Part shown: piece by piece, positions 1-64,000 of the stretch
How positions within the stretch are numbered: position 1 is the stretch's first letter
Layout of the letters: each line of letters starts with the position of its first letter
Source of the DNA: Lentinula raphanica
Lineage: Eukaryota; Basidiomycota; Agaricomycetes; Agaricales; Omphalotaceae
Direction: 5' to 3'
Assembly: GCA_027919835.1 (NCBI GenBank)
Contig: JANVFP010000015.1
Span: 868,001 to 932,000, forward strand
DNA: 64,000 bases
Position numbers and translations under genes: made by a program
Notes under the pieces: model-generated
Database searches by the model: none
The model's input: only the letters and a program-made list of their open reading frames with translations
Told to the model about the DNA's origin: nothing

Positions 1-860
1 CAGATCTAGAAGACCAAGCAAGTTCCGACCATGGTCTGTGCGGCATCCACATGCTAGGGTGCCTAACTCGTCAGAGTGGCCCCTGCCTGTGTTGCTCAAG
101 TGTTTCCGACGAATTTGCTTCCGCGGAATGGTAGTGGTCTTCCCAAGTTAATGAGATAGACTCGTAACAGTGGTTGATCTCGTGGATCAGGTAGGTCTGG
201 TCCGTAGCTTTCGAACGGTATGCATATAGCCTGGGGTTCTGGAGCGGACAACGAAGGTAAATGCTTCAGAAGTGTTTTCCGTAGGTTTCCGCGCGTTTCC
301 GTGAGTGCTGGTCAAAGCTGTACATAGCATACGCTATATCCCAGTTTAGAACTTGAACATATGCGTGTTTCCGCTGCGGGTTTCACCCGTACTGCCACGG
401 AAATGCTAGATCATCATGTTTCCGACGGTTTCCGCCACTTTGCGTAGGGTTTCCGTGTGGTAACTCATCCGGATAGGTTCTCATCGTGTCTGATCTGCTA
501 GATCAAGTGAAATTTCCGTCATCACAGCCAAGTACCAAACTCAGTTGTGCCGATCCGGCAGATCTTGATACTAAGTCGATATTCCCTTGGTGTGCTCGTA
601 CCAGTAGTCAGCATTCTTGAAGGATCCCCGACCAAGGGTGCGAGCAATAGCTCTAGGTGGATATTCATGGCTGATCCTGCCAAAGGATCTGTATCCTAGC
701 TTATACTGATACAAGTTTGACTGCTAGTTCGGGCTCACTACAGTCCTTATTGATACTATGCAATGGTCTAAGTTGATCTTTTTGATCATTGCACGCCTGC
801 GCGGAAAAACCGCGCAACACCGCAACTGGTGGAACGGTTTCAAGATGATGGTTTTCATGA
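1..860. repeat. Non-coding stretch with scattered TTTCCG motifs
   Basis: I see no gene here. The hexamer TTTCCG recurs about nine times between 101 and 515, often as GTTTCCG, in otherwise non-repetitive sequence. Dense short motifs of this kind are common in subterminal regions of DNA transposons. It lies just upstream of a transposon ORF fragment in the same orientation, so it may be that element's end or regulatory region. That link is an inference. Confidence 0.3.
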
Positions 861-905
861 CCCTCGCAACATAATTGGTTGGTGCTTCTTGCTTTCACAA
901 CACCA

Positions 906-1392
906 AATATCTTACATTTTCTAGGTATACGTGAACAGCCTGAAGATCCTGGAATTCACCCGTGGACATACACTGATTCAAGTAATGACTATCACAACCG
1001 CTGGCAAGTACAGGCAAAGGGACACCGTGTGCTTACATTCACAATGTGGCTTTACTGTGATGACACTTCCGGCAACGTTTTGAAGAAATGGAACAAACAC
1101 AACTCTTTTCTTTTCACTCATCAGGAAAAATATTCTCATCTCTAGAGTCCCCAGAGATACCCTCCAATTCCTAGGCCGCTCAGAGATTTTTGTGAACTTT
1201 GAAAGATCAAAAAACATCCTAGAGATCCTGAAAGTATCTGAAAGCACCAGAAAGCACCAGAAAGCACCCAGAGAATTTTTAGAAGCCTCAAAGAACTCAG
1301 ATACTCTAGGCTCTCTGAGACTACCTAGGAATTGGGGGGTATCTCTGGGGACTCTAGAGATGGGAATATTTTTCCTAATGCTGCGGCTGGTC
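906..1392 (+). pseudogene. Fragment of a basidiomycete transposon-associated ORF, interrupted by a MITE
   Basis: Reading plus, the translation includes 'NDYHNRWQVQAKGHRVLTFT' followed by 'MWLYCDDTSGN' and 'WNKHNSFLFT'. I recognise this segment from long, repeated basidiomycete proteins that behave like mobile-element proteins, but I cannot assign a superfamily. At 1119 the frame is broken by a 262-bp MITE. Removing the MITE and one copy of its 2-bp duplication (CT) gives 'SFLFTAAG', which is the expected continuation. At 1393 the ORF is cut again by hairpin element P. Only about 80 residues remain, so it is a relic. Confidence 0.6.
1119..1380. mobile_element. CATCAGG-type MITE, copy A (262 bp)
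   Basis: Terminal inverted repeats CATCAGGAAAAATATT / AATATTTTTCCTAATG bound the element. A second inverted block inside reads AGAGATACCC-CCAATTCCTAGG. The flanks carry a 2-bp direct repeat, CT. The centre holds a short tandem run of 'AGAAAGCACC'. It is nearly identical to copy D in the gypsy-1 LTR. It has no coding capacity. Confidence 0.85.
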
Positions 1393-1465
1393 CACTTCAG
1401 GCACCCACCAACCAGGCCTTCTTAGGATAATTATCATAGGTCAGTATTCATACCTAAGAGCCCCC

Positions 1466-1672
1466 CCAAATGGGTAGGCTACCCAGTGTTTCTTTAGGTG
1501 GGTAGCTACCCCATTAATGCTGATTTTTGTTTGGGTAGCTACCCACAAAGAACTCCTATCAGGGTAGCTACCCTTGGAGGAGTTTGAATTGGGTAGCTAC
1601 CCATGGGAGAATTTAAGTTGGGTAGCTACCCAAGATATTTTACATGAGGGTAGCTACCCACCATAATGCTGA
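1466..1672. repeat. Array of 12-bp palindrome GGGTAGCTACCC (P copy 1)
   Basis: Six exact GGGTAGCTACCC sites plus a 13-bp variant (GGGTAGGCTACCC) are spaced about 30-40 bp apart. Each motif is its own reverse complement. The same array, inverted, occurs at 6640-6850 at the opposite end of P copy 2, so it is a subterminal feature. A role as transposase or host-protein binding sites is inference. Confidence 0.8.
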
Positions 1673-1727
1673 TGGATCACTCAATTTCATTCTTAGTATA
1701 TTAGTTTCCTTGTACAGTAGTATCATG

Positions 1728-1958
1728 GCCGCATCAGGAAAAGTACCCTTGGCCCAGGTAACTCAGAGATACCCCCCAAAACCTAGGCTCTCCCAAAGCA
1801 CCCAAAGAAATTTGAGGCAAACTCAGGCTTGCCCAGGCTTTTCCAGGCAAACTCAGGCTTGCTCAGGCTTTTTCAGGCAAATTCAAAGTTTTCAGACTGC
1901 TGAGGTTTTGGGGGGTATCTCTAGGCAGCCTAGGCACCAGGTCAGTTTTGCTGATCAG
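1728..1958. mobile_element. CATCAGG-type MITE, copy B (231 bp, diverged ends)
   Basis: The left part carries CATCAGGAAAAG a few bases inside the boundary. It contains the family's inner inverted block (AGAGATACCCCCCAAAACCTAGG ... GGGGTATCTCTAGG). The boundaries are fixed by the uninterrupted arm of P copy 2 (about 6558): the empty site reads as TCATG-TATTATAC, and the filled site duplicates TG. The terminal repeats themselves are degenerate. Confidence 0.7.
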
Positions 1959-2680
1959 TGTATTATACTCTTCAATACAATCAATATACTCATTAGACTG
2001 AGCAACTAAAAACTTACATATAATATACTTTAACATACTCAATACTTGCACTTCATTACTATTAAATACAATACTCACATGTATACTGAACAATCAAATA
2101 ATCAGAGCAGTATTATCACTAATTACACTTGTTACACTCAACATATTTCATCAATAATTATAACACACCTTCAATACAACATTGTTATACAATAATAGGC
2201 ATATAGCAATGATTTTTGGGTGCTTATGGGCGCTTATTTTGGGTCTTCAACTTAAAATTCTTGAATAGCACATCCTATAATTTTTGTATAGGTCTTATAT
2301 TGTGTCAGGATGTTGTTCATATCATACTCCTCAGAATCTCAATCCGAGAACATAGAAATACATTTTCTAGGACAGGATATATAGTGATCTTTTGTGATGT
2401 AACAGCAATTTGGATAAATTCCACTGCATATATCTATGTTTCACTGGGAGATTGATGTTATCTCATGTGAGAGTCACTGCAACAGTCCACTGACAGTGTC
2501 TGTACATGCTTTCAATGGTCATCATGATGATTGGACTCTGCATCCTACATTTACATATTTCATGTACATTTGTAATATGGATAGTTGCATGTAACTGCAG
2601 ATGTCATAATCAATGACCCCCATGGTAGTTTTCTTAGCTGTATCATGTAGAGGTATCCTAGACTTGGTCGTAGAGTATGG

Positions 2681-4130
2681 ACTCGTTATGAATTACCAGG
2701 TGGCGGATACGAAACTATCCCTGCATCAGGAAAAATGTACTGAGCCCTCAGCCACTAAAAGCTGCTCTCAGGCCCCCTAGAGCCTTTCAAGGCTTTGGAG
2801 CCCCCAAAGCCTGCAAAGATACCCCCCAAATCCTAGGCACTCTCAGCCACCTGAAAGTCTTGAGGTATTCTTTGGGGTGCTTTGAGGTGCTTTGAAGTGC
2901 TTTGAAGATCTTTGAGGGTCTTTGAGTGTCTTTGAGGATCTTTGAGTGTCTTTGAGGTGCTTTGAGATGCTTTCAGAAGCAGATTATATGAATAAAAATC
3001 AATTGATTCTTCTTATTTCTATTTTACATTACATTCTATTTCATTCTATCTCATATTCTAGTATTATGTAATTTCTAATCATATTATATTATGTAAGACT
3101 TATATAATTACAAGATTTTGTAATGTACTATTTAAATTACCAAATTATATAGAGAATTTAATCTATAAATGTTATATATAAAGTCCTCCATTGAGATATG
3201 ATAATATATACAACATGTAGACATGTAGTTAATATAACTATAGATGTGTTTTGACCATGTGACAAACTTTTTGATTGTACATGGTTCACGGTAGCAGGCC
3301 AAATATATCATTGAAACAAGATCTTGTCAAAGTTGTCAATTGGAATTTTTGATGCATGTATCTTCTAAATTAAAAAAGTTCTGCAATGCACTTATGTAAT
3401 TTCCTATTTGGGTGATGTTTTCTTCATTTAATTTGATATTAAAAGTTGCTAAAAAGCTCTGCAAAGACACTCAAAGATCCTCAAAGACCCTCAAAGACCT
3501 TCAAAGACCCTCAAAGACACTCAAAGCACTTCAAAGCAGTTTAGTGACCTGGGTTACCTGGGCAACCTAGGCCATCAAGGTACTTTCAGAGTCTCTAGGA
3601 ATTAGCCATTTCTTGAGGTGCTCTCAGATCAAAGTATATTCCTTTGAGGTTGCCTAAGAAATGCCCATTTTCCTCAGTGCTTTCTAGCTCTCCTAAGCAT
3701 GTAGGCCCTCTAGAGAGCCTCAAAGAGACTCACAGTTGCCTAGGCCTAGAGTGTTTTTCCTGATGTGAAAATCCTTTGATCAGACGATTTGTCTGGGAGC
3801 ATCTACAAAATGTGAACCAAATTATTCAGCAGATGCAGTATTGCGGCGGAACCTTCTCGGGACCAAAAGCATTCCTGTGTTGTGCTGAAACTGTAGTAGT
3901 TGGACACCGTTGCATGTACGAAGGACAGAAACCGGAAGATAGAATCGCAACTACGGTTCTGACTTGGCCCCTGTGTTCATCTAAGACACAGGTCCGAGCC
4001 TTTCTGGGAACTGTTGGTCAGCTCCGGATGTTCATTCACAATTACACTAAGAAAGCCTCACCTTTGACCAAATTAATGGCTAATATTCTGTTTGAGTGGA
4101 AGGATGAGCATATCATAGCCATGGACCTGT
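2681..4130 (+). pseudogene. Ty3/gypsy pol fragment interrupted by MITE C
   Basis: The segment 2681-2723 translates as 'TRYELPGGGYETIP'. After MITE C is removed it continues 'ENPLIRRFVWEHLQNVNQII', then 'YCGGTFSG', 'VVGHRCMYEGQ' and 'VRAFLGTVGQLRMFI'. I recognise this as the RT C-terminal/connection region of an agaricomycete gypsy family. A shift near 'KPEDRI' and the missing ends show decay. The fragment is bounded by P copy 1 on the left and P copy 2 on the right. Confidence 0.85.
2724..3765. mobile_element. CATCAGG-type element, copy C (1042 bp)
   Basis: Ends are CATCAGGAAAAATGT / GTTTTTCCTGATG, with the 2-bp duplication TG on both sides. Excision restores the gypsy pol frame exactly (ATC CCT GAA AAT CCT). 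Subterminal minisatellites are inverted to each other: TTTGAGGTGC/TTTGAGTGTC units at 2880-2970 and the complementary CAAAGACACT units at 3455-3540. The AT-rich centre has no ORF of note. It is about four times longer than copies A and D, with the same ends. Confidence 0.85.
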
Positions 4131-4941
4131 CACTTCAGTCACCCCCCAAACAGGCCTTATTAGGATAAAAAATCATGTACCTAAATGGGCCTATGAGGCC
4201 CAGCAAATGGGTAGCCTACCCTGCCTATATTTAGGGGTGTAGCTACCCTTGGGTGGGTAGCTACCCCCATATAACTGAGCAGCATATCTGGGTAGCTACC
4301 TATTCATGTCACATCACAGGGTGCCAGGGGTCCTTCTTAGGTAGCTACCTGGCATTTTGGAAATTTTCATCCTCACTCCAAATCCTTCACCTTGCTAAGC
4401 TAGACATATACAAATACTGCAATGGTATAATATCAATACATAGCAATACTATACTAGCTATCATTGGGTAGCTGGTTGTACTCCTACAATAGCTACTTGG
4501 ATATTGCAATCAAGCAATGGGTGATCTGTAATACAGAAGAAGATATGATTACATAAGGTGAAATACTACATATTTCTGTAGCTCATATAGTGCATGTGCA
4601 TTTAGCAGCTCCCCTTTCAACAATAACATATGAGTTTCATAGTGCAATTACTAGCTTCCAAGATAGACAAAATGACTTTTGTTATTGGTAAGTACCATTC
4701 TACAACTAGGTCTAACTTATACTGATATTATGCTTTTTAAAAGGTCCCCCAGTATAGTAGATATCTTGTCACTTTGATATCTACCCATTCTATATTCTCA
4801 ATAGCTATGTGTACCTGCCCACCATAAATTAGGTTAGCTTAGAGCTATACCTTCGAAACTCCTGGTGGGTAGCTACACCTTTTCAATTTTTTGTAAATAG
4901 CTACACCTTTGAAACCCTGGTTGGTTAGGTGGCTACACTAC

Positions 4942-5115
4942 TGTAGCGGACCGGGCCGCTACGGTTTCCATCCCGGCCAAACTAGGGTAACAAGAGCCTA
5001 GAAGCGGGGGATTGGGCATATCTACTGTGACTGATGGCTGTTAAATTGGGACAGGTAGTCCAACAGTTCACTGCGTGCAATTCCAGCGTGTTCCATTTTA
5101 GTCAGCATCGTTACA
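4942..5115. mobile_element. Solo LTR (174 bp) with ACTAC target duplication
   Basis: The segment begins TGTAGCGGACC and ends CATCGTTACA (TG...CA). It is flanked by perfect 5-bp direct repeats ACTAC (4937-4941 and 5116-5120), the size expected for Ty3/gypsy or copia integration. It is GC-richer than the surrounding P element and interrupts that element's repeat array. No internal region remains, as after LTR-LTR recombination. Confidence 0.85.
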
Positions 5116-5149
5116 ACTACCTACCTTGATAGGGTAGGTAGCTACCTCT

Positions 5150-5395
5150 TCAAAACTTTTGGTGGGTAGCTACCCTGCTAAAATCCTAGGGCAGGTAGCT
5201 ACCTGTTCTGAAATTTGTGATAGGTAGCTACCCCTGCTAAAATCTCAGAGTGGGTAGCTACCTGTTCTGAAATTTGTGATAGGTAGCTACCCCTGCTAAA
5301 ATCTTAAAGTGGGTAGCTACCCCTGCTAAAATCTTAGAGTGGGTAGCTACTCCTGCTAAAATCTTAGAGTGGGTAGCTACCCCTGCTAAAATATT
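5150..5395. repeat. About 30-bp minisatellite containing GGTAGCTACC
   Basis: Units of about 30 bp of the form 'GGGTAGCTACCCCTGCTAAAATCTTAGAGT' (written in two parts: GGGTAGCTACCC, then CTGCTAAAATCTTAGAGT) recur roughly seven times, the last four or five almost identical. It lies in the left arm of P copy 2 and has no counterpart of equal length in the right arm, so it expanded after the palindrome formed. Confidence 0.8.
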
Positions 5396-6921
5396 ATACT
5401 TTAACATAGTCAATACTTGCACTTCATTATTAAATATAATATTCACATGTACACTGAACAATCAAATAATCAGAGCAGTATTATCACTAATTACACTTGT
5501 TACACTCAACATATTTCATCAATGATTCTAACACACCTTCAATACAACATTGTTATACAATAATAGGCATATAGCAACAATTTTTGGGTGCTTATGGGCG
5601 CTTATTTTGGGTCTTCAACTTAAAATTCTTGAATAGCACATCCTATAGTTTTTGTATAGGTCTTATATTGTGTCAGGATGTTGTTCATATCATACTCCTC
5701 AGGATTTCAATCCGAGAACACAGAAATACATTTTCTAGGGCAGGATATATAGTGATCTTTTGTGATGTAACAGCAATTTGGATAAATTACACTGCATATA
5801 TCCATGTTTTGCTGGAAGATTGATGTTATCTCATGTGAAAGTCACTGCAACAGTCCACCGACAGTGTCTGTACATGCTTTCAATGGTCATTATGATGATG
5901 GGACTCTGCATCCTACATTTACATATTTCATGTACACTTGTAATATGAATAGTTACATGTAACTGCAGATGTCATAATCAATGATCCCCATGGTAAATCT
6001 CTTAGCTGTATCATGTAGAGGTATCCTAGACTTGGTCATAGAGTATTGCTTTGTATCCCCCAGTCGCAATTTGGCTGCATGACATGGATATATGCAGTAT
6101 GATTTACACAAATTGCTGTTACATCACAAAAGATCACTATATATCCTGTCCTAGAAAATGTATTTCTGTGTTCTCAGATTGAAATTCTGAGGAGTATGAT
6201 ATGAACAACATCCTGACACAATATAAGACCTATATAAAGATTATAAGATGTGCTATTCAAGAATTTCAAGTTGAAGACCCAAAATAAGCGCCCATAAGCA
6301 CCCAAAAATTGTTGCTATATGCCTATTATTGTATAACAATGTTGTATTGAAGGTGTGTTATAATTATTGATGAAATATGTTGAGTGTAACAAGTGTAATT
6401 AGTGATAATACTGTTCTGATTATTTGATTGTTCAGTGTACATGTGAGTATTGTATTTAATAATGAAGTGCAAGTATTGAGTATGTTAAAGTATATTATAT
6501 GTAAGTTTTTAGTTGCTCAGTCTAATGAGTATATTGATTGTATTGAAGAGTATAATACATGATACTACTGTACAAGGAAATTAATATACTAAGAATGAAA
6601 TTGAGTGATCCATCATCCAACTAAAGCATTATGGTGGGTAGCTACCCTTATGTAAAATATCTTGGGTAGCTACCCAACCTCAATTCTTCCATGGGTAGCT
6701 ACCCAATTCAAACTCCTCCAAGGGTAGCTACCCTGATAGGAGTTCTTTGTGGGTAGCTACCCAAACCACAATCAGCATTAATGGGGTAGCTACCTGACCA
6801 ACAGGCAGCTACCCACCTAAAGAAACACTGGGTAGCCTACCCATTTGGGGGGCCTCTTAGGTATGAATACTGACATATGGTAATTATCCTAAGAAGGCCT
6901 GGTTGGTGAGTGCCTGAAGTG

Positions 6922-7549
6922 AGGTTGTAAGACTATCATAAGTGTTTGATCCTCAGATACATATGAATGAGTGTGAACAACTGTAGATTATCTTTATCTG
7001 TAAGACTATCATAAGCATTTGATCTAAATAAATAGTAAGTAACAGTCTACAGGCTAGAATAAAGATAACTCACCCTCAGATATACACAAATGGGTGTGAA
7101 CGACTGAGGGCAATGTACGTATGTATGGCAAATTAATAGATATTAGTATCTAAGTCAAAACAAGTCCACTCAACTAGCTATCAGATGGAAAAAATATCAA
7201 ACATGTATTGAAATGAAGAAAATTCTAAAACAATAAGTAAAACTGTAAAAATTGTAAGTCGAATTTCATTGTTCTAGTGTAGGAGAGGGCATCACCCTTA
7301 ATGTTCATCGGGACTCCTCCCCTCACTCATATATTCTTGACAAAGGTAAGCTGAACTCTCTTCTTATTTTTATTCAATACTCAGCTAAAGTTTGAAAGTA
7401 TTTATATTGAACAAAAAGCTTTTTTAAATTGATAAAAATTTATCTCAGACACTGAAAGAGTCTACAACACTCTGAAGTTAAGCAATGCCCCCCTCTCCCC
7501 ACCCCCCCAGTTCAGCATTTTATTACACATGTAAGGCAATGCAACACTA
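6922..7549. other. Intergenic, with a short direct repeat
   Basis: I see no gene. 'TGTAAGACTATCATAAG' plus a few further bases occurs twice (about 6926 and 7000). Related 'CTCAGATA-ACA' stretches occur in both orientations (about 6950 and 7075), suggesting another decayed repeat end. The rest is AT-rich. Confidence 0.4.
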
Positions 7550-7786
7550 CTGTACCTCTATGTAGGGAGGCGACGGTAACGCATAACGCGGGACCTGTTG
7601 CGTCGCCTGAAAAGCGTTATGTAATGCTGGTTTGGGTGGCTGTTGCATAACTTCAGAGTGTTACATAGGATGTGAACAATGGTGGTGGAGCCATTGGTCA
7701 CCTATGTAATGCTTCAAAGTGGCTTCGTCGCCTGAATTTGGTGTGTTATGTGCACGTGACGGTCACCTCCCTACATAGAGGTACAG
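7550..7786. mobile_element. MITE with CTGTACCTCTATGTAGGGAGG termini (237 bp)
   Basis: Inverted termini are CTGTACCTCTATGTAGGGAGG / CCTCCCTACATAGAGGTACAG, flanked by TA on each side (7548-7549 and 7787-7788). The interior is GC-rich and contains GCGTTATG-type inverted words. A further degraded copy of the right terminus lies at about 7811-7833. The TA flank suggests a Tc1/mariner-like target, but two bases are weak evidence. Confidence 0.7.
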
Positions 7787-8083
7787 TACATGCATTCACA
7801 TTATGTTTGCCTCCCTACATAAAGGTACAGTGTTACATTGAGCATATATATTTTTGTTTTTGATTTTGGTGCTTGTGAGGTTTGAGAGTAAGAGAAAGAG
7901 AGACATATTATTTAACATAATATCTACATCATATACTGTATGTTTGGCACAATGAGACATGTAATATGTAGGAACAACACAGCAATATCTTTGTTTTATA
8001 TTTTGATTCTTGTGAGATTTAAGAGTAACACAGAGAAAAAGATATTATCTAGCATGATTTTTATACTGTTACATTTGTCTGAC

Positions 8084-11000
8084 TCAAAGAGACATGTAAT
8101 ATGCAGGAATATCCCAGGTGGGTGTAAGGGACATCCCAGGTGGAGGGGGGGACATCTCAGGTGAGGGGTCATCCCAGGAGTAAGGGTCATCCCAGGAGTA
8201 AGGGTCATCCCAGGAGTAAGGGTCATCCCAGGAGTAAGGGTCATCCCAAGTAAAGGAGACATCTCCAGCTGCTGCTGCTTGAGGTGCAGTGCCATGATTG
8301 ACACCCTGAGCATTGATCTCTGTGCCCTGTTGAGCTACAGATTTCACAGTATCTTGGTAGACTCTAGCTGCTGCCTCTTCAAGTGCAGTGCTATGATGTT
8401 CACCTTGAGCATTAAACTCTGCACCATGTTGAAGCAGAAGCTTCACAGTATCTTTGTTGCCTCTAGCTGCTGCCTTTTGAAGTGCAGTGCTATAATGTTT
8501 ACTTTGAGCATTAATCTCCGCACCATGTTGCAGTAGGAATTCCATAATATCTTTATGGCCCCCAGCCGCTGCTGCCAAAAGTGCAGTGTCATAATATCCA
8601 CCCTGAGCATTGATTTCTGCACCCTGTTGGACTAGAAACTCCACAATATCTTTGTGGCCCCTAGATGCTGCAGCATGAAGGGCACTACCAAAATGCCCAC
8701 CCTGAGCATTGATTTCTGCACCCTGCTGAACAAGAAATGTCACAGTATCTTGTTTCCCCTGTAATGCTGCCACTTGAAGTGCAGTATCATAAATCCCACT
8801 GTGGGCATTGATCTTGGCACCCTGTTGAACTAAAAACTCTACAGTATCTTTGTGGCCCCTAGATGCTGCTGCATGAAGGGCACTACCAAAATGTCCACCC
8901 TGAGCATTGATTTCTGCACCCTGCTGAAGAAGAAATGCCACAGTATCTTGTTTCCCTTCAAATGCTGCCACTTGAAGTGCAGTGCCATGATACCCACCCT
9001 GAGCATTAATCTCTGCACCCTGTTGAACCAGAAATTTTACAATATCAATATGGTTCCTATTTACTGCTGCTTGAAGGGCAGTACCAAGAGCTCCACCCTG
9101 AGCATTGATGTCTGCACCCTGTTGAATCAAATATTCCATAGTATCTTTATGGCCCTGATCTGCTGCTTCTTGAAGTGCAGTGCCATAGTGCCCTCCCTGA
9201 GCATTGATCTCTGCACCCCAATGAACCAAAAATTCCACAATATCTTTTTTGCCCCTAGCTGCTGCCTCTTGAAGTGCAGTGCTATGATGTTTACCTCGGG
9301 CATTAATTTCTGCACCATGTTGAAGTAGAAATTCCATAATATCTTTGTGGCCCCCAGCTGCTGCTGCAAAAAGTGCAGTGTTATGGTACCCACTCTGAGC
9401 ATTGATCTCTGCACCCTGTTGAACCAGAAACTCCACAGTATCTTTGTGTCCTTGAGCTGCTGCCTTTTGAAGTGCAGTGCTATGATGTTTACCTTGAGCA
9501 TTAATCTCTGCACCATGTTGAAGCAGGAATTCCATGATACCTCTGTGGCCCCCAGCTGCTGCTGCCGAAAGTGCAGTGTCATGATACCCATCCTGAGCAT
9601 TGATCTCTGCACCCTGTTGAACCAGAAACTCCACAGTATCTTTGTGTCCCTGAGCTGCTGCCTTTTGAAGTGCAGTACTATGATGTTTACCTTGAGCATT
9701 AATCTCTGCACCATGTTGAAGTAAAAGTTCCATGATATCTGTGTGGCCCCTAGCTGCTGCTGCCAGAAGTGCAGTGTCATAATACCCACCCTGAGTATTG
9801 ATTTCTGCACTCTGTTGAATCAGAAGCTCCACAGTATCTTTGTGACCTCGGCCTGCTGCCTCTTGAAGGGCAGTGCGATGGTGTTTACCTGGAGCATTAA
9901 TCTCTGCACCATGTTGAAGCAGAAATTCCATGATGTCTTTGTGGCCTCCAGCTGCTGCTGCCAGAAGTGCAGTACCAAAATGCCCACTCTGAGCATTGAT
10001 GTCTGCACCCTGCTGAAGAAGAAACATCACAGTATCTTGGTTCCCCTGAGATGCTGCCACTTGAAGTGCAGTGCCATTATACCTACCCTGAGCATTGATC
10101 TCAGCACCCTGTTGAACCAGAAATCTCACAATATCATTGTGGTCCTTAGCTGCTGCTGCTTGAAGGGCAGGGCCAATAGGCCCACCCTGAGCATTGATTT
10201 CTGCACCCTGTTGAACCAGAAATTTGACAGTATCTTGGTTGCCCTGAGCTGCTGCTAATTGAAGTGCAGTGCCAAAATGCCCACCCTGAGCATTGATCTC
10301 GGCACCCTGTTTAACCAAAAATTCCACAATATCTTTGTGGTCCCTAGCTACTGCTGCTTGAAGGGCAGTGCCCAATCTACCACCCTGAGCATTAATATCT
10401 GCACTCTGTTGAATCAGAAGTTCTACAATATCTTGGTTGCCCGTAGCTGCTGCTTCTGCAAGTGCAGTACCATAATACCCACTCCGAGCATTGATTTCTG
10501 CACCTTGTTGAATCAAAAATTTGACAATATCATTGTGGCCCTGAGATGCTGCTGCTCGAAATGCAGTGCGATGATACCCACCCTGAGCATTGATTGCTGC
10601 ACCCTGTTGAACCAGAAATTCCACAATATCTTTGTGGCCACCAACTGCTGCTGCTTGAAGTGCACTACCATTATTTCCACCCTGAGCATTAATCTCTGCA
10701 CCATGTTGAACCAGAAATTCTACAGTATGTTTGTGACCCCGAACTGCTGCTGCTCGAAGAGCAGTGTTATAATACCCACCCTGAGTATTGATCTCTGCAC
10801 CCTGTTGAATCAGGAGCTCCACAATATCATTGTGGTTCTGAGCTACTGCTGCTTGAAGGGCAGTGCCAAAATACCCACCCTGAGCATTGATATGTGCACC
10901 CTGCTGAAGCAGAAATTCAACAGTATCTATGTGGCCTCTAACTGCTGCTGCTTGAAGTGCAGTGCCATAATGCCCACCTTGAACATTGATCTTTGCACCC

Positions 11001-13547
11001 CGTTGGACCAGAAGCATCACAGTATCTTGGCTGTGCCCAGCAGCTGCTGCTTGAAGTGCAGTGCCAAAATGCCCACCCTGAGCATTGATTTCTGCATTAT
11101 GTTGAACCAAGAATTCCACAGTATCTTTGTGGCCTCTAGCTGCTGCTGCTTGAAGGGCAGTGCCAAAATACCCACCCTGAGCATTGATCTCTGCACCTTG
11201 TTGAATCAAAAATTTGACAATATCATTGTGATCCTTAGCTACTGCTGCTTGAAGGGCAGTGCTGAAATACCCACCCTGAGCATTAATATGTGCACCCTGT
11301 TGAAGCAGAAATTCCACAGTATCTTTGTGGCCCACAACAGCTGCTGCTTGAAGTGCAGTGCCATAATGCCCACCCTGAACATTGATCTTTGCACTCTGTT
11401 GAACCAGAAGCTTCACAGTATCTCTGTGGCCCCTAGCTGCTGCTATTTGTAATGCTGTTCCAGAATATTTTGACATGATATTGATATCTGATAGATCATT
11501 TTAAGTATACTTGTATATTACAATAATCAAAGTTAAATTACATACCTGTATCCATATTGGTCAACAACTGTTGCATATTTGTTTCCAGGCCAAACCATGC
11601 AGTAACATGGAGCTTGTTACCTTCTGCAAATATATTCTTTGTTGTATATTCCTCATCATTGTTAGTTTGAAAGTTTTTTGTCCAATTTATAAATGCTTTG
11701 GAAGCCTGTTCCAGGAATATCTGAATCAATTCTATTGATTTGTTACATGGAAGTGAATTCTTATCAATATGATGACCATGCTCTCCCCAGTACTTAGTTG
11801 CATACTGTTCAAATGAATTAATATCTTTCATCCACAAAAAACTTTCTTTATCTTCAATTTGGTTTAGAAGATAGATAAGACACATCTGTGCTATATTATC
11901 ATGTGCCAGTTCTGCATTTATATCCATTAACTTGCTTTTTTGGAATATACTGTTGCTTCCTAATAGGAACTCCTTCACAGATGCATGTGAAAGTTGGACA
12001 ATGTTCTTGTTGTCAACAGTAACTAAAGTAGTATCAATGATCTCTTCCAATCCAATCAGCATTTCAGCATTGGATTCAACTGCTCTTGAGTTCAGATCAA
12101 TTGACAGGATGATTTCAACTTGACTGATGTAAAGAGGCTCAAAAGAATATAAAAGCCATAGGAGAAGATTGTGTGCCTCTTCAGAATAAGAACTATCTTT
12201 GCATTTTTCAATAGCTTTGAGATATGATTCCTCCAAATTTGTAGGTAGCTCAGCTAGTATCCTATGTATTCTCTTTGCATTGGCACCTCTTTTCAATAGT
12301 TGAAGTTGACAGTCAACATAGCGAAATCTGTTACTTCCTCAGACTTGAGCAGTAAAATATGTAAATAGTATCACTTACCCTCCATGTGCTTTTTTCATCA
12401 ATGTAGATGTTACTTCAGTATTCAAAGCTGTACTCTTGAATGCAACTTGCTGATTCAAGAAAGTAGAAATATCTTGATCAACCATACTATTTTTCCACAA
12501 AGATATTGCAGAATATTTTGAGGACTTGGGTTGATAATTGCGGCTTGTGATTATGATTCCAATTAAATGTGATTTGGCCATCTGCACACAAAAGTTCCAA
12601 ATTTGATCTATCTCTTTGCTTTCATCTAGAGCATCAATCATTATATAAACTTGAAACTTTTTACTGACTAAGTCCTTTAATATCTTCATCAAAGTATCCA
12701 CAAGCTTTTTATTTGTAGGCTTGAAATAAGAAAGGCCATTCTTTGATGATTCATGCAAGTTCTTCAATTCAAAATGAATCTTTTGATCTTGGACACCCAG
12801 TTGTGAAAGAAAAGATGACAACAATCCTTTGAAGCTTGTCTTAGCTTCTGTATTGTCACGTGTATCAAAGTAGTGATAAATTGTGAATGTTGAAATAGCT
12901 GTCTCTTGAAGATTTTCAATAATACTGGTACTAAATGTTTCAATCAATTGGTATCAGCTTTAGTCTATCCAACAACTATAAAATCAGAATCTCACATCAA
13001 GAATGTTTTACCTGATCCAGCTGCAAGGAAGTGTAAATACTTTCTTTTATAATAAAGTTATGCCAATGTAATTACCTTGGCCTTGAATCCACAAGATACT
13101 TCCTTCCTTTCTCCATTCAAGATAAGTAGGATCTTCAAGGATCCATTTTCCTGTTCCATCTCCCCTTCTATCCAAAGCTGTTGAATAATTGATGGAACAA
13201 TCTGGAGCACCAAGCCATTCTCGAAGTTCTTTCTCTTCATCACTCAAGAGATCTGCATGTGACATCATTACTTCAATATAATAATTTTGTAATCTCTGAC
13301 TTACAGTAGTAGTTGATATCCTTCCCTGCCACCCCAAAATTTCCTCCACTGACTGTAACATTTTGTGTATTATTGAAAATCCCAAAGTTTCTGTAAGAAT
13401 ATTATCATGTATATGAATGAAGTAATGTAACTTATAAATCTCACCCTTCTGTAGACTGATTGCTATAGCTGTTAAAAATAATGAAACTAGGAATATAAAA
13501 ACAATGAACATAATCATTTACCTTTGGTTATTCATTTGATGACTCAT
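8084..13547 (-). CDS. NACHT-ankyrin NLR-type (STAND) receptor, 8 exons, about 1693 aa
   Basis: Signal-transducing ATPase of the fungal NLR type. These proteins are thought to act in non-self recognition or cell death, but the role here is not known. Exons by eye: 13547-13522, 13468-13445, 13390-13305, 13252-13076, 13020-12996, 12930-12379, 12333-11546, 11487-8084. All junctions are GT-AG and keep frame to the stop. Residues 20-40 contain 'NVTVSGGNFGVAGKDIN', a leader I know from basidiomycete NLRs. Walker A is 'AGSGKT' (about 105-110), split over a 25-nt exon. Walker B is 'IMIDALDE' (about 209-216), followed by 'IIITSRN'. Residues about 300-560 fit the helical/winged-helix linker. From about 565 there are about 32 ankyrin repeats of 33 aa ('GTALQAAA..GH.DTVEFL.QQGAEINAQGG'). 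The tail is 'SWDDPYSWDDPY'-rich. The first exons are the least certain part. Confidence 0.85.
8172..8258. repeat. 18-bp tandem repeat encoding the NLR tail
   Basis: Five near-identical copies of 'GTCATCCCAGGAGTAAGG' sit just before the NLR stop codon. On the minus strand they encode SWDDPY repeats. The phase is a multiple of three, so copy-number change would keep the frame. Confidence 0.9.
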
Positions 13548-13870
13548 TGTTACAAGTAGAAGCTAACTATTGATGGGAGAAAACTAAGAGGTATCACTGT
13601 AATTATGGCTTGTATATATCTGTCTCATATTTCTCCGGAGAATCTCCTATCAAGTGCTAGTCATTATATAATGCAATGCATTTCCCATGAAGTTATATTC
13701 CATCTGTCAATCTGCTGATGAGAACAGCATTGTGAGTATTTATGGTTATATTCCATCTGTCAATCTGCTGATGAGAACAGCATTGTGAGTATTTATGTCT
13801 CATTTGAATGTCCCTAGTTTTTTATATAACAATTGAATAGGATAAATATAGATATATTGAGAGCCTTAAC
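13548..13870. repeat. NLR upstream region with a 52-bp tandem duplication (about 13693-13797)
   Basis: Two head-to-tail copies of a unit of about 52 bp ('TTATATTCCATCTGTCAATC' through 'GAGTATTTATG') lie about 150-250 bp upstream of the proposed NLR start codon. I see no ORF. It could lie in the NLR promoter region, but no regulatory motif is recognisable. Confidence 0.75.
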
Positions 13871-14640
13871 TATGTCTACAAACTGGGCTTAATCGTACAA
13901 AATGTCGGAGGAAATACATTAGGTTGCAGCAAGAGCACAAGCGCCGAATGAGAGTATTGAAATGTCGAGTGTGTCAAAAGTGTCGCCGAGAGATCCAGGG
14001 CATGGATGAAAGCAATGAGCGTGTCAATGGTGAGCATCAGAATGTCGGAATGTGAAAAGTGTTGAGGTTCGAAGGAATGACAGACATGTTGATGTGTTGA
14101 GAGCAGAAGAGGAAGAGGAGGAAGGGGAGGGATTGAACGGAGGCGTCGAAAATTTCGCTTGGGAAACATCATGTACCTGAGGTAGTGAGTAGTATATTGT
14201 CGGACTGACATTAGATACCATAAACGCACGATTATACAGGTTTATGATCATGAACCACAAGCATCCACACCACACCCTTGCTAACTTGTACCATACAATG
14301 CATCGTAGACAACGAGAGGATGAGTGTGCTGAGGGAGGTGAGGGACAGTGACCTTCAGGTGAATCATGACTGCAGTGGAGTTGGGGAGTCCAATGTCAGA
14401 GTGGTTAGAAGAGGAGAAAGAGTTGAGGCGATGGTGGTGGTCAAGAGCAAAAGGGAAGAATGGGAACGATTCTTCCAGGGTCTGAACTTATACTTCTTGA
14501 CCGTCGACGTATATGTCTAGGAATATTGACATCAGAATTAGAGTCGGCGGCGATTCGGCAAGCTGGCAGAGGCACATGACTTTCCGCGGAATCCCGTGAG
14601 TTAGAGTTAGAACCACGTCCACCCTCAACCATACCTCACA
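13871..14640. other. Unassigned GC-richer segment with short ORFs
   Basis: Several overlapping frames of 60-117 codons exist on both strands (for example 14278-14520 plus, 13876-14229 minus). None resembles a family I know, and none has a clear exon structure with its neighbours. The higher GC content relative to the AT-rich flanks suggests a decayed gene or a different repeat. I do not call a gene. Confidence 0.35.
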
Positions 14641-14767
14641 CCTACCACCCCGTCCACCCCGTCCACCCCGTCCACCCTACTCACCCCATCCACCCCGTCC
14701 ACCCCGTCCACCCCGTCCACCCCGTCCACCCCGTCCACCCCGTCCACCCCGTCCACCCCGTCCACCC
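14641..14767. repeat. 9-bp GC-rich minisatellite (CACCCCGTC)n
   Basis: About fourteen copies of 'CCACCCCGT' with two or three variant units occur in tandem. In the minus-strand frame the unit reads Val-Asp-Gly, which makes an open frame, but the array is flanked by no recognisable protein sequence. Confidence 0.9.
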
Positions 14768-14867
14768 CACCCTCCAGGGTGTTGAAGAGGGTGTTGAAGA
14801 AGACTGGATTTGATGATGAGAACCAAATGAGGACAATGAGAATGACAATGGGGAAGGAGACCTTCAA

Positions 14868-15426
14868 GCTTCAGAGTATGTATTACAGTGAATTACAATG
14901 CATGATGAGTAAATAATAATGGCCTGATAATCTTACTGTCAACCCTTATAATCCCTTGTCAATGTAGCGGCATCTTATACAGCAGCGTAATTCTTACATT
15001 CCTTTATCAATCTCTTACACTGTCTAGTCAGAATAACGGTGATTATAATCTACTGTCAACCTATGTAATAAATGTGCACTTTTGCTGATGTATGTCTTTT
15101 TACCTAGCATGTTTGTCTGCCCTGTTCATGCACTCAAACCTGATTACAACTTCACACACTTAAAAATGAAGATCTTGGAGCAGTAGCATAGTGTGTTATA
15201 CTCAATATACTCAACTATCACTATGTACACACTCAATACACTCAATATTATAGTCAACAATGAATGAATTTGGAACAGTTATCACTGTGTGATATAGTGA
15301 ATGACTGTCCATAATGATTTTTCATTTATCAACATCTCATTGTTCATTACATGGACTTTAAGCGAGGTTGGCCAGACAGCGGCATCAAGTCGCATCATGA
15401 AATTTCAAATGATGAGGCTCTTCTAA
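14868..15426. other. Intergenic AT-rich sequence
   Basis: I see no gene or defined element. 'CTCAATA'-type words around 15200-15260 recall the arms of the hairpin elements but are too short to assign. Confidence 0.3.
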
Positions 15427-15790
15427 CAGCTGATACTGTAAAACTTTTGTAAAAAGTACTGATAAGTTATCAGATACCTATTGCAACTAGTTGTGATAAC
15501 CCGGAGGGGGTCCGGAAATGGCCCCGGGGGGTGGCCATGCCTGTCACTACCTGTCACATATGGCTTATATTTACTGTTTTGGGTAATTAATAATCATCCA
15601 GATATTATATAAGCAGTACATTTTCAAAAAACCCAAAAATTCATAAAAATTCGTAAAAAACCTAAAAATGGCCTGATTAGGTCAGATCAGGATATTTGTT
15701 GGCCCTGAAAATGTACAATTAAAAAAAATATACAACAAGTGTAAAAATTTTTATCACTCCGAATTATTCCAAATCCCCAGTGTCTCTAAA
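15427..15790. mobile_element. Hairpin element Q, left-end fragment
   Basis: It begins with AGCTGATACTGTAAAACTTTTG, the terminus of element Q at 28006. It then follows Q closely: GATAACCCGGAGGGGGTC, CCTGTCACATATGGC, 'AGGTCAGATCAGGATAT', 'TTGGCCCTGAAAATG'. Compared with Q it skips the stretch between the last two blocks. It stops near 15790, where Q would continue. It shows Q is a dispersed repeat. Confidence 0.8.
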
Positions 15791-15958
15791 ATAAAACTCT
15801 ACATCTTGAATGTCATCTATCCTCTCCATCTGGGTGTGAACACTGTCAGCCTAAGGACTTGCGGCTATGTTGCATAGGCTGCAAACCTGAGTCATTTTCC
15901 CATGTTGCTATGACTGAGCTCCCCACTGCTCCTGCAAAGCCAAAAAATCCAGTATTCG
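15791..15958. other. Short spacer before the helicase-like relic
   Basis: I see no feature beyond possible upstream remains of the adjoining relic in the plus frame. Confidence 0.25.
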
Positions 15959-16500
15959 GAGAGACTATTGACTCTCAGACCATGGTATAAGCATGAAACA
16001 AGCATTGATAAAGTGGAGAAGTAAACAAGCATCTCAAGCACTAGGTGATCTTGCTGTTTATCTCCACAGTGTTTGTTGTTTCATGTCCAATGAGGTGTTA
16101 TCACGCTTAGCAAGCTGTGTGGATTGTTCAAAACTCACAAACATTGCTTCTATCAAATGTGAAACAGACTGGTGAGATGATTATACTCACAGATATGGTT
16201 CATTGATCCTCAATCTCATTGCAAATATCAACTCTTCATTCTTGTGTTCCTCTAGTGAATCTGGGTCCACTGTATCAGCACAGAAGAAGTGTTCTATTTG
16301 TAGTGGCTTTTGCCATAACAGTTTGTATCTTAAGCTCATACATCTATGTTGCTTGCTGATTGCCATGCCTAGAACAAACTTGCAAAGAACATGTACAACT
16401 CCCACAGTTGACCTCACAGATTTCTGTGAAAGAAAATCAATCAGTTTATCAGGTCCCAGAAACACCAAAAACAAATATCAAACCTCCATACTTGCAGACA
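15959..16500 (+). pseudogene. Relic resembling the C-terminal region of transposon-linked RecQ-like helicases
   Basis: A plus-strand frame reads 'MKQALIKWRSKQASQALGDL' then 'VYLHSVCCFMSNEVLSRLA' and 'SKLTNIASIKCETDW'. After a stop and a possible small intron (about 16172-16192) it continues 'RYGSLILNLIANINSSF' and 'STVSAQKKCSICSGFCHN'. The pattern (residues after the helicase domain, then a Cys-rich tail) is like the many RecQ-like proteins repeated in agaricomycete genomes. No helicase motif is present in what remains. The assignment is tentative. Confidence 0.4.
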
Positions 16501-16677
16501 CAGGTACCTCTGGCTGCTTCTGTCCTCTTGTGTCCCTTGTCTTCCTCATATTACCCTACCTCATTATCATCTACATGTGTTACCTTCTTCACCAGTGCCT
16601 TTTTGTCTACCTTATTCATCCCCTCTCATGCCAGGGCGGGCAGCAACTTATAATGATTTCTTTAATTCTTTCAGATC

Positions 16678-17260
16678 TGTTACGATTTCATTCTTTCCTA
16701 TTGGTTAAGCACCCACTCTTGCATGTTCTTATGTCATAAGCACCCATATAACATATATTAATTCCTTTTTCCCACTAAGTTAATTTCTGTTACTGTTATA
16801 GATTATTAATTACTTTCTTCTCGTGTCTGCCAGAATAATGACAGTTTACTCTCGTATACCACATTGTACTTGTATTAGCCTCACCGACTACTCATTGAAT
16901 ACATACGACTTTACTTATGGATACCTGTGGTTACATTCTCTAGCCTCAAGGACTTGGTGCAAGATAGTTCTCATAGTTTCATTTCAGAATATGTATATAA
17001 GGTAGAGTATTTTGTACAGTAGTCCTTAACTCTGATCTTGTCTATACTCCTTGGTAGCTAGACTTGTAGAGTTATCCCTTTACTCTCTCTATAAACCTCT
17101 CTTTGCTTGTTCTCTCTGTGTGACACCTGGGCCTCATTTGTGAGAACTATCCAAGTCAGCAAATCCGGAACATCACCATCAGAAGATCAGAGTTTCTACA
17201 AGACACCACCCGTCACACCTACCTTTGGTTATCGACATTTTGGTTGAGCCTTACGCTCCC
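16678..17260 (+). repeat. 5' LTR of gypsy-2 (3' boundary uncertain)
   Basis: Its start matches the 3' LTR. Over the shared 139 bp I count nine or ten differences, all transitions. The end near 17260 ('...CGCTCCCACCACA') is a guess because the 3' LTR is truncated and no primer-binding site is obvious. Confidence 0.55.
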
Positions 17261-17708
17261 ACCACAAGCAAGTATCCTTCTATCTCTTCATCTATCACAC
17301 ACTTCCCTTTCCTTCATTTATTCCATTACATTCATCCCCTTTCCCATAACTCGTCTGTGTTAAGGCCAGCAAGTCTATAGACAATAACCTAGTACATACC
17401 TACATCGGGATTTCGTGGTATGATCCAACTTGTGCTGACAGGAAAATACTGTCTATTGTGTGCCTGACTTCTACCAAGAAGTGTAAATCAGGGCAGTTAA
17501 CGAAGGAATGAGTTCTTTCAAAAGAAAGTTCGATAGTAGGCGTTGGAAAAGAAGTCGGTTGTAGATTTGATCTGAGAGGCAATGTTGCATGAGGAGTGAA
17601 CGTAGACAGCCTTCCAGATTGACACATAAATCGACACCAGTTCTTGCTCTACATCTCGCTTGAAATTCCTCATCCACTCTTACATCCATTCAATACACAT
17701 CACCCATC

Positions 17709-18749
17709 ATGTCCGAAACTGGTGGCAACCCAATCCAACCCCCACAGACTCCTGCTCCTGCTCCACCTCCTATCCTGAAACCCCTACTTGCTCCCCCTGA
17801 TATCTTCAATGGAGACTTCTCCAAGTTCTGAACATGGAACCGGACCCTTATAGCATATATAAGGGAATTAGTCCAGACAAATCAGGTTACCTCCGATAAT
17901 CGAGCCATTTCCATTGCCCTTTCGTACATGAAAGGAGGAAGAGCAGATGACTGGGTAGAGGTACTCATTGATGATCACTGTAACATGCAAACAGGGGTCT
18001 GGGACATCACATTCAATGATTTTCTCGAAAAACTCAAAAAAGATTTCACCAGCGTCACCAAAGAAAAGGAAGTCAGGGATAGGCTTAAATATATATGACA
18101 AGGAAAGACCCCAGCTGAGGACTTTTTCAAGGAATTTGAATTACTTGTCAAAGAGGCTGGGTATGACAAGGATGATAACTACATCCTGGAAATTGCAGAA
18201 GGAGCCATCGACCCTTCTATAATGAGTAGCCTCATCCAGAACCGTACTGAAGACTTTAGTTCATATAGGGAACTAAAGAAACTTGTCACAGGAGCTGACA
18301 ATCTTCAAGTGGGATGGGCAGAACAGAAACGTGGCTATGGGTATCTCGGATGGAATGCCAACCCACAGGGCCAGAACCGTGGACAGTCATCCATACAGCA
18401 GCAGTTTGGCTGACAGGAGCCGAAGAAACAGGACAATGGACGAGCTGCGAGTTCTTTCCCTGTGGCACAATGCAATGGCACCGGAATGACCTTTGGAGGA
18501 TCTGGACGACCAATGGACCTTGACCGTGCAAGGGCAAATGGTCTTTGCTTCAATTGTGGCGAACGGGGCCACATTAGTAGAAACTGCCCAAAGAAGGGCA
18601 AAGCAGCTGTTTGTAATATAGAAATAGGTAGCACGGACACAGACATTCGTAGTGTAGAAACTACTTCACCTAGTCTACCTACAGGATTTGATATGGAACA
18701 ATTCATGGCCTTCGCCAATATGATGGGTTTTGTAAAGGCTCCCCAGTAA
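17709..18749 (+). pseudogene. gypsy-2 gag with three TGA stops
   Basis: Reading from ATG at 17709, the capsid part includes 'PPDIFNGDFSKF' and 'YMKGGRADDWVE'. It is followed by a CCHC zinc knuckle 'CFNCGERGHISRNCPKKGK'. In-frame TGA codons fall at 17829, 18096 and 18411, each where gypsy Gag relatives have Arg or where CGA would be natural. Protease-pol sequence continues immediately in the -1 frame ('VGLEERSNLNTSDMV'), so the ancestor probably used a -1 frameshift near 18740. Confidence 0.85.
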
Positions 18750-18932
18750 ATGTAGGTCTGGAGGAGCGTAGTAATTTAAATACTTCGGATATGGTAGATA
18801 GCAAGCTGGACTTTGTTATAACAACTGGTACTGTAGAAAAACACACATCTACTTTTACCAAACCTATGAAATCCGAAGTAGATAGAAAGCCTACAAGATA
18901 CGAACCCAATATGGTAGAATGGACTGCTCAAC

Positions 18933-20070
18933 TAAAGGTCTTCACGAGTCCCGGACAGGTATGACCGGGACCCGTGGCGCAGGTACCAGGCAAGAAAAAC
19001 ACTCGACCCGTGACCGGAATCTGACCCGTGAGAAAACATACCTGCCCGGCAGGTAATATACTACCTGCAAGTTGGCAGGTAACTGGCAGGTCATTGATTA
19101 CACAGTCAACTTCAACAGTTACTTGCAAGGTACCTGTGAGTAACCCACAGGTATATTGAGTAAAAATAGTGAAAATAATTATATTATAATGAAGCATGCA
19201 TTAAACCACATATACTTGAGTACATGTAAGTAATTGACACTCCAATGTGAGTGTTACAAATAATTAATTTAAATTGTAACTTAAGTATATAGAGGAAACA
19301 CATCAATATTGAAAAATACACTTTAGTGTTTTGATTATTTGTTTCCTTGATTGACATAGCTTTGACTAAAAATACAACACTGAAACACATAATAACATAT
19401 TCTGATACAAGAACAATATACAGATTTACTGTTATGCAAAATTGCCCTCAAGGGGAATTGAACTCAGAAGGACTGTAGTACGAGTTGAGTGCAATGACAT
19501 CATTGAAAAAATTCAAAAGTCAATGATGTCATGGCCCTCAACCTTGCATTGTGCTTAGTAAGGAGATGAAATTAGCATTTCTTGCAAGGTTATAAAAATA
19601 AGTAAGAAATACATAAGAAATACTATTATACAAAATTGCCATGAGGGGGAATTGAACTCTCAAGGAAGTTAAAGAAGGCTTTAACCCATTCCAGAGCCAG
19701 TGCCTTTAACTACTTCACTATTCATATTTTCTTGTATTTGATATATAGTAAAATGTGTCACTCATTTTCTTATTTATGATGCTTGCACTCAAGAATACTT
19801 TTAGTTACAGTAACCAACATTTATGAAGTACAATAGGGTGGCATTCATGAGCACCTCTATTCTAGTATGTTCCCAGTGGGTGATAACTTATAAGATGTTG
19901 GCAGGTCACAGGTACCTGCAGGTTGTTTGAACTCATAGAAAAGCTGACCTGTGACCGGCAGCTGACCTGTGGAACTGGTAACCGGGACCTGCGGGTTGCA
20001 TACCTGCAGGTAATCCCATGGTTCAAACCGGCAGGTAGCGGCCGGTGACCGGGACTCGTGAAGACCTTTA
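18933..20070. mobile_element. hAT-type MITE S1 (1138 bp), 8-bp target duplication TGCTCAAC
   Basis: Ends are TAAAGGTCTTCACGAG / CTCGTGAAGACCTTTA. The flanks carry the 8-bp direct repeat TGCTCAAC (18925-18932, 20071-20078), the size typical of hAT transposons. Excision gives an uninterrupted pol frame (EWTAQQLREGK). Subterminal regions are rich in short palindromes such as CCTGCAGG and GGTACC. The interior is homologous to element S2 at 44337, including a tRNA-like segment. It has no transposase ORF. Confidence 0.9.
19636..19722 (-). ncRNA. tRNA-like segment with A-box and B-box inside MITE S1
   Basis: On the minus strand an A-box-like 'AGTGAAGTAGTTAAAGGC' (19702-19719) is followed by a B-box-like 'GAGTTCAATTCC' (19648-19659) and 'CCTCATGGCA'. 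The T-arm can pair, and a long variable arm would fit a Ser/Leu-type tRNA. The 5' acceptor strand does not match the 3' side, so this is not an intact tRNA gene. A second B-box-like GAGTTCAATTCC is at 19454-19465. Confidence 0.5.
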
Positions 20071-23029
20071 TGCTCAACAGCTCAGGGAAGGGAAACTCCC
20101 AAAAGCAGTTGGACTTTTAAGGGCCTGGATGCCATCTTCGCAAGTCAGAGAAGCCTCAGAAGAAACAGTCACAGAAATACGCTCATTGAACTGGAAAAAA
20201 ACTGTAGAAGCTGTCAAAAGCCTTAAAGGCAAGAAAAGCTATGTACGCGGTACACGCAGAAAAAGCTTAAGGCTTCCAGTTATAATCAAGACCTTAGAGG
20301 ACAACCGGCAGATAGTCACCCAAGGATTGCTTGATAGTGGAGCTACGGGATCATGCATCAATTCCGAGTTTGTAAAACGACATAGAATCCCAACAAAGGA
20401 TTTACCTATCAAAATTCCTGTTTACAATGCAGACGGTACACTCAATGAAGCCGGTTTGATTCATAAATATGTTGAGGTCCAAATGACAGTTCATGAATCA
20501 TATCTTACAAGAACTAGTCAATGAAGGGCATGTCATAGTCTATATGGACAACATTCTCTAGTTTTCACAGAGGATATAGAAAGTCATCGATCTATTGTCA
20601 ATCGAGTTCTTGACATCCTACGTCAACATAAACTATTTCTGAAACCAGAGAAATGTTCATTCAAGAAAACATCCATTGAATATCTAGGGATCATCATAAA
20701 GGACGGGACAATTTGAATGGATCCAAAGAAAGTACAGGCAGTACGCGAATGGACTACACCCACCAAGAAACGAGATGTACAGCAATTTCTTGGTTTCTGC
20801 AACTTTTTCCGACAATTCATTTGGGGATTCAGTCAGATAGCCAAACCTTTGACTCAGCTGACAGGCAATGCACCCTGGGAATGGTCAGATGCACAACAAT
20901 CTGCTTTCCAAGATCTCAAATACAGAATTTGTGAACAAGTTGTACTTCTCATTCCTCACGATCATGGGAAATATCGACTAGAAGCAGATTCGTCAGACTA
21001 TGCAAATGGTGCTGTTCTTTCACAAAATGTTGATGGTAGATGGTGGCCTGTTGCCTTTAGATCGCGATCACTCAATGAAGTGGAACGGAACTACGAAATC
21101 TATGACAAAGAGTTGATGGCTATTATGGATTCATTCGCTGACTGGCATCAATATCTGCTTGGTGCCAAAGAACCTGTCGAGGTATTCACAGATTATGCAA
21201 ACCTCCAGTACTTCAAAAAACCACAGAAGCTCAATCGTCGACAAGCACGTTGGGTACTGGAGTTGGCAGAATATAATATTCAGCTGATCCATAAACCTGG
21301 ATGCTCAATGACAAAGGCTGACGCACTGTCACGGATGACAGGTCTTGAGACGGGGGAGAAAGACAATGAGAATATTACACTTCTGAACCCAGAAATTTTC
21401 ATTCGTGCTCTTGATCTTTCTGCACCAGAAGACCTACTTCTATCGGATATCAGAAGAAGTCAAAATCAAGTAGATCAGTTCGTGAAAGACAATCTTGATG
21501 CAAAAAATTCTGATTGGACGGAAACAGATCGAATTGTCAAATGAAAGGAACGTGTTTATGTACCAAAAAACAGTGTTCAATGGTCCAAAATCATCACTCA
21601 GTACCATGACTCCTTACCTGCAGGACACCCAGGAAAGTACAAGACAATGGAGCTAATTACTCGAGACTATTGGTGGCCAGGAATCCTTTGAGATGTTGGG
21701 AAATATGTTGAGAGTTGTGAAAGATGCCAAGCTACAAAGTCCCATCGTACACGATCTGTTGGACGATTACATCCTCACAATATTCCAACCGAGCCATGGC
21801 AAGTTATTGGTACCAATATGATCGGAGAGCTTCCAGAGTCAGGAGGATACAACGCAATTGCAATTTTCATTGATCATTTCACCCAGCGACTCAGACTAGT
21901 TCCATCACATATGACAGTTACATCTGAAGGAATGGCAAAGATCTATTGAGATCATATCTTTGCAATTCATGGACTCCCATGAAAACTTGTCCATGATCGA
22001 GGACCACAATACCATTCACAATTCATGAAAGAGTTGTATCATTTGTTAGGCATTGAACCAAACTTTACAACGGCATACCACCCTCAAACAAATGGCCAAT
22101 CTGAAGGAACAAACCAAGAAATTGAACAATATCTTTGGTTGTTTGTTAACTACCATCAAAGCGACTGGCACGAGTGGTTACCACTAGCCGAATTCAGCTA
22201 CAATGATAAAGTCCACTCTTCTACCAAAGTTTCCCCTTTCTATGCTGACAATGGACAACACCTGTACAAAGGTACAGCTGTACAACAGAATTCAGACAAT
22301 CCCTCAGCACAGACGTTTGCAGACAATATGCAGAAGATTAGAGAGGAAGTGACAGCAGCTCTAATAAAAGCCAAGGAGGAAATGAAGAGGCAATATGACA
22401 AGAGAAGAAGCGAAGGAGTAGAATATTGAGTTGGCAATAAAGTTTGGTTAGAAGGAACCAATCTTTCAACAGATTGACCAATGAAGAAGTTAGGAGATAG
22501 GAGATTTGGACCTTTTACGGTTTTAGAAAAAGTAGGATCCAGTTCCTATAGACTTGAAATCCCTCGAACGTGGAAACATATACATAATGTTTTCAATGAA
22601 GTACTCCTTACACCATATAAGGAGCCCCTATTTCCCACACAACCCCATAATACACGTCCACCTCCAGTGATTGTCAGAGGAGAAGAAGAATTTGAAGTAG
22701 AGGAAATCTTAGATTTGAAGAAGGTTGGGCGAGGAATCAAGTATAAAGTTCAATGGAAGGGGTACGGTCCTCATGAACAAACCTGGGAGCCGCGATCAAA
22801 TCTCACAAATGTGGATCAATTATTGAAGGAATTTCATGAGAAAAATCCAACAAAGCCAAGGCCTGCTACTCTCCGATGTATTGAAATTCCCATTTCCCAA
22901 TTTCCAATAGAATTGTTGCACCCCATACCTTCACCAAACACTACCACTGTTCCAGGCTCCAATATTCCCTCTGAAAATTTCCTTTTGCGACAAGCACTTC
23001 GTGGAACTCGTGCCCTAAGGAGGGGGTAA

Positions 23030-23168
23030 TGTTACAATTTCATTCTTTCCTATTGGTTAAGTGCCCACTCTTGCATGTTCTCGTGTCATAAGCGCCCATA
23101 TAACATATATTAATTCCTTTTTCCCACTAAGTTAATTTCCGTTACTGTTACAGATCATTAATTACTTT
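23030..23168 (+). repeat. Truncated 3' LTR of gypsy-2
   Basis: It starts TGTTACAATTTC directly after the polypurine tract and matches the 5' LTR for about 139 bp, to 'TTAATTACTTT'. There it meets the T-tract of the LINE fragment. The remainder of the LTR is not seen downstream. Confidence 0.85.
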
Positions 23169-23645
23169 TTTTTTTTTTTTTGTGGAGCGTAAGTTGCCAG
23201 GACCGGTGACAAAGTCACCTCCCTTTCAACCGCTAAGGTCGCAAGGCAAGCCCCGCTATAAGTATGGACACCACCCAAGGAAATGCGTTATGCACTGGAC
23301 ATCTTAATGATGTCCGTGTGTGGGACTCCGCACTGGCAATATAGAGCTGAAGAAGTTAGTTTCTTAGGAGAGGAGATGGCCAATGCAATTGGCCATCTCC
23401 CTTGACTTACCTGTACCTACCCCATGCCAGACCGTATACCCACTAAAACCCCGGCCTCCCCCATCCAATCTTCAGGGAGGTTGTCCTGTTCCTTCAGAAC
23501 ATCGTGCCAAGTCCTCTCAACTAACTTTTTATCCAGATGGCCCTTCATGTATTTACCCTTCATCAACAGACAGTCAAGTTCCAGACGGCTCTCAATGGTT
23601 GCTTTCCATCTCCGTTTGATTTCCAATTCAGTGATCTCTCGCACA
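23169..23645 (-). mobile_element. 3' end of a Tad/R1-like LINE with poly-A tail
   Basis: Read on the minus strand, the last codons of a LINE RT ORF are present: 'LDCLLMKGKYMKGHLDKK' followed by 'LVERTWHDVLKEQDNLPEDW' and 'GVLVGI', a C-terminus I know from fungal Tad-like elements. A 3' UTR of about 200 bp ends in a run of about 18-20 A (seen as T at about 23169-23184). The element is 5'-truncated by hairpin element Q at 23646. Confidence 0.75.
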
Positions 23646-26600
23646 GGATACAGTAAAGCTTTTGTAAAAAACACTGATAAGTTATTGGGTACCTATTGCA
23701 AATAGTTGTGATAACCCGGAGGGGGTCCCGGAAATGGCCCCGGGGGGTGGTCATGCCTGTCACCACCTGTCACATCCTATATTATAAAACTGCTCAGTCC
23801 CCAATGCTTACTTAATAACGAAGATGATTACAAATCATTTCGGGCGCTTTTTCTCTCAGGTCAGTGCTCATTTCTTGGGCTTTCAATCCCTTCTTGATAT
23901 TATAACACTTGATTTATAATTTATAATCTGACTACTCCTTCTGTTTTTAGTTTGTGGTACTTCAACAGTCAACTCTCTAATTTTGAACACAATTTTCTTA
24001 TTTGTTCAAACACTATGTTCATTTGGTTTCTGGATTAGACCTTATTAGCTGGCTGATTGATATATTTTAACCCAAAAATACCATAATAGGCTGCTCCACC
24101 AGTCAATTTCTATGAAAACACTGAGGTAAGTTTAAAAAGGTATTTGTTTTGATTATTTGGGTTGTTATTTCACTAATAAGGTCTGTTTATAAAATTTCAA
24201 TAAATTATGTTTAATACCCTACAACTCTTGACTGCTCAAAGAGATAGAAATAAAGGACCACAAAGCTATCTTCACTCAATGTGAGTATTCTAGAGATATG
24301 GGTGCAAGAATTCTAGGTGAATCCAACTTCCAACTTTGCTGATAGGATATTTTCAATCTCTCTTGAATTTCAATGAATATATTGAGATCTCAATAATGAA
24401 GGGGCAATCATTGGAGACAATGATGCTGGAAGTCAAAATCAAAATCAAATGAAAAAAATATGAAAAAAAACCCAATTGCTAATTTGGAGCTCAAATATAC
24501 TTATATCATTAAGAAAAATAGCTATAGAAGTGTCATTGTAGAAAAGAGGGATAAATGGGTTCTAGATAGGGTGCAAAATTTGGTCTACTTCATCAAGGAA
24601 AGGAGCCATTTGACCTTCAAACAAAATGAAGTGCAATGGATTATGGAGTTAACTCAGTCAAGAAATTGGGAGTTAAAAATCAAGAACTACTTTTGTACTT
24701 TTGACATCAAGTTTTTCAAAACTTCAGAAAGACAAAAACATTAGCAAATTGCAGAATCAAAGATTGAAAAATGAGGAATCAAGACATAGGAGAATTGAGA
24801 AGTTTTTAGGATTTGGAAAGTCAGGACTCAGGAGATTGAGAAATTGGGAGCAGCCTCAGGGAGGTCAAGGAATTGAGAGCGGGAAGGTCAAGGAATTGGG
24901 AGAGAGCGGGGAGGTCAAAAAACTGGGAGTTGAGGTATTGTATACATAAATTCACTTCAAACTGATAGTTGAAAGCAAAGGTAACTGAGATATAGCATAT
25001 GCGCACTGTCGTGACGAAGTCATGGGTATCAAGCTTGTATGGCTTATATTTACTGTTTTGGGTAATTAATAATCATCCAGATATTAAATAAGCAGTACAT
25101 TTTCAAAAAAACCCAAAAATTCATAAAAATTCATAAAAAACCTAAAATGGCCTGATTAGGTCAGATCAGGATATGTAAGCAAATGACCTCATATGATAAA
25201 AAATGATGTAGGGTCAATCTAGGTACTAAAAATAGCCCAAAAAATCACTAAAAATACAAAAATATTTAGGGATGGTATAGAGCCTATTGCAGGCCCAGGC
25301 ACATCAAAATTACCAAAAAAGGTAAAAATTGATCATGATCTCATCTTGTAGCAAAAAATCTGAAAAAAATCCTAAAAATAGTCAAAAAATTCAGGGGTGC
25401 CTTGTTGGCCCTGAAAATGCAAAATAAAAAAAAATACGCGACAAGTGTAAAAATTTTCATCACTCCAAATCATTCTAAATCCACTATACAGTCAGTATAT
25501 ATGATGTATATGCTATATTTAGCATCCTAGTACCTTTATTGGGCTAAAAGTAGAACTTGATCTCATCTGATAGCAAAAAATCTGAAGAAATCATGAAAAA
25601 TACTCAAAAATTTAGGGGTGCCTTATTGGCCCTGAAAATGCAAAATAAAAAAATTTACACGACACAATTGAAAAACAACATCACTCCAAATCATACCAAA
25701 TCCACTACACAGTCAGTATATATCATGTATATACTATTTATAGCACCCCTAGTACCCTCAAATCATATCAAACTAAATGATTTGGGGAGTAAATATATTG
25801 TACATCATATTTTTAGCACACCTAGTACCCTTGATAACTTAGAACAATTTATATTACTCAATATGTTTAGTACACTTAGCACTTATCACACCTAACACAC
25901 TAAAACTCATAACAGTACTTATATGTATTATACTTAACACAGTTGACAATGAAAATACTTCAAACAGTGTTGTCAGTCACTATACTTAACACACTTAACA
26001 GTCAAAAAGTCGGAACAATGTTACTTTATATACATAATACACTCATTGTTATACTATAACACACTTATAACAACGAGTTTTGGGCGCTTATGGGCGCTTA
26101 TTTGGTGTTTTTGAGTCGAAAATCATTATAGCACACTCAATAATGTTTGTCTGGGCTCTATACTGTGTCAGGATGTTGTCTATATCATATTCTTCTAGAT
26201 ACAATTTAGAGAACTCGAAAATTCAACCTGTGGGGTTGGCTATATTGTGATCTTTTGAAATATAACAGTGTTTTATGTAAATGTCAATGCATATGTCCAT
26301 GTAATGCAAGTATACTGATGGTGGTTCATGAGGGAATCACTCCTACAGTCAACTAGAAGTGTCTTGTCTGGACATGGTTCAGATACTCACTATGACTATT
26401 GGACTCTGTGATATACATGTACATGTTTCATGTACACTATAGATGTCAACACTTACATGTAACAATAGATGTCATATTCAATGACCCCCATTACAAATCT
26501 CTTTGCTGTATCACATAGGGTTAGCATAGAATAGGTTGTAGGATGACTCTCAGTCTCATGATCCAGTAGCAGTTTGACTTCATAACATGGGTGTATACAT

Positions 26601-28006
26601 TGCCATTTACATAAAACACTGTTATATCACAAAAGATCACAATATAGCCAGTCCCAAAAGCTGTAATCTTGAGTTCTCTGAATTGTATCAAGTGTAGTAT
26701 GATATAAACAACATCCTTACACAATATAGAGCCCACACAGAAATTATTGAGTGTGCTATTAATGAATTTCGACTCAAAAACACCAAATAAGCGCCCATAA
26801 GCGCCCAAAACTCGTTGTTATAAGTGTGTTATAGTATAACAATGAGTGTGTTATGTATATAAAGTAACATTGTTCCGACTTTTTGACTGTTAAGTGTGTT
26901 AAGTATAGTGACTGATAATACTGTTTTGAGTATTTTCATTGTCAACTGTGTTAAGTATAATACATATAAGTATTGTTATGAGTTTTCATGTGTGAGGTTT
27001 GATGAGTGTTAAGTGTACTGAACATATCGAGTAATATAAATTGTTCTGAGTCATTAAGGGTACCAGGTGTGCTAAAAATATCATGTACATTATATTTACT
27101 GAATGTTGTCAGTCTGATATGATTCTCGAGTGATATAAGCTATACTGAGTGATTGAAGGTACTAGAGGTGCTAAAAATAGTATATACATGATATATACTG
27201 ACTGTGTAGTGGATTTGGTATGATTTGGAGTGATGTTGTTTTTTAATTGTGTCATGTAAATTTTTTTATTTTGCATTTTCAGGGCCAATAAGGCGACCCT
27301 GCATTTCTTGAGTATTTTTTATGATTTTTTCATATTTTTTGCTATCAGATGAGATCAAGTTCTATTTTTAGCCCAATAAAGGTACTAGGATGCTAAATAT
27401 AGCATATACATCATATATACTGACTGTATAGTGGATTTAGAATGATTTGGAGTGATGAAAATTTTTACACTTGTCGCGTATTTTTTTTTATTTTGCATTT
27501 TCAGGGCCAACAAGGCACCCCTGAATTTTTTGACTATCTTTAGGATTTTTTTCAGATTTTTTGCTACAAGATGAGATCATGATCAATTTTTACCTTTTTT
27601 GGTAATTTTGATGTGCCTGGGCCTGCAATAGGCTCTATACCATCCCTAAATATTTTTTGTATTTTTAGTGATTTTTTGGGCTATTTTTAGTACCTAGATT
27701 GACCCTACATCATTTTTTATCATATGAGGTCATTTGCTTACATATCCTGATCTGACCTAATCAGGCCATTTTAGGTTTTTTATGAATTTTTATGAATTTT
27801 CGGGTTTTTTTGAAAATGTACTGCTTATTTAATATCTGGATGATTATTAATTACCCAAAACAGTAAATATAAGCCATATGTGACAGGTAGTGACAGGCAT
27901 GACCACCCCCGGAGCCATTTCCGGGACCCCTCCGGGTTATCACAACTATTTGCAATAGGTACCTGATAACTTATCGGTACTTTTTACAAAAGTTTTACAG
28001 TATCAG
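23646..28006. mobile_element. Hairpin element Q (4.4 kb)
   Basis: Outer inverted repeats begin with GATACAGTAAAGCTTTTG on the left and end CAAAAGTTTTACAGTATCAG on the right. They continue as ACCTATTGCAAATAGTTGTG and AACCCGGAGGGG. The left arm resumes at about 25030 after a foreign segment and runs to about 26300. The right arm is its reverse complement from about 26590 to 28006. The loop (about 26300-26590) is not self-complementary and resembles the loops of P and R. Arms carry GGGCGCTTATGGGCGCTTAT. It contains no credible coding sequence. Confidence 0.85.
23785..25025. other. Segment present only in the left arm of Q
   Basis: This 1.24-kb sequence separates two parts of the Q arm that are adjacent in the right arm and in the fragment at 15427. 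It starts after 'ACCTGTCACAT' and ends before 'ATGGCTTATATTTAC'. One open frame (24460-24744) is Lys/Asn-rich and resembles nothing I know. At 24835-24920 there is a purine-rich local repeat ('AGGTCAAGGAATTGGGAG'). I found no clear termini or target duplication. Confidence 0.5.
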
Positions 28007-28012
28007 CTAGTA

Positions 28013-28136
28013 TTCCACGGATTCTCCTCCTTCATCTCTTGCAACTTCTTCGACGGGCTGTAATTGGCATCATTGTCGTTGTAGGGTTTGAGAGATTTGG
28101 AAGACACAATCCGTATTTCGTGGTTTGGTTTTCATG
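28013..28136 (-). pseudogene. Chimeric fragment similar to ALG12 exon and intron sequence
   Basis: Positions 28013-28065 match the ALG12 low-complexity exon around 54303-54385 ('TATTCCACGGATTCTCCTCC', then 'TTCGACGGGCT' against 'TTCGACAGGCT') with an internal deletion. Positions 28070-28136 match ALG12 intron 1 around 55037-55098 ('GAGATTTGGAAGA', 'ATCCGTATTTCGTGGTTTGG'). The two pieces are about 700 bp apart in ALG12 but adjacent here. It is too short to be functional. Confidence 0.65.
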
Positions 28137-28140
28137 ACTT

Positions 28141-28696
28141 GGTAGATCCTCAAGGCCTCACGCGCACGAACAACACAAACACCGCAGGGACCGACATAGT
28201 GTGTTTCCGGATCCAGATCGGCGCGATCAGGCCGTCCAAGTAGACCGGGGAGGTACGGGTGAGTGGGGAGAGGGAAGAGTGCAGGTGTGTGGTGGAGAGG
28301 GAGGTGGTTAGGGGGAGGAGGGGTGTTTGGTGCGAGGAAGAAGAGGGAAAGGAGGACATAGAGTGTGAGGAGGTATGGGAGGACGAGGAAGACGACGTGG
28401 ATAACCCAGATGACGACGAAGGAAACACATTCGACATCGACATAGACATCGAAGAATCCCCATCATTCCCCACCAACGACGCCTTCCTCGGTGGAAACCT
28501 CACGTCTTTATCCACCAACACCACTTGAAAGATCTTTTTCTCTTCTGCACCGTTGACTCCAGTAGCAGCACCAGTAGCCAGAGGATCCCAGACCGTTATC
28601 TGTCGTTGGGCCAACAACATTTTGCGTAGACGAGACGCGAGGAGCGTGAATGGGTCTCTGTCTCCTCCTTCCCGTTCTCGGTCCTCCGTCTGACCC
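28141..28696 (-). pseudogene. TRAPPC11-like gene, downstream portion, truncated
   Basis: Minus-strand translation runs 'DRDPFTLLASRLRKMLLAQR' then 'QITVWDPLA', 'FQVVLVDKDVRFPPRK', a Ser-rich stretch, and 'YLDGLIAPIWIRKHTMSVPA' followed by 'VFVLFVRVR'. I recognise this from the N-terminal region of fungal TRAPPC11 (foie-gras/TRAPP complex subunit, ER-Golgi trafficking), where 'LLAQRKP.VWDP' and 'HPDGLIAPIWIRKH..VPSVFVLF' are typical. The gene ends within about 150 codons. Its upstream part lies beyond gypsy-1 at 41938-42363. Confidence 0.75.
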
Positions 28697-28869
28697 TATA
28701 AGGTGGATGCCTCGTATTGAGGCGAGCTTTCTTAGTATCAGACGATGAACACGACAAGATATATTAGACGTGTTGATAGTCGGGATAAAAGAAGAACTAA
28801 GAGTAACAATATGTGCAAATAGTCTCGTATATGAGTGATTACTAATCAGAATATGTCATAGGCGTTACA
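28697..28869 (-). repeat. gypsy-1 3' LTR (173 bp)
   Basis: On the minus strand it starts TGTAACGCCTATG directly after the polypurine tract and ends CATCCACCTTATA. It is identical to the other LTR outside the inserted MITE. The GACCC duplication adjoins. Confidence 0.95.
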
Positions 28870-29104
28870 CCCTCCCCGGCCAGGTTGAACTGTGGGGTAC
28901 AACCGAAGTAAGATTACAATCGGTGGATAATCTCATTGTGGAGACTTCAGATGAACAGATCGAGGTAGCGGTCCAAGATTGACTGTCCATAAGGTGATGA
29001 TGAGTTAGGATGAGTAGAGTCAAGGTAGCGGTCCAAGATGAACTACTCATCCATTAGTGAGAGATTGAAAATAAGAATTAACGGCCTACCAAGTAGCAAC
29101 AATA

Positions 29105-30085
29105 TCACACCGTATCCATAGACGAGTCATTAGGTATGACATTGGTTGTACTCGGATCGGATGTATCCATCGTGTCCTCCATGGATACAGCTTGGTGAGT
29201 TTGAGAAGTTGACGCCACCGGAATCATGACTACAGCGGTATTGTGAGGGAATATATTGATCCTTTCCAGGAACTCTCCCGCAGTGGGGGCAGAGGGTCGG
29301 TGAGTAATCATTCCATCCACATTCATTAGGTCTTCATCTACGCCAGCTGGGATGCCATGCTTCATGAGAAGGGGGTACAATCGATAGCGGAGCTGGAATA
29401 CGAGGTTCACAAGATCGACGTTGACAGCCTTGATGTCACGAAGCCATACGTATGCAAAAAGCGCTGCGTCATGGATATCTTCGACGGCGAGACCTTGCGA
29501 CGTGAAGAAACGAGCCATGTTGTCCATAGTTAGGTTGCGAGGATCTCTTGGGTATTGAGATGGCACCGGGATCGGAAAGGCCGTTAGGATGGCATTTTCA
29601 TGTAGGAAATTGGCGTAATAAGAGGGGGTGAGCACCACTTCGATAGCGGTGATAAAATACGCGATTCTGACCGATGCCATGGCACTCTTGTCAATCTCTG
29701 GCTCTCGACTTAGAATCATCCGCCTCCCGCGAATGGATCTAAGCGATACTGTATTTGACTCAGAGAGATGAACTACACCAAGAATGAGGCGTGGCTTCAT
29801 CGCTTGAGGATGACACATCCATCGAGCGATCACTTCTGGGCTCGCGTCGATGGGTGGGGGTTTGGAATCTGCTCTCCTCTGTTCCGCGGCTGCTTGTGCC
29901 TCTTCTTGGCGAACTTGATGTGCTTGAGCACGATCACTTGATTCGGTCACCATGCCTTTCGACCGGCTGGATGACACGAATGAGGGAACATAGAATTTGG
30001 CTATGACTTCACGTTGGACCGGAGTTCTATCGCGGTCAGATGTCGATTGCGCCCGGTTGTGCATGGCCTCCAACCACCTGTAGCA
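29105..30085 (-). CDS. gypsy-1 extra ORF downstream of pol, C-terminal part
   Basis: An open frame on the minus strand runs from the R boundary ('CYRWLEAMHNRAQ') to a stop at 29105, more than 320 residues. It contains 'VIARWMCHPQAMKPRLILGV' and 'FFTSQGLAVEDIHDAALFAY'. I do not recognise a known domain. It occupies the position between pol and the 3' LTR that env has in some retroelements. There is no obvious signal peptide or membrane segment, so an envelope role is not supported. It is separated from its likely N-terminal half (33872-33114) by element R. Confidence 0.6.
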   Translation of the reverse strand, partial: CYRWLEAMHNRAQSTSDRDRTPVQREVIAKFYVPSFVSSSRSKGMVTESSDRAQAHQVRQEEAQAAAEQRRADSKPPPIDASPEVIARWMCHPQAMKPRLILGVVHLSESNTVSLRSIRGRRMILSREPEIDKSAMASVRIAYFITAIEVVLTPSYYANFLHENAILTAFPIPVPSQYPRDPRNLTMDNMARFFTSQGLAVEDIHDAALFAYVWLRDIKAVNVDLVNLVFQLRYRLYPLLMKHGIPAGVDEDLMNVDGMITHRPSAPTAGEFLERINIFPHNTAVVMIPVASTSQTHQAVSMEDTMDTSDPSTTNVIPNDSSMDTV

Positions 30086-33000
30086 GTAAAGATACTTTAA
30101 AACAAGCTGTGAACTTCACAGTGGTGTATTGTAATCCATACCGTGAACTTCACAGTGCACTAAAAAGTTCACCGGGGCTGCTGGAATAGCTCCAGGAACC
30201 TGCTAAAAATTGCCGGGGGGCCCTCATATAATTCCGAGAGGTCTTTAGATTATTTCCTTTTTGGTTATATTATTTAAATAAATGTATATAGGTAAATAAA
30301 ATATATATAAAATCAGTAAAATACTCAAAAATTAGGAGAAAAATGATTTGCTTAAAAAAGGAGAAAATAACCTGATTGATACATTACCTTTTTTGGTAAA
30401 AATACATATAGGGTCTAAATAGGTCCCTCAAAATATGGGGAAAAAATCATAAATAATCCAAAAATATACACAATAGGCAATTCTATTTTTAGAAGACATA
30501 TGTCTAGGGTATATATTGGTGCCTGATAATAGAAAAATATCATATGGAATCCAGAATTGGCTAACACAGGGCACTGATTACCTCAGGCACATCAAAACTA
30601 CTCAAAAAGGAAATTGGTCTAAAAATAGAACTTGATGTCATCTCGTAGTAAAAAATCTGAAAAAATCATAAAAAATATTGAAAAAATTCAGGGGTGCCTC
30701 ATTGTCCCTGAAAATACAAAATAAAAAAAAATACGCGACAAGTGTAAAAAATTTTATCACTCCAAATTATACTAGATCCTCTATTCATTCAATATATCTG
30801 ATGCACAAGCTATTTTTAGCACCCCCAGTACCCTCAGGCACCTAGAATAGCTAATATCATTCAATATATTCAGCATACTCAATGCTTATTATACTTAACA
30901 CAGTTAACAATGAAAAATCTTAGAATAGTATTCATGTGTATTCTACTCAACACACTCAACAATGAAAAACCCCGAAACAGTGTTCATGTGTATTATACTT
31001 AACACACATAACACACTTAACAATGAAAACTCTCAGAACAGTGTTCATGTGTATTATACTTAACATACTCAACACACTTAACAATGAAAAAAACTCAGAA
31101 CAGTGCTCATGTGTGTTACACTTAACACACTTCATCAATCAATATAATATACTTAACAATCAAAAACTCGGAGTAGTGTTATCACACATTATACTTAACA
31201 CACTTCATCAGTAAGTATAACATACGTTCAATAGGACATTGTTATACTATAACACACTTATAACAACGAGTTTTGGGCACTTTTGGGCGCTTATTTGGTG
31301 TTTTTCAGTCAAAATTCATTAATAGCTCACTCAATAATTTTTGTGTGGGCTCTATATTGTGTCAGGATGTTGTCTATATCATATTCCTCTAGATATAATT
31401 CGGAGTGCTCGAAAATACAACCTGTGTGGCTAGCTATACTATAATCTTTTGTGATATAACAGTGTTTTATATAAATGCCAATGCATATGTCCATGTAATG
31501 CAAGTATACTGATGCTGGTCCATCAGGAAAGGACTCCTACAGTCTACTGGCAGTGTCTGTACATGATTCAGATAGCTATCATAAAGGTTGGACACTGTGA
31601 TACACATGTACATGTTTCATGTACACTATAGATGTCTACACTTACATGTAACAATAGATGTCATATTCAATGAGCCCCATTACAGATCTCTTGGCTGTAC
31701 CACATAAAGTGAGCTCAGAATAAGCTGTAGGATGACTCTTTTCATGACCCAGCAGCAGTTTGACTTCATACCATGGGTGTATGCACTGTCATTTACATAA
31801 AACACTGTTATATCACAAAAGATTATAGTATAGCTAGCCACACAGGTTGTATTTTCGAGTTCTCCGAATTATATCTAGAGCAATATGATATAGACAACAT
31901 CCTGACACAATATAGAGCCCACACAAAAATTATTGAGTGAGCTATTAATGAATTTCGACTGAAAAACACCAAATAAGCGCCCATAAGCGCCCAAAACTCG
32001 TTGTTATAAGTGTGTTATAGTATAACAATGTCCTATTCAATGTATGTTATACTTACTGATGAAGTGTGTTAAGTATAATGTGTGATAACACTACTCCGAG
32101 TTTTTGATTGTTAAGTATATTATATTGATTGATGAAGTGTGTTAAGTGTAACACACATGAGCACTGTTCTGAGTTTTTTATTGTTAAGTATGTTGAGTAT
32201 GTTAAGTATAATACACATGAACACTGTTTCAAGGTTTTTCATTGTTGAGTGTGTTGAGTAGAATACACTATTCTAAGATTTTTCATTGTTAACTGTGTTA
32301 AGTATAATAAGCATTGAGTATGCTGAATATATTGAATGATATTAGCTATTCTAAGTGCCTGAGGGTACTGGGGGTGCTAAAAATAGCTTGTGCATCAGAT
32401 ATATTGAATGAATAGAGGATCTAGTATAATTTGGAGTGATAAAATTTTTTACACTTGTCGCGTATTTTTTTTTATTTTGCATTTTCAGGGACAATGAGGC
32501 ACCCCTGAATTTTTTCAATATTTTTTATGATTTTTTCAGATTTTTTACTACGAGATGATATCAAGTTCTATTTTTAGACCAATTTCCTTTTTGAGTAGTT
32601 TTGATGTGCCTGAGGTAATCAGTGCCCTGTGTTAGCTAATTCTGGATTCCATATGACATTTTTCTATTATCAGGCACCAATATATACCCTAGACATATGT
32701 CTTCTAATAATAGAATTGTTTTATGCCTACTGTGTATATTTTTGGATTATTTATGATTTTTTCCCCATATTTTTAGGGACCTATTTGGACCCTATATGTA
32801 TTCTTACCAAAACAGGTAATGTATCAACCAGGTTATTTTCTCCTTTTTTTAAGCAAATCATTTTTCTCCTAATTTTTGAGTATTTTACTGATTTTATATA
32901 TATTTTATTTACCTATATACATTTATTTAAATAATATAACCAAAAAGGAAATAATCTACAGACCTCTCGGAATTATATGAGGGCCCCCGGCAATTTTTAG

Positions 33001-33118
33001 CAGGTTCCCGGAGCTATTCCAGCAGCCCCGGTGAACTTTTTAGTGCACTGTGAAGTTCACGGTATGGATTACAATACACCACCGTGAAGTTCACAGCTTG
33101 TTTTAAAGTATTTTTACA
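30086..33118. mobile_element. Hairpin element R (3.0 kb)
   Basis: Outer inverted repeats read GTAAAGATACTTTAAAACAA on the left and TTGTTTTAAAGTATTTTTAC on the right, followed inward by AGCTGTGAACTTCACAG. The arms are nearly perfect reverse complements over about 1.4 kb each (to about 31500 and from about 31780). The loop resembles those of P and Q. The arms include GGGCGCTTATTTGG and TGTGTCAGGATGTTG. It has no coding capacity. It splits the extra ORF of gypsy-1. I could not define a target duplication with confidence. Confidence 0.85.
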
Positions 33119-33872
33119 ACATCAGCTGCTCCAACATGTTGAAGATAGGCCAAGCCGGTTTACTATGCTGCTGTTCCGACTCGCGAAGGAGACGAACATA
33201 TTCTTCAACTTGAGCAGTAGTTACCGGCTCGGTAGGTGGACGACGACGTTTGGGTAATGGGATGGTGGAGTTATTATATGGCAGCGCCGAGGAATCCATG
33301 AAGGGAGCCGCTTCTGCCGGACTGATCACGAACCCAATTGGACTTTCTGAACGATCCATGGATACAGATGGCGAGTAGGCATGAGTGTGTAGTGAAGTGA
33401 GGTTGGATGACATTTTTCGCTTCTTCGTTGATAGGTTCGAGTCGTTGTCGCCATTCTTCCAATCATCAAGTTTCTTCTTGAGATCGTGGATATGGGTGTC
33501 TCGCGTTCGTATGGATTTCTCGAGACCCGCGACATGTTCTTCGGCATCATAGGCGCGAGATCGATAGCGATCGCAGTCCTTATTCAACTGAGCATTCTCG
33601 GAGCGAAGTTGATCAAGTTTGGATCGAAGCTTTTCGTACTCTATCTTGAGTTTACGAAGTTCATCACCAGATCCGTTCGACCCAAACTTCTCAGTGAGAA
33701 ACTTGGTTCGCTCGGCTTCTGCGCTTTCCCAAGTAGCATCAGCTTCCGCGAATGTCATCAGGACATGCATCATATAGTCAGAGCATACTTTACATTCACT
33801 ATTTCGGTGGTGAATGCAGATGAGTTTTGGATTAAATAACCATCCGGTCTTGGAAGTGGTTATCTCGTCCAT
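33114..33872 (-). CDS. gypsy-1 extra ORF downstream of pol, N-terminal part (coiled coil)
   Basis: A 252-codon frame starting at 33872 ends in the terminal repeat of element R. Residues about 17-32 contain clustered Cys/His ('CIHHRNSECKVC'), a possible metal-binding site. Residues about 60-140 have heptad-like spacing and many charged residues ('LKIEYEKLRSKLDQLRSENA'), which predicts a coiled coil. A basic 'KKRKM' and 'PKRRRPP' could be nuclear signals. The function is unknown. It is on the same strand as pol, starting about 130 bp after the pol stop, inside the LTR-bounded element. Confidence 0.65.
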   Translation of the reverse strand: MDEITTSKTGWLFNPKLICIHHRNSECKVCSDYMMHVLMTFAEADATWESAEAERTKFLTEKFGSNGSGDELRKLKIEYEKLRSKLDQLRSENAQLNKDCDRYRSRAYDAEEHVAGLEKSIRTRDTHIHDLKKKLDDWKNGDNDSNLSTKKRKMSSNLTSLHTHAYSPSVSMDRSESPIGFVISPAEAAPFMDSSALPYNNSTIPLPKRRRPPTEPVTTAQVEEYVRLLRESEQQHSKPAWPIFNMLEQLML

Positions 33873-34001
33873 CTTGGTAGTCGTATAGTTAGTGGTTAGA
33901 TGAGAGAAAGAGGGAGGGATTATATAATACAGTAATATAGTAGAGTGATTACACTATATGGGCGCTTATGTACGATTAAGTGCTGGAGTTCTACTCGTAA
34001 C

Positions 34002-37000
34002 TCAGCGTAAACGGGGGAGCCTCTTCCAGTCCCTTACTCCTTGTATCTCGAGGTAACGATCAAGTGCCGCTAGGTCTTTGCAGCTGGAGTAAGGTTCAGT
34101 AGTGATGTCTCCTAGATTCCATTTAACATGAAATAATAGTTTTTTCCCATCCCATTGATGGTTGACGATTTCATCCACTAACCACTCGACGTCTGATGGT
34201 TCACCAAAGTCGTATGGTTCTGCCAAAGTGCGCGAGGGAAATAGTGAATCATTGTTTGGGTGATGCACTCGTAACAAATTCACATGGAAATTATTGTGGA
34301 TCCCTCTCTTTGCTAATTCTGTCGGTAGTCCAAGTCGATAGTTAGATGACTTTTCATTGGCTTCCACTACTGGGTAAGGTCCAATAAATTTAGGAAGTAG
34401 TTTGGCTGCTCTTCCCTTTGGTAAGTTTAGATTTTTTGTTGAAAGATATACCAGATCATTGACTTTGATGTCTGGTTCCTCCCCCCGTCTCTTGTTCGCA
34501 TTATGTGTCTGGGTAACGCGTGCCTCAATGATGGAGTCGTGAGCGTCCTGCAGGTGTTGTATTGCCCGTTCCGCAAATTCCAATATACCCGGAGCAAATT
34601 CCTGGTCAGGAGGAATTTCCCTTATCATCGACGGCATATACCCTCCGTCGATTTCGAACGGCGCGTACCCTGTACTCTCGTTGATGCTGGCATTCAATGC
34701 GAATTCCAGCATGGGGCACTTATCCACCCAATCCCTTTGGTCGGCTTTGACCATGGATCGGAATATTTGTCCTATTGATCGATTCACTCTTTCGGTAACA
34801 CCATCTGTCTGTGGGTGAAACGACGTCAACATGAGTAGTTTCGCTCCCAGGAGACGATGAAGTTCTCGCCACCATCTAGATGTAAACTTCGGATCCCGAT
34901 CTGAGACAATCGATTTTGGAAGACCATGCAGCCGCACAATCTCCTTCAAAAACAACCAGGATAGCTGTGACGCGGTTGTCGAAGTATTAACCGGGATGGT
35001 ATGAACTCGTGCCGAAAATCTACAGATGATCACCCATAGATAGTTGTACCCTTGCGATTCGGGAAACGGTCCTATGAAATCCATGCCTATGGATTCCCAA
35101 GGTCTGAGAGGGATGGGTAGTGAATGTAATTTACCCATCGGTTTGAGGTTGGACGTCTTTATACGTTGGCACAAGTCGCAGGATTTGCAGAATTCCTCTA
35201 CATGTCCATTGACTCGAGGCCACCAATACCAACGCCGGACATAGTCAGATGTACGTTGACCTCCGAAGTGTCCCAAAATTGTATGTGCTTGTTCGATGAC
35301 GGTGCCGCGTAGGCTTTTACCGTCATGGGACGAATAACCTTTTGGTATACAGGTTACCGTTTCACCATTTCTATTCTTGGTGAATATTATCCCATCCTGG
35401 ATCGTAAATGCGGGGTGGTCTTGCAGATGTGTTATTACTTTCGTGAACAGAGGGTCATCTGAGTACGCTCGTTTAATGTCGGATATGAATGTATCCTGGA
35501 ACTGGGTTTGTTTCACTGGGTCTTTTCCACGTGTGCGGGAGTTAGCAATGGATATATCCTCTTCCAATGTGCCACCGTCCTGAGGTACTGAGTTCACTGG
35601 TTCTTGGTGAACTCGGAGTTCCTTGGCCTGGATGTTACGTATCTCTGTGGGTTCCACTAGGGCATGTTTTTCGGCGCTCTTGGTGGCAATATGTTCCGAA
35701 CGTCTTAGAGCCATTATACGATCTTGGGCAACTTCCTCCACTCGTCCTGGGGGGAGGTCGTCTAAATCTCGGTCGATGCGAACATCTGCATTGACATATT
35801 CGTGCGATGGGTGGTTCTCTTCAGCGTTATCAGATTCATAGTATCGTGATAACGCGTCAGCTACTTTGTTTGATATACCCTTGATATAACGAATGTCAAA
35901 ATCGAACCGCGACAGATACTCCATCCAGCGAGCTTGTCTGGATGAAAGTTTCCGCTGGGATAGAAAGAATTCGAGAGTCCGGTGATCGGTTACGACGTGA
36001 ACTCGATACCCCAATAGTTTGTCTTCCCATTTGAGCAGAGCTTCTAGTATAGCTAGTGTTTCCAACTCGAAAACCCGATAATTGTGTTGAGCAGCTGTAA
36101 ACTTCTTTGACATAAACCCCGCGGGACGACATGTCTGCCATGTCGGTCCCTGGCCATACATACTGCCCACTCCGGATACTGACGCATCACAAATGACCCA
36201 AATTGGTTCGTCGGTTGATGGGTCAATTGGACAGAGTATTGGTGCTGTAGCTGCGAGTCTCTTGATGTGTTGGAAGCAGCTTTCATGTACGGGCATCCAG
36301 ATGAATGGCAAGTTATTTTTGACCATTGTCGATAGAGGCCCTGTGTAGGATGTAACATCGGGCATGTACGGAGCCACATATTGCACCAATCCTAAGAATC
36401 TCTGTACATCATTGAATGTTCTTGGCGTTCGCCATTCCTTGATACGGTTCATTTTGTCTGAGTCGGCGTGGATGCCATTATCGTCAATGACATGTCCGAG
36501 ACAATCGAGTTTCTTCGCGAATAGTTCACACTTTTCTTGTTTGAGAAAAAATCGCTGTTGGCAAAGACGACGAAAGACTTCTCTGAGGTGTTGTTCATGT
36601 TCAGCAATACTGTTGCTGAATATGAATATGTCGTCAAGGTATACATGGACGTACCGTCCGATGATGTCTTGAAATACCATAGTCATTACTCGCTGAAATG
36701 TTGCGGGCGCATTGCAGTCGCCCTGCATCATTACATTGCTGACATAGGTTCCATACACGCAGGCAAATGCAGTTTTCCACACGTCGTCAGCCTCGTTACG
36801 GATCTGTTCATATGGGTCGCTCATGTCTATTTTCGAACGATACTTATGTTTAGCGACGTCGTTCCGGATCTGGTCCTGATCTGGGAATGGGGTGACATCT
36901 TTCACCGTATTGTCATTCCGCTGACGATAATCAACAATGGTTCGGAGGGTGCCATTCTTCTTCGGTATGCATAGCATAGGGGCTGCCTGAGGTGTCGTTT

Positions 37001-37766
37001 TTTGAATCCACCAATTAGCTCGTGAGTAGCGGTCTAGTTTCTCACTTAGCTGGACCTTCAAATAGTCTGGGCAGCGTGGCATATAATAATGATATCGACG
37101 TAACTCGTCGATAAGAGTGATCTTGTGGTTGATTTCGCGCAGTGGTGGCAATTCTTCGGGTACTCCGTGTAGCATATCGGCGTTCTCGGATTCTAATCGA
37201 GTCCGGATGGCTGATATTTCACTGTCCTGGTTGAGTGGGTCCTCTTCGATACTGATCCCTGTCAACATATCGTTGGGACTGTCACTCAGATCTTCATCAT
37301 ATATTTCATCCAGTGGTATTTCTTCCAGCGGGATGGACATATAGTACATCTGTAGAGGTTTGCGAGATTTTGTACGCTTTCCTTTACGGTGTAACCCTTT
37401 GCAGTTATTGGTTGTCGGCTTTTGGTGGCGATGGCGATGAGCATGATTATGGCTAAAACAGTTTAATATCGGGGCTTCCTCATTTTCTTCTGTTTTCGTT
37501 TGAGGGTTACTGACAAGGGGTCTCGTCATAACATCGGATAACTTGTGGTAGAACTCTTGAATGATCTCAGTGTAGTTATCCACGTCTTCCATTTCGATGG
37601 GTATCACCTTGCCTTCCCTATCGACATCGGTAATTTCCTCGAGTATTACGGGCGAGTTATGGTGTAGGCTACGTTTCTTTCGGTTGAGTTCATCACGGAG
37701 ATATTCTTCATCAATGATGTTTTCAATTTGTACGCCAGAGGTCTGCTTGGCGTACAGGGAAGATAG
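34002..37766 (-). CDS. gypsy-1 Pol: RT, RNase H, integrase, chromodomain
   Basis: Open from the codon after the Gag stop (37767-37769) to 34002, about 1254 codons. The first ATG (37607) is 53 codons in, and the frame is that of Gag. Motifs in order: RT 'YVHVYLDDIFIF' (YLDD intact); RNase H 'VICDASVSGVG', 'FELETLAILEAL' and 'VADALSRY'; integrase His/Cys finger 'HTILGHFGG...CDLCQR', catalytic 'GMDFIGPFPES', 'VSDRDPKFTS' and 'HPQTDGVTERVNR'; C-terminal chromodomain-like 'VEWLVDEIVNHQWDGKKLLF' followed by 'HVKW'. No internal stop is seen. All catalytic residues I can check are present, so it may be competent. Confidence 0.9.
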   Translation of the reverse strand, partial: LSSLYAKQTSGVQIENIIDEEYLRDELNRKKRSLHHNSPVILEEITDVDREGKVIPIEMEDVDNYTEIIQEFYHKLSDVMTRPLVSNPQTKTEENEEAPILNCFSHNHAHRHRHQKPTTNNCKGLHRKGKRTKSRKPLQMYYMSIPLEEIPLDEIYDEDLSDSPNDMLTGISIEEDPLNQDSEISAIRTRLESENADMLHGVPEELPPLREINHKITLIDELRRYHYYMPRCPDYLKVQLSEKLDRYSRANWWIQKTTPQAAPMLCIPKKNGTLRTIVDYRQRNDNTVKDVTPFPDQDQIRNDVAKHKYRSKIDMSDPYEQIRNEADDVWKTAFACVYGTYVSNVMMQGDCNAPATFQRVMTMVFQDIIGRYVHVYLDDIFIFSNSIAEHEQHLREVFRRLCQQRFFLKQEKCELFAKKLDCLGHVIDDNGIHADSDKMNRIKEWRTPRTFNDVQRFLGLVQYVAPYMPDVTSYTGPLSTMVKNNLPFIWMPVHESCFQHIKRLAATAPILCPIDPSTDEPIWVICDASVSGVGSMYGQGPTWQTCRPAGFMSKKFTAAQHNYRVFELETLAILEALLKWEDKLLGYRVHVVTDHRTLEFFLSQRKLSSRQARWMEYLSRFDFDIRYIKGISNKVADALSRYYESDNAEENHPSHEYVNADVRIDRDLDDLPPGRVEEVAQDRIMALRRSEHIATKSAEKHALVEPTEIRNIQAKELRVHQEPVNSVPQDGGTLEEDISIANSRTRGKDPVKQTQFQDTFISDIKRAYSDDPLFTKVITHLQDHPAFTIQDGIIFTKNRNGETVTCIPKGYSSHDGKSLRGTVIEQAHTILGHFGGQRTSDYVRRWYWWPRVNGHVEEFCKSCDLCQRIKTSNLKPMGKLHSLPIPLRPWESIGMDFIGPFPESQGYNYLWVIICRFSARVHTIPVNTSTTASQLSWLFLKEIVRLHGLPKSIVSDRDPKFTSRWWRELHRLLGAKLLMLTSFHPQTDGVTERVNRSIGQIFRSMVKADQRDWVDKCPMLEFALNASINESTGYAPFEIDGGYMPSMIREIPPDQEFAPGILEFAERAIQHLQDAHDSIIEARVTQTHNANKRRGEEPDIKVNDLVYLSTKNLNLPKGRAAKLLPKFIGPYPVVEANEKSSNYRLGLPTELAKRGIHNNFHVNLLRVHHPNNDSLFPSRTLAEPYDFGEPSDVEWLVDEIVNHQWDGKKLLFHVKWNLGDITTEPYSSCKDLAALDRYLEIQGVRDWKRLPRLR

Positions 37767-40700
37767 TCATTCGGCACTGCGAAGACTTTCTTTCCTTCGA
37801 ACGGATCCGTTGCGTTCATCTCTCCTCATGGCCATACGCCGAGAGAAAGTCGCAGTGTCTTCGCCTAATGATAAGGCTGGAGTAGTGTTCCCCTTGATGA
37901 TGATTCGATCATTGTCGAAATCGAGTTGAATACCGTGTTTCCTCATGAAACGAGTTCCGATGATTGCATCATACCTATCGATATTGACGATATCGAAGTA
38001 CACGTTGTCATTGATATTTTCGAATGATAATTTGGCTGTAGTACCGTAGTTGAACTTGGCCTTGCTCCCTACGGTACCTAATTGAAGGGTGTGCTGGTCA
38101 TTGAGTTGGTGTACTTTGATGTTGGCTACCCTAGCGAATGATGGGCTTAATGCCTCGATAGTACATCCCGAGTCAAGGAGGACAAAGGCCTTGATTCCCC
38201 CAATATCCATTGAGGCAGTCAGAGGTCGTCGTTCCTTAATCGGACCACGATCAGGACGGCTCATGGGACGAGAAGATTGCTTCATAGTTATTCCATTCGA
38301 ATAATTAAGATTGTCTGGGTGTTTCGAATCTCTGGCGGCAAGTAAATCGTATTGTACCACAGAATTTCCGAGGGTCTTCGTGTCAACCGAGTGGAATTGT
38401 TCCCGGTCGAAGTTCTCCTCAATTGTTATAACCGGACCCAGCTCGCATTCGTGGTGATCTTTGATGTTATCATCGATGGTGGCCATGAATTCATTCATGT
38501 CCTCATCGTCATCCTCGTACATATGACCAACATAATCATCTTCGTACGGTGCTAGAAGCCACTCGCCGTCCGATTCACTTTCGGAATCGGACACCGGGAC
38601 TGCTTCAGGTACGTCTTCAGGGAGATCCGCAACCTTCTGTATGTCGACAGACGTTGAGGCGGACGGTTGATCCTCTTCTTGGATGGAATACATGCGTGAT
38701 TGACCATATCTTTCATATGACGGATCGTTGGCGTAATGCCCCACTTTTCCGCACGCGTAGCATAATTGAGAGGGTTTACCCGAGGTTTTGTGTCTGTCAC
38801 CCTCTGTAATCCCTTTAGATTTGCCACGGTCTTGTTCATGTTTCTTGTGTCGATTTGGATTTGTAGGTAAGTTTTGTATTCTGCCAGCAGGTTTATCATG
38901 CTTGTGGAATCGCACATACTTGTACGGTTTTCCATCAACCATGACTGGCTTAGGCTTATAATCGGGTCCTGAATTACTTAGCTTACGTTCAAACTTTGAG
39001 CGTTTTTCCAAGTATGATGACTCCTTCCCTTTCTTACGGTTTGAAGATACATAATAATCCTTGAGTACATGGTTATCTTCAATACGTTCGACGGCCTTGA
39101 CAATAGTATTGATTTTTGCATATTCTGGTACAGCTCCCAAATCAATAAGTCGTTTGACTATCTCGAAAGGTAGACCGTCCAAGAAACACTTTTTGAACGC
39201 ATAAGTGTTGGGCGGTTGTGTCATCCTAGCCGCCCATCTTACTAGTGTTGAGTAGAAATCGCGTACACCCTTGCTTGGGTCATACTCGACTTCTTCGAAT
39301 CTCTGTGTAGCTTGGTGTATTGTTGTGGCTTGAACGCAACGGTCGAATAGTCCAAGTATTGTTTCTACAAATGTCCACTTCTTCTTGGTGCGATGAATGC
39401 CCGCAACTTCGTCGTTGTACCATTCGAGAGCTTTACCTGATAGATAAATGCCGACGAGTTGAACTCTAAATTTATCAAAATCGGGACCGCAATACCTGCT
39501 GATCACCATCCACCTCAGGACAGCCAACAGCCAGGCATCAAATATCTCTACATCCGAAGACCCATTGTAGGTATCGGGCGTAGGGATCCTTATGTTTTTG
39601 GTCCCATCGAGTTCAGGTAGAGGCTTGCCGACATAATGCTTGATTTGCTTCTTGTAGACGCGATGAACGGCATGAGCCCAGAGTTGTCGACGTTCATCGT
39701 CGGCTGACTGATTTCTCATCTTTGTGAGCAACTTCTTCTTCGCACGTTTCCGCTTGTTCTTGCTTTCCTTGGGGTCTGCGGGATTATCTTGTGCGACGAA
39801 CAAATTGTCAACCCACGATTCGTCCGACGAGGAGTCTTCAGAGCCGGATTCCGGAATGTCATCCGCAGAGTCCTCCTCCCATGGGGTACGATGCCGCTTT
39901 GGTTTGTCACCTTCTGGCTTCTCGTCGTCACTGCTGTTATCACTGGAGTCATCCCCAGGATCCTTGGAAGGTCCTCCCGTCCCGGTCTTGTTTCCAGTTC
40001 GTTCATCGTCGCCCTTGGATAAAATTGTTGTAGAATTGGTTTGTTCATTCTTGAGGTCGTATGCTTCGCCACATAGATTTGTCTGTCCTACGTCACTGGG
40101 CTTGTTGACCGCTGAGCGATGTTCCCAAGTACTTCGGTCGGTCGTTGATTTGTCAATCGGCAGACCGTCGTCATTGAAGCCTACCATTTGATCAGGGAAC
40201 TGGGAGCTCCCCTTGGTTCTCAAATCACTGTTTCGCTGACGTTGTATCGCTACCCGATCTGTCCATGAATGAATCGGTTTGCGATTTTCGTCATCCATGG
40301 CTTTGGATGATAACTGGTCTGTGACCTTCATTCTAGTGTCTGTAGAATGTGGGTCTTCCAGGTTACTCATCATTTCCTCCATTTTGACCTTCGGGTCATG
40401 AGTATTGAGTATTGGTGAGACGTTGTCATTGCGCTGTAAATTGAATGTCGCCGTGGTAGTTTGAGTTTGATCAGCCTTCGAGTGAAACTCAGCCGCTATG
40501 GGAATTTGGATCGCGGTAGGTATAGTGGTCAATTCTGAGTATCGTGGCGTTGAATTGATATATTGTGGCCTAGTATGTCTTGGAGGTAAAGCCGGTGGAC
40601 GATTGTCTACTGGGAGAACCGGGTTTTGTAGTCGAATGCTTGACGCATTGGAATGAGCATGTGGAGAATGAAGCGACCTATTGGGTGTTGGTAAAGGACT

Positions 40701-41366
40701 AGGACTTCTAGCCATTACGCGGTGGGTAATACCAGTGCTACTTGAGTTGAATTGATCGAGATTGCGCTGTACCGTGTCGTATTCGGGGCGCGTTAATAGG
40801 ACGTTGTTGACTGTATTGAAGTACCGAGTGTATTTTTGTTCAATCGAAGAGAAGCTATTAACAATATTCGAGTGTACTTGTCGAATATCGTTAATGACCG
40901 TCTCTTGGAATGTGGACATAAACGATATGGGGTCCTCGCGAATACCTTCCAGCACTTCTTCACTCACGACTTCATTGTTGACTCGTGAACCGTGTATGGA
41001 GCGAGTCGGTGAGGTAGGAACTGGGGAGTGAGACGGAGATAGCGGGGTATGAATAGGTGACATGTTAGTTGGCATGTATATGTTAGGCGGGCTAGAGTAG
41101 TTGGAATGAGGTCTTAATGGAAGGATTTCCTCAACTACATTGACTTCCACAGGTTCGTTAAATAGTATTTGAACGCTGTCTCGGCGACTCGCTGGTCTTG
41201 AGAGCGTGTCGTGAGGTTGCCGCCACGAGCTGACCGTGTCCGCTACTGAGGCCGGTTGTGGGTTGCCACGTCCGCCGAATGTTGTTCTCACTGTTCGCGT
41301 GGGAGTGATACTTCCGCTGTGTGGTTGTTGCATTGAAGTCCTTTCGCTTGATTCGGGGAAGGGCAT
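37767..41366 (-). CDS. gypsy-1 Gag-protease ORF (1199 aa)
   Basis: ATG at 41366 and stop UGA at 37767. The first 550 residues are Ser/Pro/Thr-rich. A capsid region follows, with 'GIYLSGKALEWYND' and 'VRDFYSTLVRWAARM'. The zinc knuckle reads 'CYACGKVGHYAND', lacking its last Cys. The aspartic protease motif is 'FVLLDSGCTIEALS', followed later by 'YDAIIGTRFM'. Gag is long for a fungal gypsy. The stop is followed in frame by pol, so a Gag-Pol fusion would need UGA readthrough. Confidence 0.9.
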   Translation of the reverse strand: MPFPESSERTSMQQPHSGSITPTRTVRTTFGGRGNPQPASVADTVSSWRQPHDTLSRPASRRDSVQILFNEPVEVNVVEEILPLRPHSNYSSPPNIYMPTNMSPIHTPLSPSHSPVPTSPTRSIHGSRVNNEVVSEEVLEGIREDPISFMSTFQETVINDIRQVHSNIVNSFSSIEQKYTRYFNTVNNVLLTRPEYDTVQRNLDQFNSSSTGITHRVMARSPSPLPTPNRSLHSPHAHSNASSIRLQNPVLPVDNRPPALPPRHTRPQYINSTPRYSELTTIPTAIQIPIAAEFHSKADQTQTTTATFNLQRNDNVSPILNTHDPKVKMEEMMSNLEDPHSTDTRMKVTDQLSSKAMDDENRKPIHSWTDRVAIQRQRNSDLRTKGSSQFPDQMVGFNDDGLPIDKSTTDRSTWEHRSAVNKPSDVGQTNLCGEAYDLKNEQTNSTTILSKGDDERTGNKTGTGGPSKDPGDDSSDNSSDDEKPEGDKPKRHRTPWEEDSADDIPESGSEDSSSDESWVDNLFVAQDNPADPKESKNKRKRAKKKLLTKMRNQSADDERRQLWAHAVHRVYKKQIKHYVGKPLPELDGTKNIRIPTPDTYNGSSDVEIFDAWLLAVLRWMVISRYCGPDFDKFRVQLVGIYLSGKALEWYNDEVAGIHRTKKKWTFVETILGLFDRCVQATTIHQATQRFEEVEYDPSKGVRDFYSTLVRWAARMTQPPNTYAFKKCFLDGLPFEIVKRLIDLGAVPEYAKINTIVKAVERIEDNHVLKDYYVSSNRKKGKESSYLEKRSKFERKLSNSGPDYKPKPVMVDGKPYKYVRFHKHDKPAGRIQNLPTNPNRHKKHEQDRGKSKGITEGDRHKTSGKPSQLCYACGKVGHYANDPSYERYGQSRMYSIQEEDQPSASTSVDIQKVADLPEDVPEAVPVSDSESESDGEWLLAPYEDDYVGHMYEDDDEDMNEFMATIDDNIKDHHECELGPVITIEENFDREQFHSVDTKTLGNSVVQYDLLAARDSKHPDNLNYSNGITMKQSSRPMSRPDRGPIKERRPLTASMDIGGIKAFVLLDSGCTIEALSPSFARVANIKVHQLNDQHTLQLGTVGSKAKFNYGTTAKLSFENINDNVYFDIVNIDRYDAIIGTRFMRKHGIQLDFDNDRIIIKGNTTPALSLGEDTATFSRRMAMRRDERNGSVRRKESLRSAE

Positions 41367-41485
41367 GTTTGAAGTCGAGAGTTGTTTGTGAATTTAGCTT
41401 TTTGAAATTTGCGTTTTGAGTGTAAATTTTGCACGATTATTGAAACTTTAGAACTTCTAGTATGCTTTCTAGATGTTCAAAAAAG

Positions 41486-41932
41486 TATAAGGTGGATGCC
41501 TCGTATTGAGGCGAGCTTTCTTAGTATCAGACGATGAACACGACAAGATATATTCATCAGGAAAAATATTTTCATCTCTAGAGTCCCCAGAGATACCCCC
41601 CAATTCCTAGGCTGCTGAGAGATTTTTGTGAACTTTGAAAGATCAAAAAACATCCTAGAGATCCTGAAAGATCCTGAGAGCATCTGAGAGCACCAGAAAG
41701 CACCAGAAAGCACCCAGAGAATTTTTAGAAGCCTCAAAGAACTCAGATACTCTAGGCTCTCTGAGACTACCTAGGAATTGGGGGGTATCTCTGGAGACTC
41801 TAGAGATGAGAATATTTTTCCTGATGTTAGACGTGTTGATAGTCGGGATAAAAGAAGAACTAAGAGTAACAATATGTGCAAATAGTCTCGTATATGAGTG
41901 ATTACTAATCAGAATATGTCATAGGCGTTACA
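41486..41932 (-). repeat. gypsy-1 5' LTR carrying MITE D
   Basis: It is identical to the 3' LTR apart from the 272-bp MITE and its TT duplication (41555-41828). If it is the promoter-bearing LTR, the MITE lies within it and might affect transcription. The effect is unknown. Confidence 0.95.
41555..41826. mobile_element. CATCAGG-type MITE, copy D (272 bp)
   Basis: Perfect ends CATCAGGAAAAATATT / AATATTTTTCCTGATG. The inner inverted block is AGAGATACCCCCCAATTCCT. Flanks show TT on both sides, against a single TT in the empty sister LTR (GATATATTAGACG). It is almost identical to copy A. Its insertion post-dates integration of gypsy-1. Confidence 0.95.
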
Positions 41933-41937
41933 GACCC

Positions 41938-42363
41938 TGTCCTTCTGTTTCTCCCTCTGCATCTTCATCTACCTCTGTATCTTCCAAGTTCCTGTGCATG
42001 TACGTGTGCGTCTGGATCCGGCGACAAAGCTGACGAGGAAGATGAAGATGAAGACGAAGACGAAGGCGTCATCGCAGAGTTCATATTCCCAGTCATGCTC
42101 ATCGTATCCGACATGGACTGATGTTTCCGATGTCCCGCAGCTGCAGGCGGCGGTCTCCATATCGTCTCTTGGGTATCTGGATCTACGCTCGTCTTGGTGC
42201 TTTTCCCTTTCGTCTGATTCACTTGATTGTAAATTCGTCGGATTTGGTTTTGTGGTCTTCGTGGTCTTCATGGTATACGTCGAACTCGTCTGATTCGCCT
42301 GATTCGCCTGATTCAACCCACAGGTCCGAGCTGGGCGATGAGTTCGAGTGGGTAGGTATTCAT
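41938..42363 (-). pseudogene. TRAPPC11-like gene, N-terminal portion, disrupted
   Basis: From ATG at 42363 the minus strand reads 'MNTYPLELIAQLGPV', matching the conserved TRAPPC11 start ('MNAYPPELL.QLAPV' in relatives, from memory). The frame is lost straight after, where 'FVAGL' would be expected, so a small deletion is likely. Downstream, Ser-rich and acidic sequence in more than one frame leads to 'EDTEVDEDAEGETEGQGQTE', which joins the 28696 fragment across the gypsy-1 insertion and the GACCC duplication. It was probably already a pseudogene, or has decayed quickly since. Confidence 0.65.
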
Positions 42364-43372
42364 CTTTCCTCAGTCCCTCTTCTCTTTCTCTTCTTTTCCC
42401 TTTTGTTTCCTCTCTTCTCTTTCGTCTGTTTCTGTTTCCTTTTCTCTGTCTCTCTATCCTCTGTCTCTCTTGTTGTCAAGTTACGAATACCGAGTTCCTA
42501 CTAGCTTCTCGAACTGCGTCAATGAATGATCGAATGGGAGATACCAGAGAAATCACCTTCTTAGTTCTGTAACCTTTGGTTTCAAAGTTTCAAATGTTAG
42601 TGACGCGTTTCTATGTGGTGAATCGAGAGAATTCGAGTAAGGTGACTTCAGCGCTTCAGGCGCGTAGTGTCTTTGATTTGGCTGGGTTGGCTTGATGCTG
42701 GTCCAGGTGTGCTTGGCACAGCCAACGTCGAGTGTTGAGTGTTGGAACGTTGATACGTTGATACGGCTAAGCGTTTCGGTCAGAGGAAGGAAGGAAAGTT
42801 GGAATTCAGCTCGAGGTAACAGGTCGTTGAAGGGAATCAAGCTGCAAGCGCTTATACTAGCGCTTATAACTCAATAGAGTACATAAATAGGCCGGTCAAA
42901 GCGATTTTGATTTCTCATCATGTGCCAATGCCATGAGTTGGTCTTTCACTTTCCCTTCCTTTCCCCCTCTCTCTCCAACACAAACGAACAGATGCATAGG
43001 TCTGGCATATACAGTGCAACGCCTAACGTCCTCAACTCAAAGTTCCTCCATAAACTCCTCCTCTTTTCCTCCCGAGTCCCGAGTCCCGCTCTCCCCTCCT
43101 TCCGGGGTTCATCAACATCGCGGTCGCGCGAGATGCTGCTACGGTATTGAGTGGTGGCCCAGCATGGTCTACTATTGTTGGTGGATGTGAGTTTGAGTTT
43201 GAGTTTGTGGCGTTGTCGGGGTCTACAGGAGTCTATGGTGTCTTCCTCTTTCTAATTCCCATTTTTCTTATTTTTGTTTGCATTCCTTCTGAAATAGGAC
43301 TGCCTGACGAAAAACAACTCTGAGACCCTCATCATCTATATGCTCTATTGGATAAACATGAACCTCCTCAAC
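42364..43372. other. Region upstream of the TRAPPC11 relic, no gene recognised
   Basis: A pyrimidine-rich stretch (about 42365-42475, runs of CTTTTC and CTCTC) precedes several open frames of 60-95 codons on both strands (for example 42553-42840 minus, 42933-43190 plus). None resembles a known protein. This may hold a promoter and remnants of a neighbouring gene. Confidence 0.35.
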
Positions 43373-43380
43373 ATGCTTAT

Positions 43381-44038
43381 TAGGGTGCCGTGAATAATGC
43401 ATTATTTATTAACATGTGTTAATTAACACTGTTAATAACATGTTAATAACAGAGGGCTCAAAAACCCTATGTGAATAATTGTTAATAATGGATTCACTGT
43501 AAGAGCCAAATGCAGCATCTGGAGTGGGGAATTACACCACTGGAATGTGCCCCATAGCCTGGATTCAACACCATTCACTTCAAAAAACTTCCCCTGTGTT
43601 TTAACCACTAGTTTTTCACTTACTACTCTCAATCTCAACTACACCTCAGTAAATAAAATCTAAAATAACCTGCCAGTTTGCATGATACCAATATGCATCC
43701 TTTTACCACTTCCTGGAGGAAAAAGCATTTGTGTACACTGTGGATTTCCAAATCTCAAGTTAGCTCAATTTTGATGTCTAGTATTACTTCTACAGATTGT
43801 AGCGTAGTACTAAGTAGCAACAACACAAGACAATGAGGGTATCAATTGGGATGAAATTTGTATCATTCACAGCTACATTTGTTGTTAACATGTTAACAAA
43901 GTACTTTTTCACTTGTTAATTAGCTTTTTCACACTTATGTTAATAATATGTTATTAACTACATTAATAAAGGCCCTCCCAGGGGCCAATGTGAATTAACA
44001 TGTTAATAACATGGCCAGCAATTATTCACGGCACCCTA
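43381..44038. mobile_element. hAT-type MITE T (658 bp)
   Basis: Ends are TAGGGTGCCGTGAATAAT / ATTATTCACGGCACCCTA. Flanking 8-mers are ATGCTTAT and ATACTTAT, a one-mismatch 8-bp duplication. Subterminal repeats GTTAATAACATGTTAATAAC occur near both ends. There is no transposase ORF. Confidence 0.85.
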
Positions 44039-44046
44039 ATACTTAT

Positions 44047-44328
44047 AGACTGTGATTTTGACAGTGACACCAACGGGGGAACATCCCAATCGAGTAAAGC
44101 TAGGTTCGATTCAATGTTTCCTGACAACCGGTGTTAGCCGATGACTGCCAATGGTGTAAACAAAGATAAGTGCAAAAGCAGCTGGTTTTTATATCAAAAG
44201 AGATTTTCAGTGAGCTGCTGTGTCGGAATGGTAATCTTCAACATCAGTGCATCACAGGTATTTGTTCAACTCAAACTGTGCATTGTACCTATGCTTACAG
44301 GTAGTAAGAGGATTGTGATCAAGTTCTA
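44047..44328. other. Spacer between two MITEs
   Basis: I see no feature beyond a 62-codon open frame (44141-44329) with no recognisable content. Confidence 0.3.
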
Positions 44329-44336
44329 GTTAGCGG

Positions 44337-45102
44337 TAGAGGTGCTCACAAGTGCACACTCGAGTGTACTTGCCACTCGTGACACGAATATTCGTCACTC
44401 AAAATCAGCAACTGTGACTCGAGTCTGTACTCGAGTGTCTCTAAGTAACAGACACTCGAGTGCGAGTGCCACGAATATTCACAGTAAATTATTCAAATCG
44501 TAACTCGGATGTCTACTCGAGTATATAAAGGAAAGACTCGAGTATTGAAAAATACACTCGAGTGTTTTAATACTCGTTACCCTAATTTTCATAGCTTTTA
44601 ATAAATATACAGTACCGAAACATATATTAACATGCTTCAAAGCAAGAACAATGTACAGATTTATTGTTATACAAAGTTGCCATGAGGAGGAATTGAACTC
44701 TGAAGGAAGTTAAAGGAAGGCTGACCTTAGTCCAGAGTCAGCGCCTTTAACCACTTCACCATTCACATTTTCTAACATATGACATATGTTAGACTATATT
44801 ACTTCTTTTCTCCTAATAAATATAATAGGCAGTGGCTGTGACTCTAACACAAAAAATTATAATAGGCACATAGCCACTGAGAAAAGTCATGTGCAGAGTT
44901 AATAGTAGAAATACTCACGAGTACAGGAGAATACTCACGAATAAAATGCACGAGTACTTGTCAATACATTTTGATGATCGTGACTTGAGTATACACTCGT
45001 ACCACGAGTACACTCGTATAAATAAAACACTCGACTCGCGAGTCACGAGTACGAATAAACTCACGAGTACTTGTCAACACTTGCCACTCGTGAACATCTC
45101 TA
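44337..45102. mobile_element. hAT-type MITE S2 (766 bp), 8-bp duplication GTTAGCGG
   Basis: Ends are TAGAGGTGCTCACAAGTG / CACTCGTGAACATCTCTA, close to the hAT terminus pattern. The perfect 8-bp repeat GTTAGCGG flanks it (44329-44336, 45103-45110). Subterminal ACTCGAGTG palindromes recur many times. The interior is homologous to S1 ('GAACAATGTACAGATTTATT' against 'GAACAATATACAGATTTACT') and includes the same tRNA-like segment. It has no transposase. Confidence 0.9.
44676..44762 (-). ncRNA. tRNA-like segment with A-box and B-box inside MITE S2
   Basis: On the minus strand 'GGTGAAGTGGTTAAAGGC' (44743-44760) matches an A-box and 'GAGTTCAATTCC' (44689-44700) a B-box, followed by 'TCCTCATGGCAA'. 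The T-arm pairs (GAG/CTC). The anticodon region 'GCTGACTCTGGACTAAGGTC' can form a stem but with an oversized loop, and the 5' acceptor strand is missing. This is a tRNA-derived sequence with an intact-looking Pol III promoter, not a normal tRNA gene. Confidence 0.5.
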
Positions 45103-45110
45103 GTTAGCGG

Positions 45111-45400
45111 TAGTTCAGATCATCAACTTGGTATGTTCTCATGCTATCAACCACTGCCATCTTCGACAGTGTTTTTCCAGCTCTCATAGCTGACAATCAC
45201 TGGCAGATCAAAGTGGATTGATAGCAAGTTTGGATTGAGATAAGAGTAGTCATAGGAACATGAGATCAAACCGGAAAAATCACGTCGGTATGATTCTAAA
45301 TGAAGCCCTGGCCACGTAAGCCATTGAGATACTCCAGAATAGAACAGGAATAGAACGGAGAGGCTCAGAAAGAGCATGAGATTGCCGAGTCTTCCCTGCA
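45111..45400. other. Intergenic
   Basis: I see no gene. An open frame on the minus strand (45147-45416) is hydrophobic but has no recognisable family. Confidence 0.3.
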
Positions 45401-45474
45401 GAACACAGCAGAGCACAGCAGAGTGCAGCAGATCGCAGCAGATCGCAGCAGAGCACAGCAGAGGGCAGCAGAGC
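45401..45474. repeat. CAGCAGAGCA minisatellite
   Basis: Seven or eight imperfect 10-bp units (CAGCAGAGCA, CAGCAGATCG) occur in tandem. One unit supplies the apparent target site of MITE U. Confidence 0.85.
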
Positions 45475-45960
45475 AGGACCCCCGGCAGCCCACCAAAACC
45501 TCTGTTCGCATTTGGGTAAAAATGGGGGGTAATTTGAGAACAAGTCAGTGCCTTGTTCGGGTAAAAATGGCCAGAAATTTTTGAAATCTCTGCGCCTAAA
45601 TTCGGGTAAAAACGAGCATTTTGAGTACTTTGACAACATGTTTGGGTAAAAATGGTTGGTAGGAGGACAACACAAGACAGATTTATTTCACGTACTCATA
45701 CTGCACTCCAGATGGGCACTACAATTTCCGAACAACATCAAATCTTCTGAAAGAGAGCTTGTTAGCGACATAGGCAAATTCTGTAGATGTTCAAGCGCCT
45801 TTAAGCGCTCATATTACCTCTGGAGCCTGAAATTGGGTAAAAATGTGGTCTTCGGGAAGCCCTGGGTCAAATTTGGGTAAAACTGGCAATTTTTGACTGA
45901 TTTTTGGTTCGGGTAAAAGTGAGCATTTGAGGGCGCAAACATTTGGGTGCCGGGGGTCCT
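45475..45960. mobile_element. MITE U with AGGACCCCCGGCA termini (486 bp)
   Basis: Ends are AGGACCCCCGGCAGCCC / GGGTGCCGGGGGTCCT. The 8-bp repeat AGCAGAGC flanks it, consistent with hAT, though the flank is itself a minisatellite. 'GGGTAAAAA' or a one-base variant recurs about seven times inside in one orientation ('TTTGGGTAAAAATGG'). Confidence 0.7.
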
Positions 45961-45968
45961 AGCAGAGC

Positions 45969-48900
45969 GCTTGAATTCATATTGATCAAATTTTGGGGCG
46001 GTATCAGTGTCGGTGGAAGATGCTGATACCAATACCAATTGTGTAATCACACAGCCATGTTATTTCTATAAGCGCTCAGCGCTCAACAGCAAGGACTGAT
46101 GCTGTAGTGTGCTCTAAGCTGGAACAGTGGAATATCATCTTTTTGTTGCTGCTTAATTTGCAACTACTGTCAGTTGTACAATTGAAGAGTATAAATGAGA
46201 GGATTACTGATGTAGGGCTCAAGCAAAAGTGGTGAACTTGGCGCTACTTGGTGGCACTCACAACATTCTTCTAATAATGATCCACTTTTGGTCATGGGAT
46301 GGTGCAAAAATTAAGGAAGTTTGATAGACAAAGTGTGTAAATTGCAGGATAAATGAATGTCGTGCTCTTGCCCTTGAGACCTCTCGAGGTGTGTCCATTG
46401 ATATGGGTAGGTAGGTAAGCGCCTAACGGCGCTAAATTTGAGTCATGCACTGTGCTCGGTATCCTCGAATTACCTTTTATGTATCATTTTGAAAAAAAAT
46501 TCGATCTATATCACTCATCTTGCTCAAAGGCACATGCAAAGGGGTGTCAAAAATCAGAACTTAGTTTTTCTACATGCTGAATGTGCTGAGAGACCCAAGA
46601 CCCAAAAAGCAAGCCTCTAAGCCTTACTTACAATGGCACTATCTGCAGAAACTCAAAATGTGTCAATTACTTATGTTGTAGAAATGCTTGGGACTATCTC
46701 TTGCAGCATGATATTCACCATACTCGTAGAGGATGCCAGCTGCAAGAAAAGAGGAACCAAGTGCAATGGTAATGAAAACAATGCTTTCTTTCTCTTTTCT
46801 CTTTTTCCTTTTTTTAATTTTTTTTGCCCACCGACATCGCTATTGGGCCCAAATTTTGGTTTGAGACTATAAAATTATTGCATCAGGTATAGAAAATAGG
46901 TGCACCCATATGATTTTTTTCCGATTTTACAACCTCTCTGATTCTAGAATATTGGTTTTCTGACCATTTTACTGGGTATTGAAGCCCAAAAAAGGGAAAA
47001 AAGAAAGAAAAAGAGAGAGAATTTGTTTAAAAAATTGTACACTTTGAATTGAGCTCAAAGATATTCAATATACATATGTACTATCATACTGTACTCAGTA
47101 TTCATTGAATCCTTCAGCCAGAAGACTTAGCAAGAGGCTTCACCAATTGGCCATTTAACTTTTAAGCACTCAAGTGCTTATTAAGCCTTGAGGTCAGTAG
47201 AGAATTGTAGAACCAATGCCAGACCAACGCGGCCTCAAGTTCATCATCTATATTTTTGAACCTACAGAAAGCTATCAGAGTAGCGGTCTTTGCATGGGGC
47301 ACTGCTAGTTGCTAGAGAAAGAAAATCAAGATCAAAGTATTGAGCAAGCGCGGCTTAGCACCGAGGACCGAGGTTGGGATGTTATCTGCATGTTATCTGC
47401 ATCTCAGTCTGTTTTTCATTGTCCAGAAAGCTATATTACATTGATATAGAATGGAAATATACAATACTGAAAGTCTACAGCTCATTCTATAGTTCTATTG
47501 CTGGGTAGAAATCCATAACTTGAGTATATGGTATCTGCACAGCAGATAACATGCAGGTAACATCCGTGGGAACCCAGTTAAATGGTCAGACAACCAGAAT
47601 ATTTGAGTGCTTGAGTACTCGTTGTGCTTTGCTCTGCACTTCAAATTGCCAACTCAGCAAATGCTCAGCCAACTTCAGCCTGTAAAGATGATTTAGGCCC
47701 AAAAGATATAGAAAAATGTTAGAAAAATACTGAAAAAATCAGGAAAGGTTTAGAAAATATTAAAATTTTTATGGAGATCAGGAAGACATGTTATGTAGAT
47801 ATTTTCCATAAGAACAACCCCAATAGTGTAGCAATGTATTCAATGCAAAAGCTGATTTTCATGTTTTGAATCTGAATAGAATGGGAAGTTTAATAATGCA
47901 ACTATACAAGACACATTATATGCAAAATAGTTGTCAAAAACTGGCTGTACCAGTTTTCAATTAATGAAGCCAGATGTGTCACATTAGATTGATTGAATTG
48001 AACCTTGCAAGGAGACAGTGTAGAAATACTATTGATCTGAATATCTGCAATCTGTTCAACCTGAAGTACAATTCATGTGGTAGAGAAGGGCATATTAGCC
48101 ACGTGTTTCAAAAATATTTCAAGTCAAGGAGCCACTTGAGCTCAAATTTGACTCAAAATTCCATTCAAAGACTCAACACGTACATTGTCCTGCTCCAAAT
48201 TTGAGCTCAAAAATGTAATGGTATGAGTTTGAGTCCAAAAGTTTTTGAAACACATTGCTGATAAGCTCCAATCATAAACAATAATTTTTTACTGAGCAAG
48301 CAATGCTTTGTGTAGGAAATTTTATACAGTAACAAACTCAGCAGCAGATTGTGGTTTCTCATACAAATTTTGATTGATGGATCTGACCTGATCTGACCTT
48401 TTGTCAAATTTTGAAATAAGTGTAGATGTCATATATTGTATTTCTTCATTTCTAAAACTACCTACTGAAAAATGCTGACAATGTCACAAGTGACAATTAT
48501 ATGAGCTGAGTTTATTTAATGCTGTACAACACCGTCCAGTGCCAAAAAAAGCTGGAGGTTCTTGGGTATACCAACAATTTCAGACATCCATACCATACTT
48601 CAAGAAATATTTTAGGAGCAAGAGTTAGTGGACATTGGAGATAATGCACCAGCTGATATCAATCCCAATGACTATGCTAATCCTATTCAATATGGACATG
48701 CCAACTGTAGACTCTTTAGCTTTCTTGAGCCACAGAATCTTCAGCAAAGATGCAGTGATTTGACACTTGCAAGTCAAGATATATACTACCATGACATAGT
48801 TTAAAAAGGAGAAGGGAGGAAATTCTTTACTTCGCTTCCACACTCTGTCCCACTATTGTGAGGATGGGCGTTAGGGCAAAACCAAGCAGTGATGGTAAAG

Positions 48901-49444
48901 CCGGCTGACTGTCTGCAAGGTCACTGAAGGTCAGTGTCTTATGACTTGCCTGTAAATAAATGACCAGGCATTAGACCCTTTGTATCTATTTGGTAGACAC
49001 CCAGTAGACGCCCGGCTACTCGCATAACCAAAAGGCTGATATGATTTTCTGCTGATGGACACCCAATTGGGAAGGTAGCCCCATGACCCCAAGCGACCTT
49101 CCTTATTGGTCTTGATCTGCAACTCTTTTGAGAAATCAAACTGTACATAAATGTGGACTCCATCCATAGACATCAACTTCATTCATAGATACAAAGTATA
49201 ACTCCTACGAGCATTATCGATGGACTTCAGTAACCTATTTTCAAAGTGCCAGTAGCAGCCGGCTTGATAGTACCCAGTATTCCTGCCGCCCTAGATGGCA
49301 CTCTTGGGACTGGTCAGATTTAGGGACAGCTGTCCATCACTGACTAGACGGCAAAACTGTCCATGGCATTGGACCCTGACCGAGTATCCATTCAACACTG
49401 AAACCAAGTTCCCTTCGCGGGCGTAACTGCTCCGTGGCCTCATG
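45969..49444. other. 3.5 kb AT-rich region without a recognisable gene
   Basis: Only short open frames are present. Points noted: a small hairpin at about 48102-48253 (GTGTTTCAAAAA ... TTTTTGAAACAC), a frame at 47974-48204 containing 'NSCGREGHISHV' that recalls a degraded zinc knuckle, and pyrimidine/purine tracts near 46790-46830 and 46990-47030. It probably consists of decayed mobile DNA. Confidence 0.35.
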
Positions 49445-49452
49445 ACTCTTGC

Positions 49453-50277
49453 CAGGGGGATGGCAACGGAGAATTCCGTGAAATCGACTAGTGCAACACC
49501 CCCCGTGAGAACTACGAAATGCCGTTGATGGTTGTTGCGGCCGAGCGGCGTTAACTCTGATTTCTACCACCAACGATGTACCGATTCACCATCGATAGTG
49601 GTGTTGCGAGCGCGCGACGGACACAAACTACACCAAAAATGTCATCCTTATCTGTCAATATATCTCTTATTAACCTCTTTATCTCTGAGTCCATAAAACT
49701 GCCTCCCCAAAGTCTTGTCACTTTTTAACATTAGCCTCACATCTTCCATTCTTTGGTCTACAAAATGGGACAAAAAATCGCGCCGACTCTTTGTGAATCA
49801 GCTGAAATTCATATCAACAATGGTCCTATCCTACGATTTTCTTGCACCAGCACAAATGATATCTGATGCCTTCATCTCACAAGCAGAGGAAGTACATATG
49901 GGAATTGATGCTCAAGACACTGAAGATTTTTGGAACAGGCATATGGTACCAGATAGTGATGGTTTCGAGGCAGTGAGAGAGGTTTTGAAAAGAGATAGAG
50001 CAGCTACTATTACTGTACATACATATACAAAGAGGGCACGGGCAGGTACATACAGTAAAGGAGGCAAATTAGATTAATGTATCTAGTATAAAATCCATAT
50101 TCTCATTAGTTTCTTCAATGTGTAAAGACTTTCTGAGACCATAACTCGAGTTGCTGCCTCGGACATGCCATACACCGGCTGTACAGATGCCGCATCGCTT
50201 ATCACGGCAACCTTGAGTTCTCACGGGGGGGTGTTGCACTAGTCGATTTCACGGAATTCTCCGTTGCCATCCCCCTG
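49453..50277. mobile_element. hAT-type non-autonomous element W (825 bp), 8-bp duplication ACTCTTGC
   Basis: Perfect or near-perfect terminal inverted repeats of about 65 bp start CAGGGGGATGGCAACGGAGA and continue to ACACCCCCCCGTGAGAAC. The exact 8-bp direct repeat ACTCTTGC flanks the element (49445-49452, 50278-50285). The size and ends fit hAT. It carries one small open frame (see 49820-50077). Confidence 0.9.
49820..50077 (+). other. Small open frame inside hAT element W
   Basis: An 85-codon stretch from ATG 49820 to TAA 50077 reads 'MVLSYDFLAPAQMISDAF', then 'EDFWNRHMVPDSDGFEAV' and a basic end. The open frame extends upstream to ATG 49715. The codon pattern looks protein-like, but I recognise no domain. 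It could be a captured host gene fragment or a transposase remnant. There is no sign that it is expressed. Confidence 0.3.
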
Positions 50278-50285
50278 ACTCTTGC

Positions 50286-50370
50286 TGAACTTGGGCGGCA
50301 TCCTCAGTGTTCCTCCTCACTGAGTTTGCCAAATCCCACGCAACTGAGTCGCGACCTCAGCGCACCAACG
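50286..50370. other. Flank of element W
   Basis: Continuation of the sequence interrupted by element W. No gene is recognised. Confidence 0.25.
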
Positions 50371-50377
50371 CCGGACC

Positions 50378-50690
50378 TGGACATCAAATTTTAAACTTCT
50401 TGCTGCTTCCCTACCGTCTGCCATACAGTTCATTATCTTGGTTTTTTCCCTTTCTCCTTGCCTTTCATTGGATCTGGGGGATCCAACACATCAAATCTTG
50501 AACTTGCCGGCGCTTTCCTACTGAACAGTTCATGATTCGTGGTTTTTTCCTGAGTCTCTCCTTACCTTTCGTTGGATCTGGGCGATCCAACACCATCAAA
50601 CCTTGAACTTGCTGCTTCCCCACTGAACAGTTCATCATCGTGGCCTTGTCCCTTTCTCCTTGCTTTTCGTTGGTTCTGGGTCAAGTCTAA
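50378..50690. repeat. About 110-bp tandem repeat, three imperfect units
   Basis: The words 'CATCAAA-CTTGAACTTGC', 'TACTGAACAGTTCAT', 'GGTTTTTTCC' and 'TTGGATCTGGG-GATCCAACA' recur in order at about 50380, 50487 and 50595. The array lies 150-450 bp upstream of the zinc-finger gene, so it may be part of its promoter region. Confidence 0.75.
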
Positions 50691-50834
50691 CTAGCAATAT
50701 GATGTCTAAACAGCTCATGAAGAATGCACTCAGGCTGTTCATCTCCACTTTATAAAACACGAAATCTCTTTGCTTTCTTTCTCCACTTCAATATTCTGCA
50801 ATCCTCAACCAAAGTCCCATTGTTTTCCGAAAAA

Positions 50835-51462
50835 ATGGAGAAGTTCTCGTACGGTGCCATCCTTGTCAGCGCTGAGCGAGCACAAATTCTAAACCTCTCT
50901 AGGCCGGACCAAGTAATGAACTCGTTTGTTTATTGTTGTAACCGCGCAATCCAATTCGAGGGGTACGTACTACCTAGTATCATCGTTGGCCGAAACTGAT
51001 CACTCATTCTTGCTTTAGCTACACAGTAATGCCGTGGGCCTTCGATGCCTGGTACAAGGATTGCAGCTCTCACTTCAACGGGGAGGAAGCACAATTCGAA
51101 ACTTGGTTCTGGCAGTTTTTCTACAACCGCCCATCGCCGGAGGATCGTCTTCGTCTCGATTTTCCTCTCCGTCCCGTAACCAACGTTGACAAGAAAGGTT
51201 CATATCCTTGCTACTTTTTTGATTGCGAGCATTCGAATAATAAGCCCTTCCTTTCGAAGCAGTCACGAAATGGTGAGCATAATTTTTCTGAGAGTCATCG
51301 CGTATAGCTGAAGCAAACGAAATTCTTTCAGTCCATTTCAAGTCAGTCCACCTTGGCAAGCGCTTCCTATGCCCTAATGGGTGCGGCGACGATTTTGCAT
51401 ATCAGTACTGTGCAAAGAGACATTCCGAGAATTCGTGCAAGAAGCGCAGGGAGGGTGTATAG
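50835..51462 (+). CDS. Small C2H2-type zinc-finger protein, 3 exons, 170 aa
   Basis: Exons by eye: 50835-50962, 51019-51272 and 51332-51462, all GT-AG and in frame to TAG. The N-terminal two thirds are acidic and aromatic ('TVMPWAFDAWYKDC', 'FETWFWQFFYNRPSPEDRL'). The C-terminal third has two Cys/His clusters. The first is 'YPCYFFDCEHS' with 'VHFKSVH' across the last intron, a C2H2 spacing. The second is 'FLCPNGCGDDFAYQYCAKRH' ending in further Cys and a basic tail. Nucleic-acid binding is a reasonable guess, but no target is known. The ATG gives the longest frame. A CCAAT-like or TATA motif was not identified. Confidence 0.7.
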
Positions 51463-52055
51463 TAGTAGCACACCAATGAAGACCATCATTGTTTGGTGGA
51501 AAAGGTGGGCTTGGACTTGGATGTAAGGGCTCTCTACACTTCCCTTACCCCCGTCACGACTCACGTCTGCTGTTCCGATCTGTCTTCTTGTTCTGTATGT
51601 TATCTCTCATTCTCATTCCTCAATCTCATCTCGCCTTCTCGATGTACTTACAATATCTCATATGATTACCGCTAGACTGACTCTTATATTCTGTATATTA
51701 TCTCTGAGTCTCGTCTCGCACTCTTGATGTACTCACAACGTTATCTCGTATATTTACTCATAGACCAGCAAGTTATATTCTGCTCTTAACTCAGCGCGAT
51801 AACCCCTACGCTACGTGCCCATAATAGGTATTGGACTCCATGAGTTATTGTCGGTCGTGAAGGCATGCTGTTCAGTCTGATGATTTGTCGTCGGCAGAAC
51901 GAATGAACGAAACGAAACTAACGACGGATTGCAACCGTTGACTTCGAGGAAGAAAGAAAACAGCTTATAACATTTTAGATTACATTCCATAGTATGATAT
52001 ATTCGGTATATTTTCCTCCTAGTACCTACCATCCCTAAAACGCAAAGGCGAGGCC
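51463..52055. other. Intergenic between convergent genes
   Basis: Lies between the ends of the zinc-finger gene (plus) and ALG12 (minus), so it should hold both 3' UTRs. Two similar stretches ('TGTATGTTATCTCTCATTCTC' split as TGTATGTTATCTC/TCATTC at about 51594, and 'TGTATATTATCTCTGAGTCTC' at about 51695) form an imperfect duplication of about 90 bp. No gene is seen. Confidence 0.5.
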
Positions 52056-55000
52056 TTATCGTCGTCCATATATCCACAACACCGGTTTCCTCTTCATGAT
52101 CCCTCTCATCAAAACGACATCCTTCAACCACCCGCTAACACTCCGCTTCCGGTTCCCACTCTCATTCGCACTCGCAGTTCCACCCCAGCTCCAATTCGAT
52201 TTCCCCATCTCCGTCCAATCCCAGCACCAGCCCCATCCAACTTTCCCAACCAGATCCTCCATCGTCTCTAACATCCTCTCCAATACGCCTTTTATCCCCT
52301 CCATTATGCCTACCGCCTCTTTCCCTTTGTCCTCGTCATTTTGCACCCCTCCTCGGAAGACCTGCACAAAAGCCTCCCTGAGCACCCGTACAGCCGCGCG
52401 TACGCCCTCTTTTATCACCCGACCGACCCCCTTCGCAACCCCTTTCCCAAACTCAAACACCTCAAGCGCCTTTTCGGAGATCCCAGGTGGAATAGTGGTG
52501 TAGATGACTCCGACGAGTTTCGTCTCGTCAACGTAGACGACATCGATATCGTCTTCACTACCACCACCCGCACCGCCAACAGCAGCAGCAGAAGCAGCAG
52601 AAGGAGAAGAAGGAGCAACACCACTCCCAGTGGCACCACCCAACCCAGCACCAACGACCTTCCATATCCTCATCCGACTCCTCATCTCCACTGGACTCAT
52701 TTCGGAAATCAAGTGCGTGATGTCTGTGTTCCGGGAGAGATCATCGATGGTTTGGTTTTCTGTTTTGTCGTATACTGTCCATGTATAGGGAGAGTTGGGA
52801 GAGGAAACCCAGGGAGGCGAGAGATACCAGGGGATATGGGTGTTGTGAGTGGTCGACGTGGTGCTGGACATGAGAGAGGAAGGAGGAAACGGCGGAGCGT
52901 GTTCTTGTAGAAAGAGCGAAGCACCGGATTGGGCGGCTAGATTGGCGATGTGGACGTGGTACGCTGAAACCATCATCATAATCAGAACCAAAACCTCTTC
53001 AAGAACAAAGAACCACACGTACGTTTTCCATTCGGAACGATCAGCTCATCGAACCTCCTCAGCGCCTCACCACCTGGATAGTTCCCTATCGACGCCACCG
53101 TTGTAACGACTGTCTTGAGGACGTTGAGGAGGATCATGCCATAGAATATGAACGAGAGCAGGGTGGATTTTTTTGATTTTGATTCGTTTCGCTGGGTCGT
53201 CCTAGGATAACACAAGATCAGTAAGACGATAATGATAATGAAAACGAAAACGAAAACGAAAGTGGGAACAAAAAACAAAAAAGAGAGAGAGGACTCACAT
53301 CCACTCCCCAACCCTCGCCGCACCCACATTAACAACCGGGACGACATACACAACGAACCGCCACTCCTTATGCCCTAGGAAACTGATGATACCCACGAAC
53401 GCTACGTAGGGCAGGAGCATCTCGCGGATCGTGGGGTCGAGAATACATCCGAAGATGGAGAGCGGGAGGGAGGAGAGCAGGAGTTTGAGGAGGAGGGGGA
53501 TGTAGGTGTATATTGGGGAGGTCTGGGGTGTTGAGTTAGTCGTGAGTGAGAGACGAAAAAGAGGGAAGAGAACGAAGGATGGGAAGGACTGGAAGGAAAA
53601 GGAAAAGCAACGCACCCCCCATTGGGAACTATTCCCTTCAACTACATTAAACAAGATCCCTTTCGCCTCTGGCCAAACCAGTTCGCGCCAGAAAAACGAA
53701 TCAACAGCGACAGTCGTAGCTATCATCCACCATGAGCACACAAGTACACGAATAAATGAACCAAACCAAAACAGACCTATCGACACCAACCCAACCCCCA
53801 TCCCGACCCAAATCACCCTCCAGAAACCCACATAGCCCAACGCCAAACTCTGCAACACCACAGGTCCTAACAACAACACGACCTCCGCACGGAGCACAAC
53901 GGCCGTGAAGACCAACAACGCGATCGCTCTTTCTATGTTCGTTGACCTCGTAGCTTGTTGGCATTTTTGGCATTGTTCTGATTGTTGGGATTGTTCCGTC
54001 GAAGGGGAGTTCGATGAAGAAGTGGTGCTGGTGATAGTCGACACCTGCAACTCCTTCGTTGGATTCGGGTTTGGTGAAGTAGTGGTGGTCGAGGTATTCG
54101 ATATGTTCGATGTAGTCGTCGCATTCGACGTGCTCGTAGAGGTCGAGGTATTCGAGGTATTCGACGTGTTCGTCGTATCCGACTCCTCCCTCGAGTCCTC
54201 CAACTCCGGTGGACTCGAAGTACTCGATTCGCCCGTGTCACTAGGCGCACTCGGGCTACTCGATGCGCTCGATGCGCTTGATTCCCCCCATACCTCCTCC
54301 GGCGTATTCCACGGATTCTCCTCCTTCATCTCCTCCTTCACTTCCTCCTTCAACTTCTGCGACTCCTTCGACAGGCTTGCTTCACTCGGTTGACTCAATT
54401 CGCTTGAATCACTCGGGGCACTCGACACCTCCAGCGTATTCGACTCTTTCGGCTTTTCCGATTCAGTCGACTCTTTGGACTCTTTGGACTCTTTCAACTG
54501 TTCCGATCCAATCAACCCTTTCACCTCTTTAGATTCCCCACTCGCCCTCTCCCTCCCCTTCCCTACAACCCCCACCCAGATCCCCGAAACGACATTGACC
54601 ACGCCAAACGCATACATATTCGGGATCGTCCTGCTCATCCAGAACGGGACGTGGAACTGACTCAGTGTCAGCAGAGTGAAACACCAACTTGTCCGGGGGC
54701 CAAAGCGGCGGGAAAGTGAACGACGGAGGAAGGAGAGGGAGAGGGCGTTGAGTGTGGAGAGGGTTATGCGGACTAGAACGGAGGAAGGTCAAAGAGACAA
54801 AGGACAAAGGACAAAGGACAAAGAGAAAAGTCAGAACACTTCGTTCCATCAAGACAAAGGAACACACAGACCTATAACCTGCAAATGATACTTCTTCGTC
54901 ACAAACCCCAGCAGATTCAACACCCATATCACCGGGTACGATACCCCAGCCAACACAAGGCTTCCGATGAATGTTCGAGGGACTGGGCCGGGGAATTTGA

Positions 55001-55406
55001 AGTGGTCGTACTAAGTGTATGTATGTAGAGTTGAGATCCATTGTCGTTGGGAGATTTGGAAGATGTGAGTGGCACGATCCGTATTTCGTGGTTTGGTATA
55101 TTTCGTAGATTTCACATAGAAAGATAAACGAATGTTATGAGTCAGTCAAACGCGAAAAAAACAAAGGAAGAAACAAAGAAAGAGTTCCTTCCTTCCTCAA
55201 CGTCCTCCATTCAAGAAACTCATCCACTCATTCATCCAAGGTTAACGAACACTCACACAATCAACCCCTTCCCTCGTCCCAACGCCATACATCAACACAT
55301 CGTGTACCGCGTGGAGATTGAAGCTTTCTTCGACTTTGGTGTATGGAGCAAGGTAGACGTGGAGGTAGCCCAGGAGGAGGATCGCGATGTCCTCGAGGAT
55401 GGACAT
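52056..55406 (-). CDS. ALG12: ALG12, dolichyl-P-Man:alpha-1,6-mannosyltransferase (GT22), 6 exons, 918 aa
   Basis: ER-membrane mannosyltransferase that adds the eighth mannose to the dolichol-linked N-glycan precursor. Exons by eye: 55406-55257, 55010-54872, 54772-53616, 53522-53299, 53201-53023, 52963-52056, all GT-AG and frame-consistent. Family motifs: 'PYTKVEESFNLHAVHDV' (residues 21-37), 'YDHFKFPGPVPRTFIGSL' (51-68), 'LTLSQFHVPFWMSRTIPNMY', 'AVDSFFWRELVWPEAKGILF', 'GHKEWRFVVYVVPVVNVGAA' and 'HIANLAAQSGASLFLQE'. Many hydrophobic segments fit a multi-pass protein. Two insertions are unusual: about 200 residues rich in Ser, Thr and Glu near residues 170-370, and about 160 residues near 725-890 before the conserved end 'LMRGIMKRKPVLWI'. 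Typical relatives are much shorter. Confidence 0.92.
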
Positions 55407-55841
55407 GGGTCGTGATTATAAATGATGATTATATGCTAATCAGATATGAGAGCGGAAAGATGAGAGATGAGATGAGAGATGAGAGAAAGAAAAGGTTCTA
55501 CTAGAACGAGTCGGGAGTGGCACATTTCAAGTGAGAATACGATCACGGGATGCGCTTTGACCCGGCCCATTACACGGAACGGAAATTCGGAAACGCGCCG
55601 ATGAACGTCTTCACAGTTCACTTATAAGTCTGCCAACGCGTTTCCTGTCCAAGTACTGGAGTCGACTGATGAGGCCAACCATAGATATGATTAAGACAGG
55701 TAACAGTATCTACTATGTATACAATACGAGCCCCGCTCAAGAAACAAGCAATAAATATGTTCCTGATACAACACAGTTAAGTAACATCGTGATTCGTGAT
55801 ATCCCACATCACCCAAGACGATAGCGTCGAGGACAAACCTC
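55407..55841. other. Intergenic between ALG12 and the kinase cluster
   Basis: ALG12 5' flank and the 3' flank of kinase copy 1. A GAGATGAGAGATGA purine repeat lies at 55455-55495. No gene is recognised. Confidence 0.4.
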
Positions 55842-57451
55842 TCAGTGAAGCGGTTCCGGACACGGTATAGCACCCCTTCCCAACAACACCATCGCACCCG
55901 TCCACAACACATGATAACCCCCACAAAACGGCTTGGTCACTACAAATTCACTTCTCTTCACCGCCCTCGAACGTACCTTCCACCAAGATAGCCCTCCAAC
56001 AATCTCGCTGAAGCGCGATGCAACTTCATCCATCGTCGGCCGTTTAGCAGGGTCATCCCTAATCATATATGTGACAAGCGGTCTAAGAAACTCGAACCCC
56101 GACACTCCAGGTTCATACATATGTGGATCACCCTTGAGAGTTCAGAGTCGAGTTAGTACAGACTGTCAGGTATTGCGTACTAGGCGTTATTCAGGAGTCA
56201 GAGACACCACTTACATCAAGAAACGAAGTCCGTATAAGATTTCCCAACAAAGACACATCAGTAGCGAACGGATCGCACGGGATTCCCTCCAGACCCTCCG
56301 GAGGAGTGTATCCTCCAGATCTGAGTGCGTATTCCAAAGGTCGCGACTGCGAAGAATCAGAGTCATACATCCTCGAAAGTCCAGAATCAATCAGATAATA
56401 TCTCGGAGGAAGACGGGTCCGAGAATGATGCAGCGCCCGGGCAGCGCCCTTCCAGTCCAGTCGTATCGTTTCTTGGGTTTGATGGGATGATAAGTAGGGT
56501 CGGGTGTACATCGAGGTTGCGTCCATAGCCATATTATTCATAGAGCAGAGTCTGGAGGAAAAGAATAAGATTAGACTAGAGTGAGGAAGTTCCGGATGGG
56601 CAATGGCCCTATAACTGAGTAAGCCCTAGGAATGATCAAGAGCTTAAGTACCTGTGTGCAACATTATTCTCGTGCATAAACTGCAAGCCCTATCAATCGA
56701 CGGCTGTTAGAACACTGAAACAGTTGAAAGGAGAGAGAGAGAGCACAACAACAAACCTCAATCATCTCCCTAAAAAACTGAACACCCTCCCCGACAGTCC
56801 GAAACCTTGGATTCATCACCGGACGCATCCACTTCATCACCAGAATCTTCTCGTTCTCTTCGTTGGGAACCGGTAACACTTCAATCACGCGAACACAGTG
56901 ATTAATTGACATTGTTGCCATTGGCCTCGTCAGAGAAAAATGTGGCGATTTGATGTTCTTCACCGGTACCAAAGTTGGGGAACAATTTCACATGTTTCAG
57001 TGCTATGACAAGGGAATCTGAAATGCGGAGGGCGTCCATGATATACGCATGCTAAATTCTAATAGTTGGTGTGGTGTTCAGTTAGCGAACGGTAGCGCCA
57101 CACGAAAAAAACACAAAACACAAAACGTAAACATACAATCATCCTCTGCCCATCCTCCGCACCAAACTGTTCCAACGGGTCCTTGCGATCATACGAAGGT
57201 TCCCAACCAGGTCGATATCGCGGTCTCATCATGTACCCGTGGTCTTTCAAGTACTCAAAGTGGTTGATCCACCATTTGTCGTTGAGTGTGAGCCCGTTGG
57301 CGTCATGTTCTGGCAGGGGCACATTGGTATCGAGGCCCAGCAGCTTGGTGTGGTGTCGGTCAGGATCACCGATGTTGGAGGCATGCCAGATAGTAGAGGC
57401 AGTCCAAAGGTAGTCGAAGTTATGTTGAAGAACGGAGGCGTGAGAATTCAA
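55842..57451 (-). pseudogene. Protein kinase-like gene, copy 1: frameshifted and catalytically dead
   Basis: The same five-exon layout as copies 2 and 3: 57451-57137, 57051-56757, 56689-56652, 56551-56215, 56132-55842. Exon 2 is one base out of frame with the rest: after 'SDEANGNNVN' a stop appears, and the homologous 'NHCVRVIEVLPVPNEEN' continues in another frame. The catalytic loop reads HRLCSMNN where the others have HRDC.NN, and the metal-binding motif is DSG instead of DFG ('YYLIDSGLSR'). The rest is well conserved ('WWINHFEYLKDHGYMMRPRY', 'GGYTPPEGLEG', 'RPTMDEVASRF'). It could still make a truncated product, but it cannot be an active kinase as read. Confidence 0.8.
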
Positions 57452-57459
57452 TATTCGCG

Positions 57460-57900
57460 CTCATGCACAATCTGCGACCATCCACCTAAAAAAACACAAG
57501 GCCAGCGGTTGCTAGCGACCGCCATGTCTCTCAACCGAAATGGGCAGCACGAAAGTGATCGGCTTATCCGCTACAGCTGCCCTACGTGCAGATAATATAT
57601 ACGCAGGTATCCCAATCCTAAGCCACTCGATATCACGAAGTCTCAGCACTGTCTCGCTTCTTCCTATTATTTCTGTGAATATATCTTCCTTCAGCCGGGC
57701 AGAAAAGACGGTCTGCATCACAAGAGATGGATATCGCGCACTGTTTGATCCTTCATCGGGACGTTGCAGTGCAAGAACAAGTGAAGAGGATAGTCGAGGG
57801 AGACACAGCAATGCGAGTCCAAGTAGAGCTAAAGCAACTTACTCATCAAGAGCATTCAAGAAGACATTGGACGTGCCAGCTGGCCAGGAAGGTAGTATGT
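57460..57900 (-). other. Duplicated gene fragment between kinase copies 1 and 2
   Basis: A minus-strand frame (57811-57512) ends 'DIEWLRIGIPAYIL' ... 'AAVADKPITFVLPISVERH'. The DNA is clearly similar to 62190-62380 beyond copy 3 ('TTGCTAGCGACCGCCATGTC', 'AGCCACTCGATATCACGAAG'). I do not recognise the protein. The fragment seems to have been duplicated with the kinase unit and has decayed. Confidence 0.5.
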
Positions 57901-58013
57901 CCGCTGAACGAGTGTGATTGCAATCAGACAGTTATACAAGCAATTCCTCCGATAGATACAGCATTGATAAATCACGATAGCCATAAACGATAGCAGAGAT
58001 GGGGTCAAAGGGG

Positions 58014-59386
58014 TCAACAAAGAGGTTTTGGGCGTGGTATAGCCGGCTTTAGAAGTACCAGCATCGAGATTGTCCAGAATATATGATATGTCGCCCGAAA
58101 CGGTTTCGATAATACGTATTCGCTTTTCTTGATGGCCCTCGAGCGTAACTTCCACCATGATAATTTGTCGACGATTTGAGAAAATTGTGATGATACCTCA
58201 TCCATGGTCGGCCGCTTAGATGGGTCCTCAGCAAGCATATCCATTGCAAGGGGTCTTAGGAATTCGAAGCCGGAGACTCCAGGTTCAGCCAATTCCGGAT
58301 CACCCTGATTGAAAGAGATTGTCAAGTAATGAGCAGGTGTTTTGGAGAGCACATACATCAAGGAATGAAGTCCGTATGAGATTCCCCAGCAAGAACACAT
58401 CGGTAGCAAAAGGATCACACGGTCGTCCTTCAAGACCTTCTGGAGGAATGCAACCTCCTGACATGAGTGCATATTCCGGTGTTCGCGACTGCAAAGAGTC
58501 ATAGATTCGAGAATGTCCGAAATCCATGAGATAATATCTTGGAGGACAACGAGTACGAGAGTGGTGCAGAGCTTTGCCGCTCCAATCATATCGTTTCTTC
58601 GGCTTCATGGGATGAAATGGTCGGGGGTACATTGAGTTTGCATCCATAGCCATGTTATTGATAGAGCAGTCTCTGAAGAAGCTTGGAATGAGTCTCTGGA
58701 CGGCGTAAAGTCAGGAGCTCAGCATACCTGTGCGCGACATTATTCTCATGCATGTACTGCAAGCCCTGTCGACGGCTGTTAGAACCAAAACAATTTCAAG
58801 AACACAAGTACGACTTCGATCATCTCCGTGAAGAATTGAATGGCTTCCCCTACAGTGCGAAATCTTGGACTCATTACTGGGCGCATCCACACCATCACCA
58901 GGATCTTCTTGTCATCCTCATTGGGAACTGGTAGCACTTCGAGCAGACGAACACAGTGATTGCGGGGATGGAGATTGTTGATATCATTGGAAAAAAGTGT
59001 GGCAATTCGAGCTTCGCTGAGTTTGACACGCTTGAACGCTACCGCTAGGGAATCCGACATGCGAAGAGCATCCATAACATCAGAATGCTGGGGAGTAGTT
59101 AGTATACGGTGGCGTAGACATGAAATAGTCAACACACAATCATTGGCTGCCCATCTTCGAAGGGCATTGCTTCGAGCACCTTCTTAGGATTATAAGCGGG
59201 CTTCCAGCCAGGACGGTATCGAGGCCTCAGCATGTATCCTTGTTCCTTGAAATACTCAAAGTGGTTGATCCACCATTTATCGTCGACTGAGAGCCCATTT
59301 TCGTCGAGTGAATCGGATGAAGCTGAGAAGGGCGGCCGAGAACGAATGGGAATTGTATGTTCAAAACTCTCCTCGCTGTTGTTCAT
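58014..59386 (-). CDS. Protein kinase-like gene, copy 2, five exons, 389 aa
   Basis: Exons by eye: 59386-59138, 59087-58812, 58765-58728, 58672-58357, 58304-58014; frame is kept to the stop. N-lobe 'ALRMSDSLAVAFKRVKLS' (candidate VAxK Lys), 'LEVLPVPNEDDKKILVMVW', catalytic loop 'NNVAHRDCSINNMAMDANSM', 'YYLMDFGHSRIYD' (DFG), 'PPEGLEGRPCDPFATDVFLL' and 'EDPSKRPTMDEV'. The order matches agaricomycete kinases of an expanded, poorly studied family. A C-terminal hydrophobic stretch 'WTISMLVLLKPAI' could be a tail anchor. The start could lie further upstream because the frame is open to 59629. Confidence 0.82.
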
Positions 59387-59639
59387 AAACGCGAAGGATA
59401 GACTCTTGAGAAACTGGTTTGAGTCGTAGTTTGGGAACAAACTATGTGGGTCGTTGCCTTTTATTTTTTTGAACAGGTACCCGTGACTGAATAGGACTGA
59501 ATTTGATGGAGAATCTTTGCTCTGGTTCAGTTTTTCTTTTCGAGGTCGGATGTAAAGACATAGGTAGAGAGGAGCAGACCAAAGAGATTCAACAGAGCTC
59601 GAGCTGAGAATAACGGCAAGTAATTTCAAGTAGGAGTCA

Positions 59640-59960
59640 GTGGTGGTGGTCGCTATATGACGCAGAATGTGTGGGCGAGCGGATCACTGATACCGCTCCC
59701 GAGCGCTTGGGCGCTAGAGTAGACTAGCTTTCTATGGTGCGTCCATCATCAGCGAATGGTGAGTGTGCTGTGCTCTACATGAATCTTACTCTGGAATCAC
59801 GACCCAGATTCATGCTGTCCAGCCGACGGTTTCGACCAGTTTGATTTGGCACAGGAATGATAGCAGAGTATCTCGAGGGTGCTGGATGATATGTTGGATA
59901 TTGAGAAGGATCAAGGTATAGTACATACTTACTCAATTCGCCGTTCCTCCACTAGATACA
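59640..59960. other. Spacer between kinase copies 2 and 3
   Basis: Promoter side of copy 2 and 3' side of copy 3. No separate gene is seen. Short words such as 'GGGCGCTAGAG' are not informative. Confidence 0.3.
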
Positions 59961-60011
59961 ACATCGATAATTCACAGTAGCCAAACGATAGCGAAGATGG
60001 GGACGAATGGG

Positions 60012-61390
60012 TCAATGAAGAGGTTTCGGGTATGGTATAGCAGGCTTTCGAAGTACCAACATCGATGTAGTCCAAAATATGTGATAAATCGCGCGAAACG
60101 GCTTGGACAACGGGGCTTCATCTCTCTTGATGGCCCTCGAACGTAACTTCCACCAGGAAATTTTGTTGATGATTTGAGAGAAGCGTGATAAGACTTCATC
60201 CATGGTCGGCCGTTTGGAGGGGTCATCTGCGATCATATCTGTGACAAGGGGTCTAAGAAATTCGAAGCCAGAGACTCCAGGTTTATGCAATCTCGGATCA
60301 CCCTGCGGTCAAGTTTGTTAAGTAACCAGTGAGCATCTTTTGAGAAGCGCGTACATCGAGGAATGAGGTCCGTATGAGATTTCCCAACAGAAACACATCG
60401 GTAGCGAAAGGATCACAGGGTGTCCCTTCAAGACCCTCTGGAGGAGTGTAACCCCCAGACTTGAGCGCATATTCCAGGGGTCGCGTTTGAGAAGGATCAT
60501 ATTCAACTCGTGAATGTCCAAAGTCGATGAAATAGTATCTTGGAGGTCGGCGAGTACGAGAATGGTGTGAAGCTTTTCCGCTCCAATTATATCCCTTCTT
60601 CAGGTCTATGGGATGATACGGGCGGGTGTACATCGAGTTTGCATCCATGGCTACATTGTTCAGAGAACAATCTCTGGAAAATATCAGAATAAGGATCTGT
60701 TCGGCGTCAAGATTGGGGACCTAGCGAACCTATGTGCAACATTTATCTCGTGCATGAATTGCAGTCCCTAGAATCGGCCGTAAGAAATCATAAGATGTGG
60801 AAAAAAAAGAGCACGACTTCAATCATCTCCTTAAAAAATTGAACGCCTTCTCCTACAGTCCGGAACCTTGGGTTCATTACTGGGCGCATCCACGTCATGA
60901 CCAAGAATTTCCTGTCGTCTTCATCGGGAATTGGTAAGACTTCGAGGAGATGGACACAATGATTACGGGGATCGAGCTTGTTGGCATCGTTTGAAAAGAG
61001 TGTTGCAATTCGTTCGTCACCAGTGGAGACCTTGACACGCTTCAATGCTACCACGAGAGAATCCGACATGCGAAGGGCATCCATGACATCAGGATGCTGG
61101 ATAATCGGTGAGCAGTCAGCGAATGGTAGCAATAGACCCCAAAACAAACGTACAATCATTTCTTGACCATCTTCTGCGTCGACCTTTTCGAGCACCTGCT
61201 TAGGATCATAAGAGGGTTTCCAGCCAGGACGGTATCGGGGCCTCATCATGTAACCATGTTCCTTGAAGTACTGGAAGTGGTTGATCCACCATTTGTCCTC
61301 TAGCGTGAGCCCATTTTCATCGGGGGGAGGTAAGGCGCGTAGACGAGGGCCAATGATCTGGTCGAAGTAACTCTCCTCGTTGTTGTTCAT
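60012..61390 (-). CDS. Protein kinase-like gene, copy 3, five exons, 388 aa
   Basis: Exons by eye: 61390-61154, 61096-60815, 60767-60730, 60673-60355, 60302-60012; all in frame. Residues about 20-60 contain 'DKWWINHFQYFKEHGYMMRP'. N-lobe 'LVVALKRVKVSTGDER'; HRD loop 'NVAHRDCSLNNVAMDANSM' (about 183-200); 'YYFIDFGHSRVEYD' with DFG about 236-238; APE-like segment 'GGYTPPEGLEG'; 'DDPSKRPTMDEVL'. Catalytic residues are intact, so activity is plausible. It ends 'FWTTSMLVLRKPAIPYPKPLH', as does copy 2. The substrate is unknown. Confidence 0.85.
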
Positions 61391-62544
61391 AGACTCTAAA
61401 AAAGGAAGCAGTGGGAGTCAGATTCTTGAAGTTCTGGTTTGATTAGTTGTCCGGGAATGAGTTGGTTCGTTTCCTTGTCACGTCGGAACAGGTACCCGTG
61501 ACTGAATCTGGACCGAATTCGATGGATGTTCAGAGCTCGGCACAAGTCCTTCGAGTGAAGTTCAGCCTCTTGTTCATTTTTCGAGATCAGAAATGGAAAC
61601 TCGGGAGGCGAGGGTCAACCTAGTGTGGTCTCAGTCAGAATCACCGATGTTGGAGGCATACTGATCCTGGAAGCACTTACTCAGTAAAACCTCCTTCAAA
61701 GTTTATGAGGCCCGTACCAGTGATGCTTATGGGAGGTTCATTCCACGAATTTAGGTTGAGATTGACGACAGCTAGTATTGTAGTTTGTCTTGCCGCCTCT
61801 TCTTGATCGAGACCTTGCCGCGAATCCTGCTTATTGGGAGTCGTGGAGGAAGTCGAAAAGACTGGAGACTCGGAATGAGAACGTACTAGGCGTAATAAGA
61901 TGCCGAACGGATCAAAGTGATGCCATCATCGGATCGTCCCCTCCTGAGCGCTAATTTTAACGTATGTTGTTCGCGCTCCATCATCTGCGAACTGGAAAGT
62001 GCGTCGAGACTCGAGTTGTTTAGTAAGTGGTATGTTTAATGATACTGTTCATCATAGATCATACTTTGGGACAGATATCTACTCCATTTCGCACCCTTCT
62101 AAGCAATCGAGTCTCGAATCCGCTTGGCCTGCACACAAGGTGACCTGTTTCTCTGCAGACGACGTCCCGCCCACCCTTATATTGAACAAAAGCGAGTCCA
62201 ACGAGTGCTAGCGACGACCATGTCTCTCACCAGAAGTGGACAACACGAAAGTGATTAGCTCAGCTCGCTACAGTCGCCAAATTACACGTAGATCATATTC
62301 GCAAGTCACCCAATCCCACCGAGCCACTCGATATCACCAAGATTCAGCATTGCGCCACTCGACCTGTTATGTTCGTAGCTGAATCCTCTTTCGATTAGGA
62401 AGGGAGGCCGGGCTTCGTCACCACAGGTAGAAGTGGCACATAGCTTAGAGTCCTTGAATCGAAGCTTCTACATACGTGACTCACTGGTAGAACGACGGGA
62501 GAGAGTTTCATTCCCAAAACAGTATCATTTACCATCTGGAGACT
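61391..62544. other. Upstream flank of kinase copy 3 with duplicated remnants
   Basis: 61430-61660 resembles the upstream flanks of copies 2 and 1 ('GGTACCCGTGACTGAAT' also at about 59477; 'ATCACCGATGTTGGAGGCAT' also at about 57365). 62190-62380 matches the fragment at 57490-57660. These support duplication of a unit larger than the kinase gene alone. No intact gene is seen. Confidence 0.5.
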
Positions 62545-64000
62545 TCAGACGCGATTCTTACGTGTTTTTCTTCCTCTTCTGATGCAGGATATCATTCTCC
62601 TCAAATATTTCTCAACATGCCTGTGGTTCGTATGAGACCCCTCGATCGACAGAGAGTAATGTACCGTATGGACTACTCTTTTCAGTCTGGCGGTCACTGA
62701 ATGGACAAATTCCGGAGTACGTGCCACAGCGCGCTCTCTTGTATACTTGTATCTCACCGCTTTCACAAGGACCGTCTCAGATACAATGATAGCATCGTAC
62801 CAGCCCAATATGCTGTCCAGTCGGCGCTGCAAGCCTCGGTTTCTGGTGATGGCCCAATAACGAGCTGGGGTATGGAGCTTTGTCTTTGCAGGCTAACGAA
62901 ATCGCGCGGGATTCTGTTCGAAAAGGCGACAAAGACTCGATTATCGGACTACTCAAGCTGGGCCGGAGATCGTAGGTTGTGAATTACCCAGTTCGATCCA
63001 ACGATTGAATATTGAAATATTAAAATATGGACCGTTCAAGTGGATGCTGACGCTATGACAATGTGACGTTCAAAGACAAGGATTTCCGTCTTGGATCAAT
63101 CGTATTCATTTGACTTCTCGATCCTACACTATCCTACATTCCGAAGACTCGCCGAATCAAACGTTCCGGATATACAGCGGTGTTTCGAGGGACGTCTCGT
63201 TACCGATTTGTAGCCTTTGCTCTGTACCTCGACAATGTCCAGTCTTTGTTCTCATAATCTATGTATGGAGCCCACCATGAAGGCAAGTTTCGAAGGACCC
63301 ACTAGAGTTACAAGAACAGCTCGAAAGCATGCAGTGGCAATATGGTTCTGTCAATGGCCATACATACGGTTGTCCTCAAGGACAAGGTCAGTTTCGCCAC
63401 AATCAAAGCTAAATGGACGGGGTCATACGGGGTCCTGGCACTCCGTTACAGTCACCCGTTCTTTGCGATCAAAGCTCACCTCTCTGCCGCGGATGGCCGA
63501 GTTGCATACTTCATTGGAGTGATATGGAGGGATTCGAGTCTAATGATACATGTAGCATTCACAAAACTAATGCATACATTCTACATACATACTGTGAATA
63601 TGTCTGGATACTCTAAAAGGTGGAATCAACTTGCGCTTCGGACTAGTAGGGAGTCACCTTGGTCATTGCTTCACAAATTCAGAGAGGAAATTCGGTGTAA
63701 AGGGATGCACAATTCCAACTGCAATGAGAATAACAATGTGCCATGGTTTGACCTTAGGATAATCAATGATTGGACTCAGAGGCTGGCACTGCGTAGTCCC
63801 TGACAGAGTCTGAGGAGTGAGATTTCGACACTCATATCCTTCCTTGCCCGCTCATGTACAGCACCGTCTCCTCTTCGGACAATGGAGAATGTTAAAGAGT
63901 TCTGTTCCATGAGGAACGCAGTGAATTTGCAATGGACTCAGTCACGGTTAGCACCCTTCGGATTGAACCTCAAGTTCGAGTTCTTCAGACGGAGTAGATT
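62545..64000. other. Unassigned right end of window
   Basis: Open frames of 60-153 codons on both strands (for example 62701-62982 plus, 63342-63803 plus, 62832-62545 minus) show no family I recognise and no consistent splice structure. The base composition is closer to the gene-bearing part than to the AT-rich mobile DNA. A gene running beyond the window end is possible but not supported. Confidence 0.3.

Follow-up and report, generated by a model that had tools for sequence, protein, structure and literature searches.

Giant foldback DNA transposons in Lentinula raphanica and their probable mobilisation in trans by KDZ-type transposases

A window of 64,000 nt of Lentinula raphanica DNA (assembly GCA_027919835.1, contig JANVFP010000015.1, positions 868,001-932,000 of the forward strand) contains three elements, P, Q and R, which together with their sister families are non-autonomous DNA transposons. 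Judging from their sequences, P, Q and R would be giant foldbacks that move by cut and paste, and KDZ-type transposases most likely mobilise them in trans. KDZ transposons, which have been called understudied (PMC8290104), thereby gain a large set of non-autonomous foldbacks whose tips are defined, and the terminal requirements of KDZ transposases become testable on minimal substrates. Among the matches listed in a search of open-licence PMC papers, no title dealt with foldback or palindromic KDZ derivatives.

Architecture and dispersal of the foldback elements

As shown in Table 1, P, Q and R are long inverted repeats with a short loop between the arms. The original prediction was partly confirmed: the architecture and shared motifs were recovered, and some ends and arm motifs were revised. 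The ends of R, first given as 30086-33118, were moved outward because an exact 7-bp duplication, CTCCAAC, flanks the corrected extent at 30068-30074 and 33129-33135; the arms of R run inward from 30086 and 33117. When the flanks of R were joined, a reading frame stayed open across the junction for 399 codons or more. Q, first placed at 23646-28006, was also found to extend further, and its length includes an insert in the left arm. The junctions of this insert were read, and both its sides align to adjoining positions at 27878 in the right arm; uninterrupted Q copies elsewhere in the genome measure about 3.1 kb. Target-site duplications were looked for around Q and P copy 2, and none was found. 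P copy 1 lacks the downstream arm, is interrupted at about 1728-1953 and is 89-96% identical to P copy 2 by BLAST.

Table 1. Positions of the foldback elements and their parts in the window
Feature	Start	End	Strand	Description
P copy 1	1393	2678	+	Truncated foldback of P type, consisting of the left end CACTTCAGGCAC, a broken arm and the loop; from BLAST and the end motif at 1393
P copy 2	4131	6921	+	Palindromic; ends CACTTCAGTCAC / CACTTCAGGCAC; 244-bp loop at 5823-6066
P copy 2, innermost upstream arm	5391	5822	+	Length 432 nt; pairs with 6067-6498 at 94% complementarity
P copy 2, innermost downstream arm	6067	6498	-	Partner of 5391-5822
Solo Q-type fragment	15427	15776	+	CAGCTGATACTG end and partial arm; homology break at 15695/15696
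Q	23642	28008	+	Foldback with Kyakuja-type ends; CACAGGATACAG at the left, final G absent from the right end; enlarged by an insert
Q insert	23776	25037		1,262 bp in the left arm; absent from the right arm
Q loop	26333	26554	+	222 bp; flanking arms 25038-26332 and 26555-27878
R	30075	33128	+	3,054-bp foldback; ends CACCTGTAGCAG / CAGCTGATGTTG
R loop	31543	31724	+	182 bp

The motif TGTGTCAGGATGTTG was present in the upper arms of P copy 1, P copy 2, Q and R. The loops of P copy 2, Q and R contain TTCATGTACACT and then TTACATGTAAC in the same order, and GATGTCATA.TCAATGA.CCCC occurs in both P copies, Q and R. As for the motifs that were revised, GATCTTTTG.GATATAACAG, which had been proposed as common to the upper arms, has a single exact match in the window (minus strand, 26619), and a perfect GGGCGCTTATGGGCGCTTAT is found in each arm of Q and a single arm of R, and is missing from P and from the upper R arm. 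The outer termini had been described as unrelated. This holds for P, which differs from the others (CACTTCAGKCAC), but not for the extreme tips of Q and R, each of which combines a CAGCTGA.. end with a CAC..G.. end. No stop-to-stop frame of at least 150 amino acids was found inside P copy 2, Q or R; therefore, they can be at most non-autonomous KDZ derivatives.

To the extent of one mismatch, the loop motif gave 363 matches in the 49-Mb genome and the reversed-pattern control gave none, a count far above chance. P, Q and R thus belong, as the dispersal claim had it, to a large superfamily without genes and with hundreds of copies in the genome. The uninterrupted copies are palindromes of 2.7-3.2 kb with sharp ends. 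Among the Q/R/S/T-type (Kyakuja-type) copies with both ends visible, 14 of 21 have exact target-site duplications of 7 bp and the other seven have none; P copies carry an 8-bp duplication in four of six cases and none in two.

KDZ elements with matching tips

The original prediction placed an autonomous partner outside the elements, and KDZ transposons with matching tips in the same genome, where 158 KDZ domain matches were found, are the candidates for it. The element at C20:552849-562237 (9,389 bp) encodes a KDZ transposase domain (E=6.2e-38) and bears the two types of end seen in the Q/R-like families (left CAGCTGAAGCTGTAA, right CACCCGTAGCTGTAG; 5'-CA..TG-3'), with the 7-bp duplication AGACGAT on both sides. 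Its tips are imperfectly inverted, and its homology to a copy on C33 ends within 1 bp of the right end.

Furthermore, five KDZ genes sit 6.57-6.88 kb downstream of CAGCTG ends on the same strand; random gene shifts gave a mean of 0.14 and a maximum of 2 in 3000 shifts for the interval of 6.4-7.0 kb, which was picked after the data had been seen. Nine same-strand KDZ genes lie within 15 kb downstream of the listed CAGCTG ends, four of them outside this interval, and eight further KDZ genes near these ends are on the opposite strand. The five KDZ-associated tips align with foldback tips over 91-103 bp, with a best identity of 82-91%, and then diverge; the best-matching foldbacks are not the same among the five. 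Two tips near KDZ genes turned out to be ordinary foldbacks. The direct tip matches to KDZ elements involve S and T foldbacks, and none of the KDZ elements found had subterminal sequence of Q or R type. Q and R are tied to KDZ by their extreme tip, their end pair and the 7-bp duplication.

For P, all eight adjacent pairs of P-like ends more than 7 kb apart enclose a KDZ gene, compared with none of 20 shorter pairs (shifts: mean 0.67, maximum 6 in 2000; 100 of 120 ends used). The enclosed gene lies 2.0-3.2 kb from the nearer P-like end and is transcribed towards it. The tip shared by P-like foldbacks and KDZ elements is 14 bp long; beyond it, P and the one P-like KDZ element with its ends read have CTTAGG at an equal offset and GGTA..TACC repeats, and are otherwise different. 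This element is flanked by a 7-bp duplication (CACTAAC), against 8 bp for the P foldbacks, and is at most a candidate cognate of P. The match pattern of the L031 element shows an interrupted copy, and its right end was absent from the 13.5 kb searched. In the proposed mechanism, a KDZ transposase would need only the tips of about 100 bp, usually a CAGCTGA.. end paired with a CAC..G.. end, with the palindromic body riding as cargo.

Related transposons and alternative explanations

These features resemble those of Kyakuja, for which Kojima 2025 (PMC12730594) reports a 7-bp duplication and 5'-CA..TG-3' ends. The foldbacks have both, and share their tips of about 100 bp with the local KDZ element; they differ in that they encode no transposase and that a loop between inverted arms of about 1.2-1.45 kb takes the place of the genes. 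Laccaria Kyakuja is reported to be without terminal inverted repeats, whereas the foldbacks consist of such repeats, and imperfectly inverted tips are present in the local KDZ element too. The 8-bp duplications reported by Kojima 2025 for Zisupton and a Dileera example are of the same length as those of P. Galileo of Drosophila (PMC3573991) is similar in its very long inverted repeats, 7-bp duplication and non-autonomous copies, and in combining one central region with the terminal repeats of three subfamilies, including chimeras without matching duplications. It belongs, however, to the P superfamily, whereas the tips here are of KDZ type and the core occurs together with ends of both the 7-bp and the 8-bp duplication type. 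Mutator-type foldbacks such as Tm1 (PMC3169594) are alike in foldback architecture, to judge by the title.

A 7-bp duplication has been reported for hAT7 as well as for Galileo (Kojima 2025, PMC12730594, and PMC3573991, respectively), and the mover could accordingly be a hAT transposase of the hAT7 kind or a P-superfamily enzyme as in Galileo; we regard this as very improbable. A hAT partner at first appeared right, since the foldback at C20:820022-832916, with foldback ends and the duplication CCCCTCT, holds a hAT dimerisation domain. Read by eye, however, this hAT lies within a LINE (duplication GATCAATGATGTCA, A20 tail) that itself sits in the foldback, and its own ends are GGGTCGGGT-rich, as are those of the hAT beside L030. 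Thus, at the two loci inspected for ends out of 78 hAT-domain matches in the genome, no hAT transposase was native to an element with foldback ends. A search for the P-family domain PF21787 gave no match, and the control genomes were equally silent, so that this result says little against a P-type mover. Both kinds of mover are disfavoured by the existence of a KDZ element that bears these ends. A Harbinger partner was rejected, since the DDE_Tnp_4/Myb genes in L024 belong to a nested insertion that has a TTA duplication and GGCCCTGTT ends of its own. The loop of L025 contains a Harbinger-like insertion.

It is highly improbable that the elements are immobile, decaying foldback repeats or inverted duplications spread by segmental duplication. 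Where both ends are visible, nine of 27 copies have no duplication, and the L025 palindrome extends at least 70 bp into both flanks, as this explanation would have it; however, exact 7- or 8-bp duplications flank the remaining 18, the end motifs are fixed, three Qb copies at separate sites are 99% identical, and some foldbacks are inserted within KDZ genes and other reading frames. For the copies carrying duplications, immobility is refuted. Long palindromes are difficult to assemble, but the idea that these are assembly artefacts is scarcely credible in view of the differing flanks, the consistent duplications and the many copies whose arms differ by as much as about 10% or more. L025, with its palindromic flanks, remains suspect as a possible artefact. 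Mobilisation of non-autonomous foldbacks by KDZ-type transposases is the reading that we prefer.

The shared core and the upkeep of the palindromes

An inner module of about 880 bp, consisting of two imperfect inner arms and the asymmetric loop, is common to families with different outer arms, as had been claimed for the core. With the loop limits taken from Q, identity among the Q, R, S and T families is 85-91% in the loops and 82-95% in the inner stems; comparison with P gives 70-74% and 66-82%, respectively. The special conservation of the loop that had been proposed was not borne out, given that loop and stem diverge alike, and the conserved unit is, by this comparison, the loop together with the inner stem. 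What stands of the earlier interpretation is a dispersed non-coding superfamily with a common core and a partner elsewhere; "excision substrate" applies only in the ordinary sense of transposons with target-site duplications.

The core would have spread between families via recombination inside the long arms or replacement of the ends. It may, tentatively, be a selfish module, that is, a palindrome that replaces the interiors of different KDZ lineages, uses whichever transposase recognises the acquired tips, stays palindromic by arm-to-arm recombination and possibly also serves some function itself, for example as a source of double-stranded RNA. It is unlikely that the core is a functional module (hairpin RNA, silencing decoy, or enhancer of replication or transposition) that selection maintains and that several transposon families have taken up. 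The identity of 82-95% of the module among Q, R and S/T despite their differing outer arms, and its occurrence with both 7-bp and 8-bp duplications, speak for it. Nevertheless, selection was not demonstrated for any sub-motif, loop and stem being equally diverged, and descent by recombination predicts the identical pattern. Moreover, no Rfam family matched the window at the gathering score; in L014 and L042, searched with E up to 0.1, there were two weak MIR8742 matches of 26.6 bits, where the cut-off is 130, and a hairpin can yield matches of this kind by chance.

Hundreds of multi-kilobase palindromes in one genome provide a natural system for the flipping, conversion and survival of long inverted repeats, and also for the transfer of a core among transposon families whose ends differ. 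The loop orientation relative to the ends was 10:10, so that a strict coupling of the two was not found, suggesting arm-to-arm recombination; a few flipped founders, later amplified, could also have produced this ratio. Such recombination would flip the loop and re-homogenise the arms in some copies, and we propose that the palindromes for this reason persist rather than decay. In five of the 12 elements compared, the element's own arms were 98.1-99.2% alike, above the best other copy (96.5-98.4%). As a general rule, arm homogenisation was not supported by Qb, whose arms are 93.5-93.7% identical within an element versus 98.6-99.4% between elements, and by the innermost arms in Q, R, S and T, which retain an old upstream/downstream split over a stretch that may contain loop-adjacent sequence.

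Foldback elements in the window and in the genome

The three palindromes and their loops named in the original prediction (P copy 2, or P2, Q, and R) were borne out by self-comparison of the window, whereas the limits of R and Q were corrected. The resulting coordinates are listed in the table together with those of two KDZ transposons discussed below.

Coordinates of the foldback elements and of two KDZ elements
Element	Position	Remarks
P2	window 4131-6921	
Q	window 23642-28008	includes a 1,262-bp insert
R	window 30075-33128	limits set by duplication CTCCAAC
KDZ element	C20:552849-562237	KDZ domain inside
P-like KDZ element	C1:167679-176354	terminal repeats near-perfect, one difference in 200 bp; 7-bp duplication

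The genome (49.06 Mb in 75 contigs), of which the window is C15:868001-932000, was searched with patterns taken from these elements. The loop pattern, with at most one mismatch, gave 193 forward and 170 reverse matches in the whole genome and none in the reversed control; the stem pattern gave 365 and 364 and the Q-type tip pattern 262 and 255, with no match in the controls. For each of these three patterns, places are known for the first 100 matches. A foldback population with KDZ-type tips is real and large, and some of its subfamilies are young as judged by 99% identity. Among 20 loci around loops on contigs C1 and C2, the palindrome spanned 2.4-3.7 kb in 16 (counted from the table of loci); L006 was enlarged by insertion, and L010, L013, and L015 were shorter. 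Two further, mutually related families were distinguished, S (L019 and L027) and T (L030 and L005).

The insert in the left arm of Q (23776-25037, 1,262 bp) had no obvious duplication, its junctions reading ...CACA/TCCTATATT...AAGCTTG/TATGG, and it is perhaps Helitron-like. One arm of P2 contained tandem repeats rich in GGTAGCTACC (5130-5396). In two pairs of Q-type tips, the tips lay only 0.7 and 1.6 kb from each other (C1:1621701-1622418 and C1:1721317-1722870); these pairs are possibly short derivatives of the same family.

A common core between different outer arms

For ten elements drawn from five families, an alignment was made in which all loops point the same way. The central 880 bp or so, comprising the loop and both inner arms (the core), was 82-95% identical when Q, R, S, and T were compared with one another and 66-82% identical when they were compared with P; in some comparison windows gaps made up as much as about a third. 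A block of about 240 bp per arm was common to Q, R, S, and T (72-89%) and absent from P. The outer 400 bp or so had a mean identity of 49-58% over the comparisons, S versus T included; by BLAST, S and T were 77-82% identical and related along much of their length. Outer arms genuinely differ between Q, R, S/T, and P. The special conservation of the loop that had been predicted originally was not observed, since the loop was no better kept than its stem in this alignment. The core has the look of an ancient, imperfect palindrome handed from family to family largely as one unit; it may be a product of recombination only, or it may be a module with its own role.

Tip pairing was monitored on 100 of the 517 Q tips. 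Of 30 pairs 2.4-4.1 kb apart, 27 had one tip of each type, two had a minor variant, and one had both tips classed alike. Twenty pairs, all on C1-C7, enclosed a single listed loop between tips of the two types; with respect to these tips, the loop pointed one way in 10 and the other way in 10. The two arms of one element were closest to each other in 5 of the 12 elements compared (L009, L014, L028, L042, and L046). The three copies of the Qb subfamily exhibited the opposite pattern, their arms being closer to other copies than to their own partners, and the arms of L018, L020, L043, and L045 were likewise nearer another copy. The arms of L019 were identical across 1,250 bp. In a tree of the innermost arms, which has several weak forks, P arms stood apart from all others, and for Q, R, S, and T the upstream arms were separate from the downstream ones; L019 was the exception, its two arms falling together. 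Therefore, either loops flip often or repeatedly, or amplification started from a few founders that had flipped; arm conversion occurs in some copies. At L025 (C20:391740-397440), mirror symmetry extended from the arms into the flanks for at least 70 bp on each side. Copying of one side from the other would produce this, and so might an assembly error.

KDZ transposons as proposed movers

An exact 7-bp duplication was found in 14 of the 21 copies with Q/R/S/T-type ends (CAGCTGA.. and CAC..G.. tips) and both ends visible, one-ended loci being left out: L004, L008, L009, L011, L014, L017, L018, L019, L020, L021, L028, L030, window R, and the element at C20:820022. It was absent from L003, L005, L012, L025, L026 (scored from six flank bases on one side), L027, and window Q. 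Among P copies counted likewise, L006, L042, L043, and L045 had an 8-bp duplication, and L046 and window P2 had none.

The KDZ transposase profile (PF18758) gave 158 matches in the genome; a CxC2 domain was additionally present in L031 (E=1.8e-38). Of the 135 CAGCTG tips in the genome, 100 were used for distances to KDZ genes: within 15 kb downstream, nine had a KDZ gene on the same strand and eight had one on the opposite strand. In five of the nine same-strand cases the distance was 6.57-6.88 kb, versus a mean of 0.14 and a maximum of 2 for 6.4-7.0 kb in 3000 random gene shifts; the interval was picked after the data were seen, and KDZ loci were merged manually from the match table. All five tips were read and matched foldback tips over 91-103 bp before diverging; two other tips near KDZ genes belonged to ordinary foldbacks. 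The C20 KDZ element is one of the five; its right end was located by the duplication AGACGAT and by the point, at most 1 bp away, where homology to a C33 copy breaks off. Its right tip, CACCCGTAGCTGTAGAACCTTCGCG, corresponds to the CACCCGT ends seen in L005, L012, and L030. The direct tip match of KDZ elements was with T and S foldbacks; for Q and R, the tie to KDZ comes from the outermost tip, which is shared, from the asymmetry of the end pair, and from the 7-bp duplication, and the genome yielded no KDZ element whose subterminal sequence was of Q or R type. Since the end pair, the duplication, and the tip match agree, Q, R, S, and T were assigned to KDZ transposons.

The 14-bp P tip had 60+60 matches in the genome and none in the control. 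The first 100 tips formed 28 adjacent pairs under 20 kb, 20 short (1.0-5.0 kb) and 8 long (7.4-17.8 kb). Each of the eight long pairs enclosed a KDZ gene that lay 2.0-3.2 kb from the closer end and was transcribed in the direction of that end; none was found within the 20 short pairs, part of which were read. Random shifts, which took 150 of the 158 KDZ matches, gave a mean of 0.67 and a maximum of 6 in 2000. GGTA..TACC units, which may be transposase binding sites, reached a density of 13-17 per kb over the initial 300 bp of a P foldback and of the P-like KDZ element, versus 0.10 per kb in window 33200-64000. However, P foldbacks have 8-bp duplications and the P-like KDZ element a 7-bp one; therefore, the link drawn for P is to a KDZ lineage and not to one particular mover. 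The KDZ segment of L013, whose membership in a P-ended element is not established, was 32% identical to that of the C20 transposase over 85 residues, indicating that diverged KDZ lineages are present in the genome.

We call the Q/R/S/T-type elements Kyakuja-type because Kyakuja of Laccaria is reported to have 7-bp duplications and CA..TG ends (PMC12730594), as they do; the same paper reports no terminal inverted repeats, which the elements here possess. The nearest known analogue is Galileo, which is described as having foldback derivatives, 7-bp duplications, a single centre combined with the terminal repeats of three subfamilies, and chimeric copies whose duplications do not match (PMC3573991). 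Here, the proposed transposase is of another class, and the core joins end types with 7-bp and 8-bp duplications. For Marasmius oreades, a study reports KDZ elements as well as non-autonomous elements that are mostly under 1,000 bp (PMC8290104). Among the literature titles listed, none was on foldback KDZ derivatives.

Insertion sites and other features of the window

At C1:623299-627186, C3:337834-341687, and C7:828460-832433, a loop separated the two halves of a KDZ domain. A hAT dimerisation domain was located just downstream of the Q foldback L028; reading frames ahead of this domain were hAT-like by eye, with no Pfam hAT match. Among six related proteins listed for the gene interrupted by R, five were from Lentinula raphanica and the sixth was the window's own; taken with the abundance of KDZ genes, this would suit an agaricomycete. 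When flanks were joined, open frames of 399 (R) and 400 codons (L018) were obtained, both bounded by the 600-bp flanks used. Spanning frames of more than 150 codons occurred in 6 of 10 insertions examined, which is given as a plain count. C20:819980-832940 (L029 and L028) was a four-deep nest of foldback, LINE, hAT, and Q foldback, from outside inwards, with duplications GATCAATGATGTCA for the LINE, which carried A20, and GGTACGT for the inner Q foldback.

In the window, the segment 28697-28869 resembles a relative of 41486-41932 that received no insertion. Their flanks matched at 99-100% with a 5-bp overlap; therefore, a small element with inverted repeats, flanked by a 5-bp duplication, would occupy 41555-41823, and a second copy (93%) lay at 1118-1380. 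An open frame of 1,138 codons on the minus strand (8084-11500), with about 32 tandem 99-bp units, appeared ankyrin-like by eye. Two adjoining long open frames with gag-like and pol-like sequence (34002-41393, minus strand) were judged by eye to be a Ty3-type retroelement.
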